Source: Ampullaceana balthica (lineage: Eukaryota > Mollusca > Gastropoda > Lymnaeidae). From it: a DNA stretch of 64,000 nucleotides. Shown piece by piece: positions 1 to 64,000 of this stretch. The translations under genes and the position numbers were made by a program. The notes under the pieces were generated by a model. It ran no database searches and was not told the DNA's origin. It saw only the letters and a program-made list of their open reading frames with translations. The DNA lies in assembly GCA_944989445.1 (NCBI GenBank), contig CALYLW010000570.1, forward strand, positions 248,001-312,000. Direction: 5' to 3'. The first letter of the stretch is position 1; every line of letters starts with the position of its first letter.

Positions 1-981
1 TGCTGATATAACAGCATTTTGTATTAGCACATCTCTTTGTTCCATGCAATGGCTTTGCATTAATTTAAAAAATGGTTGGTTCCCATAAATTGAGATAACA
101 TAGAAGAGAAAAGGATTGCATCGAATTGAGTAAAATTCCAGCCTCTGATCTCGTTTTCCTAGTTCCTTCTTCAAATGTCAAAATTTCCAAGACGCTTGAA
201 ATTTTAAAGTATTCTTTTTCGAAATTATTATGCCTTTTGTGGTGTTTATTAACGGAGAAATTTGAATATTTATATATTCTTGTCATAAATCTTAACTATT
301 TTCCATAAAATAGACGAATTCAAATTATTTACACATTACTATTAACTTAATATGGATAGGCGTAACATGCTTAATGAATAACCGTATTTTATTTTTAAAA
401 ACACAAATTATTTGTGCTACTTCAATGCAATCAAAACCAAATAAATTTAATTTTTAATAACTTACCTTACAATAATTTACTGAAAACTGAATAAGTAACA
501 TAAATTACTGATTGCAAGTTAAACACAATATTTTAACCACAGTGCCTTGTAGGTACTAGTTCGCGCATCATTCTGCGAATGTCGAAATTCCACGTAAAAA
601 CTGTCGTGGCGATATTAATAGCACACATTATTCGGCCCAGCGGTGATGTGTTTTTGAGTAGTTTTCTTATAAAAGCGTCATCTGTGACTTATACCGCTTA
701 GTTTTTCAAACACATGGATGCGTTTTCTGAGCGATTAAAAATTTTTGAACGGTTTTGCGATAGTTATAATAATATTCACTATGTAATCAAACAAATGTTG
801 TGTGAATCCGTTAATTAAGACTCAGAATTACGAATATTTTTGTTTCAACTTGGTTTTCCCCCTTCAAAAAAAAAGGGTGGTTGTCGAAAATGTTTGTACT
901 TTTCAAATACCCACAAATGCCGCCCCTAAATGAGTGCCGCCCGGGGTGGACCGCTCACCGTCCCCCCTAGCTACGCCACTG
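1..981 (-). mobile_element. hAT transposon copy C (window-truncated)
   Basis: This stretch is the reverse complement of the 5' third of the hAT element at 51370-54500, for example around its CAATGGCTTTGCAT segment. It ends at 981 with CTAGCTACGCCACTG, the inverted form of the terminal repeat CAGTGGCGTAGCTAG. The G-rich subterminal part (about 915-975) matches the other copies. The transposase end lies off the left edge of the window. Orientation is opposite to the copy that starts at 1464. Confidence 0.85.
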
Positions 982-1455
982 TATAAGTGAGAGAATGAGT
1001 GAACTGCATGTGTTAAACTTCATAAGCGCCCACCCCACGTTTTTAGTCATATTAAATGAAAGCACTTGAACTTAGGAGTTTTAAATTATTTTCTTCTTTT
1101 TAGTCCACTTATAATAACGTGGTTTTAACAAATCTTATTTTTACATTTATGTATTAGTTCAATAGCATTTGTATTAGAATAATTAATTGGAGTTTGACGT
1201 TTTGGCAGTAGAAAATTTAATTTCCTATAATTATTTCCATGAATATTATTTAGATAAACAGCTCACTTGATTTTACCCTAATAAATGATAAGGAATTTTC
1301 CGCCAACCCCGTCCTCTTCCTTCGCTTAGCAGTATTTTATAATTAATGAATCCGTTTTTTTTAGAAATAATAGTAATCAAATCATGTTTTTTTTAAAATA
1401 AATATTTTAAAAAAAATATCATAAATATAGCCACTTGAATTTATTTTAATCCTAC
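982..1455. repeat. Spacer with a dispersed repeat fragment
   Basis: The 482-bp spacer between two divergently placed hAT termini holds no gene. Positions about 1020-1160 carry a repeat seen again near 48061-48240, recognisable by CCACCCCACGTTTTTAGTCA and by a TTCTTCTTTTTAGTCC segment. I see no ORF. Confidence 0.5.
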
Positions 1456-2389
1456 GTCAAATGCAGTGGCGTAGCTACAGGGGGGCGGTGGGGGCGGTCC
1501 GCCCCGGGCGGCACACATTTAGGGGCGGCATTTTTGGACATTTGAAAAGTGCAACCTATTCCGACAACCACCCTCTTTCTTTTGAAGGGGGAAAACCTAT
1601 GTGAAATAAAAAAAAATTCTAGTCCCATTTAACAGATTCCCACAACATTTTTTTATTACATAGTGGATGTGTGGATGTTATAAGTAACGCAAAACCGTTC
1701 AAAAATTTAAAATAACTCAAAAAGGTATCGATTTGTTTGGAAAATTACGCGGTATAAGGTACGACCAGATGACGCTTTTATATGAAAACTACACAAAAAA
1801 CATAACACCGTTGGGCCCAATAATGTGCTATTAATATCGCCACGATGGTTTTGCGTGGAATTTCGACATTCACAGAATGATGCGCGAACAAGTACCTACA
1901 ATTAATGGTTGTTCAAATATTGTATTTAACTTGCAAGTAGTAATTTATATAAAATATTGTTAATTTATATTACTGTTTGAGTTTTACAGAAAATTATTGT
2001 AAGGTACGTTATTAAAAAAATTAATTTATTTTATTTTTAATTGCATTTAAGTAGCACAACTAATTTGTGTTTTTCATTAAAATACGGTTATTCATTAAAA
2101 ATGTAACGCCTATCCAATTAAAGTAATATGTAAATAATTTGAATTCGTCTATTTTATGGAACATTATAAGATTTATGGCAAGAACATGAAAATATTCAAA
2201 TGTCTCCGTTAATAAACACCACAATAGGCATACATAATTTCGAAAAACACAAACTTTTTAATTGACATCTGAAGAAGTAACTAGTAAAACGAGATAAGAC
2301 GCTTAAATTTTACTCAATTCAATGCAATCTTTTTTCTTTTCTGTGTTATCTCAATTTATGGGAACCCGTCATTTTTTAAAAGTAATGCA

Positions 2390-3087
2390 AACCCATTGCA
2401 TGAAACAAAGAGATGTGCTAATACAAAACGCTGTTATATCAGTCAAACAATTTGTGATGAGTTGGAGATAGCAACTGAACGCCGAGTTAGAAGGGGAAAA
2501 ATATGAGTGGGGAAAATTAAGAAGACGTGGTTCTATCTTTAGAACGAGAAGTACAACATGAAATGTTTTTATCCATGGATGGAATTATAACAGAAAATAA
2601 AAGAACGCTTTGATGAGTTGCAAGTCCTTGCAAAAAAATATTCGTATATAATACCATGTCACATACTAAATAAAGCACTTGAACATCAAATAAATTACTT
2701 TAATGACATTGTTAAAGAACAGTTCAATGCTGAAAGAAAAAGGCTCCAGGTTTTTATGGCTGTACCTAGGTTTTTATGGCTGTACCTAACTACAAAAATA
2801 GGCATTATGTTAGAAAAATGGGGGGAAAGGCCCCCTTGATCTACTAAAATTTATTCAACAGTAAGATTGGAAAGTTCTTTACCAAACATTGTAATTTGCT
2901 ATGAATTTTATCAACAATTGCTATCAGTGTCGCTAGTTGTGAAAGTAGCTCCCCCAAAGTGAAGTTGATAAAAATTATCTTCGTTCCAAAAATGAGCGAT
3001 TACAGACAAATAAATCTTGCAATATTGTCCACAGAACAAGATATTACAAGTAATTTAAATTTTGATAGCATAATACACGATTTTTAA
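2390..3087 (+). pseudogene. hAT transposase remnant, copy A
   Basis: Conceptual translation gives broken pieces of a hAT transposase. There is an N-terminal part with repeated R/K and E residues (2390-2600), an open piece with LAKKYSYIIPC (2618-2839), and a C-terminal piece at about 2930-3085 that resembles the hAT dimerisation domain, with KNYLRS-like and AILSTEQDI-like strings. Several stops and frameshifts separate them. The GTACCTAGGTTTTTATGGCT segment near 2755-2785 is duplicated in tandem. The matching, better preserved C-terminus is at 52791-52985. The gene cannot make transposase. Confidence 0.7.
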
Positions 3088-4048
3088 ATCCCTTATATTA
3101 ACTTCGCGGCCGTCTCTGTCTGTCGTCATCTCATCATCTCATGGGCGGGCGGGCGGAAGAAAAAAAGTCGAAAATGACCCACTTCCAGTGATCCGATCGA
3201 GCTGAAATTTGGCACACGGACCCGTCTCACCTAACAATTCATCGTTTTAAAATTTCAGATCGATCGATTGTACCGTAATTAAATTAATGCATTTTAGTTT
3301 TTCCTTATATAACGTATGTAATTCAAATTCAAGGTTTGTTATTGTTTTTTTCCCACGTGAAAGTTTGAGTTGACGCTTAGACGTCGACCGTCGTGCCGAC
3401 ACCCCCTCACGTCCCATCCCCCGTTAAAAGACAGGGGACATCACTCGGTGTCAGTCTGTAAATATTTGTGGCGTTGGAAAATAATCAATACTTTTAATTA
3501 TGACTCAAATATAAGGGATTTATAGTAGAAAACTTTGTTTTTACGGGTATGTTTTTTAAAATCCCTTATATTAACTTCACCGCCGTCTCGTCATCTCTCT
3601 CTGTCTTGGGCGGGCGGGCGGAAAATCAGAAGTAAAAAATGACCCACTTTCCGTGATCCGATCGAGCTGAAATTTGGCACACGGACCCGTCTCACCTAAC
3701 AATACATCGTATCGAAATTTCAGATCGATCGAACGTACCGTAATTAAATTAATGCGTTTTTAGTTTATCCTAATATGAGGTATGTAATTCAAATTCACGG
3801 TTTGTTATTGTTTTTTTCCCACATGAGAGTTTGAGTTGATGCGTTGACGCGACCCATCGACGTACCCGCGTGCTTTTGTTTACATTTTACGTGTCACGCT
3901 GAGCTCGGTCAAGCGAATCGGTGACCAGACTTTTCCCCCTCTCAAGGGTTATGAAGCAAAGTTGAGTTAGACAGATTCAGTCTGTAAATGTTTGTAGGGT
4001 TGGAAAATAATCAATAATGTTAGTTATGTCTCATATATAAGGGATTTA
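3086..4048 (+). repeat. Tandem dimer of a TIR-bearing repeat
   Basis: Two head-to-tail copies lie at 3086-3521 and 3559-4048. Each starts AAATCCCTTATATTA and ends with the inverted form AATATAAGGGATTT or a close variant. Both contain GAAATTTGGCACACGGACCC and an AGATCGATCGA motif. They interrupt the 3' part of the hAT transposase remnant. No ORF is present. Confidence 0.65.
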
Positions 4049-4308
4049 TAGTCAAAAACTTTGTTTTTACGGGTTTGTTTTATTCTATGATGAAAGTTAG
4101 GAAAGTAAATTAAAAAAAATATGATTACATACTAATGTATTCATTTTTTTTTGTTTGTAAAAAAATCATTTATTTATAAACATAAAATAAAATAATAGTA
4201 ATTGATAATGTTTTATTTGGTGTAAATTTGGAATGTTTTGTCTCATTTGGGGGGGGGGAGGACCTGCAACCTCAGTAACTTTCTTGTGGCCTTTAAAAAT
4301 ATGGTTCT

Positions 4309-4515
4309 GTGACAAACGCGCACAAGACAATCGCGCACACGACAAACGCGCACAGACAATTCCGCAATGACACAAATGCGTACAGAACAAACGCGAACAC
4401 CGATAGTTGCACACACGGACAATGGCGCACATCGACAAATGCGGACACCGACAATCCCGCACAGTGACAAGTGCGAACGGCTATATAAGCGCACACCGAC
4501 AAATGCGCAAATAGC
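4309..4515 (+). repeat. Left arm of a ~205-bp inverted pair, degenerate 14-17-bp units
   Basis: The block is built of variants of GACAAACGCGCACA, about 12 units, with a CGGCTATATAAGCGCAC segment near the inner end. Its reverse complement recurs at 10376-10581. The Cys/Arg-rich minus-strand reading frames here are by-products of the repeat. Confidence 0.75.
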
Positions 4516-5671
4516 AAGTTACGCATCGCCAATTTAAAGATGATAATGGATTTACATGTAGTTGGTTTTCAGCAAAAATACATCATGTTTAAAGCTAACA
4601 ATATATTAATAATCATAATAATTTTAATAATAAGTGTAGATCTATGCATATTTAAAAAAAAATTAACTTTTAAATGTATAGTAATAAATTATTCGTTCTA
4701 GTAATACTGCTACGTCATGATTTTTAAGAGATGTCATTAAAAAAAAATTATTGGATATTTAAGTCTTAATCAGCATGTTAAACCATCGTAGTATTATGGA
4801 AGCTCGTAAAATGATTATTAAACAAATAACAGTTTATAATAACACTACTTAAGCATATAAATATACATGTAGTTGAAAATAAGACGTATGCTTATACTAA
4901 AAATAATTGTGTTTCTTTTTTAATAAAAGAAAGAGGAATATTAGTCTTAAAATAAGAGTAGGCATTGCACTTTTCTAAAGGCAAAGTACGTTTTAAAACA
5001 TGCATTCATGCTACCGATTTGAAAAATTATTATTAGTGATTAACACGTAGTTGTATTCCGACTCCTCTTTCAACCCGCAGATTTATTAGGTACATAATCT
5101 TGGTTATTTATAGTGTAGAAGGAAGTCCTAATTGACTGATGAAATTACTGTTGATATTTTATTACACATAACTTTGCAATTAGTAATGGATTTAAACTAC
5201 CATTAGAACAATACGCAAACTTAAAATTAAAGGTTATTACTACTCTATATATTATTATGATTTCCAGCAATATTATTTCAGTTAAAATTGTTTTGTTTAT
5301 TCCTGTTGCTATTATTTAATATTAAGCTCTAGTGCTTCCTCATTAATTCTGTAATAGTTTAGTATTAGTATATTATAGTAGACTCTAGACAAACACATAT
5401 GTTTGAATGATTTTTAAGGACTCTTTGCCAATAAGTCAAATAAATGACAATGTAAAGAGTTTGTAGCACTAGATTTAAAATTTAATTGTTATAAAATTGT
5501 TAATTTAATTTATTTGTTATTGAATGCTTCTCAAATGTTCAGATGAAAAGTATTTTGTAACAATAACTCAATATATTTTAAAGTGACTTGCTTTATGGAA
5601 AAATGAAAATGAAAGGCAGTATTTTCATTAAACATTGTGACGAAAGTTTACAAATACATGTAGTTTTGATA
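4516..5671. other. AT-rich stretch without recognisable gene
   Basis: About 1.15 kb of AT-rich DNA lies between the inverted-repeat arm and the Helitron start. I see no ORF of note, no repeat arrays and no known motif. Confidence 0.6.
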
Positions 5672-6489
5672 TCTCTATATATATAAGACGCATTTGTTGT
5701 CTGTCCGTCGTCTGTCTGTTCCCTTATAACTCAAGATCCAGACAACCAAATAACGTGAAATTTGGTACACGTACACAAAATTATACCGGAAAGGTTATTA
5801 AACAGGTTTCGTTCCATATATATAAGATACTGGGGGCTGGGGGCCCAAAATGTAGTTTTTCCCTATATGAGCTATATAAAATAAAAATTATTGAAAATTA
5901 AGACGTAAAAATATTAAACATTTTGGTGTCGAGATTAACAAGATGGCGTTTATTGCCATAAAATAATGTGATGTGACGTCATAGTTTGAGTTCATATTAA
6001 TTTGTAAATAGGAAACAAAGTGAAAAGAGCAGTTATTATTTTAATTGTTAATATACCGCTGTGGGTGTGCGTTTAAGTATTTGTGTGCACATGTGTGAAT
6101 CAGTGAGTGTGTGTGTTTTTTGTTGTGAACTAAATGTTATGAAATGGTTTATTTATATGTCTGTTAATGTTGCGCCTCTAACAAGATTACGTATATATTT
6201 TTATAAAATTTGTTTGCAAATTACATATTTTTTTACTTTACACTGTTTCTTTTTTGTATATTCTATATGTATTTTATCCAGTCGTCCGATCAAGCTTTTT
6301 CCTTTTATCGGCGAGGGTAGGAGTCAATAATATCGTCCATCCCTGGGTGGCATAAACACTGTAGCTAAGCAACTGTGTTTATACTTTTTGCATAACTTAA
6401 ACGAAACCAGCAGGGCACATTTTAAGCTCAAACATTGCGTTTCGAAATGTTTCTTTAAAACAAATAAACCCCATACAACAGAAAAATGA

Positions 6490-7340
6490 ATTATATAAAT
6501 TATCACTTACTGGGGGCGGGGCCAAAATGTATTTTTTTTCCGTATATTTAAAACTGACTCAAAACTAATTCTCCAACCTCCCGTGAGGGTAGAAGCATGA
6601 AACTTTTGGGAACTTGCCAAATACACTATTATGACGATAATTGGTGAAAAATAATGTAAACATTTCCACTCATGGGTGGCCGGGTGCCCCAAAACCGGTT
6701 TTTCCTTATATGGGCTATATAAAACTGAATCAACACCAATTCCTCATATTCCCGAGTAGGTAGAAGCATGAAAATTTGGAAAGTCGTTGAGTACCCTCCC
6801 GCAATGGTAACAGTCGAAAAAAGTATAAAGTTATCACTAACTGGGTAGGGGGGTGGGCGGGGGCCCAAACGTAGTTTTTTCTTAAATGAGCTATATAAAT
6901 CAGGCTCATCATTAAATCTCCTATTTCCTGTGTAGGTAGAAGCATGAAACTTTGTGAAGTTGTTATATACCCTCCCAAAATGGTAACTGGCGAAACATTA
7001 ATAAAAATTATCACTCACTGGGTGGTCAGAGGCCTGAATGTAGTTTTTTTTCATATATCAAACTGACTCATCAATAATTCTCCAAATTACCATGTAAGTA
7101 GAAGAATGAAACTTTTGGAAGATTTTGAGTACCCTCGCGCGATGGTAACATGCGAAAAAAATATATAAAATTATTACTCACTAGGGGGCCTTGGGCCAAA
7201 ATGTAGGTATTTTCCTAATATGAGCTATATAAAACAGACTAATCATTAAATATCCAACTTCCCGTGTAAATAGGAGCATGAAACTTTGGGAAGTTGTTGA
7301 GTACTCTCCCGCAATGATAACATACGAAAAAAAATATATA
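6490..7340 (+). repeat. Helitron 5' tandem modules
   Basis: About five diverged modules, each roughly 160-180 bp, share GTAGGTAGAAGCATGAAACT, a G/C-rich box of the type GGGGGCCGGGGGCCCAAA and TTTTTTCCTTATATGAGCTA. The same modules fill 30400-30853 and 61680-64000. Confidence 0.8.
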
Positions 7341-9070
7341 AAATCCAGGCAGATCAGGTCCGCCACAGAGTTCCCAGAGCAGCTGAAACAGCTGAGCAAA
7401 GAAACTCCAGGCATGTGCTGTTCCAGTGGTAAAGTCAAACTGCCCCCAATTCTAAAGCCACCAGAACCATTGTGCATTCTGTTGAATGGTGAAACTGCAC
7501 AATCAAAGGACTTTGTGAAACTTATTAGACTATTCAATAATATGTTTGCCGTGACTTCCTTCAAGTCTAATGTTGTCGTGAATAACGGGTGGACACCAAC
7601 ATTCAAGGTCCAAGGCCAAGTGTACCACCATGCTGGACCTCTTCATCCAGTCAATGCTGTAGACAGCAAATATCTCCAGATTTACTTCTTGGGAGAAGAT
7701 GAGCAAGTGCAAAGACGACTGGATTTGCTTGACAGTCCTGTTGACAGAAACATTGTCCTCAAACTGCAAAGAATGCTGCATCAGCATAACAGCTATGTGA
7801 GGTCATTTAAAATGGCTGCTGAGATTATGGATAACACTCAAGTGGACTACAAAATCAAAATTTCCGGCAAAGCACCATTAAAGGAACACAAAGGCAGATT
7901 CAATGCACCATCTGTTAGTGAAGTGGCATCATGATTGCTGGAGAGCTAGGTGATCGTAGAGACATTGTGCTGCATTCAAGAAGTTGCTCACAAATGCCAC
8001 TTCAAAGGATTCAAGACACTCACAGGTCATATGATCCACTTCAGTATCCTCTGCTATTTGTTAGAGGAGAAGATGGCTATGATTTGAACATAAAAGATGT
8101 AAACAAGGCCACAAGCAATGACTACTATGCATATCGCATGATGCAAAGAGTCAACGAATTTAATACACTCCTCAGATGCCCGCGCCTTTTCCAGCAATAC
8201 ATAGTGGATATGTATGCTAAGGTTGAGAATGAGAGATTGCGTTTCATCAGACTCAACCAAACAAAACTTAGAGCTGAGGACTATGGTGTACTATTAGAGG
8301 CAGTAAGGAATGACAACAATGTGACTTCTGAAAATCTTGGCAAATTAGTGGTGCTGCCTTCATCCTTCAGTGGAGGGCCCCGTTACATGCATGAATATGC
8401 ACAGGATGGAATGACCTATGTACGTCATAGAAACACAAGCATCAAGTAGATTTGCAATTATGTTACCAAGGGAAGTGATGCAGCCATGTTTACTGTTGCA
8501 AATGAAATGCCGAACAGGCTTGATGGGGTTACCAATTAATTATCAACAAGGACGATACATTAGTAGCAGTGAGGCAGTGTGGCGCCTGCTTAACTTTCCC
8601 ATCCATCAAAGGTATCCAACAGTTGTTCACTTGGCAGTACATCTTGAAGGAGGCCAAGGAGTATACTATAAACCAGGACAGCCAACAGCACATTTGACAG
8701 ACACTCCAACAAAGACTACATTAACAGCGTTTTTTGATCTCTGCAAAACAGATCCTCTTGCAAAAACATTGCTGTATTCTGAAGTGCCTAGACATTTTCG
8801 CTGGGATGCCAGTCAAAAGGTCTGGCAAATCCGAAAAAAGGTATACCTCTTGCAGACTTCCCGGGATATGTGACAGACAATGCCTTGGGAAGAGTGTACA
8901 CTGTGCATCCTCACAACAGAGAAGCATTTCACATGCGCCTCCTGCTGCACCATATTCGGGGACCTATTTCATTTGAAGATCTCAAAACTGTTATTGTGAA
9001 AGATGAGGATGGTGACATCCTTGAAATTAAGCCATGCAGCACATACACTGTTAAATGTACCATTTTATAG
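7341..9070 (+). pseudogene. Helitron Rep protein remnant, HUH core deleted
   Basis: The family product is a Rep nuclease-helicase that cuts and joins transposon ends. Seen here are the N-terminal region (7341-7934), the Helitron-like N domain with YDPLQYPLLF and PRLFQQYIVDMYAK (7931-8430) ending PRYMHEYAQDGMTYVRH, and then, immediately, the SIK-stop-ICNYVTKGSDAA segment (about 8437-8490). The family places roughly 150 residues with the nuclease core (the FTCNP-type strand and the two-histidine motif) between those points; they are missing. The stop codon TAG stands where the first catalytic tyrosine of the YxxxY pair is expected; the second (ICNY) remains. Downstream pieces (YISSSEAVWRLL, PKT-like and RGPISFEDL segments, 8540-9000) are frameshifted. 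The helicase is absent. Confidence 0.85.
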
Positions 9071-9152
9071 CATGCAAGTAAACAGTTAGTTGTGTACGCT
9101 TCTACAGAAAACCTTATTTTAAACCCGGGCGAAGCCGGGTACTTGCCCCTAG

Positions 9153-9931
9153 TTTTATTATATCTCCCTAGCCATAATGGCTATAATAATTACATGTACT
9201 ACCATACTGAATCATATCTGTCAGTAGTTTAAATGGCCAAAGAAAGTGTATATATAAGTTAAATTTTTTTGTCAATCAAAGAGTTATTAAGTAGTGAACC
9301 TATCAAATTGTTGTGTGTAACAAGATTTAATAATAATTTCATATGTGTATGCCTCATGTATACATTTATTTATTTTTTCTCTTTTAAAAATTCAAATCTT
9401 TTTAGAAACATTTAACTGTTATGTGTTTTATTTTGAAAAGTTTAAATGTAATTTACATTTTAAAGATAATTCAAGTATTTTTCTTTCTTTTCATTACAAT
9501 TTTGAAACTACATGTAATACTTATAGGATAGTGTGTACATGTTTTATAAGTTTACTCATAGTCTAAGTATTTTAGTATATATCCTTAGGCTTAATGGCTG
9601 TACTAATTGCTACCATACTGAATCATTTTTAATAGATTAAATGGCCAAAGAAAGTTATTTTCAAAAGTTAAATATTAAAATAATAAACATTTAAAATCAT
9701 TCAACTAATTTTGTTTCTCTTTATTTCAACTTTGAAACTTATAACATGATTAGTTTGTATTATCAGTTTACAAATAGTTTTGGTATTTTAGTATGCCTTC
9801 CTAGCCATCATGGCCAACTCATAGTTTTGGTATTTTATAATATCTCCCTAGCCATAATGGCTTTTATAATTACTACCATACTGAGTCATATCTCTTAAGT
9901 AGATTAAATGGCACCAAGAAAATGTATTAAC
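9153..9931 (+). repeat. Three diverged local repeats downstream of the Helitron
   Basis: A segment with CTAGCCATAATGGCT, then ACTACCATACTGA and AGATTAAATGGCCAAAGAAA, occurs near 9167-9252, 9586-9655 and 9848-9925. The rest is AT-rich. I see no coding potential. Confidence 0.5.
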
Positions 9932-10321
9932 AGTGGATAGTATCCCGAATCAGAAAGGGATCTTATTTAAATGTATACAAGCAATTGGAAACACTTTTCC
10001 AATGGACTATAGTATAAATAGGATTCACACGGATAATGTGACATCAATGACTGCTAGGCTTTTCTGTTATATCAACAGGAACATAATTGGGCATGAAATC
10101 TCAAATTAAATATGGAATCATGTGAGGGCAAGGTGACTCTATGAAAAAACGGGATCACTTTATGCAATGGGATAATACATGAGCTATGTGATCCCATTAA
10201 AGTATATTTAAAGTGTATTTAATAGGGGAAAGGGATTTACTTTTCGAATGGTATCCCGTTACACAACAGGATTATAATGGGGTATGTATCCTCCATACTT
10301 TGCCTTCCTTTCTGATACTGA
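9932..10321. repeat. Possible small TIR element
   Basis: The left edge has CAGTGGATAGTATCCCGAAT followed by CAGAAAGG, and the right edge ends CCTTTCTGATACTG, which would be an imperfect inverted repeat. Several internal GGGATCAC/GTGATCCC pairs suggest a fold-back sequence. No clear target duplication was found, so the call is tentative. Confidence 0.3.
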
Positions 10322-10375
10322 AAATCTATTTGAACTAAATTATATTTAAACATGTTTTTTTGGTTTTAATTATAG

Positions 10376-10581
10376 CTTCATTGTCAGTTTGCGCTTTTGT
10401 CGGTGTGCGCTTATATAGCCGTTCGCATTTGTCACTGTGGGCGATTGTCGGTGTCCGCATTTGTCGGTGTGCGCCATTGTCCGTGTGTGCAACTATCGGT
10501 GTTCGCGTTTGTCCTGTACGCATTTGTGTCATTGCGGGATTGTCTGTGCGCGTTTGTCGTGTGCGCATATGTCTGGTCACC
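10376..10581 (-). repeat. Right arm of the ~205-bp inverted pair
   Basis: Reverse complement of 4309-4515, with units such as TGTGCGCGTTTGTCGTGTGC read on the plus strand. The two arms enclose 5.9 kb that contains the Helitron. Beyond 10587 the hAT sequence resumes. Confidence 0.75.
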
Positions 10582-11033
10582 TCTCAAACACACCCCCTCG
10601 TCACACATATCACAAATGTATAACTACCCCCCCCCAAGATTCGTGACGTCATTTATGGACAGCCCCTAGAAAGGGCGGCACATTGGAGACCGCCCCGGGC
10701 GGCAAAAGTTCTAGCTACCCCAATGGTCAAATCTGTTAACTTTTTCGTTTTTTACAAGGTACATAACATTATTCAGTTATAAGATGGCAGAAGATTTCTA
10801 CTCAGGCTGTCTATGTATTCAGGCCTTGAACAAAATAAGCTTAAGCTAAAAAACTATTAGGTTACTTATTCCCAATGTAAGAGAATTTACCTGAGTTTCG
10901 CATTGATCAAATGTAAAAACTTTTTAAACAAATACATTTCTTTCAACACAATAATTACTGTAATATATAGCGTCAAAAATTAATTTATTGTTTAACTTTA
11001 AATACATAAATTTCACAATGATGTGTTCATATT

Positions 11034-11039
11034 TTTATT
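11034..11039 (-). promoter_or_regulatory. AATAAA polyadenylation signal of the lectin gene
   Basis: On the minus strand AATAAA begins 29 nt after the stop codon of the terminal lectin exon, a plausible position for a short 3' UTR. About 300 bp further downstream, up to the hAT copy A boundary, I see nothing else. Confidence 0.6.
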
Positions 11040-11067
11040 AAATCGCTATCCAATATCCATCATGTTT

Positions 11068-11495
11068 TCAAGGAACTTCACACAGGTATCGATAATCATA
11101 TATTGGACTCTCACAAGGGACGTCATGCTTGCATTGGTTAGGGTAGTAGGCAAGGCACTGCTCACGTCGTCCAAAGTTAACTATATTGGGCTGTGAATAG
11201 CACCAATTAATGAAGTTCAGTTTTTTACCATTCCTATCAAACTCCCAAACTTTATCCTGGAACTTGTCTGTCCCTCCTATGAGTAAGCCGGTGACGCCTG
11301 TCAGACTACGTAAAATTGTCATCAATGTTCCTTCTTCGGCCTTATCTTGCACCTCGGCGAGGTATCCACACAATGATGAGCATACAGCAGCAGCTGCAGC
11401 GTCCGAAGTGTAAGTTGCCTTTGATGCGTAGTAGGTTGTCCCAAAGTATTCGTATTTGTTAACAAGGTTTAGACTTTTCTCATGAGGGACGCATT
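11068..11495 (-). CDS. Secreted chitin-binding C-type lectin, exon 5 (terminal, lectin domain)
   Basis: This exon encodes residues 101-241 of a predicted 241-residue protein and ends in a stop codon. It is a complete C-type lectin domain: the first cysteine in KCVPHEK, then VCSSLCGYLAEV, a WIGL-like LLIGGTDKF, FINWCYSQPN at the carbohydrate-loop position, a CLAYYPNQC segment and the terminal HDVPC...YRYLCEVP. Lectins of this fold bind sugars, often with calcium. QPN lies between the EPN (mannose) and QPD (galactose) signatures, so specificity is open. The acceptor TTTACTTCCAAATAG is at 11496; codon phase 1 matches exon 4. An upstream in-frame ATG exists but lies in the intron and is not preferred. 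Confidence 0.85.
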
Positions 11496-12218
11496 CTATT
11501 TGGAAGTAAACAAACAGAAACTGAATGATAATTTTCACTAATGTCCCATAATTCAGACATTTAGATATAGTCAGATTTATAGAGTATTTTAGATTTTAAG
11601 TTAAAAGGAAGAATATAAAGAAGGTGTATGCATTGAATTGTTAAATGTACTTGTGTATAAATTTTACTTTTAAAGGGGTGCGATTTTTTATTTAAAATAT
11701 TAGGCTGAACAGTTTGAGTTAATGTAGTTTTGTAAATATTATCTGTGATTCTTAATTTTATTTTTGTCGATTCAATTTAAAAATGATATAGATTGTTGAA
11801 AAAAAAGACATATTTCAAGACGTCTGATTCCTCTAAAGAATTTATATAGATCTTAACGAGGTGATCTTGTGGAGTGCACTTGTTCCCTTTTTTAGAGTAA
11901 AAACTTTTAACTTGAACACATGGTAGCTTAATCGCACTTTACTCTTGAAAAATGCATTAATACATATTGTAGAAGTATTTCAGTTCGTAAACATAGAGCG
12001 GTTCACAACGTGTAAAAAAATCTATGACTAATTTTTTTGATCATTGCATGTCTTCCTCTGATTTTAAAATTCACTTTATTTCATTTCACATCTTTGCTTG
12101 TCTTTCTGTCTCATCTGGTACAATTTTTTAAATTGAATTTAGTTTTGCTTAATTGGATTGACATTTTGCAACAATTGACCTTAATAAAAGAGAATAATGT
12201 GGTAAACTAATATAAAAG
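11496..12218. other. Intron 4 of the lectin gene, unremarkable part
   Basis: AT-rich sequence between the exon 5 acceptor and the first small hAT element. I see no repeat or coding signal. Confidence 0.6.
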
Positions 12219-12855
12219 TAGGGCTGTTATCGATTAATTTAAATTTAATCGTTAACTTTTGAAAAATTATCGATTAATTAATCGATAATTTCGATTAAAG
12301 CCAAAAATATAAATTTATGACGTCATTAAACTGAACATTTCTCACGGACATTGAAAATTAAGAATATTTTGACCAAAATTTTATGACAATATGTTGATAC
12401 TTGTTGATCGGATGTTTGTGCTGAAGGTGGTACGTCAGCGATGTATTTGATCCTTTAAAAGAGAATTGTTTATGGCAGTGAACACAGTTAACTATTTCAC
12501 CATCTTCGACTTTGCCATCCGCAGTTAGCTTAAAAACAAAATTTTTGCTCAACTTTCTAGTTATATATTTAAATTTAACTGCGCTGATGCTGTCACCCAT
12601 TTTTTAAATGACGTCTGCTGGTCCACATAAAGTAATGAAATAAATTATAATATTACGCGAGAGAAGTTTGTAAGTAGAAAATATATAAATTATTATTAAT
12701 TATTAATAATTAAATTATTTATTAATACAATTTTTGAAAAATATTATACATATTTTCTTCAATTTTAATCGAATTTTTATCGATTAAAATAATTTTAATC
12801 GATAAACAAATTTAAGGATTAATCAAGAAATTAATCTTTAATTTCCGCAGCCCTA
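12219..12855 (-). mobile_element. Miniature hAT-like element carrying a BED-finger exon
   Basis: Ends are TAGGGCTGTTATCG (12219) and a matching ...GCAGCCCTA (12855), with extra inverted ATCGATTAAT-rich sequence inside both ends. The flanks TATAAAAG and ATAAAAAG are an imperfect 8-bp pair. Only the N-terminal zinc-finger part of the transposase gene remains. Confidence 0.65.
12358..12600 (-). pseudogene. BED zinc finger fragment of a hAT transposase
   Basis: An 80-residue reading frame begins MGDSISAVKFKYIT and contains CVHCHKQF followed after about 15 residues by HLQHKH. This is the C-x2-C ... H-x4-H pattern of BED zinc fingers, which bind transposon ends at the N-terminus of hAT transposases. 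Nothing of the catalytic domain follows. It may be a remnant or, less likely, a DNA-binding repressor-like product; there is no evidence of expression. Confidence 0.6.
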
Positions 12856-13185
12856 ATAAAAAGTATGACTACTGTGCGTTTGATTAGCTATCATTCGATT
12901 TAATTTACAAACAGATCCTATGGCGGATTAAGGGGGGGGGCTGAAAGGGCTAAAGCCAGGGGGCCCCGATGATTTAGGGGCCCCCAAACTTAGCATATTT
13001 TGTAATAAATGTGGAAAAATGTATACATGAATTGCTGAAAATATGATAAATTAATAAAATATCATCTTTTAAAATGATCTCTATTCCGACACGATAGTCT
13101 TAGCAGTCAAAAAACCTGTTTTGATAGGCTCAATAACAGAAATTATTAAAGAATATTATATATATTTTTTAAATTGACAACCCTA

Positions 13186-13258
13186 GTCGTGGCTGAATGA
13201 GAAGTATTAAGGCTTGTGGTGCAAGCGGTGGCGGGATCGATCCCCGGGTGGGGTGTTA
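13186..13258 (+). repeat. tRNA-like segment (A and B boxes) inside the hAT element
   Basis: TGGCTGAATGAGA resembles a pol III A box and GGGATCGATCCCCG a B box, about 40 bp apart. GCTTGTGGTGCAAGC could form an anticodon-like stem-loop. Equivalent segments sit in the three other copies (29522-29600, 48997-49069, 53652-53720). It is not a functional tRNA gene; no acceptor stem is recognisable. Confidence 0.6.
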
Positions 13259-13460
13259 ACTTTTTTTTCATGTGTTTTTTAATTTTATAAATTGTCTTTT
13301 ACACTCAATTTTAGGATACCACCAAAAAGTTATTTCTTCGTGTTCGGTTTTTTCATGAATAATCATTTTGGATGAATATTTACAAGTTACAGTCTTATAT
13401 TAGCTGCTAGCAATCATTTTATCTAAAGGTACACTGGCTGGACTGGGCCCCAGTTTGAAT

Positions 13461-14703
13461 TAAGGTTGTTAACAGTTAACCGGTTAGCCGGTCCTCAGAT
13501 CAGGACCGGTCCTATTTAATCAGGATCGGTTAATCGCAATTCAATAAGCCCCCCGCAACTTCAATAAGCCCGTAATAGCTTTTACCCAGGAGTTCTGCTT
13601 TTGTTGTGTTGAGTTGACTTCAAATCGCTTTCTCCCTATTCTGGTATCTAAATAATATACACGTGATCACTATTAGTATTCTTCGCCTATGGCTAAGGAA
13701 GGCTTTTTTATTTTTATTTTAATTATAATTTGCTAAGTTGTCGAGGCACTGTATGAGAGCTTCATGAGAACCACGGTCAACTCAAAGGGACGGGGGGGGG
13801 AACAAGTTACGGAGTTTTCTAGTTAGGGATAATGAGGGTGGTGGGGGGGGGAGGCTAGAAAGATTGAAAGGTCTATGATGTTTATATAAAAGGACGCCTC
13901 TTGCTTTGACATACCAATACAAGAACGCGCGAAGAGACACATTCCCTCCCCTCCTCCACTGTTATACATCTACAGTGGGTTGGAGGAAGGAACGTTTTTC
14001 TTTTTAAATTGAGTCAGAGGATGCCTTGGAAAATGGCGAGTGTAGCTCAACCCCACCTAAACCTCACCCTATTGGGTTGGGGGGGGGTCGTCGTGTGCGC
14101 GGCGAAATTCAATAATTCTGGCAAGTTGACGAGTGAAACATAATATGGTATTTAATTTAAATAAAGTCCATCTTATTATCACTGTTTACTCCGTTTTATC
14201 AGGACTGGTTAACCTTAACTTCATTTAGTCGGTATATTAGCTTATCACGTGGTATATTAGCTTATTACCCGGAGTTAATTTTTTGTGTTACGGCAGAATA
14301 CCAGAGCCAACACGCGAGCGACCGTGACGTCAAAATCAAAGCGTTTTCTTAATAATAATAATATTCTTTTCAGTAAAACGGGCTTTTTAAAAAATGATTA
14401 ACCGGTCCTCAAAAACAAACTGACTTGACAACAATTTATAATATGCCGTTTTAATACTATTATTACATAAAAATTGAATATCATTACAGTTTAATTCTTT
14501 GTTGGGATATTTTTTTTTGGAATTCGCTGTTTTGACAGCAACACTAGAGTCGGTACATCATTAAACGACGCGATGGGAAAATTTGATCCATTCTCTTGTT
14601 GGTGCACTAAACATGGTATAAATTGTATAAATACCGAGCGGCTAACCGGTCTTTTTTTGAAAGGTTAACCGGTCCTCAAAAACGAGCGGTCTTAACAACC
14701 TTA
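13461..14703. mobile_element. hAT-like element nested in another hAT element
   Basis: Termini are TAAGGTTGTTAAC (13461) and CTTAACAACCTTA (14703). GTTTGAAT is repeated exactly on both sides (13453-13460 and 14704-14711), an 8-bp duplication. Subterminal GGTTAACCGGTCCTC motifs occur at both ends. No ORF of significance is inside. TAGGGTTGTTAA-type ends near 40790 and 47450 suggest a related family. Confidence 0.85.
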
Positions 14704-14974
14704 GTTTGAATTGCAGCCAGGGGCCCCGTGCATTCTTAATCCGCCCCTTAACAGATCCCTTTCTTTCTGGATAAAACGGGTTTTAATTAGTTTTTTTATT
14801 ATGATTCTCTTTCCTCTTGGAGCTGAAACATACGATCTATTTAGTCGTTTGTTAGGAAATTAAAAAAACAAAATGAACTGACTCACATGTAATTTTAGAA
14901 ATCCAAAATTTTACTTAAAATAATTGTAATACTTCTTTACCTTTTAAAAGTTTGGTGAAGGAAAAATGAATGAT

Positions 14975-15158
14975 TTTAGTGCGTGTAGATCTGGATAATA
15001 ATCCAATAATAATGATTTGAAAAGTACTGAAGTGCAGGCATGTATTTAGAAAGCCATTTTATTTATTTGAACCAAAACATACCAGGTTTTTTACATGTGC
15101 GTAAGCCAAAATGAATTAATATTTAATCTAGTAAATTTAACTAAAACTTAACGCCACA
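14975..15158 (-). repeat. 3' LTR of the CsRn1-type element
   Basis: 184 bp. On the minus strand it starts TGTGGCGTTAAG and ends CGCACTAAA. It is about 97 percent identical to the copy at 19388-19570. Confidence 0.9.
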
Positions 15159-15243
15159 TAACCCACCTCCCAGCATTGTACAATGCGAATATATTGATTA
15201 ATACGAAAAAAAGGAAGAAATTTCTTGTAGATAAGATATTCTG

Positions 15244-16805
15244 TCATAGAGGAAATAAGTGATAATAGAGAGAAAGAGAAAAAAATATTGTATACCACAA
15301 GCAGCAGGCTAACATTGCATTCTCACAATAACAAATAAACCGAAATTTGCACCAATGAGAATTAATCGTCATATAGCCACTTTGGAGTGCGTGAAGTTCG
15401 ACCACTGCGTGTGGTGACTGTAGGTGCAACCTGCTCTCGATTGTTGTCGGTTGTGGGGGTGAGGTTTTTTGAATAGTGTTCTTCGGACAAGGTGATGGTT
15501 GGTGGACATGCGGAGTCGAGACATCTTGGATGAAGGCATCTTTCAAACGATCAATCGAAACTTTGTCTATGCGTTTACCAAGTTGTAAAGTAAAGTATTT
15601 ATCATCTGTCTTAATTATTTTATACGGTCCGTCGTATGGTCGTTGGAGTGGGTGTCGATGTTTATCATTTCTAACGTAAACATATCCTGTCGAGGCCAAG
15701 TTTGTGGGGACATATGTTGATAGTTCGCTATGAAACGAAGGGACATGTGGCTCTACTTTTCTCATTGTTCGTTGAAGAAGTTTGAGATACGAGGAGTCGG
15801 GTTCAAATGTATGGCCCTCAACAGGTTGTAGGAATTCCCCAGGTAGGCGGAGAGTGGTACCATACACTAACTCTGCAGGCGAGCAATTAGGATCAACTTT
15901 CCGTGAGGAGCGAATGCCCAACAGTACAATAGGCAGTTCTGCGAACCAGTCAGTGTCAGATGCACGAGCCTTTAGTGAAGCCTTAAGTTGCCTGTGAAAA
16001 CGTTCGACCATACCGTTGCACTGTGGATGATAAGCAGTGGTCATTTTGTGATGGATACCTAAAAGTTTGTTGCACTCTGCCCACAAGACGGATGTGAACT
16101 GGGGGACTCTGTCAGAAGTAATGTCTTCGGGTACCCCAAAACTAGAGATCCAATGGTGAACCAAGGCTTGTGCGCACGTGGCAGCTTGAGCGTCCGGGAG
16201 GGGAATGGCTTCTGGCCATCTGGTAAATCGGTCTATGATGGTGAAAAGGTAGGTCATTCCTTGACTGTGAGGTAATGGGCCTATAAGGTCTACGTGTAGA
16301 CTTCGGAATCTTGCGGCGGGAGCTGGTTGTTTTATGAGAAGTGCTTTAGTATGGCAATGTACTTTGGAAACTTGACATGCGTGGCATTCTTTGCACCATT
16401 TGCGGATATCTTTCTTCATGCCCCACCACACGAAACGTGACTAATGGATTGTTGAGTTGGACGTACTCCGGCATGGGACAGCGAATGAATACAGTCAAAC
16501 ACTTTACGAGTCCATGATTGAGGTAGAATTGGTCTAGGCTTACCTGTGGAGACGTCGCAGAGCACAGCTATGCCTTCGGTTTGTATATATTTTAGCTGAA
16601 GTCCTGTATCCGGTGTACCGTAAAGTGTCATTTCACCTGATCTTTCTTGGTCAAGAGAAAGACGTTGAAAATCTCCTGCCAAGGGACTCAGTAGATCTGA
16701 TGTTGGTCTATCCTGTGAAACAGCGTGTACAGTGTCATTGATAGTCTGTTCGACATTGATGCCAGGTCCGTGTGATGTGGCAGCCCGAGACAGTGTGTCC
16801 GCCAC
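15244..16805 (-). pseudogene. Integrase of the CsRn1-type element, frameshifted
   Basis: The integrase would insert the DNA copy into the genome. The zinc-binding HHCC part is split: the histidines (HSLSHAGV..., about 16430-16500) lie in one frame, and CKECHACQ (about 16370-16395) in the other, with a one-base slip near 16431. The core has the first aspartate in HVDLIGPL, the second in TSDRVPQF and the glutamate in NGMVERFHR. A C-terminal chromatin/DNA-binding part follows, with PYDGPYKII. All catalytic residues are present, so the frameshift is the visible defect. The upstream part (16520-16805) has the end of RNase H with ADTLSRA. Confidence 0.85.
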
Positions 16806-17983
16806 AACATTATTTTTCCCGCTGATGTGCTGGATATCAGATGTGAACTCAGCAATGAAGGAAAGGTGTCGACTCTGTCGGGGTGATCGTTCTGTTTGAC
16901 TTGTGAGTGACTGGGTCAGTGGTTTATGGTCCGTGAGAAGTGTAAAATTTCTCCCTTCTAAGAAGTGTCGGAAATGTTTTATAGCACTATATGCCGCTAG
17001 GAGTTCTCTATCAAAAGCACTGTAGATTTTTCAGCTGTTGAAAGTTTCCGAGAGAAAAAGGCGATGGGCACAAACTCTCTACCTATGTGTTGTTCTAACT
17101 GTGCGCCAAGGGCAGTGTTTGAGGCATCGACGGTAAGGACTGTTTTTGCTTCTGGATCAGGATGGTGGAGAAGGACGATTTGACTTAGAGATTCTTTGTT
17201 CTTTTCGAAGGCTGACTGACAGTCTGTAGACCACTCAATTTTCTGCCCTTTACCACTAGCTTGAGCGTGGAGCGGAGCTAAAGTGTCAGATATGTGTGGC
17301 AGAAAACGATGGTAATAATTTACATGGCCTAGAAATTTTTGGAGGCCAGTGCGATCTGTTGGAGCATCATAGTTGAGCAAGGCGGTTACTCTGTCAGGAA
17401 GAGGTTGTATACCCTCAGTTGCCACTCGATGGCCAAGGAAATCTAGTTGTGAGGCTCCGAAGATGCACTTTTCTTGGTTCAGCACCATTCCGTTGTCTGA
17501 GAGGAGGCGGAAGAGCTCGTGAAGGTGGGAACGATGTTCCTCGATAGTACGGCTCGCGATTAGGATGTCGTCAATGTATACGAAGGCAAACGGCACATCT
17601 CTTAGAATTCCCTCCATGAGACGCTGGAACGCTTGAGCCGAATTTTTTAGGCCAAATGGCATACGTTTGAATTCCCATAAACCGAAAGGGGTTGTGACAG
17701 CCGTTTTAGGTATGGAGGCTGCTGCCACTGGAATTTGATGATAACCTCTCACCAGATCGACCTTTGAAAATATGGTGCATCCGTTAAGGCGGCTATTAAA
17801 GTCCTGTATATGCGGCAATGGATAGTGGTCATCTTCTGATGCTGCATTTAAACGTCTGTAATCACCGCAAGGTCTCAATTGACCACCCGACTTTGGAACC
17901 ATGTGTAGTGGAGAAGACCATGGGGATTGTAGGCGTTGAATAATGCCCATTTCTTCCATCTTCAAGAATTCAGATTTGGCCAT
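16806..17983 (-). pseudogene. Reverse transcriptase-RNase H of the CsRn1-type element
   Basis: The enzyme copies the RNA genome. Visible RT blocks are SPWSSPLHMVPKSGG, CGDYRRLN, FSKVDLVRGYHQIP, MPFGLKNS, the catalytic FVYIDDILIAS, LDFLGHRV and LQKFLGHVNYYHRF. RNase H starts with LTVDASNTALGA. A frameshift near 16997 separates RNase H into two frames; the continuation with TDHKPL-like sequence is at 16806-16996. The region upstream (17984-18126) links to the protease in another frame. Confidence 0.9.
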
Positions 17984-18126
17984 TGCAAGTTTTGCTGGAT
18001 CAAGGCGCCGTGGCTTAGTGTGTACAGGTCGGCCAGTTGTGACTATGTGATGTTCTACCCCGTGTTTGTTTATTTGTGAATCAAAATTCGGGGTTGTAAG
18101 TTCTGGGAACTGTTGGAGAAGAGTTT

Positions 18127-18591
18127 TTAAGTCATTGGATACATTAGGGAAAGGCCTGCTAGGGAAAGGGGAAATGACGCGTCTTTTAAGACGATCTCTA
18201 TATTGTCTTTAGTTAAAAGACGTTTGCCTCTAAGATCGATGATCAGTCTATTGGAAGTGAAAAAATCTGCACCTAGAATAGGGCGGGTGACATCTGCAAG
18301 CAAAAATTGGTGTTTGTAAGACTTGTTTTTGCCTACTGTTATAGTTTTTTCTACTTTACCTCTGATGGTTATTGATGTACCATTGGCTGCGGTGAGGTAC
18401 CCTGTTGCGGTTTCTGTTTTGTCTAGTCGTGATGTAGGGTAGACGGATATCTCTGCTCCAGTGTCGACTAAATATTTTGTGTTGGAGTGGCGATCGTAGA
18501 CTGCTAATGTGTTCTTAGAGTTGAGTGAGCCGGTCGCTGACACGCTTAGTGATCGGCTGGGCCGTTTCCCGCGGTTTTTTTTGTTTGTCAC
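18127..18591 (-). pseudogene. Aspartic protease of the CsRn1-type element
   Basis: The piece contains YLVDTGAEISVYP, with the D-T-G catalytic triad, and ILGADFF further on, the usual retropepsin flap-side motif. In this family protease is made as part of a longer polyprotein. The beginning of the frame overlaps the degenerate gag zinc finger (HKKFGPKAYRCQPG followed by a stop where a cysteine is expected, about 18600-18650). Confidence 0.85.
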
Positions 18592-19361
18592 GAGACTTGC
18601 AAATTTTCACCCTGGCTGGCAACGATAGGCCTTGGGCCCAAACTTCTTGTGGTATGTACCTATGCTGGCCTGGTATTAGTAACGAGGCTTGGGTGGTACC
18701 TGGCCGTCTGTTGTTTTTGTAGAATGCGTTGACTTCACCTATACAACTTTCGGAGGAACAAGGTTGATCAGGCGGTGATCTCTCCATGCTCACGCTGGAC
18801 ACTGCGTAGTTCGTTGAGCGAGTCTCCCATATCCTATCTGCTGCCTCTGCCAACTTTTCGGTGTCTTCTATGTCGTGGCCCGCAAGCACCGTCTTTATCT
18901 CATGTGGGAGATTAGCTAAGAACAGAGCTCGTTTGAATGTTTTGGGGTCATCATTGAGGGCATTTATTTTCCTGAGAAGGGCTGTAGGCCTACGATCCCC
19001 CAGACTAGATAAATTTAGCAGCTCGGCATCCTTCTGGGCCTGGCTCTTTCCATAGGTTTTCAGTAGAGAAGCCTTTAGGTGCTCATATTTATTCTCAGTT
19101 GGAGGATTAATGAGCACAGCCTGCACTTCCTCCGCTGGATTGACATCGAGGGTGCTAACAACATAATCGTATTTTGTTTGGTCATTGTTTATGTTTTTTA
19201 TGCCAAACTGCGCCTCAATTCTGGCAAACCAAACTTCAGGAGATTTTGTCCCAGAAGTCAGGTAACTTCAGCGAGACTGCATTCAGGCCTATGGCCCCTT
19301 GTTGCTGTTGGTTTTGTGCATATAGTAACTGACTTAACCGATCTATTATTTCTTCAGTCAT
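18592..19361 (-). pseudogene. Gag of the CsRn1-type element, frameshifted
   Basis: Gag forms the particle that packages the RNA. A start codon at 19361, 8 nt past the PBS, opens MTEEIIDRLSQLLY. A one-base change near 19250 shifts the frame: EVWFARIEAQFG continues in the frame of 18515-19126. Features of the CsRn1/Kabuki gag follow: NPPTENKYEHLKASLL, LGDRRPTALLRKI and FLANLPHEIKTVLAG, then KLAEAADRI. The terminal CHCC-like zinc finger is degenerate. The protein cannot be read through without repair. Confidence 0.8.
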
Positions 19362-19368
19362 TCTGATT

Positions 19369-19386
19369 ATCACGTCGGGGTCACCA
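19369..19386 (-). other. tRNA-Trp primer-binding site
   Basis: TGGTGACCCCGACGTGAT on the minus strand, one base inside the 5' LTR, equals the complement of the 18 terminal nucleotides of animal tRNA-Trp including CCA (tRNA sequence recalled, not searched). Confidence 0.85.
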
Positions 19387-19387
19387 G

Positions 19388-19570
19388 TTTAGTGCGTGTA
19401 GATCTGGATAATAATCCAATAATAATGATTTGAAAAGTACTGAAGTGCAGGCATGTATTTAGAAAGCCCTTTGATTTATCTGACCAAAACATACCAGTTT
19501 TTTTACATGTGCGTAAGCCAAAATGAATTAATATTTAATCTAGTAAATTTAACTAAAACTTAACGCCACA
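19388..19570 (-). repeat. 5' LTR of the CsRn1-type element
   Basis: 183 bp, direct repeat of 14975-15158. TG starts the minus-strand sequence at 19570. Confidence 0.9.
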
Positions 19571-20131
19571 AGATCATATTTAAATATATTTAGTTTTTGA
19601 CAATAATTTTATTTTGTTTTATCGACACATTAGAAAATTTTCGGATATCAGAAGAATGAAATAAATTTAGCCCAATTCTAAAATAGTGTACGGAAATTAT
19701 TTTATTAAAAATTTTCTATTTTATTTCTGTATTCTCTTGTGTTTAACATCTGCTTTTTCTTTAAATTCTATATTTTTGTTCAAACGATTCGAAGTCAGCT
19801 TTATTTATTTATTTATATATTTTATTTTAATATTTCTTTAAGAAATGAAAATACGTTTTAATTTCGTATTAAGTTTACATTTTAATCTAATACGTTTAAA
19901 ATTGAGCCCCACTTTGCCATTTATTCTTAAAATATAAACATTTAAATTTTTTATTTATTTAATGTGGTTAAATTGTGAGTATAATTGAATAAATTGAATA
20001 TAATTGAGCCGTCTAAATATCCTTCAAAACAAAAGAAAATACGATTTTTTAAAATTAGGTTTTATACCGTGCATTAAGAAATTGGACAAAAAAAAATATT
20101 TATTTTGAAATTGAAAGTAAATATTACTTAC
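19571..20131. other. Intron 4 remainder, AT-rich
   Basis: Between the CsRn1-type element and exon 4 the DNA is AT-rich with TTTATTTATTTATATATT runs. No gene or repeat family was recognised. Confidence 0.6.
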
Positions 20132-20167
20132 TTTCACTACCGAATATTGGCCTGGTCTTAGTTGCTC
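20132..20167 (-). CDS. Secreted chitin-binding C-type lectin, exon 4 (linker)
   Basis: A 36-nt exon, read GATKTRPIFGSE with split codons at both ends, joins the CBM14 part to the lectin domain. The acceptor (CTCCAACCATCTCCAG) and donor (GTAAGT) are both strong. It starts with two bases that complete a codon begun by exon 3 and ends with one base that exon 5 completes. The call rests on this phase agreement and on the splice sites; so short an exon has little sequence evidence of its own. Confidence 0.65.
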
Positions 20168-20942
20168 CTGGAGATGGTTGGAGAAAAAGGAATAGTCATA
20201 ATTTGCACACACAAAACACAACCACAGACACACAGACACAGGTACAAACACACATAATCCATATTTCCTTTCTCCTTTAAAATATCGATTACTTTATTAT
20301 GAGGACTTTGAGAACAATTTTTAAACATAAACAAGAGATGAACATATAAGTTTGGAAAAAGTTCCTTATCTATATGAAAAAAATTCTTTTATCAGTGTAA
20401 GCAAAGTAAATTTTTGGGTGGAGCTTCAAATAATAAATCAATATTATAAATCATTTTAATTTTATAGTTTATCTCTCCATTTTGAGAGAAAACTTGGAGA
20501 TGACAAAATGTGGAAAATCGAAAATAAAACACACTGACCACCTGCCATAGGAGGATTTAAACAAATTATCAGGGCAGACAGTCAGTTCGTAGCACAAATG
20601 AAAGAATCGGATATTCATGGGAAGGGATTTCTGCCATGGAACATTAACTATTCTTCCACAGTAGAGTATTGTTATCATAAAATAAGAATATCATTAGTGA
20701 CATTGACCTACAAAGTGTGGGTAAGAGCTGTCTGTGGTTGGTAAACGCATTAAGACAAGATTTTTATCTTTAAAAACTATATTACAACTTGAGCCGAGGG
20801 ATTGCGATTGTGTCAAATAGGAATGACTTCTATTTTCAACACATCCAATAGATTTGATTTGTATTTCGTCATTTGCTTAACAATGAATCTACTTTTTCAA
20901 CATTGGTTTGGTGGCAGAAGAACATGAAGATAAAAATAAACA
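20168..20942. other. Intron 3, with a possible relic CBM14-like exon
   Basis: Mostly AT-rich. On the minus strand 20533-20650 reads VNVPWQK...FFHLCYELTVCPDNLF, reminiscent of the second half of a CBM14 domain, but the expected second cysteine is absent and splice phases do not fit exons 3 and 4. I treat it as a possible dead exon. Confidence 0.35.
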
Positions 20943-20947
20943 GTATT

Positions 20948-21129
20948 TGTAATATATTAAGCTTTATTCTTGGGGGAACTCACTCTCTTGTATTAGTCTT
21001 ATAATGTTTGAGTGATGTCCCTTGCTTGTTTAGTTTCGTATTGAATACAGAATAAACGAGGCGTACATAAAATGGCTTCCTCGTCTGTTGTATCATCTAT
21101 CTAGAATTATAAGATCTCAATCCACTTCA
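20948..21129 (+). repeat. 5' LTR of Ty3 element 2
   Basis: 182 bp, TGTAATATATTAAGC to ...CCACTTCA. Contains GAATACAGAATAAACGAG near its middle, which includes an AATAAA. Nearly identical to 25628-25809. Confidence 0.95.
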
Positions 21130-21221
21130 TTGGCGACGAGGATTAATCATCCACTAAAAAGAGCACATGCTTACTTAAGAAGAAGCTTGCTAGAGCATAT
21201 TTGCTAAGTATTTGTAGGATA

Positions 21222-22499
21222 ATGGCTCTATATGGCCAGATAAAAGAATTTAATTCGAATGAAGAAACCATTCATGATTATCTAGATAGGTTAAGCTTCT
21301 ACCTTGAAGCTAACGACTTGACGATAGAAGCCAAAAAGAGAGCTGTTTTGTTAACAGTCAGAGGGCCTCAACAATTTAGGCTATTAAAGGACTTATGTGT
21401 ACCATCTAGTCCAGCTACCAAGAGCTTTAACGAGCTGAGCAAACTCCTCACAGATCACCATGCGCCTGCACCACCAAAGTTCCTGTGATTTGACGGTAGG
21501 ACTCGTCAACCAAACGAGTCTATATCAGAATATGTTGCAGCACTACGTCATCTAAGTGAATTCTGTGAATTCGGCGACACGCTATCCGACAGACTATGTG
21601 AAAAGTTTGTCACCGGTGTGAACAGCACTGATGTGCAGAGAAAGTTGCTTCTCGAGACAGATCTAACATTGGGAAAAGCAATACAACTTGCAACTTCATT
21701 CCAGCAGTCATCCGATGCGGCCAGATCTCTGGCGCCTTCAGGGATCCATGCAGTAGACAGCAGGTCAGTCAACAAACACCAACCCCATCAGAGCAGTTCA
21801 ACTTATGCTAAACAGCCTGCAAGTTCAAATCCTAGATCTAAATCTAGTAATAATTATCAAAAATGTCATCGATGCAACGGTCCCATTGCATCTCATCAGT
21901 GCAAGTTCAAGTCAGCAACTTGCTATAAGTGCAGTAAGCAAGGTCACATTGCCAAGGTCTGCTTTGCAAAGTCTTCGTCTGTTGCTAGATCTAGCCAGTC
22001 AGGACAGTACCGCAACCAAAGGCAGCACTATGTTAACTGTCACCAAGACAGCCTAACCCAACCAATGAACCACTCTACCAGTAAAAATGCTCAAACTGAT
22101 CCGCAGCCGGAGTTCAACCTGTTCTCTGTGAAATCAACAAGTCATGCTCCCATCAACGTACCAGTTTGTATCAACGGTAAGAGCATCATCTTCCAGCTTG
22201 ACATGGGAGCATCTCTAACCGTCATCACAAAGAAGGACTTTGACGCTGTCACAGGAGGATCAGTGCCTCTACAACCATGTCACAAGTGCCTAACAACATA
22301 CACAGGTGACAATGTTCCGGTGATAGGAGAGTGTATAGTTCATATAAGCTATAATGGTCAAAGTGTTAAACTTCATCTTCTTGTGGTTGAAGGAAACGGA
22401 CCACCATTGCTAGGTAGGAACTGGTTAGTTGATCTTAAGTTAGACTGGGGGAGCATATTTTCAGTGAACAAAGCAAGAGAATCTAGTTTACTTCAATAG
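21222..22499 (+). pseudogene. Gag-protease of Ty3 element 2
   Basis: Starts MALYGQIKEFNS. A premature TGA at 21486-21488 interrupts an otherwise continuous frame (KFL-stop-FDGRTRQ). Gag ends with two zinc knuckles: CHRCNG...HQC and CYKCSKQGHIAKVC, which bind RNA. The protease follows: CINGKSIIFQLDMGAS, then PPLLGRNWLVDLKLDW. The catalytic triplet is D-M-G instead of D-T/S-G, which should cripple the enzyme. The frame closes at 22499 and pol continues in another frame. Confidence 0.9.
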
Positions 22500-24075
22500 A
22501 TAAAGTTGTATCTGAATATGAAGGTGTCTTTGGTAGTTCAGGGTTACTAAATGATAGGACAGTGAAGATAAGCATTAAAGATATAACAAATCCAAGATAC
22601 TGCAAAGCTAGAGTTCCACCTTATGCAATGAGGGATAAAATTGAAAATGAGCTAAGTAGATTAGAATCTAATGGCATCATAAAGAAGGTAGACTATTCCG
22701 ATTGGGCAACGCCCATTGTGCCAGTGTTAAAGAAGGATGGTTCTGTAAGAATTTGTGGAGACTATAAAGCTACACTGAATAAGCAAATAGAGCTAAATAG
22801 GTACCCTATTCCTAACATTGAGGATATTTCTTTGAATTTAGCAGGAGGAGACAAATTCACTGACTTTAGTCAACTAGAACTTCATCCGGATTCAAAAGTC
22901 TATACGACAATAAACACACATCAGGTACTCTACCAATATGAAAGACTATGTTTTGGGATATCATCTAGCCCTGGAATTTTCCAGGCTGTCATGGACAGTA
23001 TTTTTCAGTTTATACATAACTGGTAAGAATGACACTGAACATCTTAAAACACTTGATAAAGTCTTGAAAATAGTCGGTGAAAAGGGTTTAAAAATAAACA
23101 AAGATAAATGTCAATTCATGCTGACAAATATTAGTTTTCTGGGTTATAGATTGAGCAGGCAAGGTCTCAGACCTCAACCTGAGAAAACAAAAGCCATTAA
23201 AGAGGCAACCAAACCTGAAAATACCCAACAGCTAAGAGCTTTTTTGGGCTTGATAAATTACTATGCAAAGTTCATAGGGAATCTGTCTGATAAACTATCA
23301 CCACTGTACAAGCTGCTGCAGAAAAATGCAACTTGGCACTGGGGTAAACAATAAGATGCTGCTTTTAATGCAGCAAAAGAAGCTTTGTCTTCTGACACCT
23401 TGCTAGCTATACTATGACCCAGGGAAAAGACTTATCTTAACATGTGATGCTTCACCAGATGGTGTAGGAGCAGTTTTATCTCACATAGATGAAAATGGTG
23501 ACAGACCCATTGCTTTTGCCAGTAGATCTTTGAACCATGCTGAGAAAAATTATTCTCAGTTAGATAGGGAAGGCTTAGGCATCATTTTTGGTGTTAAGAA
23601 ATTTCACAAGTTTCTGTTTGGTAGGGAGTTCACCATCTTTACAGATCATAAGCCATTACTGGGGTTGTTTGGGAAAAACAAACCCCTGCCTGAGCATGCC
23701 TCACCAAGGGTTCAAAGGTGGGCTATCACACTAGCCGCATACAATTATGAATTGAAATACAAACCTGGATCTGAGAATAGTGCAGATGGTCTTAGTCGTT
23801 TACCTTTAATAAACCAAAGCCTTAGCTATGTACCAGAAGATGTATTTGTTCTTTTCACTATCATGGATAACTCCAATATAAATGTGAATGATGTTAAGAG
23901 AGAAACACAAAAAGATGAGTGCTTGATAAAAGTATATGAGTACTGTAAGAATGGTTGGCCTGAAGAGTCAGTGAATGATGATTTAAGACCATATAAAATA
24001 AGAAAAATAGAGTTAAGTCTAGAAGATGGATGTGTGCTATGGGGGTCAAGGGTTATTATCCCTAAAATGTTATAA
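22500..24075 (+). pseudogene. RT-RNase H of Ty3 element 2, YxDD box deleted
   Basis: RT blocks KDGSVRICGDYKATLN, DKFTDFSQLELH and LCFGISSSPGIFQAVMDS run to about 23010. Then only 7 bases separate the string IFQ from ITGKNDTEHLKTL; relatives have about 13-14 residues with YxDD there. The catalytic box is therefore gone, with a change of frame. INYYAKFIGNL follows (to 23354), then a second frame change near 23400. RNase H: TCDASPDGVGAVL, REFTIFTDHKPL, NSADGLSRLP. The frame ends at an in-frame TAA at 24073-24075 just ahead of integrase. Confidence 0.9.
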
Positions 24076-25228
24076 AAAGAAGTTTTAAGAACTTTACATG
24101 ATACTCATCTTGGTTCTTCCAAAATGAAGAGTCTTGCACGATCGTGGTTCTGGTGGCCACATATGGATGCTGATATTGAAAAATATGTAAAGCTTTGTTC
24201 AAGCTGTGCACAACATTCAAATCAACCAGCTACAGCCCCTTTGCAAAACTGGCATTGGCCAATCGAACCATGGAAACGTATCCATATAGATTTTGCAGGA
24301 CCCTTCATGAACAAAATGTTCTTAATTGTTATTTGATTCACATTCTAAGTGGTTAGAAGTTAAAATCATGAACACAATCACTGCAAGTGATACCATTATA
24401 GAACTTAAGGAAATATTTTCAACTCATGGGTTACCTGATCAATTTGTTTCAGACAATGGGCCTAGTTTCACTGCTCATGAGTTTAAACTGTTTTGTGTAG
24501 CAAATGATATTGAGCATAAAACCACATCACCCTATCATCCTGCTGGGAATGGTTTAGCTGAAAGAGCGGTAGGCATATTCAAAACCGCTATGGTAAAAAT
24601 GGGTACCGGTAACAAATTTTCTCTCAGGGAAAGAGTTAACAGGTTCTTAGCCAAATACCGCACAACTCCTCATATAACAATAGGTGTTGCACCATGCGAA
24701 TTGCTGTGTGGTAGAAAAATTAAAACTCACCTTGACCTACTAAATCCAACTGTTCAAAGTCTGTTTCCCAACATCAACATAAATACAAATTAAATCATGA
24801 CAAAACATCCATTGAGAGAGTTTGGGGTTAATGATAATGTGTATCTGAGAAATTATGGGAGAGGGGAAAAATGGATGCCAGGTCAAATTGTTCAATGTAC
24901 AGGACCTGTGTCTTATAAAGTAAAAACAAATAATGGACTTATTGTCCGTAGACATGCAGACCAGTTAAAAATAACCTGTGCAGATAATGAGTGTGAATCT
25001 GTCAATCCCACCAGATCTGACCGGTTCACACCAACTAAGTTTGTTCCACAACCAATGTCTGTTGATATGAGTGAACCAAGTACTCTAGAGTCAGAAAATG
25101 TAAATTCTGGAATTAATTATTTAGATACTGGATTCCCTGAGCTAGAGAGTCCAGATGGTCAGAATCTTGAATCACCAAATCAACAGCCACTGAGAAGGTC
25201 AAAAAGGACAAAGTCCCAGATAAGTTAG
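24076..25228 (+). pseudogene. Integrase of Ty3 element 2, frameshifted
   Basis: The zinc-binding region is HDTHLGSSKMK...KLCSSCAQH (24090-24220). The first catalytic aspartate is in IHIDFAGPF, the second in VSDNGPSF and the glutamate in NGLAERAVG. The frame shifts at about 24330 (LIVI-stop against DSHSKWLEV) and meets TAA at 24791-24793 before the C-terminal part with YLRNYGRGEKWMPG. Catalytic residues are intact. The 25229-25627 stretch up to the 3' LTR is AT-rich and non-coding. Confidence 0.9.
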
Positions 25229-25627
25229 ACCTTTGATTTTAAAAGTTTGACATCATTGTTTTGTATTTTAATTATGTTGTGGCATATTTTGCATTTGTTG
25301 TAAGGATTTAATCTACCAAATGATTCAAATCATATATTGTTCATATTATAATATATTTAGTGATTCATTAAATTGTTTAACATTTCAGACGGAATGCATA
25401 TATATAGTGTTTTGTATTGACTTTTGAGGTGTTATTAATTGAAAAGGGATCATTATTCATAATTCAGTTTCATACATTTCTTTATAAAATAGCAATGATA
25501 ATTCAATCTTTCTTTTATTATTGCTTGGCAATTCTAATGTTTTAAAGTAGAAAATAAAAAGGTAATTTTAAGATACTATCATTTATTCTCTTGAAAGCTA
25601 TGTTAGTATTTACTAAGGGTAAAGGGA

Positions 25628-25809
25628 TGTAATATATTAAGCTTTATTCTTGGGGGAACTCACTCTCTTGTATTAGTCTTATAATGTTTGAGTGATGTCC
25701 CTTGCTTGTTAAGTTTCGTATTGAATACAGAATAAACGAGGCGTAGATAAAATGGCTTCCTCGTCTGTTGTATCATCTATCTAGAATTATAAGATCTCAA
25801 TCCACTTCA
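25628..25809 (+). repeat. 3' LTR of Ty3 element 2
   Basis: Direct copy of 20948-21129 with two substitutions. Immediately followed by the GTATT duplication. Confidence 0.95.
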
Positions 25810-26256
25810 GTATTTTAGTTTTATATACTTAAATATTGCCGTATATACTCATTCTATAGCCCGTTCGTTCATAAGCCGACACCCCCCACACTTTTGGAAG
25901 GGAAAAGTATTAAAAGTGTATAACCCGATCGCAAGGTGACCCCCCCAAAAATAATAGGACAGTTTTAAAAAATGGTACATATTTTTTTTAAAACTACAAG
26001 CTAAATCGGTCATTATGATTGTTTACTTGTAGTGTGTTGTACTGCCTATCTTTGTCTTTCTGCTTTTTGATAAGCAAGAGTTCCCGGTATTTAAAAAAAA
26101 CAATTATTTGGTAAACAGTGACGAAAGCGCGTACATTAAAATCCGTGGTTGAAAACAAAATTTGTAAAACAATTGATTAAAACGTTCACAAAAAAATAAT
26201 TAAATAAGGTAAGTGCTGATTTTTAATAATACATTATAGCTTCTGATAGAGCAGTC

Positions 26257-27694
26257 TAAATCAGGGTAAAGTGCCCAAGGATTGGAAATTAGCTAACGTA
26301 ACTCCACTCTTTAAGAAAGGGGATAAATCAGACCCTGGTAATTACAGGCCTGTATCACTTACTAGTATCACCTGTAAATTACTAGAACACATAATATATA
26401 GTAGAATAGTTAACCACCTTGACAAATATAATGCCCTATGCCCACATCAACACGGCTTTAGAAAAAACAGATCATGTGAAACACAATTAATAGGTTTAAT
26501 AGATGAACTATCAAATGGCTTAGACAAAAATGATCAAATGGACACAATATTACTAGACTTCACAAAAGCATTTGACAAAGTTCACCACCTTAGTTTACTT
26601 AAAAAACTTAACTACTTTGGAATCTCAGGTTCCTTACATCACTGGATCCAAGACTTCCTTTTGGGCAGGGAGCAAACTGTAATAATTAATGGATCTAAAT
26701 CTGCACCAATAAATGTTAACTCAGGAGTTCCACAAGGAACTGTGCTAGGTCCCTTACTCTTTTTAATTTATATAAATGATTTACCCAACAACATCTCAAC
26801 AGGTACAAAAGTTAGGTTATTTGCTGATGATTGTATAATCTATAGAACAATTAAATCAGAACAAGATAGCAAAATTTTACAAAAAGACTTAGATGAATTG
26901 ATAAAATGGGAAACTAACTGGAGTATGTCTTTCCACCCAGAAAAGTGTCAACTGTTAAGAGTAACAAAGAAAAAGAAACAAATAAATTCAAAATATTACA
27001 TTCATGGAAAAGAACTGACCCAAACTAAAGATGCAAAATACTTAGGAGTCTTAATAAATGAGAAACTATCATGGAATCCCCATGTCAATGAAGTTATTAA
27101 AAAATCAAACAAAACCTTAGGCTTTATAAAAATGAACTTTAACAAATGTAATAGAGATATAAAACTAAAATGCTACCTCACTTTGGTGAGACCTGTACTA
27201 GAATATGCATCTTCTGTATGGGACCCATCCACCAAAGAAAACATTGATAAACTAGAACAAATTCAAAAAAGAGCTGCCAGATTCATTACTGGAGAATATT
27301 CGAAACTGACAAGAATAACACCATTAGTTAAATCATTAAACCTTGAAACACTAGAGGATAGAAGAACCAAGAGCAAAGTAGTAATCATACATAAAGCAAT
27401 TAATTCTAATTTAGAAATACAACACAAAGATAACTTAATACAACCCTCAGATAGACATAAGGATAAAAACACCTTTCTTATTCCGTATGCAAGAACAAAC
27501 ACATACAAGTTTTCCTTCTTCCCGTCCGGAATTCGGGCGTGGAATGGGTTGCCTGAAGAATCCAGGAAAACCAACACTTTATCAACATTTAAATCTCTAA
27601 TAAAAATGCAGGACTAAACACAAACCATAGATAAGCGTAGGACGCAATAATCTTCTGTATAGAAGGAGCGTCTATAAACAGATAAGATAAGATA
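26257..27694 (+). mobile_element. 5'-truncated non-LTR retrotransposon (LINE)
   Basis: Flanked by AGAGCAGTC at 26248-26256 and 27695-27703, a 9-bp target duplication. The body is a truncated RT ORF, followed by a 3' UTR that ends in a hairpin (ATCTTCTGTATAGAAGGAGC) and a GATAA repeat tail. The same 3' tail ends the SINEs at 45491-45775 and 41146-41390. Confidence 0.9.
26271..27617 (+). CDS. LINE reverse transcriptase, 5'-truncated, open frame
   Basis: A 448-codon frame open from the truncation point to its stop at 27617. The product is the RT part of a jockey/CR1-like LINE, which would prime cDNA at nicked target DNA. Motifs in order: TPLFKKGDKSDPGNYRPVSL, QHGFRKNRSCETQL, LDFTKAFDKVHH, SGVPQGTVLGPLLFLIYIND, catalytic RLFADDCIIY, YLGVLINEKLSW, and a C-terminal LVRPVLEYASSVWDP ... 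PSGIRAWNGLPEE. The catalytic aspartates are intact and there are no internal stops. The endonuclease is missing because of 5' truncation, and no promoter is retained, so it is a dead-on-arrival copy. The first ATG is only the first after truncation. Confidence 0.9.
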   Translation: MPKDWKLANVTPLFKKGDKSDPGNYRPVSLTSITCKLLEHIIYSRIVNHLDKYNALCPHQHGFRKNRSCETQLIGLIDELSNGLDKNDQMDTILLDFTKAFDKVHHLSLLKKLNYFGISGSLHHWIQDFLLGREQTVIINGSKSAPINVNSGVPQGTVLGPLLFLIYINDLPNNISTGTKVRLFADDCIIYRTIKSEQDSKILQKDLDELIKWETNWSMSFHPEKCQLLRVTKKKKQINSKYYIHGKELTQTKDAKYLGVLINEKLSWNPHVNEVIKKSNKTLGFIKMNFNKCNRDIKLKCYLTLVRPVLEYASSVWDPSTKENIDKLEQIQKRAARFITGEYSKLTRITPLVKSLNLETLEDRRTKSKVVIIHKAINSNLEIQHKDNLIQPSDRHKDKNTFLIPYARTNTYKFSFFPSGIRAWNGLPEESRKTNTLSTFKSLIKMQD

Positions 27695-27968
27695 AGAGCA
27701 GTCGAATCTTGTAAATGTAGAACATGACATTGATAATAAACAATAACAACACCGATATTCAATATCCATGCAGAAATCACCTATGACCGCTCATAAGCCA
27801 ACCCCCCCCCACACACACACACACGTTTCCTCTAGATTTTGTCCAAAAAAGGTCGGCTTGCGAACGAGTATATACGGTATTTTTTTAAAACAAACAATGA
27901 CATAAGCGTATAACTATATAGGAAGCATGCTATTCGAGACCGTTTACTAGAATCATTAAAACCAATAC

Positions 27969-28038
27969 CTTCTGTGGTTGGTGCGTGGGTTATTTTCACG
28001 ACACAACCAGACGTGTGTTTTAGGACACAATCTTTAGA
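27969..28038 (-). CDS. Secreted chitin-binding C-type lectin, exon 3
   Basis: A 70-nt exon: SKDCVLKHTSGC then VVKITHAPTTE. The two cysteines are C5 and C6 of the CBM14 domain begun in exon 2, so the exon junction falls inside the domain. The acceptor is CATTTTGTCACCAG and the donor is GTATTG. It begins in phase 0, matching exon 2, and ends with one base of a codon, matching exon 4. The following residues are a Thr/Pro-rich linker. Confidence 0.8.
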
Positions 28039-28630
28039 CTGGTGACAAAATGATAGAGAAGATAAAACTAGCATTAATGATAGAAGGCATCAAATAAAGC
28101 ATATAGAGTATTTTATGTACAGAAAAACGTTAAAATTTTAATTAAATAATAGTTATCACAAAATGTTTTCAAACTCAGGTTATTGGAGTATAATTATAAG
28201 CGTTTTCACATAAGAGTTCCTTTTAATAACTGAAAAATAGTCCTTTTGAAATATTGTGACGAATTTAAATTTGCATTTTTTTAAAGCTATAATGAGATGT
28301 ACAGTAGATTTATTTTTTAAAAGTAAATTGAATTCCAAAGGATTTTTAAAAAATAATATAACCAATTAACAGTTCCTGCAGTTTCATATGAGTTCTTCAC
28401 ACAATTCACCTTAAGTAAGAATAAGGAATAAAACTACTATAAATAAACCAGAAACTTAATGCTGTGGAAATACATAAATTTGCTATCTTCTAAAACTATT
28501 TGAAAAAAAAATCTTTAAGTAATAAGTTAATGTATGTTAATATCGATTATTGCATTTTAGAGCAAATCGAAAAATTAATATAATGTTCATCTGTATTTTT
28601 TGATGCTCATGTTCAATATTTTACTAATAC
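28039..28630. other. Intron 2 of the lectin gene
   Basis: 592 bp, AT-rich, without recognised repeats. It is the only short intron of the gene. Confidence 0.75.
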
Positions 28631-28761
28631 CTTGGGGCTGTAGTGTTCTGTACGTAAGCAGCTTTTTTCTGTACCCTTGTAATTGGTGCAAATATAATAC
28701 TTGTCACAGGATGTAGGGTGAGGAACTTTGCCATTTTTCACAAAATCACAAGGATTAGGAT
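28631..28761 (-). CDS. Secreted chitin-binding C-type lectin, exon 2 (CBM14)
   Basis: A 131-nt exon encodes residues 21-64. It reads DPNPCDFVKNGK, then VPHPTSCDKYYIC and KGTEKSC. Cysteines C1-C4 have spacings 13, 5 and 9; with exon 3 the next spacings are 12 and 7. This is the peritrophin-A (CBM14) chitin-binding pattern, with the PHP and KYY aromatic positions that line the sugar site. The acceptor CACACTTTTTTCAG and donor GTATTA are clear. It starts with two bases completing the codon left open by exon 1. The exon is short and easily missed by ORF scans. Confidence 0.85.
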
Positions 28762-28871
28762 CTGAAAAAAGTGTGTAAATACTTGATAATTTATTTCATA
28801 CCAGGCACCAGTTATCTTATAAAAACTAAGTGAACAAAGTTGACTTTAAAGTGGATAATATGATTTCTTAT

Positions 28872-29100
28872 CTATATATTAGGCGCCCACTTTTCGGTTT
28901 TGTCAAAACCCCAAGTAACTTATCCTTGTTTGATAAATACGAAATATTAAACTTCCTGAAATGTACACAAAGTATTTTATAATTATAAATCCTCAAATCC
29001 TATTGTTACATGGTTCACTTTTCCAAAATTAAAATATAAGCTAAAACTAAAACAATGACGTCATATAATATTTGTTTACAGTGCGTCTTTAATTTATAAT
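28872..29100. repeat. Repeat shared with 41540-41700 (inverted)
   Basis: TCTATATATTAGGCGCCCAC starts a segment whose inner part (ACTTTGTGTACATTTC-type sequence on the reverse strand) recurs inverted inside the short Helitron at 41461-41979. The element type is not determined. Confidence 0.45.
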
Positions 29101-29184
29101 TATTTGCACACCTTTTGATCAGGGGCGGATTAAGACTGCACGGGGCCCATGGCTGCAATTCAAACTGGGGCCATATCCAGCTAG

Positions 29185-29312
29185 GGGGCCGTCCATAAAG
29201 TACATCAAGGCTATTTTTGACAATTTGTACCCCCTCCCCCTGTCACAAACTGTCACACTTTCTTACACCCTCTTCCCACTCTGGAGCGTGACGTACTTTA
29301 TGGATGCGCACT
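29185..29312. mobile_element. Small MITE with GGGGCCGTCCATAAAGTAC ends
   Basis: GGCCGTCCATAAAGTAC and, inverted, GTACTTTATGGATGCGC bound about 125 bp. CTAG lies on both sides. It interrupts the hAT element at a point that is continuous in the copy at 53930-53960. Related ends occur at 54101-54439. Confidence 0.6.
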
Positions 29313-29521
29313 AGCGTCCTTTTAAATAAAATGGTTGCTAGCAGCTAATATAAGACGGTAACTTGTAACAAGATAGTCCATAGATTCCAAGTTCATAATG
29401 TGTCTGTACTCCGGGATCGGATTCATAAAAAAACCGAACACAAAGAAATAACTGTTTGCCTGGAAACTAAAATTGACTATAAAAAGATAATTTAAAAAAA
29501 AAGACAAATGAACAAAAAAAC

Positions 29522-29600
29522 ACATGACCCCGCTGGGAATCGAACCCGTTATCGCTTGCGCTACAAGACAACACGTAGCCACAAGTCCACGAGATCCTGA
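29522..29600 (-). repeat. tRNA-like segment in hAT element copy 2
   Basis: On the minus strand GGGTTCGATTCC is a perfect pol III B box; upstream TCTCGTGGACTTGTGG stands in the A-box region and GTAGCGCAAGCG in the anticodon region. Homologous to the segment at 13186-13258. Confidence 0.65.
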
Positions 29601-29952
29601 CAATTGAACAAAATTTAAAATGATATAAATAGTATTCATTAATATTTTCTTTTATTGAGCCATTCAAATCAAGTTTTTCGATATTGAGGCTACCGAGTCC
29701 GAATAGCGATCAGATTAATAGACAATATTTTATTACTTTATTTAAATGATGATATTTTTTAGGGATTCATGCAAATATTTGTCAACCTTTATTATAAATT
29801 AGACTAAATTTAGGGGCCCCTAAATTATCGGGGGCCCCTGGCTTTAGCTCGTTCAGCCGGGGGGGCACACCTTATATTAAATATAAGATCAAACAATGAC
29901 GTCGTAGCGTTCCACATCCAGTGGGTTAAGACGAGAGTGACTTGGGCTTTTA

Positions 29953-30230
29953 TCTATATACATAATTTCCGTTGTCTGTATGTATGGATGTAACTAGGTG
30001 GCGATGCGAAATTTGTAATGCTGTTAGGTGGCGCTGCGATCGATTTTGTTTTATAGTGCTGCACCAAAAACAACACTTTTCGAACGTTCCGCATAAAATT
30101 GTTCAATATGATAATAAATAAATGAAATAAGAATAAATAAAATAAATAAAAGTTCTGTATTACGTTATTTTTTAATCTGATGAGTGTTTATTTTGAAAAC
30201 TTCCGTCATTTTTGACGGGTGATACGCTAG
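29953..30230 (+). mobile_element. Short non-autonomous Helitron
   Basis: Starts TCTATATACATAATTTCCG after an A and ends GATACGCTAG before a T. The 3' hairpin CCGTCATTTTTGACGG is perfect and lies 10 bases before CTAG. A relative is at 41461-41979. Confidence 0.8.
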
Positions 30231-30241
30231 TGTTATTTATA

Positions 30242-30853
30242 TCTCTACACATATAAGACTCATTTGTTGTCTGTCTGTGTGTCTGTTCCTTAATAACTCA
30301 AGATCCAGACAACCAAATAACGTTAAATTTGGTACACATACACAAAATTAAATGGAAAAGGTTCTTCAACAGGTTTCGTTCCATATATAGAAAAGATACT
30401 GGGCGCCAGGGACCCAAAATGTGTTTTTTTTCCTAATATCAGCTTTATAAAAAATATATAAAAAATCCAATTTCCAGTGTAGGTAGAAGCATAAAACTTT
30501 CGGTGGTTGTTAAGTATCATTTGGTGATGGTAACAGGTAAATAAATAATTATATAAATTATGATTTACTGGAGGCCGGGGGCACAAATGTAGTTTTTTTC
30601 CTTATATTTAAAACTGACTCAACACTAATTCTACAACTTCCCGTGAAGGTAGCCGCATGAAGCTTTGGTAACTTGCTGAATACACTTTTATGACGATAAT
30701 TGGCGAAAAAGAATTAAAAAATTTCCTCTCATGGGTGGCCCGGGGCACAAAACCGTTTTTTCCTTATATGGGCTATGTAAAACTGACTCAACACTAATTC
30801 TTCATATTCCCGTGAAGGTAGAAGCATCAAACTTTGGGAACTTGCTGAATAAA
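30242..30853 (+). mobile_element. Helitron 5' fragment with tandem modules
   Basis: Starts TCTCTACACATATAAGACTC, close to the start at 5672, and contains about three modules with AGAAGCAT-AAACTTT and the G/C-rich box. It stops where the LINE begins and does not resume on the far side. Confidence 0.8.
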
Positions 30854-30858
30854 CCATA

Positions 30859-32599
30859 CTATCTCCATCTGTACCTGTCCCCAGCGAGTTCCTCCCAGCT
30901 ATTTATGTCGAAGCCAATAGCTTTGAGGTCTCTCTTGCAGACATCTTTGTAACGGAGGTGAGGCCGACCTGTAGTCCTCTTTCCTTTGGCTAGCTCAGAA
31001 TAGAGGATGTCCTTTAGGATTCTGCCATCCTCCATTCTGCGCACATGTCCCAACCATCTGAGCCGACGCTGGCGTAGAAGAGTTTTCATACTTTGTATTT
31101 TTGCCTATTGTAGCACCTCATTGTTCGTGACATGGTCCTGTCAGGCGATGCCCAGGATGCGCCGGATACAGCGCATGTGAAAAGCAACCAATCTCCTTTC
31201 TTGTCTGGAGTATAGGGTACAGGATTCACTGGCATAAAGGAGGGTGCTTAGCACACATGCACGGTACACAGCAATGTTGGTTCTGATGGTCAGCTTTGTG
31301 TTATTTCAGACTCTTTTTGAGAGCATGGCCAGAGTTGTGGAGGCCTTGCCGATCCTTATATCTAGGTCGGAATCAAGGGACAGGTTGTTGGTGACATTGG
31401 AGCCAAGCTATGTAAAGTGATCAAGGGCCTCAAGTTGGCAACCATTGATGGTGATGTTGGGTGGATCAGCATCCTGGGCCATCACGTTAGTCTTAGAGTG
31501 GGCCGAAGTCGCTGGCGGCCTTGGCAAAGCGGTCCATTAGGCTTAGCAAATCTGCTTCATTGTGAGTAGCTATGGCAGCATCATCTGCAAAATGCATGTC
31601 CCTAATGACTGTTTCTCGTATCTTCCTCTTTGACTTCAGCCTGGCCAGATTGATTTTTTGCCATCAGAACGGGTATGTAGATAGATCCCCTCGGTTGAGG
31701 TTCCAAAGGCATGTCTCATCAGACATTCAAAAAAAGATACCAAAGAGTGTCGGGGCGAGGACACAGCCCTGTTTGACTCCATTGAGGATATCAAATGGAG
31801 GGGAAGTTTATCTATCATACTGCACCGTGCCTTTCATACCATCATGAAATGACTGTATGATGTTAAGCAGTTTTGGTGGGCAGCCAACTTTTGCCAAAAC
31901 TGTAAACAGACCATCTCTGCTGACCAGGTCAAAAGCCTTTGTTAAGTCGATGAAAGCCAGATAGAGGGGCATGTATTACTCTCGGCATTTTTCTTGAGGT
32001 TGTCTAAGAGAAAAGATCATGTCGATTGTAGACCTTTCTGTCCGGAAGCCGCACTGTGATTCAGGATATACTCTCTCAGCAAGTCTTTGCAGTATCCTTA
32101 AAACCACGCGTGCAAAGATCTTACCCACGATGCTAAGGAGAGAAATGCATCTGTAGTTGTTACAGTCGCTTCTGTCTCCTTTATTTTTGTACAGAGTTAT
32201 TATGTTGGCATTTCTCATATCCTCTGGGACTGCTCCATCTTCCCAGCACTGGCAGAGGAGGCCATGCAGGTTTTCCAGCAATACACTACTGCCGCACTTG
32301 ATGATCTTTGGTGGGATTCCGTCCTGACCGGGGGCCTTGGCTATAGGTAATCGTTCAATAGCTTCTTTTAGTTCTGCCAGGGTGGGTATATCGTCCAGTT
32401 CTGCCATGAGGGGGAGGCTTTGGATGGCATCGATGATGTCTTGTGTTACGTGATTTTGTTGGGAGTAAAGTTCTGAATAGTGCTCCATCCATCTGTCCAT
32501 CTGTTTAGTCTTGTCATGGATTGTTTCTACGGTTGAGGACTTCAGTGGAGCTATGACTTTCTTAGATGGCCCCATGGCTTTTTTAATGCCATCATACAT
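30859..32599 (-). pseudogene. LINE 2 reverse transcriptase, frameshifted
   Basis: From upstream: KAPGQDGIPPKI, NIITLYKNKGDRSDCNNYR, ISLLSIVGKIFARV, CGFRTERSTIDMIF, then AFIDLTKAFD-like sequence, a GVKQGCVLAP motif near 31770, catalytic HFADDAAIA near 31576-31592, and finally LRWLGHVRRMEDGRI and GRPHLRYKDVCKRDLKA (30859-31089). Catalytic aspartates can be read, but the frame changes several times and stops intervene (31090-31975). Similar proteins are often annotated as endonuclease-reverse transcriptase in mollusc genomes; the LINE clade is not assigned. Confidence 0.85.
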
Positions 32600-32839
32600 C
32601 CCCTTTATATTACCGGTGTCGGCAGCTAGCTGGATGCTCTGACAGAGTTGGAGCCAGTAGTCATTTGCGTATTGCCTAGCTAATCTCTGAACATTGCTCC
32701 TGGCTAATCTTTACGCCTGCAGTGTCTGTGGGTTTGGGGAGTGCTTGTATTTTTGATGTGCACTTTGTCTTTCTTCTACAGCAGGGGTGAGTGTGGCAGA
32801 GTTGGCCTGAAACCAGTCATTGTTTTTGGTCCTTTTTCT

Positions 32840-33665
32840 TCAGAAGATCTGTAGGGCTGTGCTGTGGATGGTCTGTCTGAGATGCTCCCACATTTCCTTG
32901 GTGCTATTGCCTGGCAGATCAGAGTCTAGTGAGTTGGAGAAAGCTAGTATAAACTCAGCTTTTTTGTCTGGGTGAGAAGTCTTGCTCACATCAATGTGGG
33001 GTCTGCCTACTGGTCTGGAACGGTGAGTTTTCTTGGGGAGTAATCTCAGCTTGCAGCATACCAGTGAGTGATCTATGTCGCAGTCGGCTCTATGGAAAGT
33101 TCGAGTGAGGAGAAAATGTTTCAATGCAGAGCGCCTGGTAATAATTAGGTCCAGTTAGTGCCAGTGCTTAGAGCGGGGATGTCTCCAGGACACTCTATGT
33201 TGTGGCTTTGTCTGAAAGAAAGTATTGGTGATGCATAGATCGTGAAAAGAGCATAGTTCCATGAGTCTCTGCCCATTTTCGTTCAGTTTTTATGTGCCAA
33301 TTCTTCCCAGACACGAGAGCCATGAGATGTAGGCTGCACCTACTCTAGCGTTAAAGTCGCCCAACAATATCACATGCTCATCATTGGAGATCGAGCTTAG
33401 CAGTGAGTCCAACTGGTTGTAGAACTCGTCTTTCGTCTGTATGGTTGCATTTAGTGTAGGAGCATATACGCTAATTACTTAGGCCGGCCCTGTTGAGGTG
33501 TGTAGGGGAAGTGAGAGAAGCCTTTCAGTTCCCTGATGGCAGGTTACTATCATCCCCAATCTTGCCAGTTCGATGTTAATTACAGATGTTTTCCTGGCAT
33601 CACTGATATCGTTAAGGTTGTCTGACTGCTCGGGTGTCAGCGTCCGTACATTCCAGGTCCACAGC
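32840..33665 (-). pseudogene. LINE 2 APE-type endonuclease, degenerate
   Basis: The N-terminal strand TWNVRTLTPEQSDN is encoded near 33620-33655; it carries the conserved asparagine. The end of the domain is RTFHRADCDIDHSLV at about 33055-33105, including the catalytic DH pair. Frames between them are interrupted. This nuclease would nick the target DNA. Confidence 0.7.
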
Positions 33666-34810
33666 TTGAGGTTTGGGGTTTTCCGTTTTGTTTTTTTAAT
33701 TTATTTTTGGATTGTTTGGTGCATGCGTTTACAGTCTACTTGTAAAGCATGTGTGCACCCTGAGCCCCACGCACCCATTAGGACAGGCAGACTGTGGCGG
33801 GACAATACCTTATTGACTGGGGGCTGCCTAGCTTGAGGCGGGCGGTAGCTGTCCAATGAGACAAGGATATCTCTCCCACCGTCGGAAGCAATCCCTGGCG
33901 CCAGCTTTACGCCAATTGAGTGGGTGGCTTATAACCAGTCACTACTACTTCCCGTGTTGTGTCGACGCTGTGCGGCGATGCTGGAGTGTCTTCTCCAGAG
34001 CACAGACCTGGGCAGGTGGTATGGAGAATCAGCTGTTGCCCGTGCAGCAGACTCCCTCTCGCCACGCAGCTGAGAGGTCCAAGGGAGAGGCAGAGCCAGT
34101 ACATCTGGGTATCAACTAAGTCACAGAAATTGCCAGAGAGACGTTTTCAGCAACGCCAGACTGCCTTCGGGATTCCGGCTCCTGATATGTGATCGAGGTT
34201 TACTCCCCTAGCCTTCCTCATGAATGAGTATGGCCACAAGGCAAGGGATGTTTGGAGTCAGAGTTTTCCTTCTCCTAGATGAGCGGCCATCTAAGGCTGA
34301 TGAGCCTCATCTGCCCGAAGCAGCTGGTTTTGAGGCGCCATTGGTCCTCCTTTCACCCTTTCTTGGGCTTCAAGGGTTGTCTAAGCCGGAGTGGATGTGG
34401 GGATAAGCTCCCTCATCCCAAGAAATGCTCCAATGGCCTGCGACTCTAATCGCCTCTGGCAGCCAAATCCAGCTCCTGGCCTTCACGTGTGGCTTTTCAA
34501 AAAAGTCCGCGAAGCCTGTTCCCAACTATAAGTACATTAGGATAAAGATAAAAGGCAAAGCTTTCGAGTTTAAGTTAAGTTCAAGTAACGAAGTAACTAA
34601 AGGGGATGTTTAATGTTATTCTTTGATCCTCAAGAAGTGGATTTTAAGAGTTCGCTGGCTACATTATTTTAACTAAGGTTATTTAATGTTTGTGAACTAA
34701 CTTTAAACAGCACCCCTGCCTCTCCGACTATGTCACTACATAATATTCTATGTAGGCAAAATTTGCAAAATTCAAAACATTAAGCAAACCTGCATTGAAG
34801 TGTGCACTTA

Positions 34811-35094
34811 TGTAACATCTTTGTGATGTTTTACTTATTAATATATATCTTGTAGGCGTTCTCTAAATACATAACCTTGCATACAATAATCCTCTGAAGA
34901 ATTGGTTTCAATAAAACAACTTTAATATCTACTCTATGCACAGTACATATATAATTTGATGTTATACAACGTGGCTCCTCAGACACGTCCGCCATGACAC
35001 ATACAATACTCAAACTCTGATTATCTCAAACGTTCTTCCCGCGTTTCACTCACGTGACCCTTTCCGTCATCCAACTCGTGATTCACATGTGACA
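34811..35094 (-). repeat. 3' LTR, gag-only element copy 1
   Basis: On the minus strand starts TGTCACATGTGAATCACG and ends ...GATGTTACA. Twenty-one bases longer than its partner at 38174-38436 because of indels near the TGTCAC end. Confidence 0.9.
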
Positions 35095-35711
35095 TTCACC
35101 CCCATCCTTCAAAAAAAATGTTTATGAAATACAACATTTTTGGTCTTAATAAAATCAAATTAATCTACCTGTATATTCAAATTTCAAATATTTATCCTCA
35201 ATGGACATTCATTGCCTTACACAAAACTTCTAGACATAAAGATCAAGAGAAAAAAATATTTAGGACTGCAACAGTCTACCTGTACTGAAAAATGAAACTG
35301 AAATTTTAAACACATCTGTAATTTTGTGTAAGTAGAATACTTTTAACAATCAATATTAATAAAACTAAAATTAAATATATATCCAGTGGAATTCAAACAC
35401 TGCTCCTTGTTTATTGTTCAGCGAATAAAAATACTAATATTAATGCAGTCTCTGGTTTTATCATTTAGGAATTCACAGACTAATATTAATAGTCTCTGGT
35501 TTTATCATTTAGGAATTCACAGAATGTCTTTATTTATTGTCATTCTACTTAATATGTCTGCAACCACATTGTCCTTTCCTTTAACAGGTTTAATGTCAAA
35601 TTTGTAGTCGGCTAATAGCATAGCCTAGTTCAAAAATAGTCATTCTTCAGCTGACGAGTATGAATTCAAATAGATGGGCTTTCTTCAGCCTGTTCAATGT
35701 TCAATAATTCA

Positions 35712-37353
35712 CTAACCACAAACACGATTATTTACATTCACAATATCAATTCCAGTATCTTGAATAAGTCGCTTAGCTTTTGACATGTCATTTTTGCTTC
35801 CAGATAATTCAACAGAATTTCGACCAGATGAGTCACTGTCATTAGAAACTTTTATCGGAAAACGACTGTCTGCTTCAAAGTCTCTGATTCTGTTTAATAC
35901 ACAACCCATTCTTCTTCCTACTTCAGATGATTGCACATAAATGGTCTCAGACTCAACAGTACCATCTCTATCTCTGCTACTATGGCCTTCATCCCTTTTG
36001 TCATATACATGATTGTCAATAGTGGCTACAGTGTAACTAGTTCTTATTTCTTCTCGATTTATCTTTCTTCTATCATTTATGTCTTGGTTTTCATTCTTTC
36101 TCCATGGTTGATCAAAATTTCTTATTCTGGAATCAAAACTATATCTGCCTCTCCATGATCTTCTACTTTGATTATAATCTCTACATATGGAATTATGATT
36201 GTATTTGTCTCTCCATGATTGTCTACCTTGATCATAATCTCTATGTCTGGAATTATGATTATATTTTTCTCTCCATGCTTGTCTATCTTTTGTTTTCAAA
36301 GTGATCTTGTCTTGATTTTTCTTCTGCATTCTTTCTTTTAGGGCTGCCATTAGGGGACACCCTATTTGGTTGTCCTTTATTGTGGTAACACTGCCTCGCC
36401 ATATGTCCTGGCTTTTTACAGTACCAGCAAATAGCTTGTCTGTTGCCTTGGTTTGGCAGACTCTGGTTTCTCATTCCTTGTCTTTTTTCTTGGTTTTTAA
36501 TTTGTATTGCAGCAAAGATATCTTGTCTCTTATCCATTTCCACATTTGGATGAGAGTCATTTAATGTGCGTAATGCATTTGTTAGCTCTGCTGATACGAA
36601 CTTTCTTATCAGTTAAATATGTGAATAGAGCTGGTGTTGGATTTTCTGAGAACTTGTCAATTAACACCATGTCTAGTATGCCCTTTGGATTGCTTGTATC
36701 TATTGCTGTCAGTTCCAGCCATTTTGTTAATTTAACTTGTGCTTCATGCACTATGATCTGTGGATCTTTGTCCATCTTGATTCTCATTTCATGAAATTCT
36801 TTTCTATAACCATTTTCTGAGTTTCCGAAATGACATAGAAGTGCCTTTTTGACATTTTTATATATGTTTTTGCCTTCTTTGGCTATACTGTTGTAAGCTT
36901 CAAATGCTTCTCCAGTTAGTTGAGTCATCAGTTGTGCTGACCAATCTTCTTCATCATAACCTTTCATGGCCATTATGGATTCAAAATAATCCAGATAAAC
37001 ATCCATTTTTTCTTTCTGGCTATCATATTTTCTAACTTTGATAGTATCCTTCGGTGCTGACTTTCTATTTGTGTCATTACCAGGATTGTGGCCTCTACTC
37101 TCTAAATCAATTTGTAGTTTTAACTTGTCAATTTTAAGTTGTTCAAGTTCTCTTCTTGCAGCTCTTTCTTCTCTTTCAATTATTTGTTTTTGCCTCTCTT
37201 TTCTCAGCAATTTTTTGCCTTTCTTTTTTTCAGCTATCTTTGCTTTTTTCTTCTTTGCTACATTTGACTTTCTCTTCAACAAAGTCTTTCAATTCTTTTC
37301 CACTTAAGCCAAATTTTTCTAGCTATGGCAGTGAATTCTTTGTAGTAATCCAT
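35712..37353 (-). pseudogene. Gag of the gag-only element, copy 1 (broken)
   Basis: Gag packages element RNA. The start is MDYYKEFTAIA at 37353. A one-base slip soon after moves the frame to a charged coiled-coil region and then KMDVYLDYFESIMAMKG (36557-37282). A second slip leads to the piece with the zinc knuckle CWYCKKPGHMARQC (36283-36543) and a third to tandem Arg/Tyr-rich repeats (SWRDKYNHNS-type) and a C-terminal tail (35712-36350). Copy 2 shows the unbroken order. No pol homology follows. Confidence 0.85.
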
Positions 37354-38173
37354 GTTTAGTTTTATGGAATATATGAGCAGCAATTCAGTAAGGAATGTAA
37401 GTATTATTTATTAAGGTATAAATCCTCCAAATGAAAAATCTTGAATTCAAAATACTTTAAGTCCAAATAAGTGACACATCTAAACCATTAAATTTGATTT
37501 TGACAAAATGAGGCAACAAAGCATCCTCACACTGGATCTTAAGTATACTTTATATATACGCTCCCTCAGATTGACAAAACACATCCGATGGTCCAAAGTG
37601 TTGAATAAAATAAGTCACTTAGTCAAATTGTCCAATTCCGAACTTTAGGGTAGTTTTTTAGACACTTTAGCAGTTCACTCCATTACTCCAAATTGCAATT
37701 ATCACACTTTTCAAACAATGAATGAATACAAATTCCGTTTCCTTGATTTATAATTTACACTGACACAGTTGTTAATAGTCATAGCTTCTCAAGTTCAAGG
37801 TTTGTTTACAGTTCTTTCTTGGAATTATTAGTAATAGCATGTAATTGCTGACGTATATACGTTCACTGTGTGTAACAGACAGTAGGCTTGTACATACTGT
37901 CGACTGCATGACCCAGATTCAGTGCGTCTAGCTGCAATGTGGGAAGTCAAGCCGCCATTTTGAAAAAATCTTGTATCAAATATTTCATTGAACCACAAAA
38001 GTTTATTCACAGCTGCTTACTAACTTGACATATTCATAAATTATGATGGCTCACAATATTTCTCCCTTCAATGAATACTTCCCTTTGTTGAATACACAAA
38101 ATAATTGTCACTTCCACGATGATCGTATCTGTACTGTACCAACAATGCGCCCTTTGTTCACGTCTGACACCAA

Positions 38174-38436
38174 TGTAACATCTTTGTGATGTTTTACTTA
38201 TTAATATATATCTTGTAGGCGTTCTCTCAATACATAACCTTGCATACAATAATCCTCTGAAGAAATGGTTTCAATAAAATCAACTTTAATATCTACACTA
38301 TGCACAGTACATATATAATTTGATGTTATACAACGTGTAGTCCTCAGACACGTCCGCCATGACACATACAATTCTCCAACTCTGATAATCTTGAACCTTC
38401 TTCCCTCGTCATCCAATTCGTGATTCACACGTGACA
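38174..38436 (-). repeat. 5' LTR, gag-only element copy 1
   Basis: 263 bp, direct repeat of 34811-35094. The adjoining PBS region lies at about 38156-38173. Confidence 0.9.
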
Positions 38437-38441
38437 ACTTA

Positions 38442-38780
38442 TCTCATTAAATTGATTCTATAAATACTATAATAAATGTGCTAGCAATCTAGATTGCTTG
38501 ACATTATCATCCTAAATAAATTTAATACAACTAACACTTTTTGAAACATTTATTTTAATAATTTTTAAGATACCACTTCTACTTCTTCTGAAATTAAGCG
38601 ACCCCCGAGCCAAAACAATTCCCGGTCCCTGATCTAGAAGTTGACGGACTTGTAACAATATAACTAAAGATCGCCCGGTCCTTATACCTAAGACAATCTT
38701 GTGTTTGATTAATGAGCCGGTTAGCCCACACATACCCCCATCACTATATTACAAAAGATCAAGAAAAATATGCAGTCTCG
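38442..38780. other. Intron 1 stretch without recognised features
   Basis: No repeats or coding signals between the gag-only element and the minisatellite. Confidence 0.5.
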
Positions 38781-38789
38781 ACTTTTGTC

Positions 38790-40080
38790 CCAAATCTCCT
38801 TATTTGTTATCACATATTTCCTTATTTCTTGTCAAAAATCTGCTTGTTTCTTATAACATATCTCCTTATCTCTTGTCACATATCTCCTTATTTCTTATCA
38901 CATATCTCCTAATTTCTTATCACATATTTCCTTATTTCTTGTAATTTATCTCCTTATTTCTTATAACATATCTCATTATTTCTTGTCACATATCTCCGTA
39001 TTTCTTATCACATATCTCGTTATTTCTTGTCATATTTCTCCTTATTTCTTATCACATATCTCCTTATGTTTTGTTCAATATCTCCTTATTTCTTGTCACA
39101 TATCTCCATATTTCTTGTTCCATATCTCCTTATTTCTTATCACATATCTCATAATTTAATGTCATATATATCCTTATTTCGTATAACATATCTCTTAACT
39201 TCATATCACTTATCTCCTTATTTCTTGTCACATATCTCCTTGTTTCTTGACACATATCTCCTCATTTCTTGTCACGTATCTCCTTATTTCATGTCACATA
39301 TCTTCTTATTTCTTGTCACATATCTCCTTATTTTTTATCACATATCTCCTTATTTCTGTCACATATCTCCTTATTTCTTGTCACGTATCTCCTTATTTCT
39401 TATCATAAATCTCCTTATTGCATGATTTACATCTCCTTATTTCTTGTCACATATCTCCTTATTAATTGTCACATATCTCCTTATGTCTTATCACATATCT
39501 CCTTATTTCTTGTCACTTATCTTCTTATTTCTTGTCACATATCACCTTATTTTTTATCACATATCTCCTTATTTCTGTCACATATCTCATTATGTCTTGT
39601 CACATATTTCCTTATTTCTTATCACATATCACCTTATTTCTTGTCACTTATCTTCTTATTTCTTATCACATATCTCCTTATTTCTTGTTTCACATTTCAT
39701 AATGTCTTGTCACATATTTCCTTATTTCTTATCACATATCTCCTTATTTCTTGTCACTTATCTCCTTATTTCTTATCACATATCTCCTTATTTCTTGTTT
39801 CACATCTCCTTATTTCTTGTCACATATCTCCTTATTTATTGTCACATATCTCCTTTTGTCTTATCACATATCTCCTTATTTCTTGTCACTTATCTCCTTA
39901 TTTCTTGTCACATATCTCCTTATTTCTTGTCACATATCTCCTTATTTCTTTTCAGAGATCTCCTTATGTCTTGTCACATATCTCCTTATTTCTATTAAAA
40001 TATCTCCTTATTTCTTGTTCCATATCTCCTTATTTATTATCACATATCTCCTTATTTCTATCATCTTAGTTCTTATCACA

Positions 40081-40081
<1 letters not shown>
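38790..40081 (+). repeat. 22-bp minisatellite, main block
   Basis: Nearly 60 tandem units with consensus TATCTCCTTATTTCTT followed by (G/A)TCACA. Because 22 = 1 mod 3 and the unit has no stop in any phase, all three plus-strand frames are open for long distances; they read variants of SPYFLSHISLFL. These are not genes. The block runs into (TA)n at 40082. Confidence 0.95.
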
Positions 40082-40117
<36 letters not shown>

Positions 40118-40140
40118 CCTAAACGACCATGTTCAAATGA
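40082..40140 (+). repeat. (TA)n followed by a perfect palindrome
   Basis: About 15 TA units, then TCCTAAACGACCATGTTCAA and ATGAACATG; CATGTTCAAATGAACATG is a perfect 8-bp stem palindrome. The same series follows the minisatellite at 42240-42340. Confidence 0.8.
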
Positions 40141-40228
40141 ACATGACGAATGACCCGGGTGGGTGGGTGGCAACAAAGCTTTCTTGCGTTCACTTGCCGT
40201 TCTGTCGCATTTTCCTTCATAGAATAAC

Positions 40229-40302
40229 ATATGATTCATAGTGTAGTGGTTATCACGTCCGGCTTGCACGTTGAAAGTCCTGTGATCAAACAGCAGCGGG
40301 AA
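40229..40302 (+). pseudogene. tRNA-Val-like pseudogene or SINE head
   Basis: CATAGTGTAGTGGTTATCAC matches the D-arm/A-box of animal tRNA-Val. CGGCTTGCACGTTGAAAG stands in the anticodon arm, GATCAAACAG in the T-loop/B-box place and CGGGAACA at the acceptor end, followed by a run of eight T (pol III terminator). The 5' acceptor strand does not pair, so it is not a functional tRNA. Confidence 0.5.
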
Positions 40303-40497
40303 CATTTTTTTTAATAAAAAGTTTTCCGCTCGTTCTTTTTCCCCATTTTTGCAACATGACAAAGTCTTTTAAACGATAATCGGATTTGAAAGTGACAATA
40401 GGTTTTACATTTCCTAAACCGATAATTGAATTTGATTCGGCCGGATTTATGAAGTGAAATCCGGCCTGTGCCGAAGTTGGATTTGTAAACATTTCCG

Positions 40498-41024
40498 GAT
40501 TCCAGATTCACCGGAGCCAGAGCAATATTTCATAAATTTTTATCTCAAACCCAGCATGCTGGATTTGGTCGGATTTATGAAGCAAATTTCTGCCGGAGCC
40601 GGATTTGTAAATATGGTCGGATTCCGGATTTGCCGGAGCCGCATTCGAAACCGGTACAACCTTAATTTCTGTCAAGTCAGATATAAAATGATAATCGGTT
40701 TAAAATCGGCGTTACATAAGAGATAACCGGTTTGCAAAAAATAAAAACAAAAAACCCCCATAAAAACATGAAATTAACAACCCTAAACATGACTAACCAT
40801 CGCTAGGGTCGGCGAATCACAGTTTATCTTTAAGGGGTGATAGTCATAGTAATAACGGGTGGGGCGGGTAACAACAACCTCTGTGTGCATGTCTCCACGT
40901 TTACTCGCTATTTTTTCATTAGTTCATGCTGCTGTTTTTGTCCGTACTCTCACGTTCTTTGCACTATCTATGATGAGCAGAACTGCGGCGTATGCTACGC
41001 TGCGGCTCGTTCTTGTATCTCCTT
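40498..41024 (+). repeat. 527-bp repeat, copy 1 (hAT-like end inside)
   Basis: About 95 percent identical to 47156-47682. It starts GATTCCAGATTCACCGG and ends TTCTTGTATCTCCTT, where minisatellite-like sequence begins in both copies. Inside is TTAACAACCCTAA near 40790, the terminal type of the hAT-like family at 13461. Confidence 0.8.
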
Positions 41025-41145
41025 GTTTCTTATCACATATCTACTTGTTTCTTATCACATATCTCCTTATTGCTTATCACATTTCTCCTTATTTCTTATC
41101 ACATATGTCCTTATTTCGTATCACATATCTCCTTATTTATCTTAT
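41025..41145 (+). repeat. 22-bp minisatellite, small block 2
   Basis: About five units of the TATCTCCTTATTTCTTATCA type, ending at the SINE. Confidence 0.85.
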
Positions 41146-41390
41146 CTTCTTATCTAAACAGACGCTCCTTCTATGCAGAAGATAATTGCGTCCACAGACC
41201 ATGACAGATCATCTGTTGGCAAGAGATGTAGCGTTCACAGGCCACGGCTTTGGGGGTTCCACGCATTACCCAGCCGCCAAACTAGTGTTAGGTACCCATT
41301 CGGAGCTGGGTGACTCAGGGACGCCCTAGGCCCCGGATACAAATCCTTGCCTTCACATGGATTCAAACCCGTGACCATCGGTACTCCAGT
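41146..41390 (-). mobile_element. tRNA-derived SINE, 5'-truncated copy
   Basis: Reverse complement of the SINE at 45491-45775, lacking about 40 bp of its head. The B box survives as GGGTTTGAATCC, and the LINE-type 3' hairpin and GATAA-like tail are at the 41146-41200 end. It lies within the 22-bp minisatellite. Confidence 0.85.
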
Positions 41391-41460
41391 CACATATCTC
41401 CTTATTTCTTGTTACATATCTCCTTATTTCTTGTTACATATCTCCTTATTTCTTGTCAAA
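41391..41460 (+). repeat. 22-bp minisatellite, block 3
   Basis: Three units ending TTCTTGTCAAA, cut by the Helitron. Confidence 0.85.
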
Positions 41461-41979
41461 TCAATATACATAATTCCGGTTGTCTGTATGTATGTATATA
41501 TGTCTGGATTAATGCTGTTAGATGACGCTGCTATCGACTTTGTATAAAAATATCACATGATGTCATTATTTTATGCTTATATTTTAATTTTTGGAAAGGG
41601 AACGATGTAAAATTAGGATTTGAGGATTTATAATTATTATGAAATACTTTGTGTACATTTCACCAAGTTTAATATTTCGTATTTATCAAAGACGCAAAAG
41701 TTACTTATGTTAATTATGTATATTGATTCCCATTGTCTGTATGGATGTAAGGTCGATCGATTTTGTTTTATAGTGCTACTAAATTTAGTAAACAGCGCAC
41801 CAAATTACTGCACCAAAAATAACACTTTTCGAACGTTCCGCATAAAATTGTTCAATATGATAATAAATGAATCAAATAAAAATAAATGAAATAATTGAGA
41901 GATCTGTATTACGTTATTTTTTAATCTGATGTGTATTTATTTTGAAAACTTCCGTCATTTTTGATGGGTGATACTCTAG
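41461..41979 (+). mobile_element. Short Helitron inserted in the minisatellite
   Basis: Starts TCAATATACATAATTCCGG directly after CTTGTCAAA and ends ATACTCTAG directly before TATCTCCTTATTTATT. Rejoining the flanks restores a normal satellite unit, so insertion was between A and T with no duplication. The 3' hairpin is CCGTCATTTTTGATGG. Its interior holds a second copy of its own head near 41712. Confidence 0.9.
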
Positions 41980-42238
41980 TATCTCCTTATTTATTGTCAC
42001 ATATCTCCTTATTTCTTATCACATATCTCCTTATTTCTTGTCACATATCTCCTTATTTCTTGTCAAATATCTCCTTATTTCTTATCACATATCTCCTTAT
42101 TTCTTGTCACAGATCTCCTTATTTCTTGTCAAATATCTCCTTATTTCTTATCACATATGTCCTTATTTCTTGTCATATATCTCCTTATTTCTTATCACAT
42201 ATCTCCTTATTTTTATCATATATCTACTCATTTCTTAT

Positions 42239-42305
<67 letters not shown>
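41980..42305 (+). repeat. 22-bp minisatellite block 4 and (TA)n
   Basis: About 11 units (41980-42240), then about 32 TA units. CATGTTCAAATGAGCATG follows at about 42320, the palindrome of 40123-40140 with one change. Confidence 0.9.
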
Positions 42306-42307
<2 letters not shown>

Positions 42308-42404
42308 CTCCTAAACGACCATGTTCAAATGAGCATGAAGAATGACCCGAGGAGTATTCACGGTTAGCAAGCGTGGTGCAATGAAAAGAAAAAAAAAGGG
42401 GTGA

Positions 42405-42811
42405 GTGTGGCGGATTCGTTATCTAGGGGAATCGAGGTCCGCTCTTGGCCACAGACATTACCAGCGTCGGCAACTCTGACAGAGTCTCGGCTGGTTAATG
42501 TAAACACCAAAGTACCCTACTGTACGTTGTATAATTATTTATAATTAGTTACCAAAACACTTCACTTCGTATAAACAAGTTTAATCATATTATACTCTCA
42601 AAGGATGAGAGATTGAAAAGATATGGTACATATAACATTCCAAAAAATCCATCACACGCCAATCCACTCACTCCATATTCGGCTCCTAACAGCCCTCTCT
42701 CTATATATCCTTTTTCTCATTGTGCGTCTTGGTGTGACGCACAATAATTGGTGCGCACACTATATTAACTATTATGTGCGCGTTTAAGACAGTCATTATC
42801 ACACCATGACA
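42405..42811 (-). repeat. Candidate LTR of a third gag-type element
   Basis: On the minus strand it starts TGTCATGGTGTGATAATG and ends CCGCCACA, with GGATATATAGAG as a TATA-like element. It is preceded by the purine tract GAGGAGGGGGGCG (42822-42836). No second copy is in the window, so this is inference. Confidence 0.4.
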
Positions 42812-42836
42812 TCCGACCGTGACGCCCCCCTCCTCA

Positions 42837-44204
42837 CGAGCGACCTTAGCACTAATGTCGTGAGTTTATATGCTCTATACGGTGTGGATGTTTTTGTGTG
42901 ATCTAATCTAAATATAGCATATACCCAGCCCTACACACACGCATATCAACAATATCTAGTCATTGTAAAACAGTTACAATTACATGTGAAATGTCCACTA
43001 TATAATACTTCCCTAAAAAGATGGTACACTACGAAAACAGCTTGAACATAATATCAAGGGTACAACCGGAAAACATTAAACCAAATATACTGGTGCATCA
43101 CAAAAATGCATAATAACAAATCATTCTATCTACAATGAGAAAACCAACGGTTTTTCGTACTGTGTGTACGAATTCAAGAATACACTACCTCGTTTTATAG
43201 GACAGCAAAGCTTATGACCACCCATAATACATGCTCTATATATGGTCGATGCAAAAAGAAAACAGTTCGCATTTTAATCCTTAATATGCATGTTATTATC
43301 ATATGCAATATCAATCACCTTTTTAATTGACCACTATATACATCCGAAAAGCTCAACCAACAAAGAAAAAGATTAACGCTTATAGCCCTTGTTCTCATCA
43401 TTGTACTATTTACGGAGTACCTTTTTCTTCTCATTTAATAATTACTTAATTACTCTCCTATTTATCTTTGAAGTCACCATAGTGTGTGGGACCAGGTATG
43501 AAGGAGTCATTGATAATCTATGAATCTCTGCTGTCCCCATAGTGGGACCTGTTATAACCACCTCATACTTGGTTACACAATTCTGCGCGTCATCATAATC
43601 ATAAACATATTAATCATCAATAAAATTCTCAAATTATCCTAAGAATCATAAACCGTGAATCGTAATCAACCTTCTAATCATCACAAACATAATCCTCCTA
43701 AAAGACATATTTCATCATAATCATAATAATCATGAATCCCATCATCATCAGTACATATCATCGTAAATACATATCCTTATACTTATACTAAACAAATTTG
43801 GCCTGAGGTCTCTATGGGCAAAATTGCTTATATAATCAACAAAAATTGTGGTGCACATAAGAAACACCTCATCAATCCATATTTTAATAATGGCACGAGG
43901 TCACCTGGACCTCAAATTCTAACCACCAGTAGTTCATTATCATTACTCATCATATGTATTAAAAAACATTATCATCATCATAGAAGATACAATGCGCCTT
44001 TCCTCTTTATTTACATCAATCAAATACCTAGCAAAGGAAAACATTTCAAACTACAAAAATCCTAACCATTGTTTTGCTGGTGGTATGTTGTTGTTTTTTT
44101 GTCACCCATCATAAACAGAAACAACCCTTATTAGCATTACAAAGTTGGTACATGTGGTTACCCCCAAACGTTGCTAAAGACCAATATTTGTCATTCTCAC
44201 GGGA
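42837..44204. other. AT-rich non-coding stretch
   Basis: Rich in CATCATAATCAT-like runs, especially 43590-43780. No supported gene. If the flanking LTR guess is right, this is the untranslated part after a gag gene. Confidence 0.45.
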
Positions 44205-46793
44205 TCAAATATTAGTCAGTTTGACCATTTCCACCTCTATCATCTCCCGGTCACCACCTCTATGACATACCCGGTCAACTATGCCTCCACCTCTGAAATT
44301 TCCCCGGTCATCCCTGTCACCACCTCTGCTACTTATCCGGTCAACTCTACCTCCGCCTCTTAATTTTCCCCGGTCATTCCTGCCACTATCTCTACAGCTT
44401 ACCCGGTCAACTCTACGACTTACCCGGTCAACTCTACCTCCGCCTCTGAATTTTCCCCGGTCATTCCTGCCACTACCTCTACAGCTTACCTGGTCAACTC
44501 TACGACTTACCCGGTCAACTCTACTTCCACCTCTGAAGTCTCCCCGATCACCCCTGTCACTACCTGTACGACTTACCTTGTCAGCTCTACTTCCGCCTCT
44601 GAAGTCCCCCCGATCACCCCTGTCACTATCTTTAAATTCTAATTCTCGACATATCAAGTTCCACTTTGTCTCCATTACTAACTCAGCAAACCGGCCATCT
44701 TCACACTCGCGAATCAATTTTTTCTGGAGGATCCCAATTATCATCCAAATTATTAGACCCCATGAACAAACAAAGCTTTTAATTGTCTTTCGGCCTCCGT
44801 AACTCGACCGAATCCTAACCCTTATTTGGTCCACATCCTTTGAGTCTTTGTCGGTCCTGGTCTGCTTATTCCTTGGTAGTCCTGTCTCAACAGTTTCTCT
44901 GTCACTGTCTCTCTCGCCAGCTTGGTCACGAGCAACGTTTGTTGTGCTGTGTGTTTCCCGGTTAGCAGCACACCCTCTCCAATCACAACAATGCATTGTT
45001 GGGCACGCAGTTAATTTCTCACCAACTCACTTGCAGCGATTTTCATTTTGTTTTTCTTCTACTTTCTCATAAGTCATTTCTTTCATTTGCCCCTTAATTT
45101 CCTTTTTTCCATCATTAGGCGTGCTATCTTCTATTAACTCAGTAGCACACTCAATTTTCCCATCATCTTCATTAGTTTGCTCCAGTGTAAATTCCTCCAC
45201 TTCCGTGTCCCTAGTCACATCCTTAACTTCAATTTCATCTGTATAACTCTCAATTTGATTCATCTTTCTTTCTGATCCTAATGCGGCTACCGCAACTAAC
45301 TGATCTTCTGTGGCCTTCACCTCAACTTGCATATCTTGGTCAATAATCTTTCCCTTTTCAACTAGGAGACGTTCAATTATATTTCCCCCTTCTCTCTCAG
45401 TAATTCTTGTAAGTCAACAATTTCAGAATTTTTTTTCCTTAACTTCAGACTTAGATCATAATTTTTTTCTTCTTTTCTATAACAATTCTCGCGGTGGTCG
45501 AGTGGCAGCGCACTGGACTGTCGTACCGATGGTCACGGGTTCGAATCCGTGTGAAGGCAAGGGTTTGTTCCCAGGGCCTAGGGCGTCCCTGAGTCACCCC
45601 GCTCCGAATGGGTACCTAACACTACATGTAGTTAGGCGGCTGGGTAATGCGTGGAACCCACAAAGCCGTGGCCTGTGAACGCTGCATCACTTGCCAAACA
45701 GATCATCTGTCATGGTCTGTGGACGCAACTATCTTCTGCATAGAAGGAGCGTCTGTATAGATAAGACAAATTAAGACAATTCTCCACATTTCAGTAGTGT
45801 CTTCTTCTTTAATTGCTAGTTCTAGGGTTAACTCATTATTTTCATCTTCTTTATGCGTCAGTCTTTCTTTAATATCTGTGTTTTCTATCTCTTTTTCATT
45901 TAGCTCCCTCTGTACTTTCTCCAATAGTTCATCTTTATCAGCCACCGTCTTATTCAGCTCTGTTGTCTTGTGGTTTGCAATTCTTATGTTTCCTTCAATT
46001 TCTGCCAGTTTTTCATCTTTATTCTCAATTATTTTGAACAAACAAGATTTTTCTTTACCATTTTGAACTAAAAAAAATTCCATTTCGGCAATTTTCATTC
46101 TTAAGTTCATTGACTCAACTTCAGTTTCCTCAATTTCTAATTTTGTGTTTTATGCCCTCTTTTTCCAGATCCGTTAGTCTAGTTTCAACATTGCACAATT
46201 TTGGCTCTAGATTGCTTAATGTCTCTTTTTGTTCATTTAGTTCCTTCTCTTTAACGGACAGTTTATTTCTTAACTCACTAACGAGTTTATTACTTTCTTC
46301 CATGCTGTGGTTTAAATCGTCTATTACTTTTTTATGTTCGGCATCCCGGTCCTTAAGGAACCTAAATTTCCTTTTCTGTTTGTTCAGATTCTTCAAATTT
46401 CTTTATAGATTCTCTGATTTTCCTTTTAGCTTCTACAATTGGTTCTCTTCTACCTTGATTATTTTGTTTTCTGGTCTTAAGAAAATTCTCCCTAACTGTA
46501 TTACGGTTGTCTTTGTACCCTCCAAGGATCATATTTTCCTTTGTATACATTATGCTACTGACTGGTTCCACCACCTTATACACATCTTTCGTTACATACG
46601 GATCTTCGCAGTATAAGCTTGCTATTCCATATAATTCATCATCACATTCATTAACAGTTACTTCATTAGTTAATTGAAACTGATTTATCTTCTTTTCTTC
46701 CCTATGTGTGTTCCTTTCTAAAGTATCACCAGCACAATCAGTTAATCTATCTTTAACACATCCACTTCTGACAGCTCCTTCCGACACAGCCAC
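44205..46793 (-). pseudogene. Coiled-coil and RG-repeat protein, Gag-like, broken
   Basis: Not a recognised family. Read on the minus strand it starts near 46793 with MAVSEGAVRSG, goes through a charged region and long heptad-like coiled coils (EKELNEQKETLSNLEPKL; 45703-46396), is split by a SINE at 45491-45775, continues in acidic pieces (45027-45480), and ends with tandem repeats of the type RGDRGDFRGGSRVDRVSRR (44205-44640), about six units. Stops and frame changes occur near 46380, 46112, 45390 and 45025. RG-rich repeats often bind RNA. Order and the absence of pol resemble the gag-only elements at 34811 and 55919, but no zinc knuckle is seen. Confidence 0.55.
45491..45775 (+). mobile_element. 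tRNA-derived SINE with LINE-like tail
   Basis: The head has perfect pol III boxes: TGGTCGAGTGG (A) and GGGTTCGAATCC (B). The body follows, and the tail has GACGCAACTATCTTCTGCAT then AGAAGGAGCGTC and GATAAGA, as in the LINE at 26257-27694. The 9-bp duplication ACAATTCTC flanks it exactly (45482-45490, 45776-45784). Confidence 0.95.
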
Positions 46794-47105
46794 TTCTGAC
46801 AGCTACCTCCGACACAACCACTTCTGACAGCTATCTCCGACACAGCCACTTCCGACAGCTACCTTCGACACAGCCACTTCTGACAGCTACCTCCGACACA
46901 GCCACTTCTGACAGCTACCTTCGACACAGCCACTTCTGACAGCTACCTCCGACACAGCTACTTCTGACAGCTACCTCCGACACAGCAACTTCTGACAGCT
47001 ATCTCCAAAACTGCCACTTCTGACAGCTACCTCCGACACAGCCACTTCTGACAGCTACCTCCGAAACAACCACTTCTGACAGCTACCTCCAACACTGCCA
47101 CTTCT
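46775..47105 (+). repeat. 28-bp minisatellite
   Basis: About 12 units with core CACTTCTGACAGCTACCTCC followed by GACACAGC. The minus-strand start of the coiled-coil gene (MAVSEGAVRSG) lies in the edge of this array. Confidence 0.9.
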
Positions 47106-47155
47106 GTCAACGTTTGCTGACTTCGATAAAATGGCTCAATAAGTTTGACGAGCCC

Positions 47156-47682
47156 GATTCCAGATTCACCGGAGCCAGAGCAATATTTCATAAATTTTTA
47201 TCTCAAACCCAGCATGCTGGATTTGGTCGGATTTATGAAGCAAATTTCTGCCGGAGCCGGATTTGTAAATATGGTCGGATTCCGGATTTGCCGGAGCCGC
47301 ATTCGAAACCGATACAACCTTAATTTCTGTGAAGTCAGATATAAAATGATAATCGGTTTAAAATCGGCGTTACATAAGAGATAACCGGTTTGCAAAAAAT
47401 AAAAACAAAAAAAACCCCATAAAAACATGAAATTAACAACCCTAAACATGACTAACCATTGCTAGGGTCGGCGAATCACAGTTTATCTTTAGGGGTGATA
47501 GTAATAAAGGGTGGGGGCGCGTAACAACCTCTGTGCGCATGTCTCCACGTTTACTCGTTATTTTTCATTACTTCGTGCTGCTGTTTGTGTCCGTACTCTC
47601 ACCCCCCCCCGTTCTTTGCACTATCTATGATGAGCAAAGCTGCGGCGTATGCTTCGCTGCGGGTCGTTCTTGTATCTCCTTT
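47156..47682 (+). repeat. 527-bp repeat, copy 2
   Basis: Partner of 40498-41024, with scattered substitutions and small indels, such as an expanded C run near 47603. Confidence 0.8.
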
Positions 47683-47846
47683 TTTGTTATTCCCTATCCA
47701 GCCAGCGTCCCTTTAAATAAAAGGATTGCTAGCAGCTAATACAAGACTGTAACTTGTAACTAAATAGTTCATCGGTTCCTTTAACATACTTTGTTTGTAC
47801 TACGGGATCGGCCTTCCCAGCCAAAAAGATTATTCATGAATAAATA

Positions 47847-48924
47847 GAAGTAAAAAAAAAGATTTTTAAAAACCACGTTTTTATAAGCGAACTAAAAAGA
47901 AGAAAATAATTTTAAAGTTATAAGATCAAATAATTTGATTTAATATGACTAAAAACGTGGGGCGGGCGCTTATGAGGTTTAACATATGCAGCTCACTCAT
48001 ACTCTCACTTATAGATCTCTCTTTTGCCTTCTAAATTAGAAATCTTTAATTTTTATACCAAACACCCGCCCCACGTTTTTAGTCATATTAAATCAAAGTA
48101 CTTGAGCTTATAAATTTTTAATTATTTTCTTCTTTTTAGTCCGCTTATAAAAACGTGTTTTTTAAAATCTTTTTTTTTACTTCTATTTATTTTCTTCTTT
48201 TTAGTCCACTTAAAACAACCTGGTTTTTAAAAATATTTTTTAACCTCTATTTATTTTACCAAACACCTCACAAGCGCCCGCCCAACGTTTAAAAAACATG
48301 GTGATGTGGTCACGGGGTGAACTCATGGATGTCAACAAAAGCAAACGGTACAGATGCTTATATATAGACTATATATAAACGAAAAGTTCAATAATTTAAT
48401 AACGGTACATTCGATCGATCTGCAATTTTGATACAATGCATTGTCATCCAAGATGTATCTGTGGTAAAATTTTCAGATCCCTAGGACCATCAAAAGTGGT
48501 TCAACATTACGTTGGCAGATTTGAAAAAAATTAGACCTTGTCATAACATGGCGGAGAGCTATTAATAGAAATATTGGGGCTATATTTATCTTTTTTAAGG
48601 ACAGATTTCATAAAAATTTAATAAAAGATACGAGTCAATATGTAAATGTAGGTATATTGAGAAGGCTGTATTTTGTCAGCTATTTGTTAATTCTACGTTA
48701 ATTTAAGACAGCAAATTGGAATTGAAAAAGGAAAAAAGTTTCGTAATTTTACTATGCTAACAATTTTGAGAACATAGTGATTCGACTGTATTTATGCTTC
48801 AATACATTGTTCCGCTAAAATGTAATCTAAAAATAGAACATTACTCATTGAGCTAGGACGTTTTTCGGCTTCAGAAATGACCAACCCTATGCCACAGGAA
48901 CGAAAGCGAGTTAATAAAACGTGG
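47847..48924. repeat. Insertion with internal inverted repeats
   Basis: Contains AAAAACGTGGGGCGGGCGCT near 47951 and its inverted partner at 48064-48085, plus CCTCACAAGCGCCCGCCC near 48265. 48240-48924 is largely the reverse complement of 54590-54950, including AATGCATTGTCATCCA. No coding frame. Confidence 0.6.
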
Positions 48925-48996
48925 TTAAAAAATGGAATACGAAGAAATAACTGTTTGCCGGTATCCTAATATTGAGTGTAAAAATAGAATTTATTT

Positions 48997-49069
48997 CCCA
49001 CGCCGGGAATCGATCGCGTGACCGCTTGCACAGCAGGGCGGCATTCTACCTCAAGACCGCACAAGCCTT
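48997..49069 (-). repeat. tRNA-like segment in hAT element copy 4
   Basis: Minus strand: GTGCGGTCTTGAGGTAGAAT in the A-box region and CGATCGATTCCCGG as B box. Closest to the segment at 53652-53720. Confidence 0.6.
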
Positions 49070-49160
49070 ATGAAAATAAGTGAAGTTTAAAAATATAAAC
49101 AATAATCGTTAATATTTTCTCTTTGTGAACCTGTAAAATCAGTTTTTTAGAATTAATTTA

Positions 49161-49335
49161 CACATATCTCCTTATTTCTCGTCACATATCTCCTTATTTC
49201 TTGTCAAATATCTCCTTGTTTATTGTCACATATCTCCTTATTTCTTGTTACATGTTTTCTTATTTCTTGTTACATACTTCCTTATTTCTTGTTACATACC
49301 TTATTATTCCTTGTAACATATCTCCTCATTTCACA
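49161..49335 (+). repeat. 22-bp minisatellite, distal block
   Basis: About eight diverging units, nearly 7 kb from the other blocks. Confidence 0.85.
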
Positions 49336-49379
49336 CATACATTGACAAACAGGGCACCGACTCGACCTTTCACATAGTG

Positions 49380-50520
49380 TAGGACTATTTGCACGTGTCT
49401 GGAAGGCGAGGTACTTATTTAAGTTTTACTCTTAAGTGTCGGCGCAAACCCGCCATTATTGGTGACATTGTTGAGTTCTGCCAATGTTGTCAAAGTCGTC
49501 GTATCGTTGTTCACGACTTAAAGATTACATTTTCGGCACTATAAAATGACACCCCGAAACGACCAGAGCTCCTGCTTTGTCAGCCATGTTTGAACAAATA
49601 AATGATCAGCTATTACGATTCTAAATGGGAACAAACCAGAAATTCCCCAGTATATGCTTGATTTTTTTCAGAATTATAAAGAAACTCCTAAATGTAAAAA
49701 AACAAAACAAGTAGATTGTAAATAAAAGGCACTTGCCTATTAACCGATATATCATTTACTATCAAATCTGGTAGACATTAGCAAAAATCTTTTATCGTTA
49801 TCATTGAAATAGTATAAACAACCATTTTTCACCAACTTGTCAGAACCTCTCAACAATGTTTTGATATAAACCCAAAAATTTTGCAAAGAGGCCTCACCAC
49901 TGAATACAATAACCATGCAGTGCCAAGTATGGGGCTTAGTCAGTTTTTATAAGATCTATATCCTTAAGGCAACGTCAAAGAGAACTAAATAATTATTAGC
50001 TTTAGATGGACTTCAGCAATAACTGCAGCAGTTTAAAGTTCTACATCATTAGGAGTTTTTCTTAACTCCGTTATTTGTCGCCTTGGTTGTATGGATACTT
50101 TAATTAATAACCAGGAATAAGAGGTTTTTGAACTTTATTATTTACAACCTTATGGAACAGTTTCTAACTGCTCACCGGATTGCATATACCGACCATGCAC
50201 AACAAACGGACAACAGGAACTTGAAAATCAAACTTTTGAGGACTCTTAGCAAGTTTGTCTATGACAAAGAAAATGACTGGGGCCAATCTAGTTTTAGGTT
50301 TGCATATCAAACACATGTACATGCTTCAATCAGGTGCATTCCTTTGATGTCATATATGAAAGGAAGTCAAAGCTATGGACCTAAGACAGCCAGAAGATGG
50401 AATGACTTTCACATTACATATTCGGACATCAACGCTGACAAAGTCACTGTGAAGGGGGGCCTACAAAAAAAAAGAAACCAAAGAGGACCAGTGAAGAAAC
50501 AGAATTGCACAAGACACTAA
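49380..50520 (+). pseudogene. Ty3-type integrase relic and adjoining open frame
   Basis: Near 49461-49520 the translation DIVEFCQCCQSRRIVV is the cysteine pair of an integrase zinc domain. At 50128-50520 a 130-codon frame contains NRNLKIKLLRTLSKFVYDKE and HVHASIRC, resembling the part after the catalytic glutamate. Catalytic residues are not seen. The C-terminal third, with YGPKTARRWNDFHITY, is not recognised. Confidence 0.6.
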
Positions 50521-51205
50521 CATACACATGGCTCCTAAACTTTCAGATTAGGACTGACGCCTCACCGCCAATTTCAGGAAGGAAGTATCTTAGCACAAGT
50601 CTTGGCCTTTCTTTTAACGAAGTTGTATACTTTGGACGCACAAAAGATCTTGAACAACTGTGTCGTACATATTAACCGAAGGCAATGAAACCTCTTACCC
50701 CTGGGTCATCAGCAATATTGTGACCTGATCAGAGAACAAGCACATCCTCCTCAGTTATTTAACACTGACATGACAAAACAACTACATGACAACTTGAACC
50801 AAAATATGAACACGATTACAAACATTTCTGGCACCTATCATCATGTGCCTAGGCATTTGGGGGATATACATTGACCTATACTATAATCTGGACACTGGTT
50901 TAATCTGACCTCTTACACCAGGTATAGCTATTCTAAATAGTTATAGAAATTATATATCAGTTTTATTTTATGTTTTATGACGAGGGGGTTTCTTTTAAAT
51001 TTCGCTTTATTTTGATTAGATTTGGCATAGGTTTTATGTGTGCACTTTGTCAAGGCGAAATCTTCAAGAAGCTTAATAGAATACTATTAATGTTTCGCAT
51101 GTAATCTCCAATGTTCCTAATAAACACAACGTAAATTGTGTTAAAAACATAGTTTTTTTTCAGATAACGTAAAAATTAAATCACTAGCAATGACGAAGCT
51201 CTTAC
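50521..51205. other. Intron 1 start, no recognised features
   Basis: Possibly the decayed end of the preceding relic. No supported frame. Confidence 0.5.
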
Positions 51206-51266
51206 CTTGACAGCTCGCAGGGTTGTAGTTGCCAATGAGGATCAGTGACAATATAGATTTCTGCAT
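51206..51266 (-). CDS. Secreted chitin-binding C-type lectin, exon 1 (signal peptide)
   Basis: The start codon is at 51266-51264. The exon reads MQKSILSLILIGNYNPASCQ, a short basic start, a hydrophobic stretch and a small-residue cleavage region, i.e. a secretory signal peptide. The donor G|GTAAGA is at 51205. One base is left over, which fits the two-base start of exon 2. The link to exon 2 over a 22.4-kb intron is inferred from phase and from biological sense: a secreted chitin-binding protein needs a leader. An upstream non-coding exon cannot be excluded. Confidence 0.7.
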
Positions 51267-51290
51267 GGATTAATATACAAATAAGATCAG

Positions 51291-51297
51291 TTTTATA
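51291..51297 (-). promoter_or_regulatory. TATA-like box upstream of lectin exon 1
   Basis: TATAAAA on the minus strand starts 31 nt before the ATG. If used, the 5' UTR would be almost nil, so the real start site may be elsewhere. Confidence 0.35.
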
Positions 51298-52284
51298 GTT
51301 TTTTAAAAATCACTTTCACTGATTATAACTATAGCATGTGTTTACAAGGAAAATTAGAGAAGGTTGGGGCAGTGGCGTAGCTAGGGGGGCGGTCCGCCCC
51401 GGGCGTCACTCATTTAGGGGCGGCAATTGTGGGCATTTGAAAATTACAGCCATTTCCGACAAACGCCTCTTTTCTTTTCAAGGGGGAAACCAAGGTGAAA
51501 CAAAAATATTCGTAATTTCGAGTCTTAATTAACGGATTCGCACAACATTTGTTTGGTTATATAGTGGATATTATAACTAACGCAAAACCGTTCAAAAATT
51601 TTTAATCGCTCAAAAAAAAAGTATCCATTTGTTTGGAAAACTAAGCGGTATAAGTATAAGTCACAGATGACGCTATTATAAGAAAACTACCCTACATCAC
51701 CGCTGGGCCGAATAATGTGTGCTATTAATATCACCACGACAGTTTTTACGTGGAATTTCGACATTCGCAGAATGATGCGTGAAAAAGCACCTACCTACAA
51801 GGCATTTTAGTTCAAATATTGTGTTTAACTTGCAAGTAGTAATTTATATTACTGTTTCAGTTTTCAATAAACTATTATAAGATAAATTAATAAAAATTAA
51901 ATTTATTTTGTTTTTATTGCATTAAAGTAGCACAACAAATTTGTGTTTTTCATTAAAATACTGTTATTTATTAAGCGTGTTACGCATATCCAATTAAAGT
52001 AATAGTAATGTGTAAATAATTTGAATTCATTTATGATTTGGAAAATTATTAAGATTTATGACAAGAATATGTAAATATTCAAATTTCTCAGTTAATCAAC
52101 ACAACAATAGTCATAATAAGTTCGAAAAAGACATACTTTAAACTTTCAAGAGTCTTGGAAAAATTGACATCTGAACAAGTAGCTAGGAAAACGAGATCAG
52201 ATGCTGGAATTTTACTCAATTCAATACAATCTTTTTCTCTTATATGTTATCTCAATTTATGGGAACCCGTCATTTTTTAAAATT

Positions 52285-52985
52285 AATGCAAAGCCATTGC
52301 ATGGAACAAAGAGATGTGCTAATACAAAATGCTGTTATATCAGCCAAACAATTTGCGAAGAGATGGAGATATCAACTGAACGCCTAGTTAGAAGGAGAAA
52401 AAATATGACTAGGGAAAATTCAGAAGTCGTGGTTCTATCTTTAGAACAAGAAGTACAACGAGAAATGTTTTTATCCATGGATGGACTTATAAAATAAAAT
52501 AAAATAATGCTTTGATGAGTTGCATGTCCTTGCAAGAAAATATTCGTATATAATACCATGTAACCTACTAAATGAAACATTTGAAGATCAAATAAATTAC
52601 TTTATTGACATTGACACTTCAATATGGAAAGAAAATGATCCAGGTTGTTATGGCTGTACCTACACTACAAGAAGAGGCATGGTGTTAGAAGAACGGGGCA
52701 AAAGGCACCCTTGATCTATTAAAATGTATTCAACAGTACAGATTGGAAAATTCTGTGCCCAACATTGTAATTTTGCTATGAATTTTTTCAGCTATTGCTA
52801 TCAGTGTCGCTAGTTGTGAAAGGAGCTTCTCCAAACTGAAGTTGATAAAAAATTATCTTCGTTCCACTTTGAGTGATTTAAGATTACAAAATCTTGCAAT
52901 GCTGTCCATAGAACAAGATATTACAAATAATTTTAATTTTGTTAGCATAATACACGATTTTTCTATTAGAAAGTTAGGAAAATGA
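52285..52985 (+). pseudogene. hAT transposase remnant, copy B
   Basis: Open piece 52201-52497 includes CEEMEISTERLVRRRK. The C-terminal dimerisation domain at 52791-52985 is well preserved: AIAISVASCERSFSKL, KLIKNYLRSTLSD and LAMLSIEQDI, ending with a stop at 52985. The catalytic middle is mostly missing. Confidence 0.8.
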
Positions 52986-53426
52986 ATGTATAAATATGTT
53001 TACATACTAATGTACAGAGGCATAACTGGGATTTTGACGCCCTTGGCTAATTTATTTTTGGAGATTTTTATTTAAATAAAAAATTAAAAATGAGAGATTT
53101 AGCGGCTCCCTTTTGAACTGGCGCAGGCCGGCGCCCTTGGCAACTGCCCCAATGCCAAGCCGATGTTACGCCACTGCTAATGTATACAATTTCTTTGTAA
53201 AAAAAAGTTATTTATTTATAAATACAAAATAAAAGGATAGTAATTGGTAATAATTTTTTTTGGTGTAAATTTTGAATATTTTTTGTCTCATGAGTGTGAC
53301 CTGTGACCTCAGTAACTTTCTTGTGGCCTTTAAAGAAAGTATATTGTATTTTTAAAAATGTGTTTTTATAGTTATATAATCTTATGCGGCCTCTTTTATT
53401 ACTGCTTACTTAAATATGGCATGCAA

Positions 53427-53999
53427 CTATGGCGGATTGGGGGGGGGGCTGAACGGGCTAAAGCCAGGGGCCCCCGATGATTAGGGGCCCCCAAATTTAG
53501 TATATTTTATAAGAAAGATGGACAAATGTTTGCATGAATTCCTGAAAATATCATAAATTAAATAAATTAATTTTAAAAAAAAACTGATTTTATAGGATCA
53601 CTAAGAGAAAATATTAACGATTATTGTTTATATTTTTAAACTTCACTTTTTTCATAAGGCTCGTGTGGTCTTGAGGTAGAAAGTCGCACTGTGGTCACGC
53701 GATCGATTCCCGGTGTGGGCACACATTTTTAAAAAAATTCTATTTTTACACTCAATATTAGGATACCGGCAAACAGTTATTTATTCATATTCCATTTTCT
53801 TCATGAATAATCTTTTTGGCTGGGAAGGCCGATCCCGTAGTACAGACAAAGTATGTTAAAGGAACCGATGAACTATTTAGTTACAAGTTACAGTCTTATA
53901 TTAGCTGCTAGCAATCATTTTATTTAAAGGGACGCTGGCTGGATAGGGCCCCAGTTTTAATTGCAGCCAGAGGCCCCGTGAAGTCTTAATCCGCCCCTG
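53427..53999 (+). mobile_element. Non-autonomous hAT element with tRNA-like body, copy 3
   Basis: 573 bp, from CTATGGCGGATTGG to CTTAATCCGCCCCTG. GCATGCAA flanks both sides exactly (53419-53426, 54000-54007). Best-preserved member of the family also present at 12918, 29120 and 47690. Confidence 0.9.
53652..53720 (+). repeat. tRNA-like segment in hAT element copy 3
   Basis: GTGTGGTCTTGAGGTAGAAA and GCGATCGATTCCCGG stand as A- and B-box-like motifs about 40 bp apart. Confidence 0.6.
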
Positions 54000-54100
54000 G
54001 CATGCAATGGTAAACATATTCCACATCTTTACTTCGTTTCAATTACAATTATTTATTCATGTTTATTAATTTTTAAAAAGCATAATATAAGTGACTAAGT

Positions 54101-54439
54101 GGCCGTCCATAAATGAAGCATGCTATTTTGTCTGATTTTTCACCCTCTTCCCCCTCGTTACACCTTATTTTCTGTTTGAAAAGGAGCATGTTTCAAATTA
54201 ATTTTTTGCCATTTAAGTATGTTTTTAGTGTAACGCTGCATTCTAATATCGTAACACGCGTTTTACATAAACGTCATTAAATAAAGTGTCCTTAATCAAA
54301 TATTTAAGTGGAAATTTATTTAAAGTTGCGCGATTTGACGTGACGTCACATTTCTTAAACACCCCCACCCTCGTCACACATCTTCACAAATGTTTGTGGC
54401 TCCCCCCCCCCAGGTGTCTGACGTCATTTATGGACGGCC
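54101..54439. mobile_element. MITE with GGCCGTCCATAAATGA ends
   Basis: The terminal repeat and its inversion TCATTTATGGACGGCC bound 339 bp with C-rich subterminal parts. Part of it is also present at the same place in hAT copy A (10587-10670), so it entered an ancestor. Confidence 0.7.
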
Positions 54440-54508
54440 CCTAAAAAGGGCGGCAAATTGGAGACCGCCCCGGGCGTCAAAAGTTCTATCTACGCCACTG
54501 GGTTGGGG

Positions 54509-54955
54509 TGTACAATTTTGTTATTAAATGAATAATTGAAGATAGCCGGGTTAGGAGGCGAGGATCGACTAAATAAACAAAAATTTTCCTGAAGTTTTTC
54601 TTTCCTTTTTAACCACGTTTTATTAACTCGCTTTCGTTCCTGTGGCATTGTCCAAGATTTTTTCAAATCTGCCAATGCAAAATTGAACCACTTCTAATGG
54701 TCCTAGAGATCTGAAAATTTTACCACATATAGATCGTGGATGACAATGCATTGAATTAAAGTTTCAGATCGATCGAATGTACCGTTATTAAATTATTGAA
54801 CTTTTTAGTTTATCTATAGTCTATATAAAAGCATATGTACCGTCGGCTTTTGTTGACATCCGTGAGTCGTGACCACATCACGATGTTTTTAAAACGTTGG
54901 TCGGGCGCTTGTGAGATGTTTGGTAAAATAAATAGAGGCAAAATAATATTGTTAA
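54509..54955. repeat. Inverted relative of 48240-48924
   Basis: Shares AACCACGTTTTATTAACTCG, GATGACAATGCATTGA and GGTCGGGCGCTTGTGAG with that region in the opposite direction. No gene. Confidence 0.55.
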
Positions 54956-55590
54956 TAATCATTATTGTATTAATAATAATAATAATAATAAATTGATTAT
55001 TTATATAGCGCTGTATCCCAGTAAGGAACTAGGCTCACAGCGCTTTACATGAAAGAAATAACATACTTATAAGTATTAAATTAACTTTCATATCACAACA
55101 AACACAAAAAATTACAATACATTATACATAAGCTACGTTAATCATTTACAAGAAATGTTGTTTCATCAATTTTAAAAATAAATTTTGAAAAGATGTGTCT
55201 TAAGTGCAGTCTTGAAAGATTTGGTTGTTTGAATACTACGTATGTGTAATGGTAGAGAATTCCATTGTTAGGCTGCACAAAAAGAGAACGACCTTTCACC
55301 AAACGTTTTGGTGCGTGTCGTAGGAACAGAGAGAACGCGTGTGTCTGCAGAAGATCTTAGCTTGCGAGTGGGTGAGTAGACCGACAAAAGTTCAGTAAGA
55401 TACGATGGGCATGAGTCCGAAAAGACGTGTTTGTTGTGATAACATTGTTTGAGCACGTGACCAACGTGACTGAGTTCCGAGGCTGCATGCTTGTTTTGTG
55501 AAGTATACTCAGAGTAGCTGTAAATGTAACGCATTCCCTCCTCCTTGTATCGTCACATTTCCTTTGACCATCAGTGTCTATGATTTAAAA
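54956..55590 (-). mobile_element. CR1-like LINE 3' end
   Basis: Minus strand codes for the C-terminal end of a CR1/L2-like RT: SPTRKLRSSADTRVLSVP, TKTFGERSFSF, one stop, then QWNSLPLHIRS and FKTALKTHLFKIYF. The 3' UTR has AGCGCTATATAAATAATC and ends with an ATT repeat tail (54960-54992). 5'-truncated. Confidence 0.85.
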
Positions 55591-55834
55591 TCAAAATTTC
55601 AATCTGAAGATAACATGGCACAAATGTAACCTTTAAGCTAGACAATAAAGTTTATAGATGGATCCGATATGAAAAAACCCTACTAGCTGAATAGGAAATA
55701 AGATGGACAGATTAGGTTGAGAAAGACAGATGCTGGGTTTCTGGGCATGGGGATGAAATTTGTCCGACTAGACTCAATGAGCTTATCAAGGCTCTATGTG
55801 GGCTGTTTGCAAAAGTTGTTTACTAATTTATATA

Positions 55835-55835
<1 letters not shown>

Positions 55836-55918
<83 letters not shown>
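55836..55918. repeat. (TA)n microsatellite
   Basis: About 40 TA units, directly abutting the LTR of gag-only copy 2, which was inserted into it. Confidence 0.95.
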
Positions 55919-55922
<4 letters not shown>

Positions 55923-56242
55923 ACTGTCTAGTAACTGTTTACTCTTTTTATATGTAACTCTTTTTGTAGGCGTTCTCACAATACAGAATCTTGTGCACAA
56001 TAATCCACCGAAGAACTTGTTTCAATTAAACAACTTTAATATTTATACTTTGTACACAGAAATATCATTTGAGGTTATACAATATGGAAATCTTGAGGCA
56101 CACACATATTCCGTCCTTACACTACGGAACTCCACTGACAACTGATTCGCCCAACTTTCTCAACCAATGGGAATGCTCCTTTCTTCCCGCGTTTATTATT
56201 CACGTGACCTTACGTCACAAATCATGTTAATCACACGTGACA
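55919..56242 (-). repeat. 3' LTR, gag-only element copy 2
   Basis: 324 bp; minus strand TGTCACGTGTGATTAACATG to ...ACAGTTACA. Confidence 0.9.
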
Positions 56243-56636
56243 TTCACCCCCATCCTTAAAAAAAATGTTTATGAAATACAACATTTTTGGTCTTAATAAA
56301 ATCAAATTAATCTATATCTATATTCAAATTTCAAATATTTATCATCAATGAACATTCATTGCCTTACATACAACATCTGGACATAAAATCAATAAGAAAA
56401 AATCTGTAGGACTGCAACAGTCTAAACATAAAAAATAATGAGAAAAAAATCTGTAGGACTGCAACAGTCTACCTGTGCTGAAAAAATTGAAACTGAAATT
56501 TTTTAACACATCTGTAAATTTGTGTAATTAAAATATTTTTAACAATCAATTTTATTAAAATTAACTAATAATCCAGTGGAATTCAAACACTGTTCCTTGT
56601 CTAATGTTCAACGAATAAAAATATTAATATTATTAC

Positions 56637-56825
56637 CAGGCCCGGACTTAAGAGACCCAGGGCCCCTAGGCACTTCGCATTTTGGGCCCTCCAATTCCAT
56701 TTTGAAGCTTTTTGATAATGCATGCCAGGCTTTCGAGCTTATGTAAAGATTCCTTCACATGGGCCCCTAAGCAGGCTGGGGCCCTAGGCCAGGGCCTTGT
56801 AGGCCTAGGCAGAAATCCGGCCCTG
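56637..56825. mobile_element. 189-bp hAT-type MITE
   Basis: Ends CAGGCCCGGACTTAAG and AAATCCGGCCCTG; ATTATTAC repeated exactly on both sides (56629-56636, 56826-56833). Interior is GC-rich with GGGCCCCTA motifs. It lies in the non-coding part of gag-only copy 2 and is absent from copy 1. Confidence 0.9.
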
Positions 56826-57101
56826 ATTATTACAGTCATTGTATCATTTAGGAATTCACAGACTAATATTAATACAGTGTCTGGTTTTATTATTTAGTAA
56901 TTCACAGAATGTCTTTATTTATTGTCATTCTACTCAATATGTCTGCAACCACATTGTCCTTTCCCTTCACAGGTTTAATGTCAAATTTGTAGTCGGCTAA
57001 TAGCATAGCTTAGTTCAATATAGTCATTCTTCAGTTGACGAGTATGAATTCAAATCGATGGGCTTTGAATGTTTCTTCAGACTGTTTAAATGTTCAATAA
57101 T

Positions 57102-59000
57102 TCACCAACCATGACTTCGATTATGTTCATTCATAATTTCAATTCCAATTATTTTAATAAGTTGCTTAGCTTTTGAAATGTCATTTTTGTTTCCAGATAA
57201 TTCAATATAATTTGGACCAGATGAGTCACTGTCAGAAACTTTTATCTGAAAAATATTGTCTGTATCTGTAAAGTCTTTGATTTTGCTTAATACACAAACA
57301 ATTGTTCTTCCTAATTCAGATGATTTCACACAAATGGTTTCAGATTCACCAGTACAGTCTTTATCTCTGCTACTATGGTCTTCATCCCTTTTATCATATA
57401 CTTGATTTTTAATAGTGGCTAAAGTGTCACTAGTTTCTATCTGTGCTTGATTTAACTTTATTATTTTTCTATCATTCATGTCTTGGTTTTCATTCTTTCT
57501 CCATGGTTGATCATAATTTCTTTTTCTGTAATCAAAATTGTATTTGCCTCTCCATGATCTTCTACTTTGATTATAATCTCTATATATGGAATTATGATTA
57601 TTTCTTTCTCTCCATGATTGTCTTTCAAGATCATAATCTCTATGTCTGGAATTATGATTATATTTTTCTCTGCATGATTGTCTACTTTGATCATAATCTC
57701 TATGTCTGGAATTATGATGATATTTTTCTTTCCATGCTTGTCTACCTTTGTTTTCAAAATGACCTCGTCTTGACCTTTCTTCTGTTTTCTTTCTTATAGG
57801 GCTGCCATTAGGTGACACCCTATTTGGTTGTTCTTTATTGTGGTAACACTGCTTCGCCATATGTCCTGGCTTGTTACAGTACCAGCAAATAGAATGTCTG
57901 TTGCCTTGGTTTGGCAGAATCTGGTTTCTCATACCTTGCCTTTTTTCTAGACTTTTAATTTGTATTGCTGCAAATATGTCTTGTCTCTTATCCATTTCCA
58001 TATTCGGATGAGAGTCTTTGAATGTTCGTAATGCATTTGTTAGTTCTGCTTGAGTACGAACTTTCTTGTCAGTTAAATATGTGAATAGAGTTGGTGTTGC
58101 ATTTTCTAAAAACTTGTCAATTAACACCATGTCTAGTATGGCCTTTGGATTGCTCGTATCTATTGCTGTCAGTTCCAGCCATTTTGTTTGTTTGACTTGT
58201 GCTTCATGCACTATGATCTGTGGATCTTTGTCCATCTTGATTCTCATTTCATGAAATTCTTTTCTATAATCATTTTCTGACTTTCCGAAATGACATAGAA
58301 GTGCCTTCTTGACATTTTTATATATGCTTTTGTCTTCTTTGGCTATACTGTTGTAAGCTTCAAATGCTTCTCCAGTTAGTTGAGTCATCAATTGCGCTGG
58401 CCAATCTTCTTCATTATAGCCTTTCATAGCCATTATGGATTCGAAATAATCCAGATAAACATCCATTTTTTCTTTCTGGCTATCATATTTTCTTACTTTG
58501 ATAGTATCCCTTGGTGCTGACCTTCTATTTGTTTCATTACCAGGATTTTGGCCTCTACTCTCTAGCTCAATTCGTAATTTTAAGTTGTCATTTTTAATTT
58601 TTTCAAGGTCTCTTTCAATTATGAGTTTTTGCTTCTCTTTTTCTTCAGCCTCTTTTTGATTTTCTTTTTCTTCAGCTTTTCTTAGCTTTTCTTCTTCTTT
58701 AGCAATTAGTGCCTTTTCTTCAGCAATTCTTTGATTTTCTTTTTCTTCAGCTTTTCTTAGCTGTTCTTTTTCTTCAGCTATTCTTTGATTTTCTTTTTCT
58801 TCAGCTTTTCTTAGCTGTTCTTTTTCTTCAGCAATTCTTGCTTTTTCTTCAGCAATTCTTTGATTTTCTTTTTCTTCAGCTATTCTTAGCTTTTCTTATT
58901 CTTTGGCTATTTGTACTTTTTTTTCAATGAAATCTCTCATTTCTTTTCCCTTTAGTCCGATCTCTTTAGCTATGGCAGTGAATTCTTTGTAGTAATCCAT
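57102..59000 (-). pseudogene. Gag of the gag-only element, copy 2 (one stop)
   Basis: A 633-codon frame from MDYYKEFTAIAKEIGL (59000) to the stop at 57102, interrupted only by a TAA near 58898 in the first repeat region. Parts in order: N-terminus; coiled coil of repeated AEEKENQRIAEEKEQLRK (58560-58900); capsid-like region with VYLDYFESIMAMKGYNEEDW and SENDYRKEFHEMRIKMD, similar to Ty3-type gag/SCAN; zinc knuckle CWYCNKPGHMAKQC (about 57860-57900); four tandem basic 20-residue repeats containing RDYDQSRQSWREK (about 57510-57750); an acidic tail. Gag proteins assemble particles around RNA. No frame for protease or pol follows. Confidence 0.85.
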
Positions 59001-59910
59001 GTTTAGTTTGATTGAATAATATAAGTCAAGCAATTTGGTAAGTTATTTAGGTATATATTGATAAAGTTATAAGTCTTCCAAATGAAAAATCGTTAATTCA
59101 AAATGTTAAGTTCAAATAAGTGACACGTCTAAACCATGCAATTTAGTCTTGACAAGATAAGACAACAAAGAATTCTCACACGGGATCTTTAGTATACTTT
59201 ATGTATACGCTCCCTCAGATTGACAAGATATATCTAATGGTCCAATCGTTTTGAATAAAAGTCACTTGATTAAGTTTTCAATTTTCTAATAGTTTTTAAA
59301 CAATTTAGTTCACTCCATTAATCCAAAATTGCAATTATCAAACTCTTCACACAATGAATGGATAAAAATTCCGTTCCTTTATTTATAATTCACACTTCAT
59401 AATTAATAGTCCATAGTCTTCCAAGTTTCAGCTTATGTTTACAAATATTTCCTGGAATCAACTAGCATTGAGCTTGTTGACGTCACGACCTATATATGTT
59501 CACCGTGTGTCACTATACACTGTAAGCAACAACAGTAGGCTTGTTGACGTCACGACCTACCAGCTCTCGGTCGTGTGTATACTGTAGTACGCCTGCACTG
59601 TGTGGCTGTCAGGTTAGAACCAACCTGTCTGATCCAGTTTTATACACCGCGGACACGTGCAGTTTATGCCGCCAATCTTGAAATATTCTTGTATTTTCAT
59701 TGAACCACAAAATTTTTATTCACAGCTTCTTACGAACTTGAATATTCACAAAATACGATAGCTGCTAATATTTCTTCTTTTAATGAATACTTTCCTTTTT
59801 GAAATATCCAATACTTGTTATTTCCACGAAACCTCCTTTCTAAAATTTCTTGTATTGTGTTCACTTAGAACTTATGCCTAATGGCAATCACTTTTTCACT
59901 TCGACACCAA

Positions 59911-60233
59911 TGTAACTGTCTAGTAGCCTTTTACTCTTTTTATATGTAACTTTTTTTTAGGCGTTCTCACAATACAGAATCTTGTGCACAATAATCCACG
60001 GAAGAACTTGTTTCAATTAAACAACTTTAATATTTATACTTTGTACACAGAAATATCATTTGAGGTTATACAACATGGAAATCTTGAGGCAAACACATAT
60101 TCCGTCCTTACACTTCGGAACTCCACTGACAACTGATTCACCCAACTTTCTCAACCAATGGGAATGCTCCTTTCTTCCCGCGTTTATTATTCACGTGACC
60201 TTACGTCACAAATCATGTTAATCACACGTGACA
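59911..60233 (-). repeat. 5' LTR, gag-only element copy 2
   Basis: 323 bp, partner of 55919-56242. Confidence 0.9.
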
Positions 60234-60249
60234 ATATATATATATATAA

Positions 60250-61640
60250 AACATTTGTTACAGGCAAAGCGTGAAATTCAGGCATTCTATAGAATGCCTA
60301 GGCAATGTACAGAATGCCTGATGGTTTCATGCAAAGTATGAAATAATTGCTATTTCATACATTGCCTAAGCATTCTATAGAATGTCGAGTTACTGTCAGG
60401 CAAAATATATAATTGGCCTACCCCGTCCATAATTCAAGGCACTGATGTTGGCGGTGTCGCTTTGGTCGTTGTTTGATGATGGCGATCGAAGCCTGTGAGC
60501 GTTTAGCCGGTACAAGGTTCCACTACCAAATCAAAGACAATATACTAAAATTCTTCTCACTATATCATCCGGATGAGATTTCACAGACGTTATCCCATAA
60601 CGTTTCCCATTGGATTGCTGTGTGACCATGTCGGAAGACAATGTAGTGCTAGGACACGAATCACGCCATGCTGACATGCAACGACTGTTCTACGATGAGT
60701 TATCTAAAGAAAGAGCCAATGCAGCTAAAACAGCTTTTTTTATAAAACGAAACTGTTACCACAAATTGGTCGACGATGTGAAAATGGTTAAGACCACCAT
60801 TTAGCAAGAACCATGGGACGAATGGCTGGTGAAACACTATGATATCATGATGGATGAAAATAAGAGTAAGTGCCATTCTTTTTTAATTCGCGGACTCCGA
60901 GATATTTGACGTACTTCATAAAGCAGCCCATTTGGCCATTGGTCACGGAGGACGGGACAGAATGTTGAAAGAACTTTCACACAAATACAAGAACGTTACC
61001 CGTCATAATTTTGAACTGTGTATTAACGTTAGTGAACCTTGCCAGAAGAAACAAAAAGGCGTAAAAATGTTATTGTGGTCAAGCCAATGGCTTTTTCGGA
61101 ATTTAATTCTCGTTGTCAGGTCGACCTAATTGACTTTCAATCACATCCTGATGGGGAATACAATTGTATAATGGTGTATCAAGATCATCATACCAAAATC
61201 TTAGTTCTCAGGGCCCTGAAGACAAAGAGGGTACAAGAAGTAGCATACCAGCTCGTTGACATATTTATGTTGCTTGGTGGTCCAATGAGTATTGGCCCAC
61301 CTTGAAGATCGTTCAAGGTAAGTCGCCGCCCCACATACAAAGCCAGGGGAGCGTCGAAAGAGCTAACAAGGACATTGAAAATATGCTGTATGCGTGGATG
61401 CAAGATGAAATAACTGGTCACTGGAGTGAGGGGTTACAGGTCATCCAACTCAAGAAGAACAGGGCTTTTCATTCTGGGATTAAAAGATCCCCATACGAAG
61501 CTCTCTTTGGCTGCAGAGCTAAAGTAGGCTTCACAACGTCGTCCCTACCTGACGATGTGGAAACAGAGGAAAACCTCGAAAAAAATAATACAGAGCGTAC
61601 ACAATGCGCTTTATTTTGTATTGCTTCCACTTAAAAATAC
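60250..61640 (+). mobile_element. KRBA2/Ginger-like integrase element, degenerate
   Basis: TGTTACAGGCAAAGCG starts the unit, fitting TGT-type ends of Ginger transposons, and several palindromes GCATTCTATAGAATGC and TGAAATAATTGCTATTTCA follow (60275-60390). The coding part is an integrase. The right end is cut by a Helitron, so no second terminal repeat is seen. Confidence 0.55.
60625..61634 (+). pseudogene. KRBA2-like integrase, second catalytic region deleted
   Basis: Pieces in order: SRHADMQRLFYDELSKE and FFIKRNCYHKLVDDVKM (60625-60804); IGHGGRDRMLKELSHKY with the zinc-domain histidine (60935-60995); a CQKKQK segment; FNSRCQVDLIDFQSHPDGE with the first aspartate; IMVYQDHHTKILVLRALK; then LLGGPMS is joined almost directly to WPTLKIVQGK and QSQGSVERANKDIENMLYAW, which holds the glutamate. 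The QSDNGSEF-type block with the second aspartate, about 25 residues, is missing. Frames change at least three times. Such integrases occur as animal transposon and domesticated genes. Confidence 0.8.
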
Positions 61641-61644
61641 GTAA

Positions 61645-62817
61645 TCTATACTAATAAAAGGCAAAGCCCTCACTCACTGACTGATTCATCACTAATTCTC
61701 CAACTTCCCGTGTAGGTAGAAGCATGAAACTTTGGGAAGTTGTCGAGTAGCCTCTCGAGACGAAAATTGGAGTAAAAGAATTTTAAAAATAACACTCATG
61801 GGGGCCGGGGGCCCAAAAACGTTTTTTTTCCTTATATGGCCTATATAAAATTTGAAAATCACCAATTCTCCTATTTCCCGAGTAGGCAGGAGCATGAAAC
61901 TTTGGGAAGTTGTTGAGTAAAAACCAGCGATAGCGACGGGAGGAAAAAAAATTCAATTATCACTTCCTGGGGGCCGGGGGCCCAAATGAAGTTTTTTCCT
62001 TATATGAGCTTTATAAAAACTAAATATCACTAATTCTCCTATTTCCCGTGTAGGTAGAAGCATGAAACACTAGGTAGTTGATAAGCACACTTCCTCGATG
62101 GTAACAAGCGAAAATGTTTTTAAAAATAACGCTTAATGGGGTCCGGGGGCCCAAATGTAGTTTTTTTCTTATATAAAAGACTGACTCATCACTAATTCTC
62201 CAACTTCCCGTGTAGGTATTAGCATGAAACTTTGGGAACTTGCTGAGTACACTCTCTCAACGATAATTGGCGAATAAGAATTTTAAAATTCACACTGTTG
62301 GGGGCCCGGGGCCCAAAAACGCTTTTTTTCCTTTTATGGACTATATAGAATATGAAATCACTAATTTTCTCATTTCTCGAGTAGGCAAAAGCATGAAACT
62401 TTGGGAAGTTGTTGAGTAAAAACCAGCGATAGCGACGGGAGGAAAAAAAAATCAAATTATCACTTCCTGGGGGCCGGGGGCCCAAATGAAGTTTTTTCCT
62501 TATATGAGCTTTATAAAAACTAAAATCACTAATTCTCCTATTTCCCGTGTAGGTAGAAGCATGAAACACTAGGTAGTTGATAAGCACACTTCCGCGATGG
62601 TAACAAGCGAAAAAAGTATTTAAAATAACGCTTAATGGGGTCCGGGGGCCCAAATGTAGTTTTTTTCTTATATAAAAAACTGACTCATCACTAATTCTCC
62701 AACTTCCCGTGTAGGTATTAGCATGAAACTTTGGGAACTTGCTGAGTACACTCTCTCAACGATAATTGGCGAATAAGAATTTTAAAATTCACACTTTTGG
62801 GGGCCCGGGGCCCAAAG
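61645..62817 (+). mobile_element. Helitron 5' end with higher-order tandem modules
   Basis: Starts TCTATACTAATAAAAGGCAA after an A. Modules of about 168 bp follow, and a three-module unit of 499 bp is repeated (AAACCAGCGATAGCGACGGG at 61921 and 62420). No Rep coding. Breaks off at 62817. Confidence 0.85.
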
Positions 62818-62971
62818 CCAGCAAGCACATTCCTTATAATTAACTTTCACTGACCAGCTCAAAACCTACACTATAAATCATTAACTAACGCTTACTTAAA
62901 AAGTCAATAGGAAGCACTATTGTATTGGTAATGCAGTTTAATATACCAAATCAGTAGCCTGCATGGGCATA
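62818..62971. other. Spacer between two Helitron arrays
   Basis: Unique AT-rich 150 bp; possibly the old target or a 3' remnant, but no CTAG hairpin end was recognised. Confidence 0.4.
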
Positions 62972-64000
62972 TCTTCTATACTAATAAAAGGCAAAGCCCT
63001 CACTGACTGACTGACTGACTGATTCATCACCAATTCTCCAACTTCCCGTGTAGGCAGAAGCATGAAACTTTGGGAAGTTGTCGAGTAGCCTCTCGCGACG
63101 AAAATTGGAGTAAAAGAATTTTAAAAATAACACTCATGGGGGCCGGGGGCCCAAAAACAATTTGTTTCCTTATATGGCCTATATAAAATTTGAAAATCAC
63201 CAATTCTCCTATTTCCCGAGTAGGCAGGAGCATGAAACTTTGGGAAGTTGTTGAGTAGCCTCTCGCGACGAAAATTGGCGTAAAAGAATTTTTAAATTAA
63301 CACTCATGGGGGCCGGGGGCCCAAAAAAGTTTTTTTCCTTACATGGCCTATATAAAATTTTAAAATCAACAATTCTCCTGTTTCCCGAGTAGTTTTAAGT
63401 ACACTTTCACGATGGTAACAGGTAAAAACAATATTTAAATTATCACTTACTGGGGGCCGGGGGCCAAAATGTAGTCTTTTCTTATATTAAAACTGACTCA
63501 TCACTAATTCTCGGATTTCCCGTGTATGTAGAAGCATGAAACCTTGGGAAGTTGTCAAGTAGCCTCTCTCGACGACAAATGGCGAAAAAGAATTTATAAA
63601 TTCAGCTTCATGGGGGCCGGGGGCCCAAAATCTTTTTTTCCCCTTCCATTGGCTATATAAACATTTGAAAATCACTAATCCTCCTATTTCCCGAGTAGGT
63701 AGAAGCATGAAACTTTAGGGAAGTTGTTGAGTACACTTCCGCGATGGTAACAGGCGAAAAAATATTCAAAATTTCACTTACTGGGGCCCAGGGGCCAAAA
63801 ATGTAGTTTTTTCCTTATATGAGTTATATAAAAACTGAAAATCACTAATTCTCCTAATTCCTGTGTAGGAAGTAGCATGAAACTTTGAGTAGTTGTTAAG
63901 TAACATTCTGCGATGGTAACAGGTTAAAAAACTATCTAGATTATCACTTACTGGGGGCCGGGGGCCAAAATGTAGTTTTCTTCTTATATAAAAAACTGAC
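62972..64000 (+). mobile_element. Helitron 5' end 2, running off the window
   Basis: Starts TCTTCTATACTAATAAAAGG, then four GACT repeats and about six modules. The minus-strand frames reading MLLPTREIG are by-products of the 168-bp module, which is a multiple of three. Confidence 0.85.

Follow-up and report, generated by a model that had tools for sequence, protein, structure and literature searches.

Homology to full-length proteins of Lymnaea stagnalis and to paralogues in the same genome indicates that an intron-rich snail gene, in which a CBM14 domain is joined to a C-type lectin domain, is real, and that it is one member of a multi-copy family in this genome. We lean towards a secreted product that acts as a chitin-anchored glycan receptor. 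The earlier note on this DNA had described a host gene for such a protein scattered among transposons in the window (the whole 64,000-nucleotide stretch that was analysed); homologues and paralogues bear out this description as well as the exon joins, and it is homology that upholds the observation decisively.

Gene structure and homology

The five exons lie on the minus strand at 51266-51206 (the first exon in the earlier note's version), 28761-28631, 28038-27969, 20167-20132 and 11495-11068. As had been claimed, splicing the sequence joins them in phase (1/0/1/1) across introns that are GT-AG in 4/4 cases; the frame has no internal stop, and exon lengths of 61 + 131 + 70 + 36 + 428 give 726 nt with the stop codon, for a spliced product of 241 aa. 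Exon 1, the putative signal-peptide exon, ends in a phase 1 donor. Exon 2 (phases 1 and 0) carries a CBM_14 match and cysteines 1-4, and exon 3 (phases 0 and 1) supplies cysteines 5 and 6 together with the beginning of a Thr-rich linker; paralogues share both exons. The CBM14 cysteine spacing of 13-5-9-12-7 does appear only after these two exons are joined, and their join ranks first among 2124 alternative combinations. Exon 5 has a Lectin_C match and a predicted lectin fold and ends with the stop codon, past which a candidate poly(A) signal, AATAAA, can be read from the sequence at 11034-11039 on the minus strand, with a second AATAAA at 10984-10989. Scored with a family HMM, exon 1 ranks first of 327 ATG-started candidates, with the top donor score as well, and exon 4 ranks second of 439, again second by splice score.

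The introns reach 22 kb and contain recent insertions. Intron 4 holds an LTR retrotransposon on the minus strand (14975-19570), with matches to RVT_1, RNase H and rve and with LTRs at 14975-15158 and 19388-19570 that are 97.3% alike. Another, antisense to the gene on the plus strand, lies in intron 3 (20948-25809); its LTRs are 98.9% alike, GTATT stands on both sides, and protease, RNase H and rve are matched. The same intron contains a reverse-transcriptase open reading frame, also on the plus strand (26250-27617; RVT_1, E 1.8e-39). Scans for tRNAs and Rfam families gave 0 matches.

A full-length homologue match with E 3.6e-46 is far above chance. The L. stagnalis proteins P0001-P0004 and P0013-P0015 have the domains and domain order of the window protein, at similar length; none carries a functional name. 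The best of them, P0004, is 54% identical over 98% and is also nearest to the window protein in the tree, with support (87/92) that is not decisive. Paralogues within the 1.1-Gb genome have exons 1, 2, 3 and 5 in identical order. A neighbouring copy (contig C570, 332.8 kb) comprises exon 5, with one stop codon, plus a copy of exon 4; no CBM14 exon (E<0.05) was found in the upstream stretches searched to the contig end, in sequence with 3500 N, nor within 40 kb upstream of a further copy on C868.

Exon 4 (20132-20167, minus strand) is a symmetric (1-1) linker exon and possibly an optional, in-frame cassette of 36 nt. Omitting it leaves the frame open, and nothing corresponding to it occurs in the annotated P0004 and P0014. 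The copy beside the neighbouring exon 5, situated 1.3 kb upstream of it, retains the 36-nt length, the AG and the GT; exon and flanks look about equally conserved there, so that this copy gives no proof of coding.

Comparison with paralogues also bears on where the gene starts. On C123 (near 1226 kb) and C692 (near 611 kb), the equivalent of exon 1 is preceded by a T-rich tract and an AG, and zero in-frame ATGs occur downstream of the last upstream stop. In the window, the ATG at 51266 is accordingly the less likely start codon: ATGCAG (51261-51266, minus strand) is probably a 3' splice site, and the first modelled exon would begin at 51260 and span 51206-51260, a corrected length of 55 nt. 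By HMM score the two starts are nearly equal, at 279.7 with the ATG and 278.7 from 51260; the latter version ranks first of 3499 AG-started candidates. A start exon of four codons is found upstream in three paralogues. Its best matching candidate here, MKFL at C570:321476-321487, lies beyond the window, and its upstream-homology score exceeds that of the runner-up among 559 ATGs by a modest margin (138 versus 126). With a start exon at that place, the gene would therefore extend past the window to C570:321487, for a probable length of ~62 kb. In the 40-kb, five-exon gene of the earlier note, then, the exons and joins stand, the start codon and the length probably do not, and exon 4 may be optional.

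Protein domains and divergence

Pfam matches in the window protein are CBM_14 (PF01607) at residues 25-76, with 34.6 bits against a cut-off of 22.1 (E 2.1e-8), and Lectin_C (PF00059), with 22.9 bits, barely over the cut-off of 22.6. The CBM14 cysteines, at residues 25, 39, 45, 55, 68 and 76, are all kept in 9/9 two-domain sequences. For the predicted structure of the lectin domain (pLDDT 82.6, pTM 0.78), PDB matches are led by C-type lectin domains, and the model shares its fold with codakine and with vertebrate C-type lectins such as mannose-binding proteins and DC-SIGN (TM 0.68-0.71 by query length). The EPN and WND of mannose-binding protein C, however, are QPN and KHD in the window protein. 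At the five places that we take to be calcium site 2, it has Gln, Asn, Glu, His and Asp. Because the Asn of WND, part of the calcium site, is replaced in 11/11 sequences, classical calcium-dependent sugar binding is uncertain. Secretion, as the earlier note had it, is likely by comparison with relatives; the protein's own hydrophobic stretch is ILSLILIG in exon 1 (mean hydropathy 2.96 over 8 residues), and those of the relatives are longer.

Three young paralogues differ in how fast their two domains change, with dN/dS of 0.32-0.52 for CBM14 versus 0.71-1.17 for the lectin domain. The dN of the lectin exon exceeds that of CBM14, with a bootstrap interval above zero in 2/3 pairs and one that reaches -0.001 in the remaining pair. 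In these paralogues dN is higher in the lectin half that contains the ligand residues, where dN/dS is greater than 1 in 2/3 pairs (1.19 and 1.99, on few sites). Compared with the trio, the window gene has the contrast reversed if anything (CBM14 0.52-0.60, lectin 0.21-0.40, with dS near saturation), and its lectin exon gives a dN/dS of 0.30 against the C868 copy. The faster lectin change in the young paralogues lends modest support to a role in immunity or at the gut lining; the window gene itself has no such contrast.

Discussion

The favoured reading is built on the layout of the protein, in which a putative signal peptide is followed by a single CBM14 (peritrophin-A) domain with six cysteines, then by a linker rich in Thr and a single C-type lectin domain. 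The CBM14 domain would tether the protein to host chitin, for example in the peritrophic membrane or another surface layer that contains chitin; the lectin domain would bind sugars of microbes, parasites or mucus. We infer secretion, chitin binding, sugar binding, the site of action and the immune role alike, and the protein may serve innate immunity or the gut lining. A peritrophic membrane is reported from the midgut and digestive gland of Lymnaea (PMC9813111).

Among known systems, the VCBPs of protochordates are secreted proteins that combine chitin binding and recognition in separate domains, as proposed here, and those of Ciona are described as binding bacteria and gut chitin (PMC4757023). 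VCBPs carry V-type immunoglobulin domains, whereas the window protein has a C-type lectin domain instead; with CBM_14 and Lectin_C as its only Pfam matches and no Ig domain among them, we rejected membership of the VCBPs. By analogy, it may nevertheless work like chordate VCBPs. The CREPs of Biomphalaria, defined by a signal peptide, one or more IgSF domains and a C-type lectin domain, were rejected on the same Pfam result, CBM14 being present in place of IgSF. A secreted ricin-type lectin of rotifers likewise has an N-terminal chitin-binding domain before its lectin domain, but the lectin family differs and a single protein is reported (PMC8878817).

More tentatively, freshwater snails might possess a growing family of lectins tethered to chitin, in which the anchor stays constant while selection diversifies the head at its ligand face. 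Such a family would be an independently reached protostome counterpart of chordate VCBPs in which a C-type lectin replaces the Ig domain. No described family of CBM14 plus C-type lectin proteins in snails was found among the papers that the literature searches listed, with most subscription journals outside them. An immunome of Aplysia counts 146 C-type-lectin-domain proteins in a paper from which the word 'chitin' is absent (PMC9334734); 'C-type lectin' and 'chitin' are both absent from the main text of a Lymnaea immune transcriptome paper (PMC7919325), and a paper on gut chitin in basal chordates mentions neither molluscs nor lectins (PMC6109156).

The protein could instead be a structural matrix component, bound to chitin in the shell, radula, egg capsule or mucus, with a lectin domain that binds matrix sugars or mineral and varies through relaxed constraint. 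The calcium-site loss in all 11 sequences fits a non-sugar role, and CBM14 and C-type-lectin proteins both turn up in papers on mollusc shell matrix; yet ligand-half dN/dS values above 1, on few sites, exceed what relaxation alone needs, and we think this explanation rather unlikely. That the protein is a recognition factor of plasma or haemocytes, its CBM14 domain binding foreign chitin of fungi, arthropod or worm surfaces and its lectin domain other sugars or host cells, seems improbable. The CREPs are known as lectins of snail plasma that carry a C-type lectin domain (PMC10875847) and small chitin-binding proteins are immune effectors in invertebrates (PMC8878817), but such a role by itself does not account for an anchor that is conserved while the head changes. 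We give very little credence to the idea that the gene is decaying into a pseudogene, or that exon-like pieces of several genes line up here by chance. The long introns with their recent insertions, the stop codon in the neighbouring exon 5 and the lack of a CBM14 exon match (E<0.05) in the 40 kb upstream of the C868 copy would suit this; however, the open frame, cysteines and splice sites are retained at 54% identity to P0004, paralogues share the exon order and the lectin exon has a dN/dS of 0.30 against C868.

If our reading of the start is right, an exon of four codons can place the true start of a gene beyond a 64-kb window, and a protein of ~240 residues has been kept intact over roughly 60 kb of transposon-filled introns. 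Snails are important hosts of parasites, and a multi-gene chitin anchor with a fast-changing lectin would, if the proposed function holds, be a concrete and testable candidate for barrier immunity in these animals.

Gene structure

The five minus-strand exons that the earlier note had placed at 51266-51206, 28761-28631, 28038-27969, 20167-20132 and 11495-11068 (61, 131, 70, 36 and 428 nt) are borne out: they are joined across GT-AG introns, whose coordinates give 22,444, 592, 7,801 and 8,636 bases, and leave open a frame of 241 residues. In the spliced product, residues 25-76 match the chitin-binding domain CBM_14 (E 2.1e-8, 34.6 bits, cut-off 22.1), and residues 132-239 match Lectin_C (E 1.4e-4, 22.9 bits, cut-off 22.6). 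Candidate exons were ranked with a profile HMM of eight two-domain relatives, the window sequence being excluded. Against this profile the proposed join of exons 2 and 3 came first of 2124 combinations (109.7 bits; runner-up 103.4). Exon 1 ranked first among 327 ATG-started candidates, with the top donor score of the same set, and first of 3499 when begun at the AG, at 51260. The 36-nt linker, exon 4, was second of 439 by HMM (279.7 vs 279.8) and second by splice score; the full model scores 279.7 with it and 264.9 without, a gain of little weight because other linkers reach equal scores. Exon 1 spliced directly to exon 5 also keeps the frame, as expected if the CBM14 block has phase-1 introns at both ends.

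Intron 4 contains an LTR element at 14975-19570, whose LTRs are 97.3% alike; a second one, in intron 3, occupies 20948-25809 on the opposite strand, with 98.9% alike LTRs and GTATT flanking both sides, so the introns have lengthened partly through recent insertion. Reverse-transcriptase ORFs are found in intron 3 and in intron 1 (31976-32710; E 4.9e-6, below the cut-off). Intron 1 also carries 22-bp tandem arrays built from one related unit, with up to 58 copies (38785-40059, 41016-41138, 41980-42245 and 49161-49332), which yield long, meaningless open frames. Two related gag-like ORF regions with weak zinc-knuckle or KH-like matches lie on the minus strand, at 35712-37288 in intron 1 and at 57102-58895 upstream of exon 1. 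Downstream of the gene is a plus-strand Helitron_like_N match (7922-8449, E 1.9e-24), and at the end of the window lies a long tandem array (61679-63989) whose repeat periods are roughly 168-171 and 499 bases.

Relatives in Lymnaea and in the same genome

Searched against 5.8 billion proteins, the spliced model found one relative, P0001, an unnamed Lymnaea stagnalis protein (99% query coverage, 38% identity, 3.6e-46). Profile searches added six two-domain Lymnaea proteins (P0002-P0004, P0013-P0015), the nearest being P0004 (54% identity over 98%); the lectin match of P0014 falls slightly below the cut-off (21.5 vs 22.6). Both domains also occur in P0005, whose 235-residue frame on a contig of only 942 bases (source 'lgn') suggests a spliced transcript.

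In the 1.097-Gb assembly (3363 contigs), where the window occupies C570:248001-312000, the lectin exon has at least 150 matches at E <=0.001 (150 scored of 187 candidates) and the CBM14 exon 33 at E <=0.1 (all 52 candidates scored). The 33 CBM14 matches were compared with 34 lectin matches, namely 33 of the 150 (the top ones and those on CBM14-bearing contigs) and one from a separate search. In 18 of the 33 cases a lectin exon is the next same-strand match downstream, at most 60 kb away, which leaves 15 unpaired. This is a raw count that may include chance pairing, and several of the pairs are distant relatives. Nine pairs lie on contig C123, at about 705-1267 kb; one on C613, within a 1090-residue open frame, is probably something else. 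C123 (1213-1226 kb) and C692 (585-611 kb) each repeat exons 1, 2, 3 and 5 with order and strand unchanged, and C123 at 1243-1267 kb does so for exons 2, 3 and 5, exon 1 there having been located by DNA similarity. Wherever sequence contexts were read, splice sites and phases agree with those of the window gene.

Some relatives, P0006, P0007 and a locus on C868 (634178-634591), have the lectin domain; CBM14 is absent from the two proteins, and among the matches listed no CBM14 exon lies within 40 kb upstream of the C868 locus. Possibly the anchor was lost or gained as a phase 1-1 block. On the window's own contig, C570, a neighbouring copy of exon 5 lies 20.8 kb past the window (332763-333182; 78% identical, one stop codon). 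The exon 4 region has a copy there as well, 1.3 kb upstream of that exon (334476-334660), and no CBM14 exon is among the matches listed.

Start of the gene

The earlier note began the gene at an ATG at 51266; its exon positions hold, whereas the start probably lies outside the window. In the paralogs at C123 (1226 kb) and C692 (611 kb), a T-rich tract and then AG precede exon 1, and no ATG lies in frame between the last stop and the exon. Three paralogs carry, 3.1-3.5 kb upstream of exon 1, a four-codon stretch (MIVL, MTVL or MTVW) with gtgagtaa after it. In five of nine Lymnaea proteins a common 18-residue block is preceded by four residues (MAVF, MSVS, MAVL, MTAL or MPAL); two others have longer starts and two begin within the block. 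Among 127 candidates in the 31.7 kb upstream of the window's exon 1, the top donor score belongs to MKFL followed by gtaagtaa, at C570:321476-321487, a quality equalled by a four-codon candidate in 2 of 100 runs of first-order Markov sequence. The 110 bases upstream of it are the closest to the three paralogs among 559 ATGs (138; next 126). From these acceptors, start exons, donor score and upstream likeness, we infer that the gene probably starts 9.5 kb past the window end, is about 62 kb long and encodes 243 residues.

Lectin fold and evolutionary rates

The predicted structure of the lectin exon (pLDDT 82.6, pTM 0.78) resembles PDB entries for C-type lectin domains (for example, by query length, TM 0.70 for DC-SIGN 2xr5, 0.68 for codakine 2vuv and 0.71 for MBP-C 1kza), and the top structural matches of the P0004 prediction (pLDDT 72.7, pTM 0.56) are likewise lectins. 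By sequence, the top PDB match is mannose-binding protein C (1bv4, 6.2e-7); in the alignment, the window protein has QPN for its EPN and KHD for its WND, while E is shared. Across 11 sequences, the EPN Asn and WND Asp positions are always retained and the WND Asn is always absent; the first ligand position is Glu in nine and Gln in two (window and P0004), and the third acidic position, in this alignment, is Glu in seven and Gln in four. The domain's cysteines are kept in all 11, save C198 (10) and C221 (9).

Rates were compared for the three pairs among young paralogs at C123 (1213 and 1243 kb) and C692 (585 kb), exon ends being approximate by one or two codons. For CBM14, dN was 0.079, 0.055 and 0.048 (dN/dS 0.38, 0.32 and 0.52); for the lectin exon, 0.143, 0.217 and 0.269 (0.71, 1.04 and 1.17). 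The domains have similar dS in two pairs; the third pair has a dS of 0.091 in CBM14 and 0.23 in the lectin. For the difference in dN, bootstrap intervals stay above zero in two pairs and extend to -0.001 in the remaining one, a contrast resting on few sites, a simple counting method and three non-independent pairs. Within the lectin exon, dN/dS is 0.78, 1.19 and 1.99 in the half after NWC, which holds the ligand residues, and 0.56, 0.92 and 0.75 before it, dS also being higher after NWC. Between the window gene and these paralogs, however, dN/dS is 0.52-0.60 for CBM14 and 0.21-0.40 for the lectin, with dS near saturation; against the C868 locus the window lectin exon gives 0.30, and the ligand half of that exon 0.08, with dS saturated. 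These values count against a lectin that evolves faster than its anchor and, because the window gene's own rates oppose the contrast between domains, slightly lower the odds of the mechanism below and of a novel case.

Proposed function

A role in a matrix is possible, as is one in plasma. The best reading is a chitin-fixed protein with its lectin facing microbes or mucus: CBM14 would hold the protein on host chitin, and the lectin domain would be turned toward microbes or mucus. According to PMC9813111, Lymnaea has a peritrophic membrane in the midgut and digestive gland. PMC4757023 reports that the VCBPs of Ciona attach to gut chitin and that they colocalise with bacteria; without its chitin-binding domain, VCBP-C had a weaker effect on biofilms.
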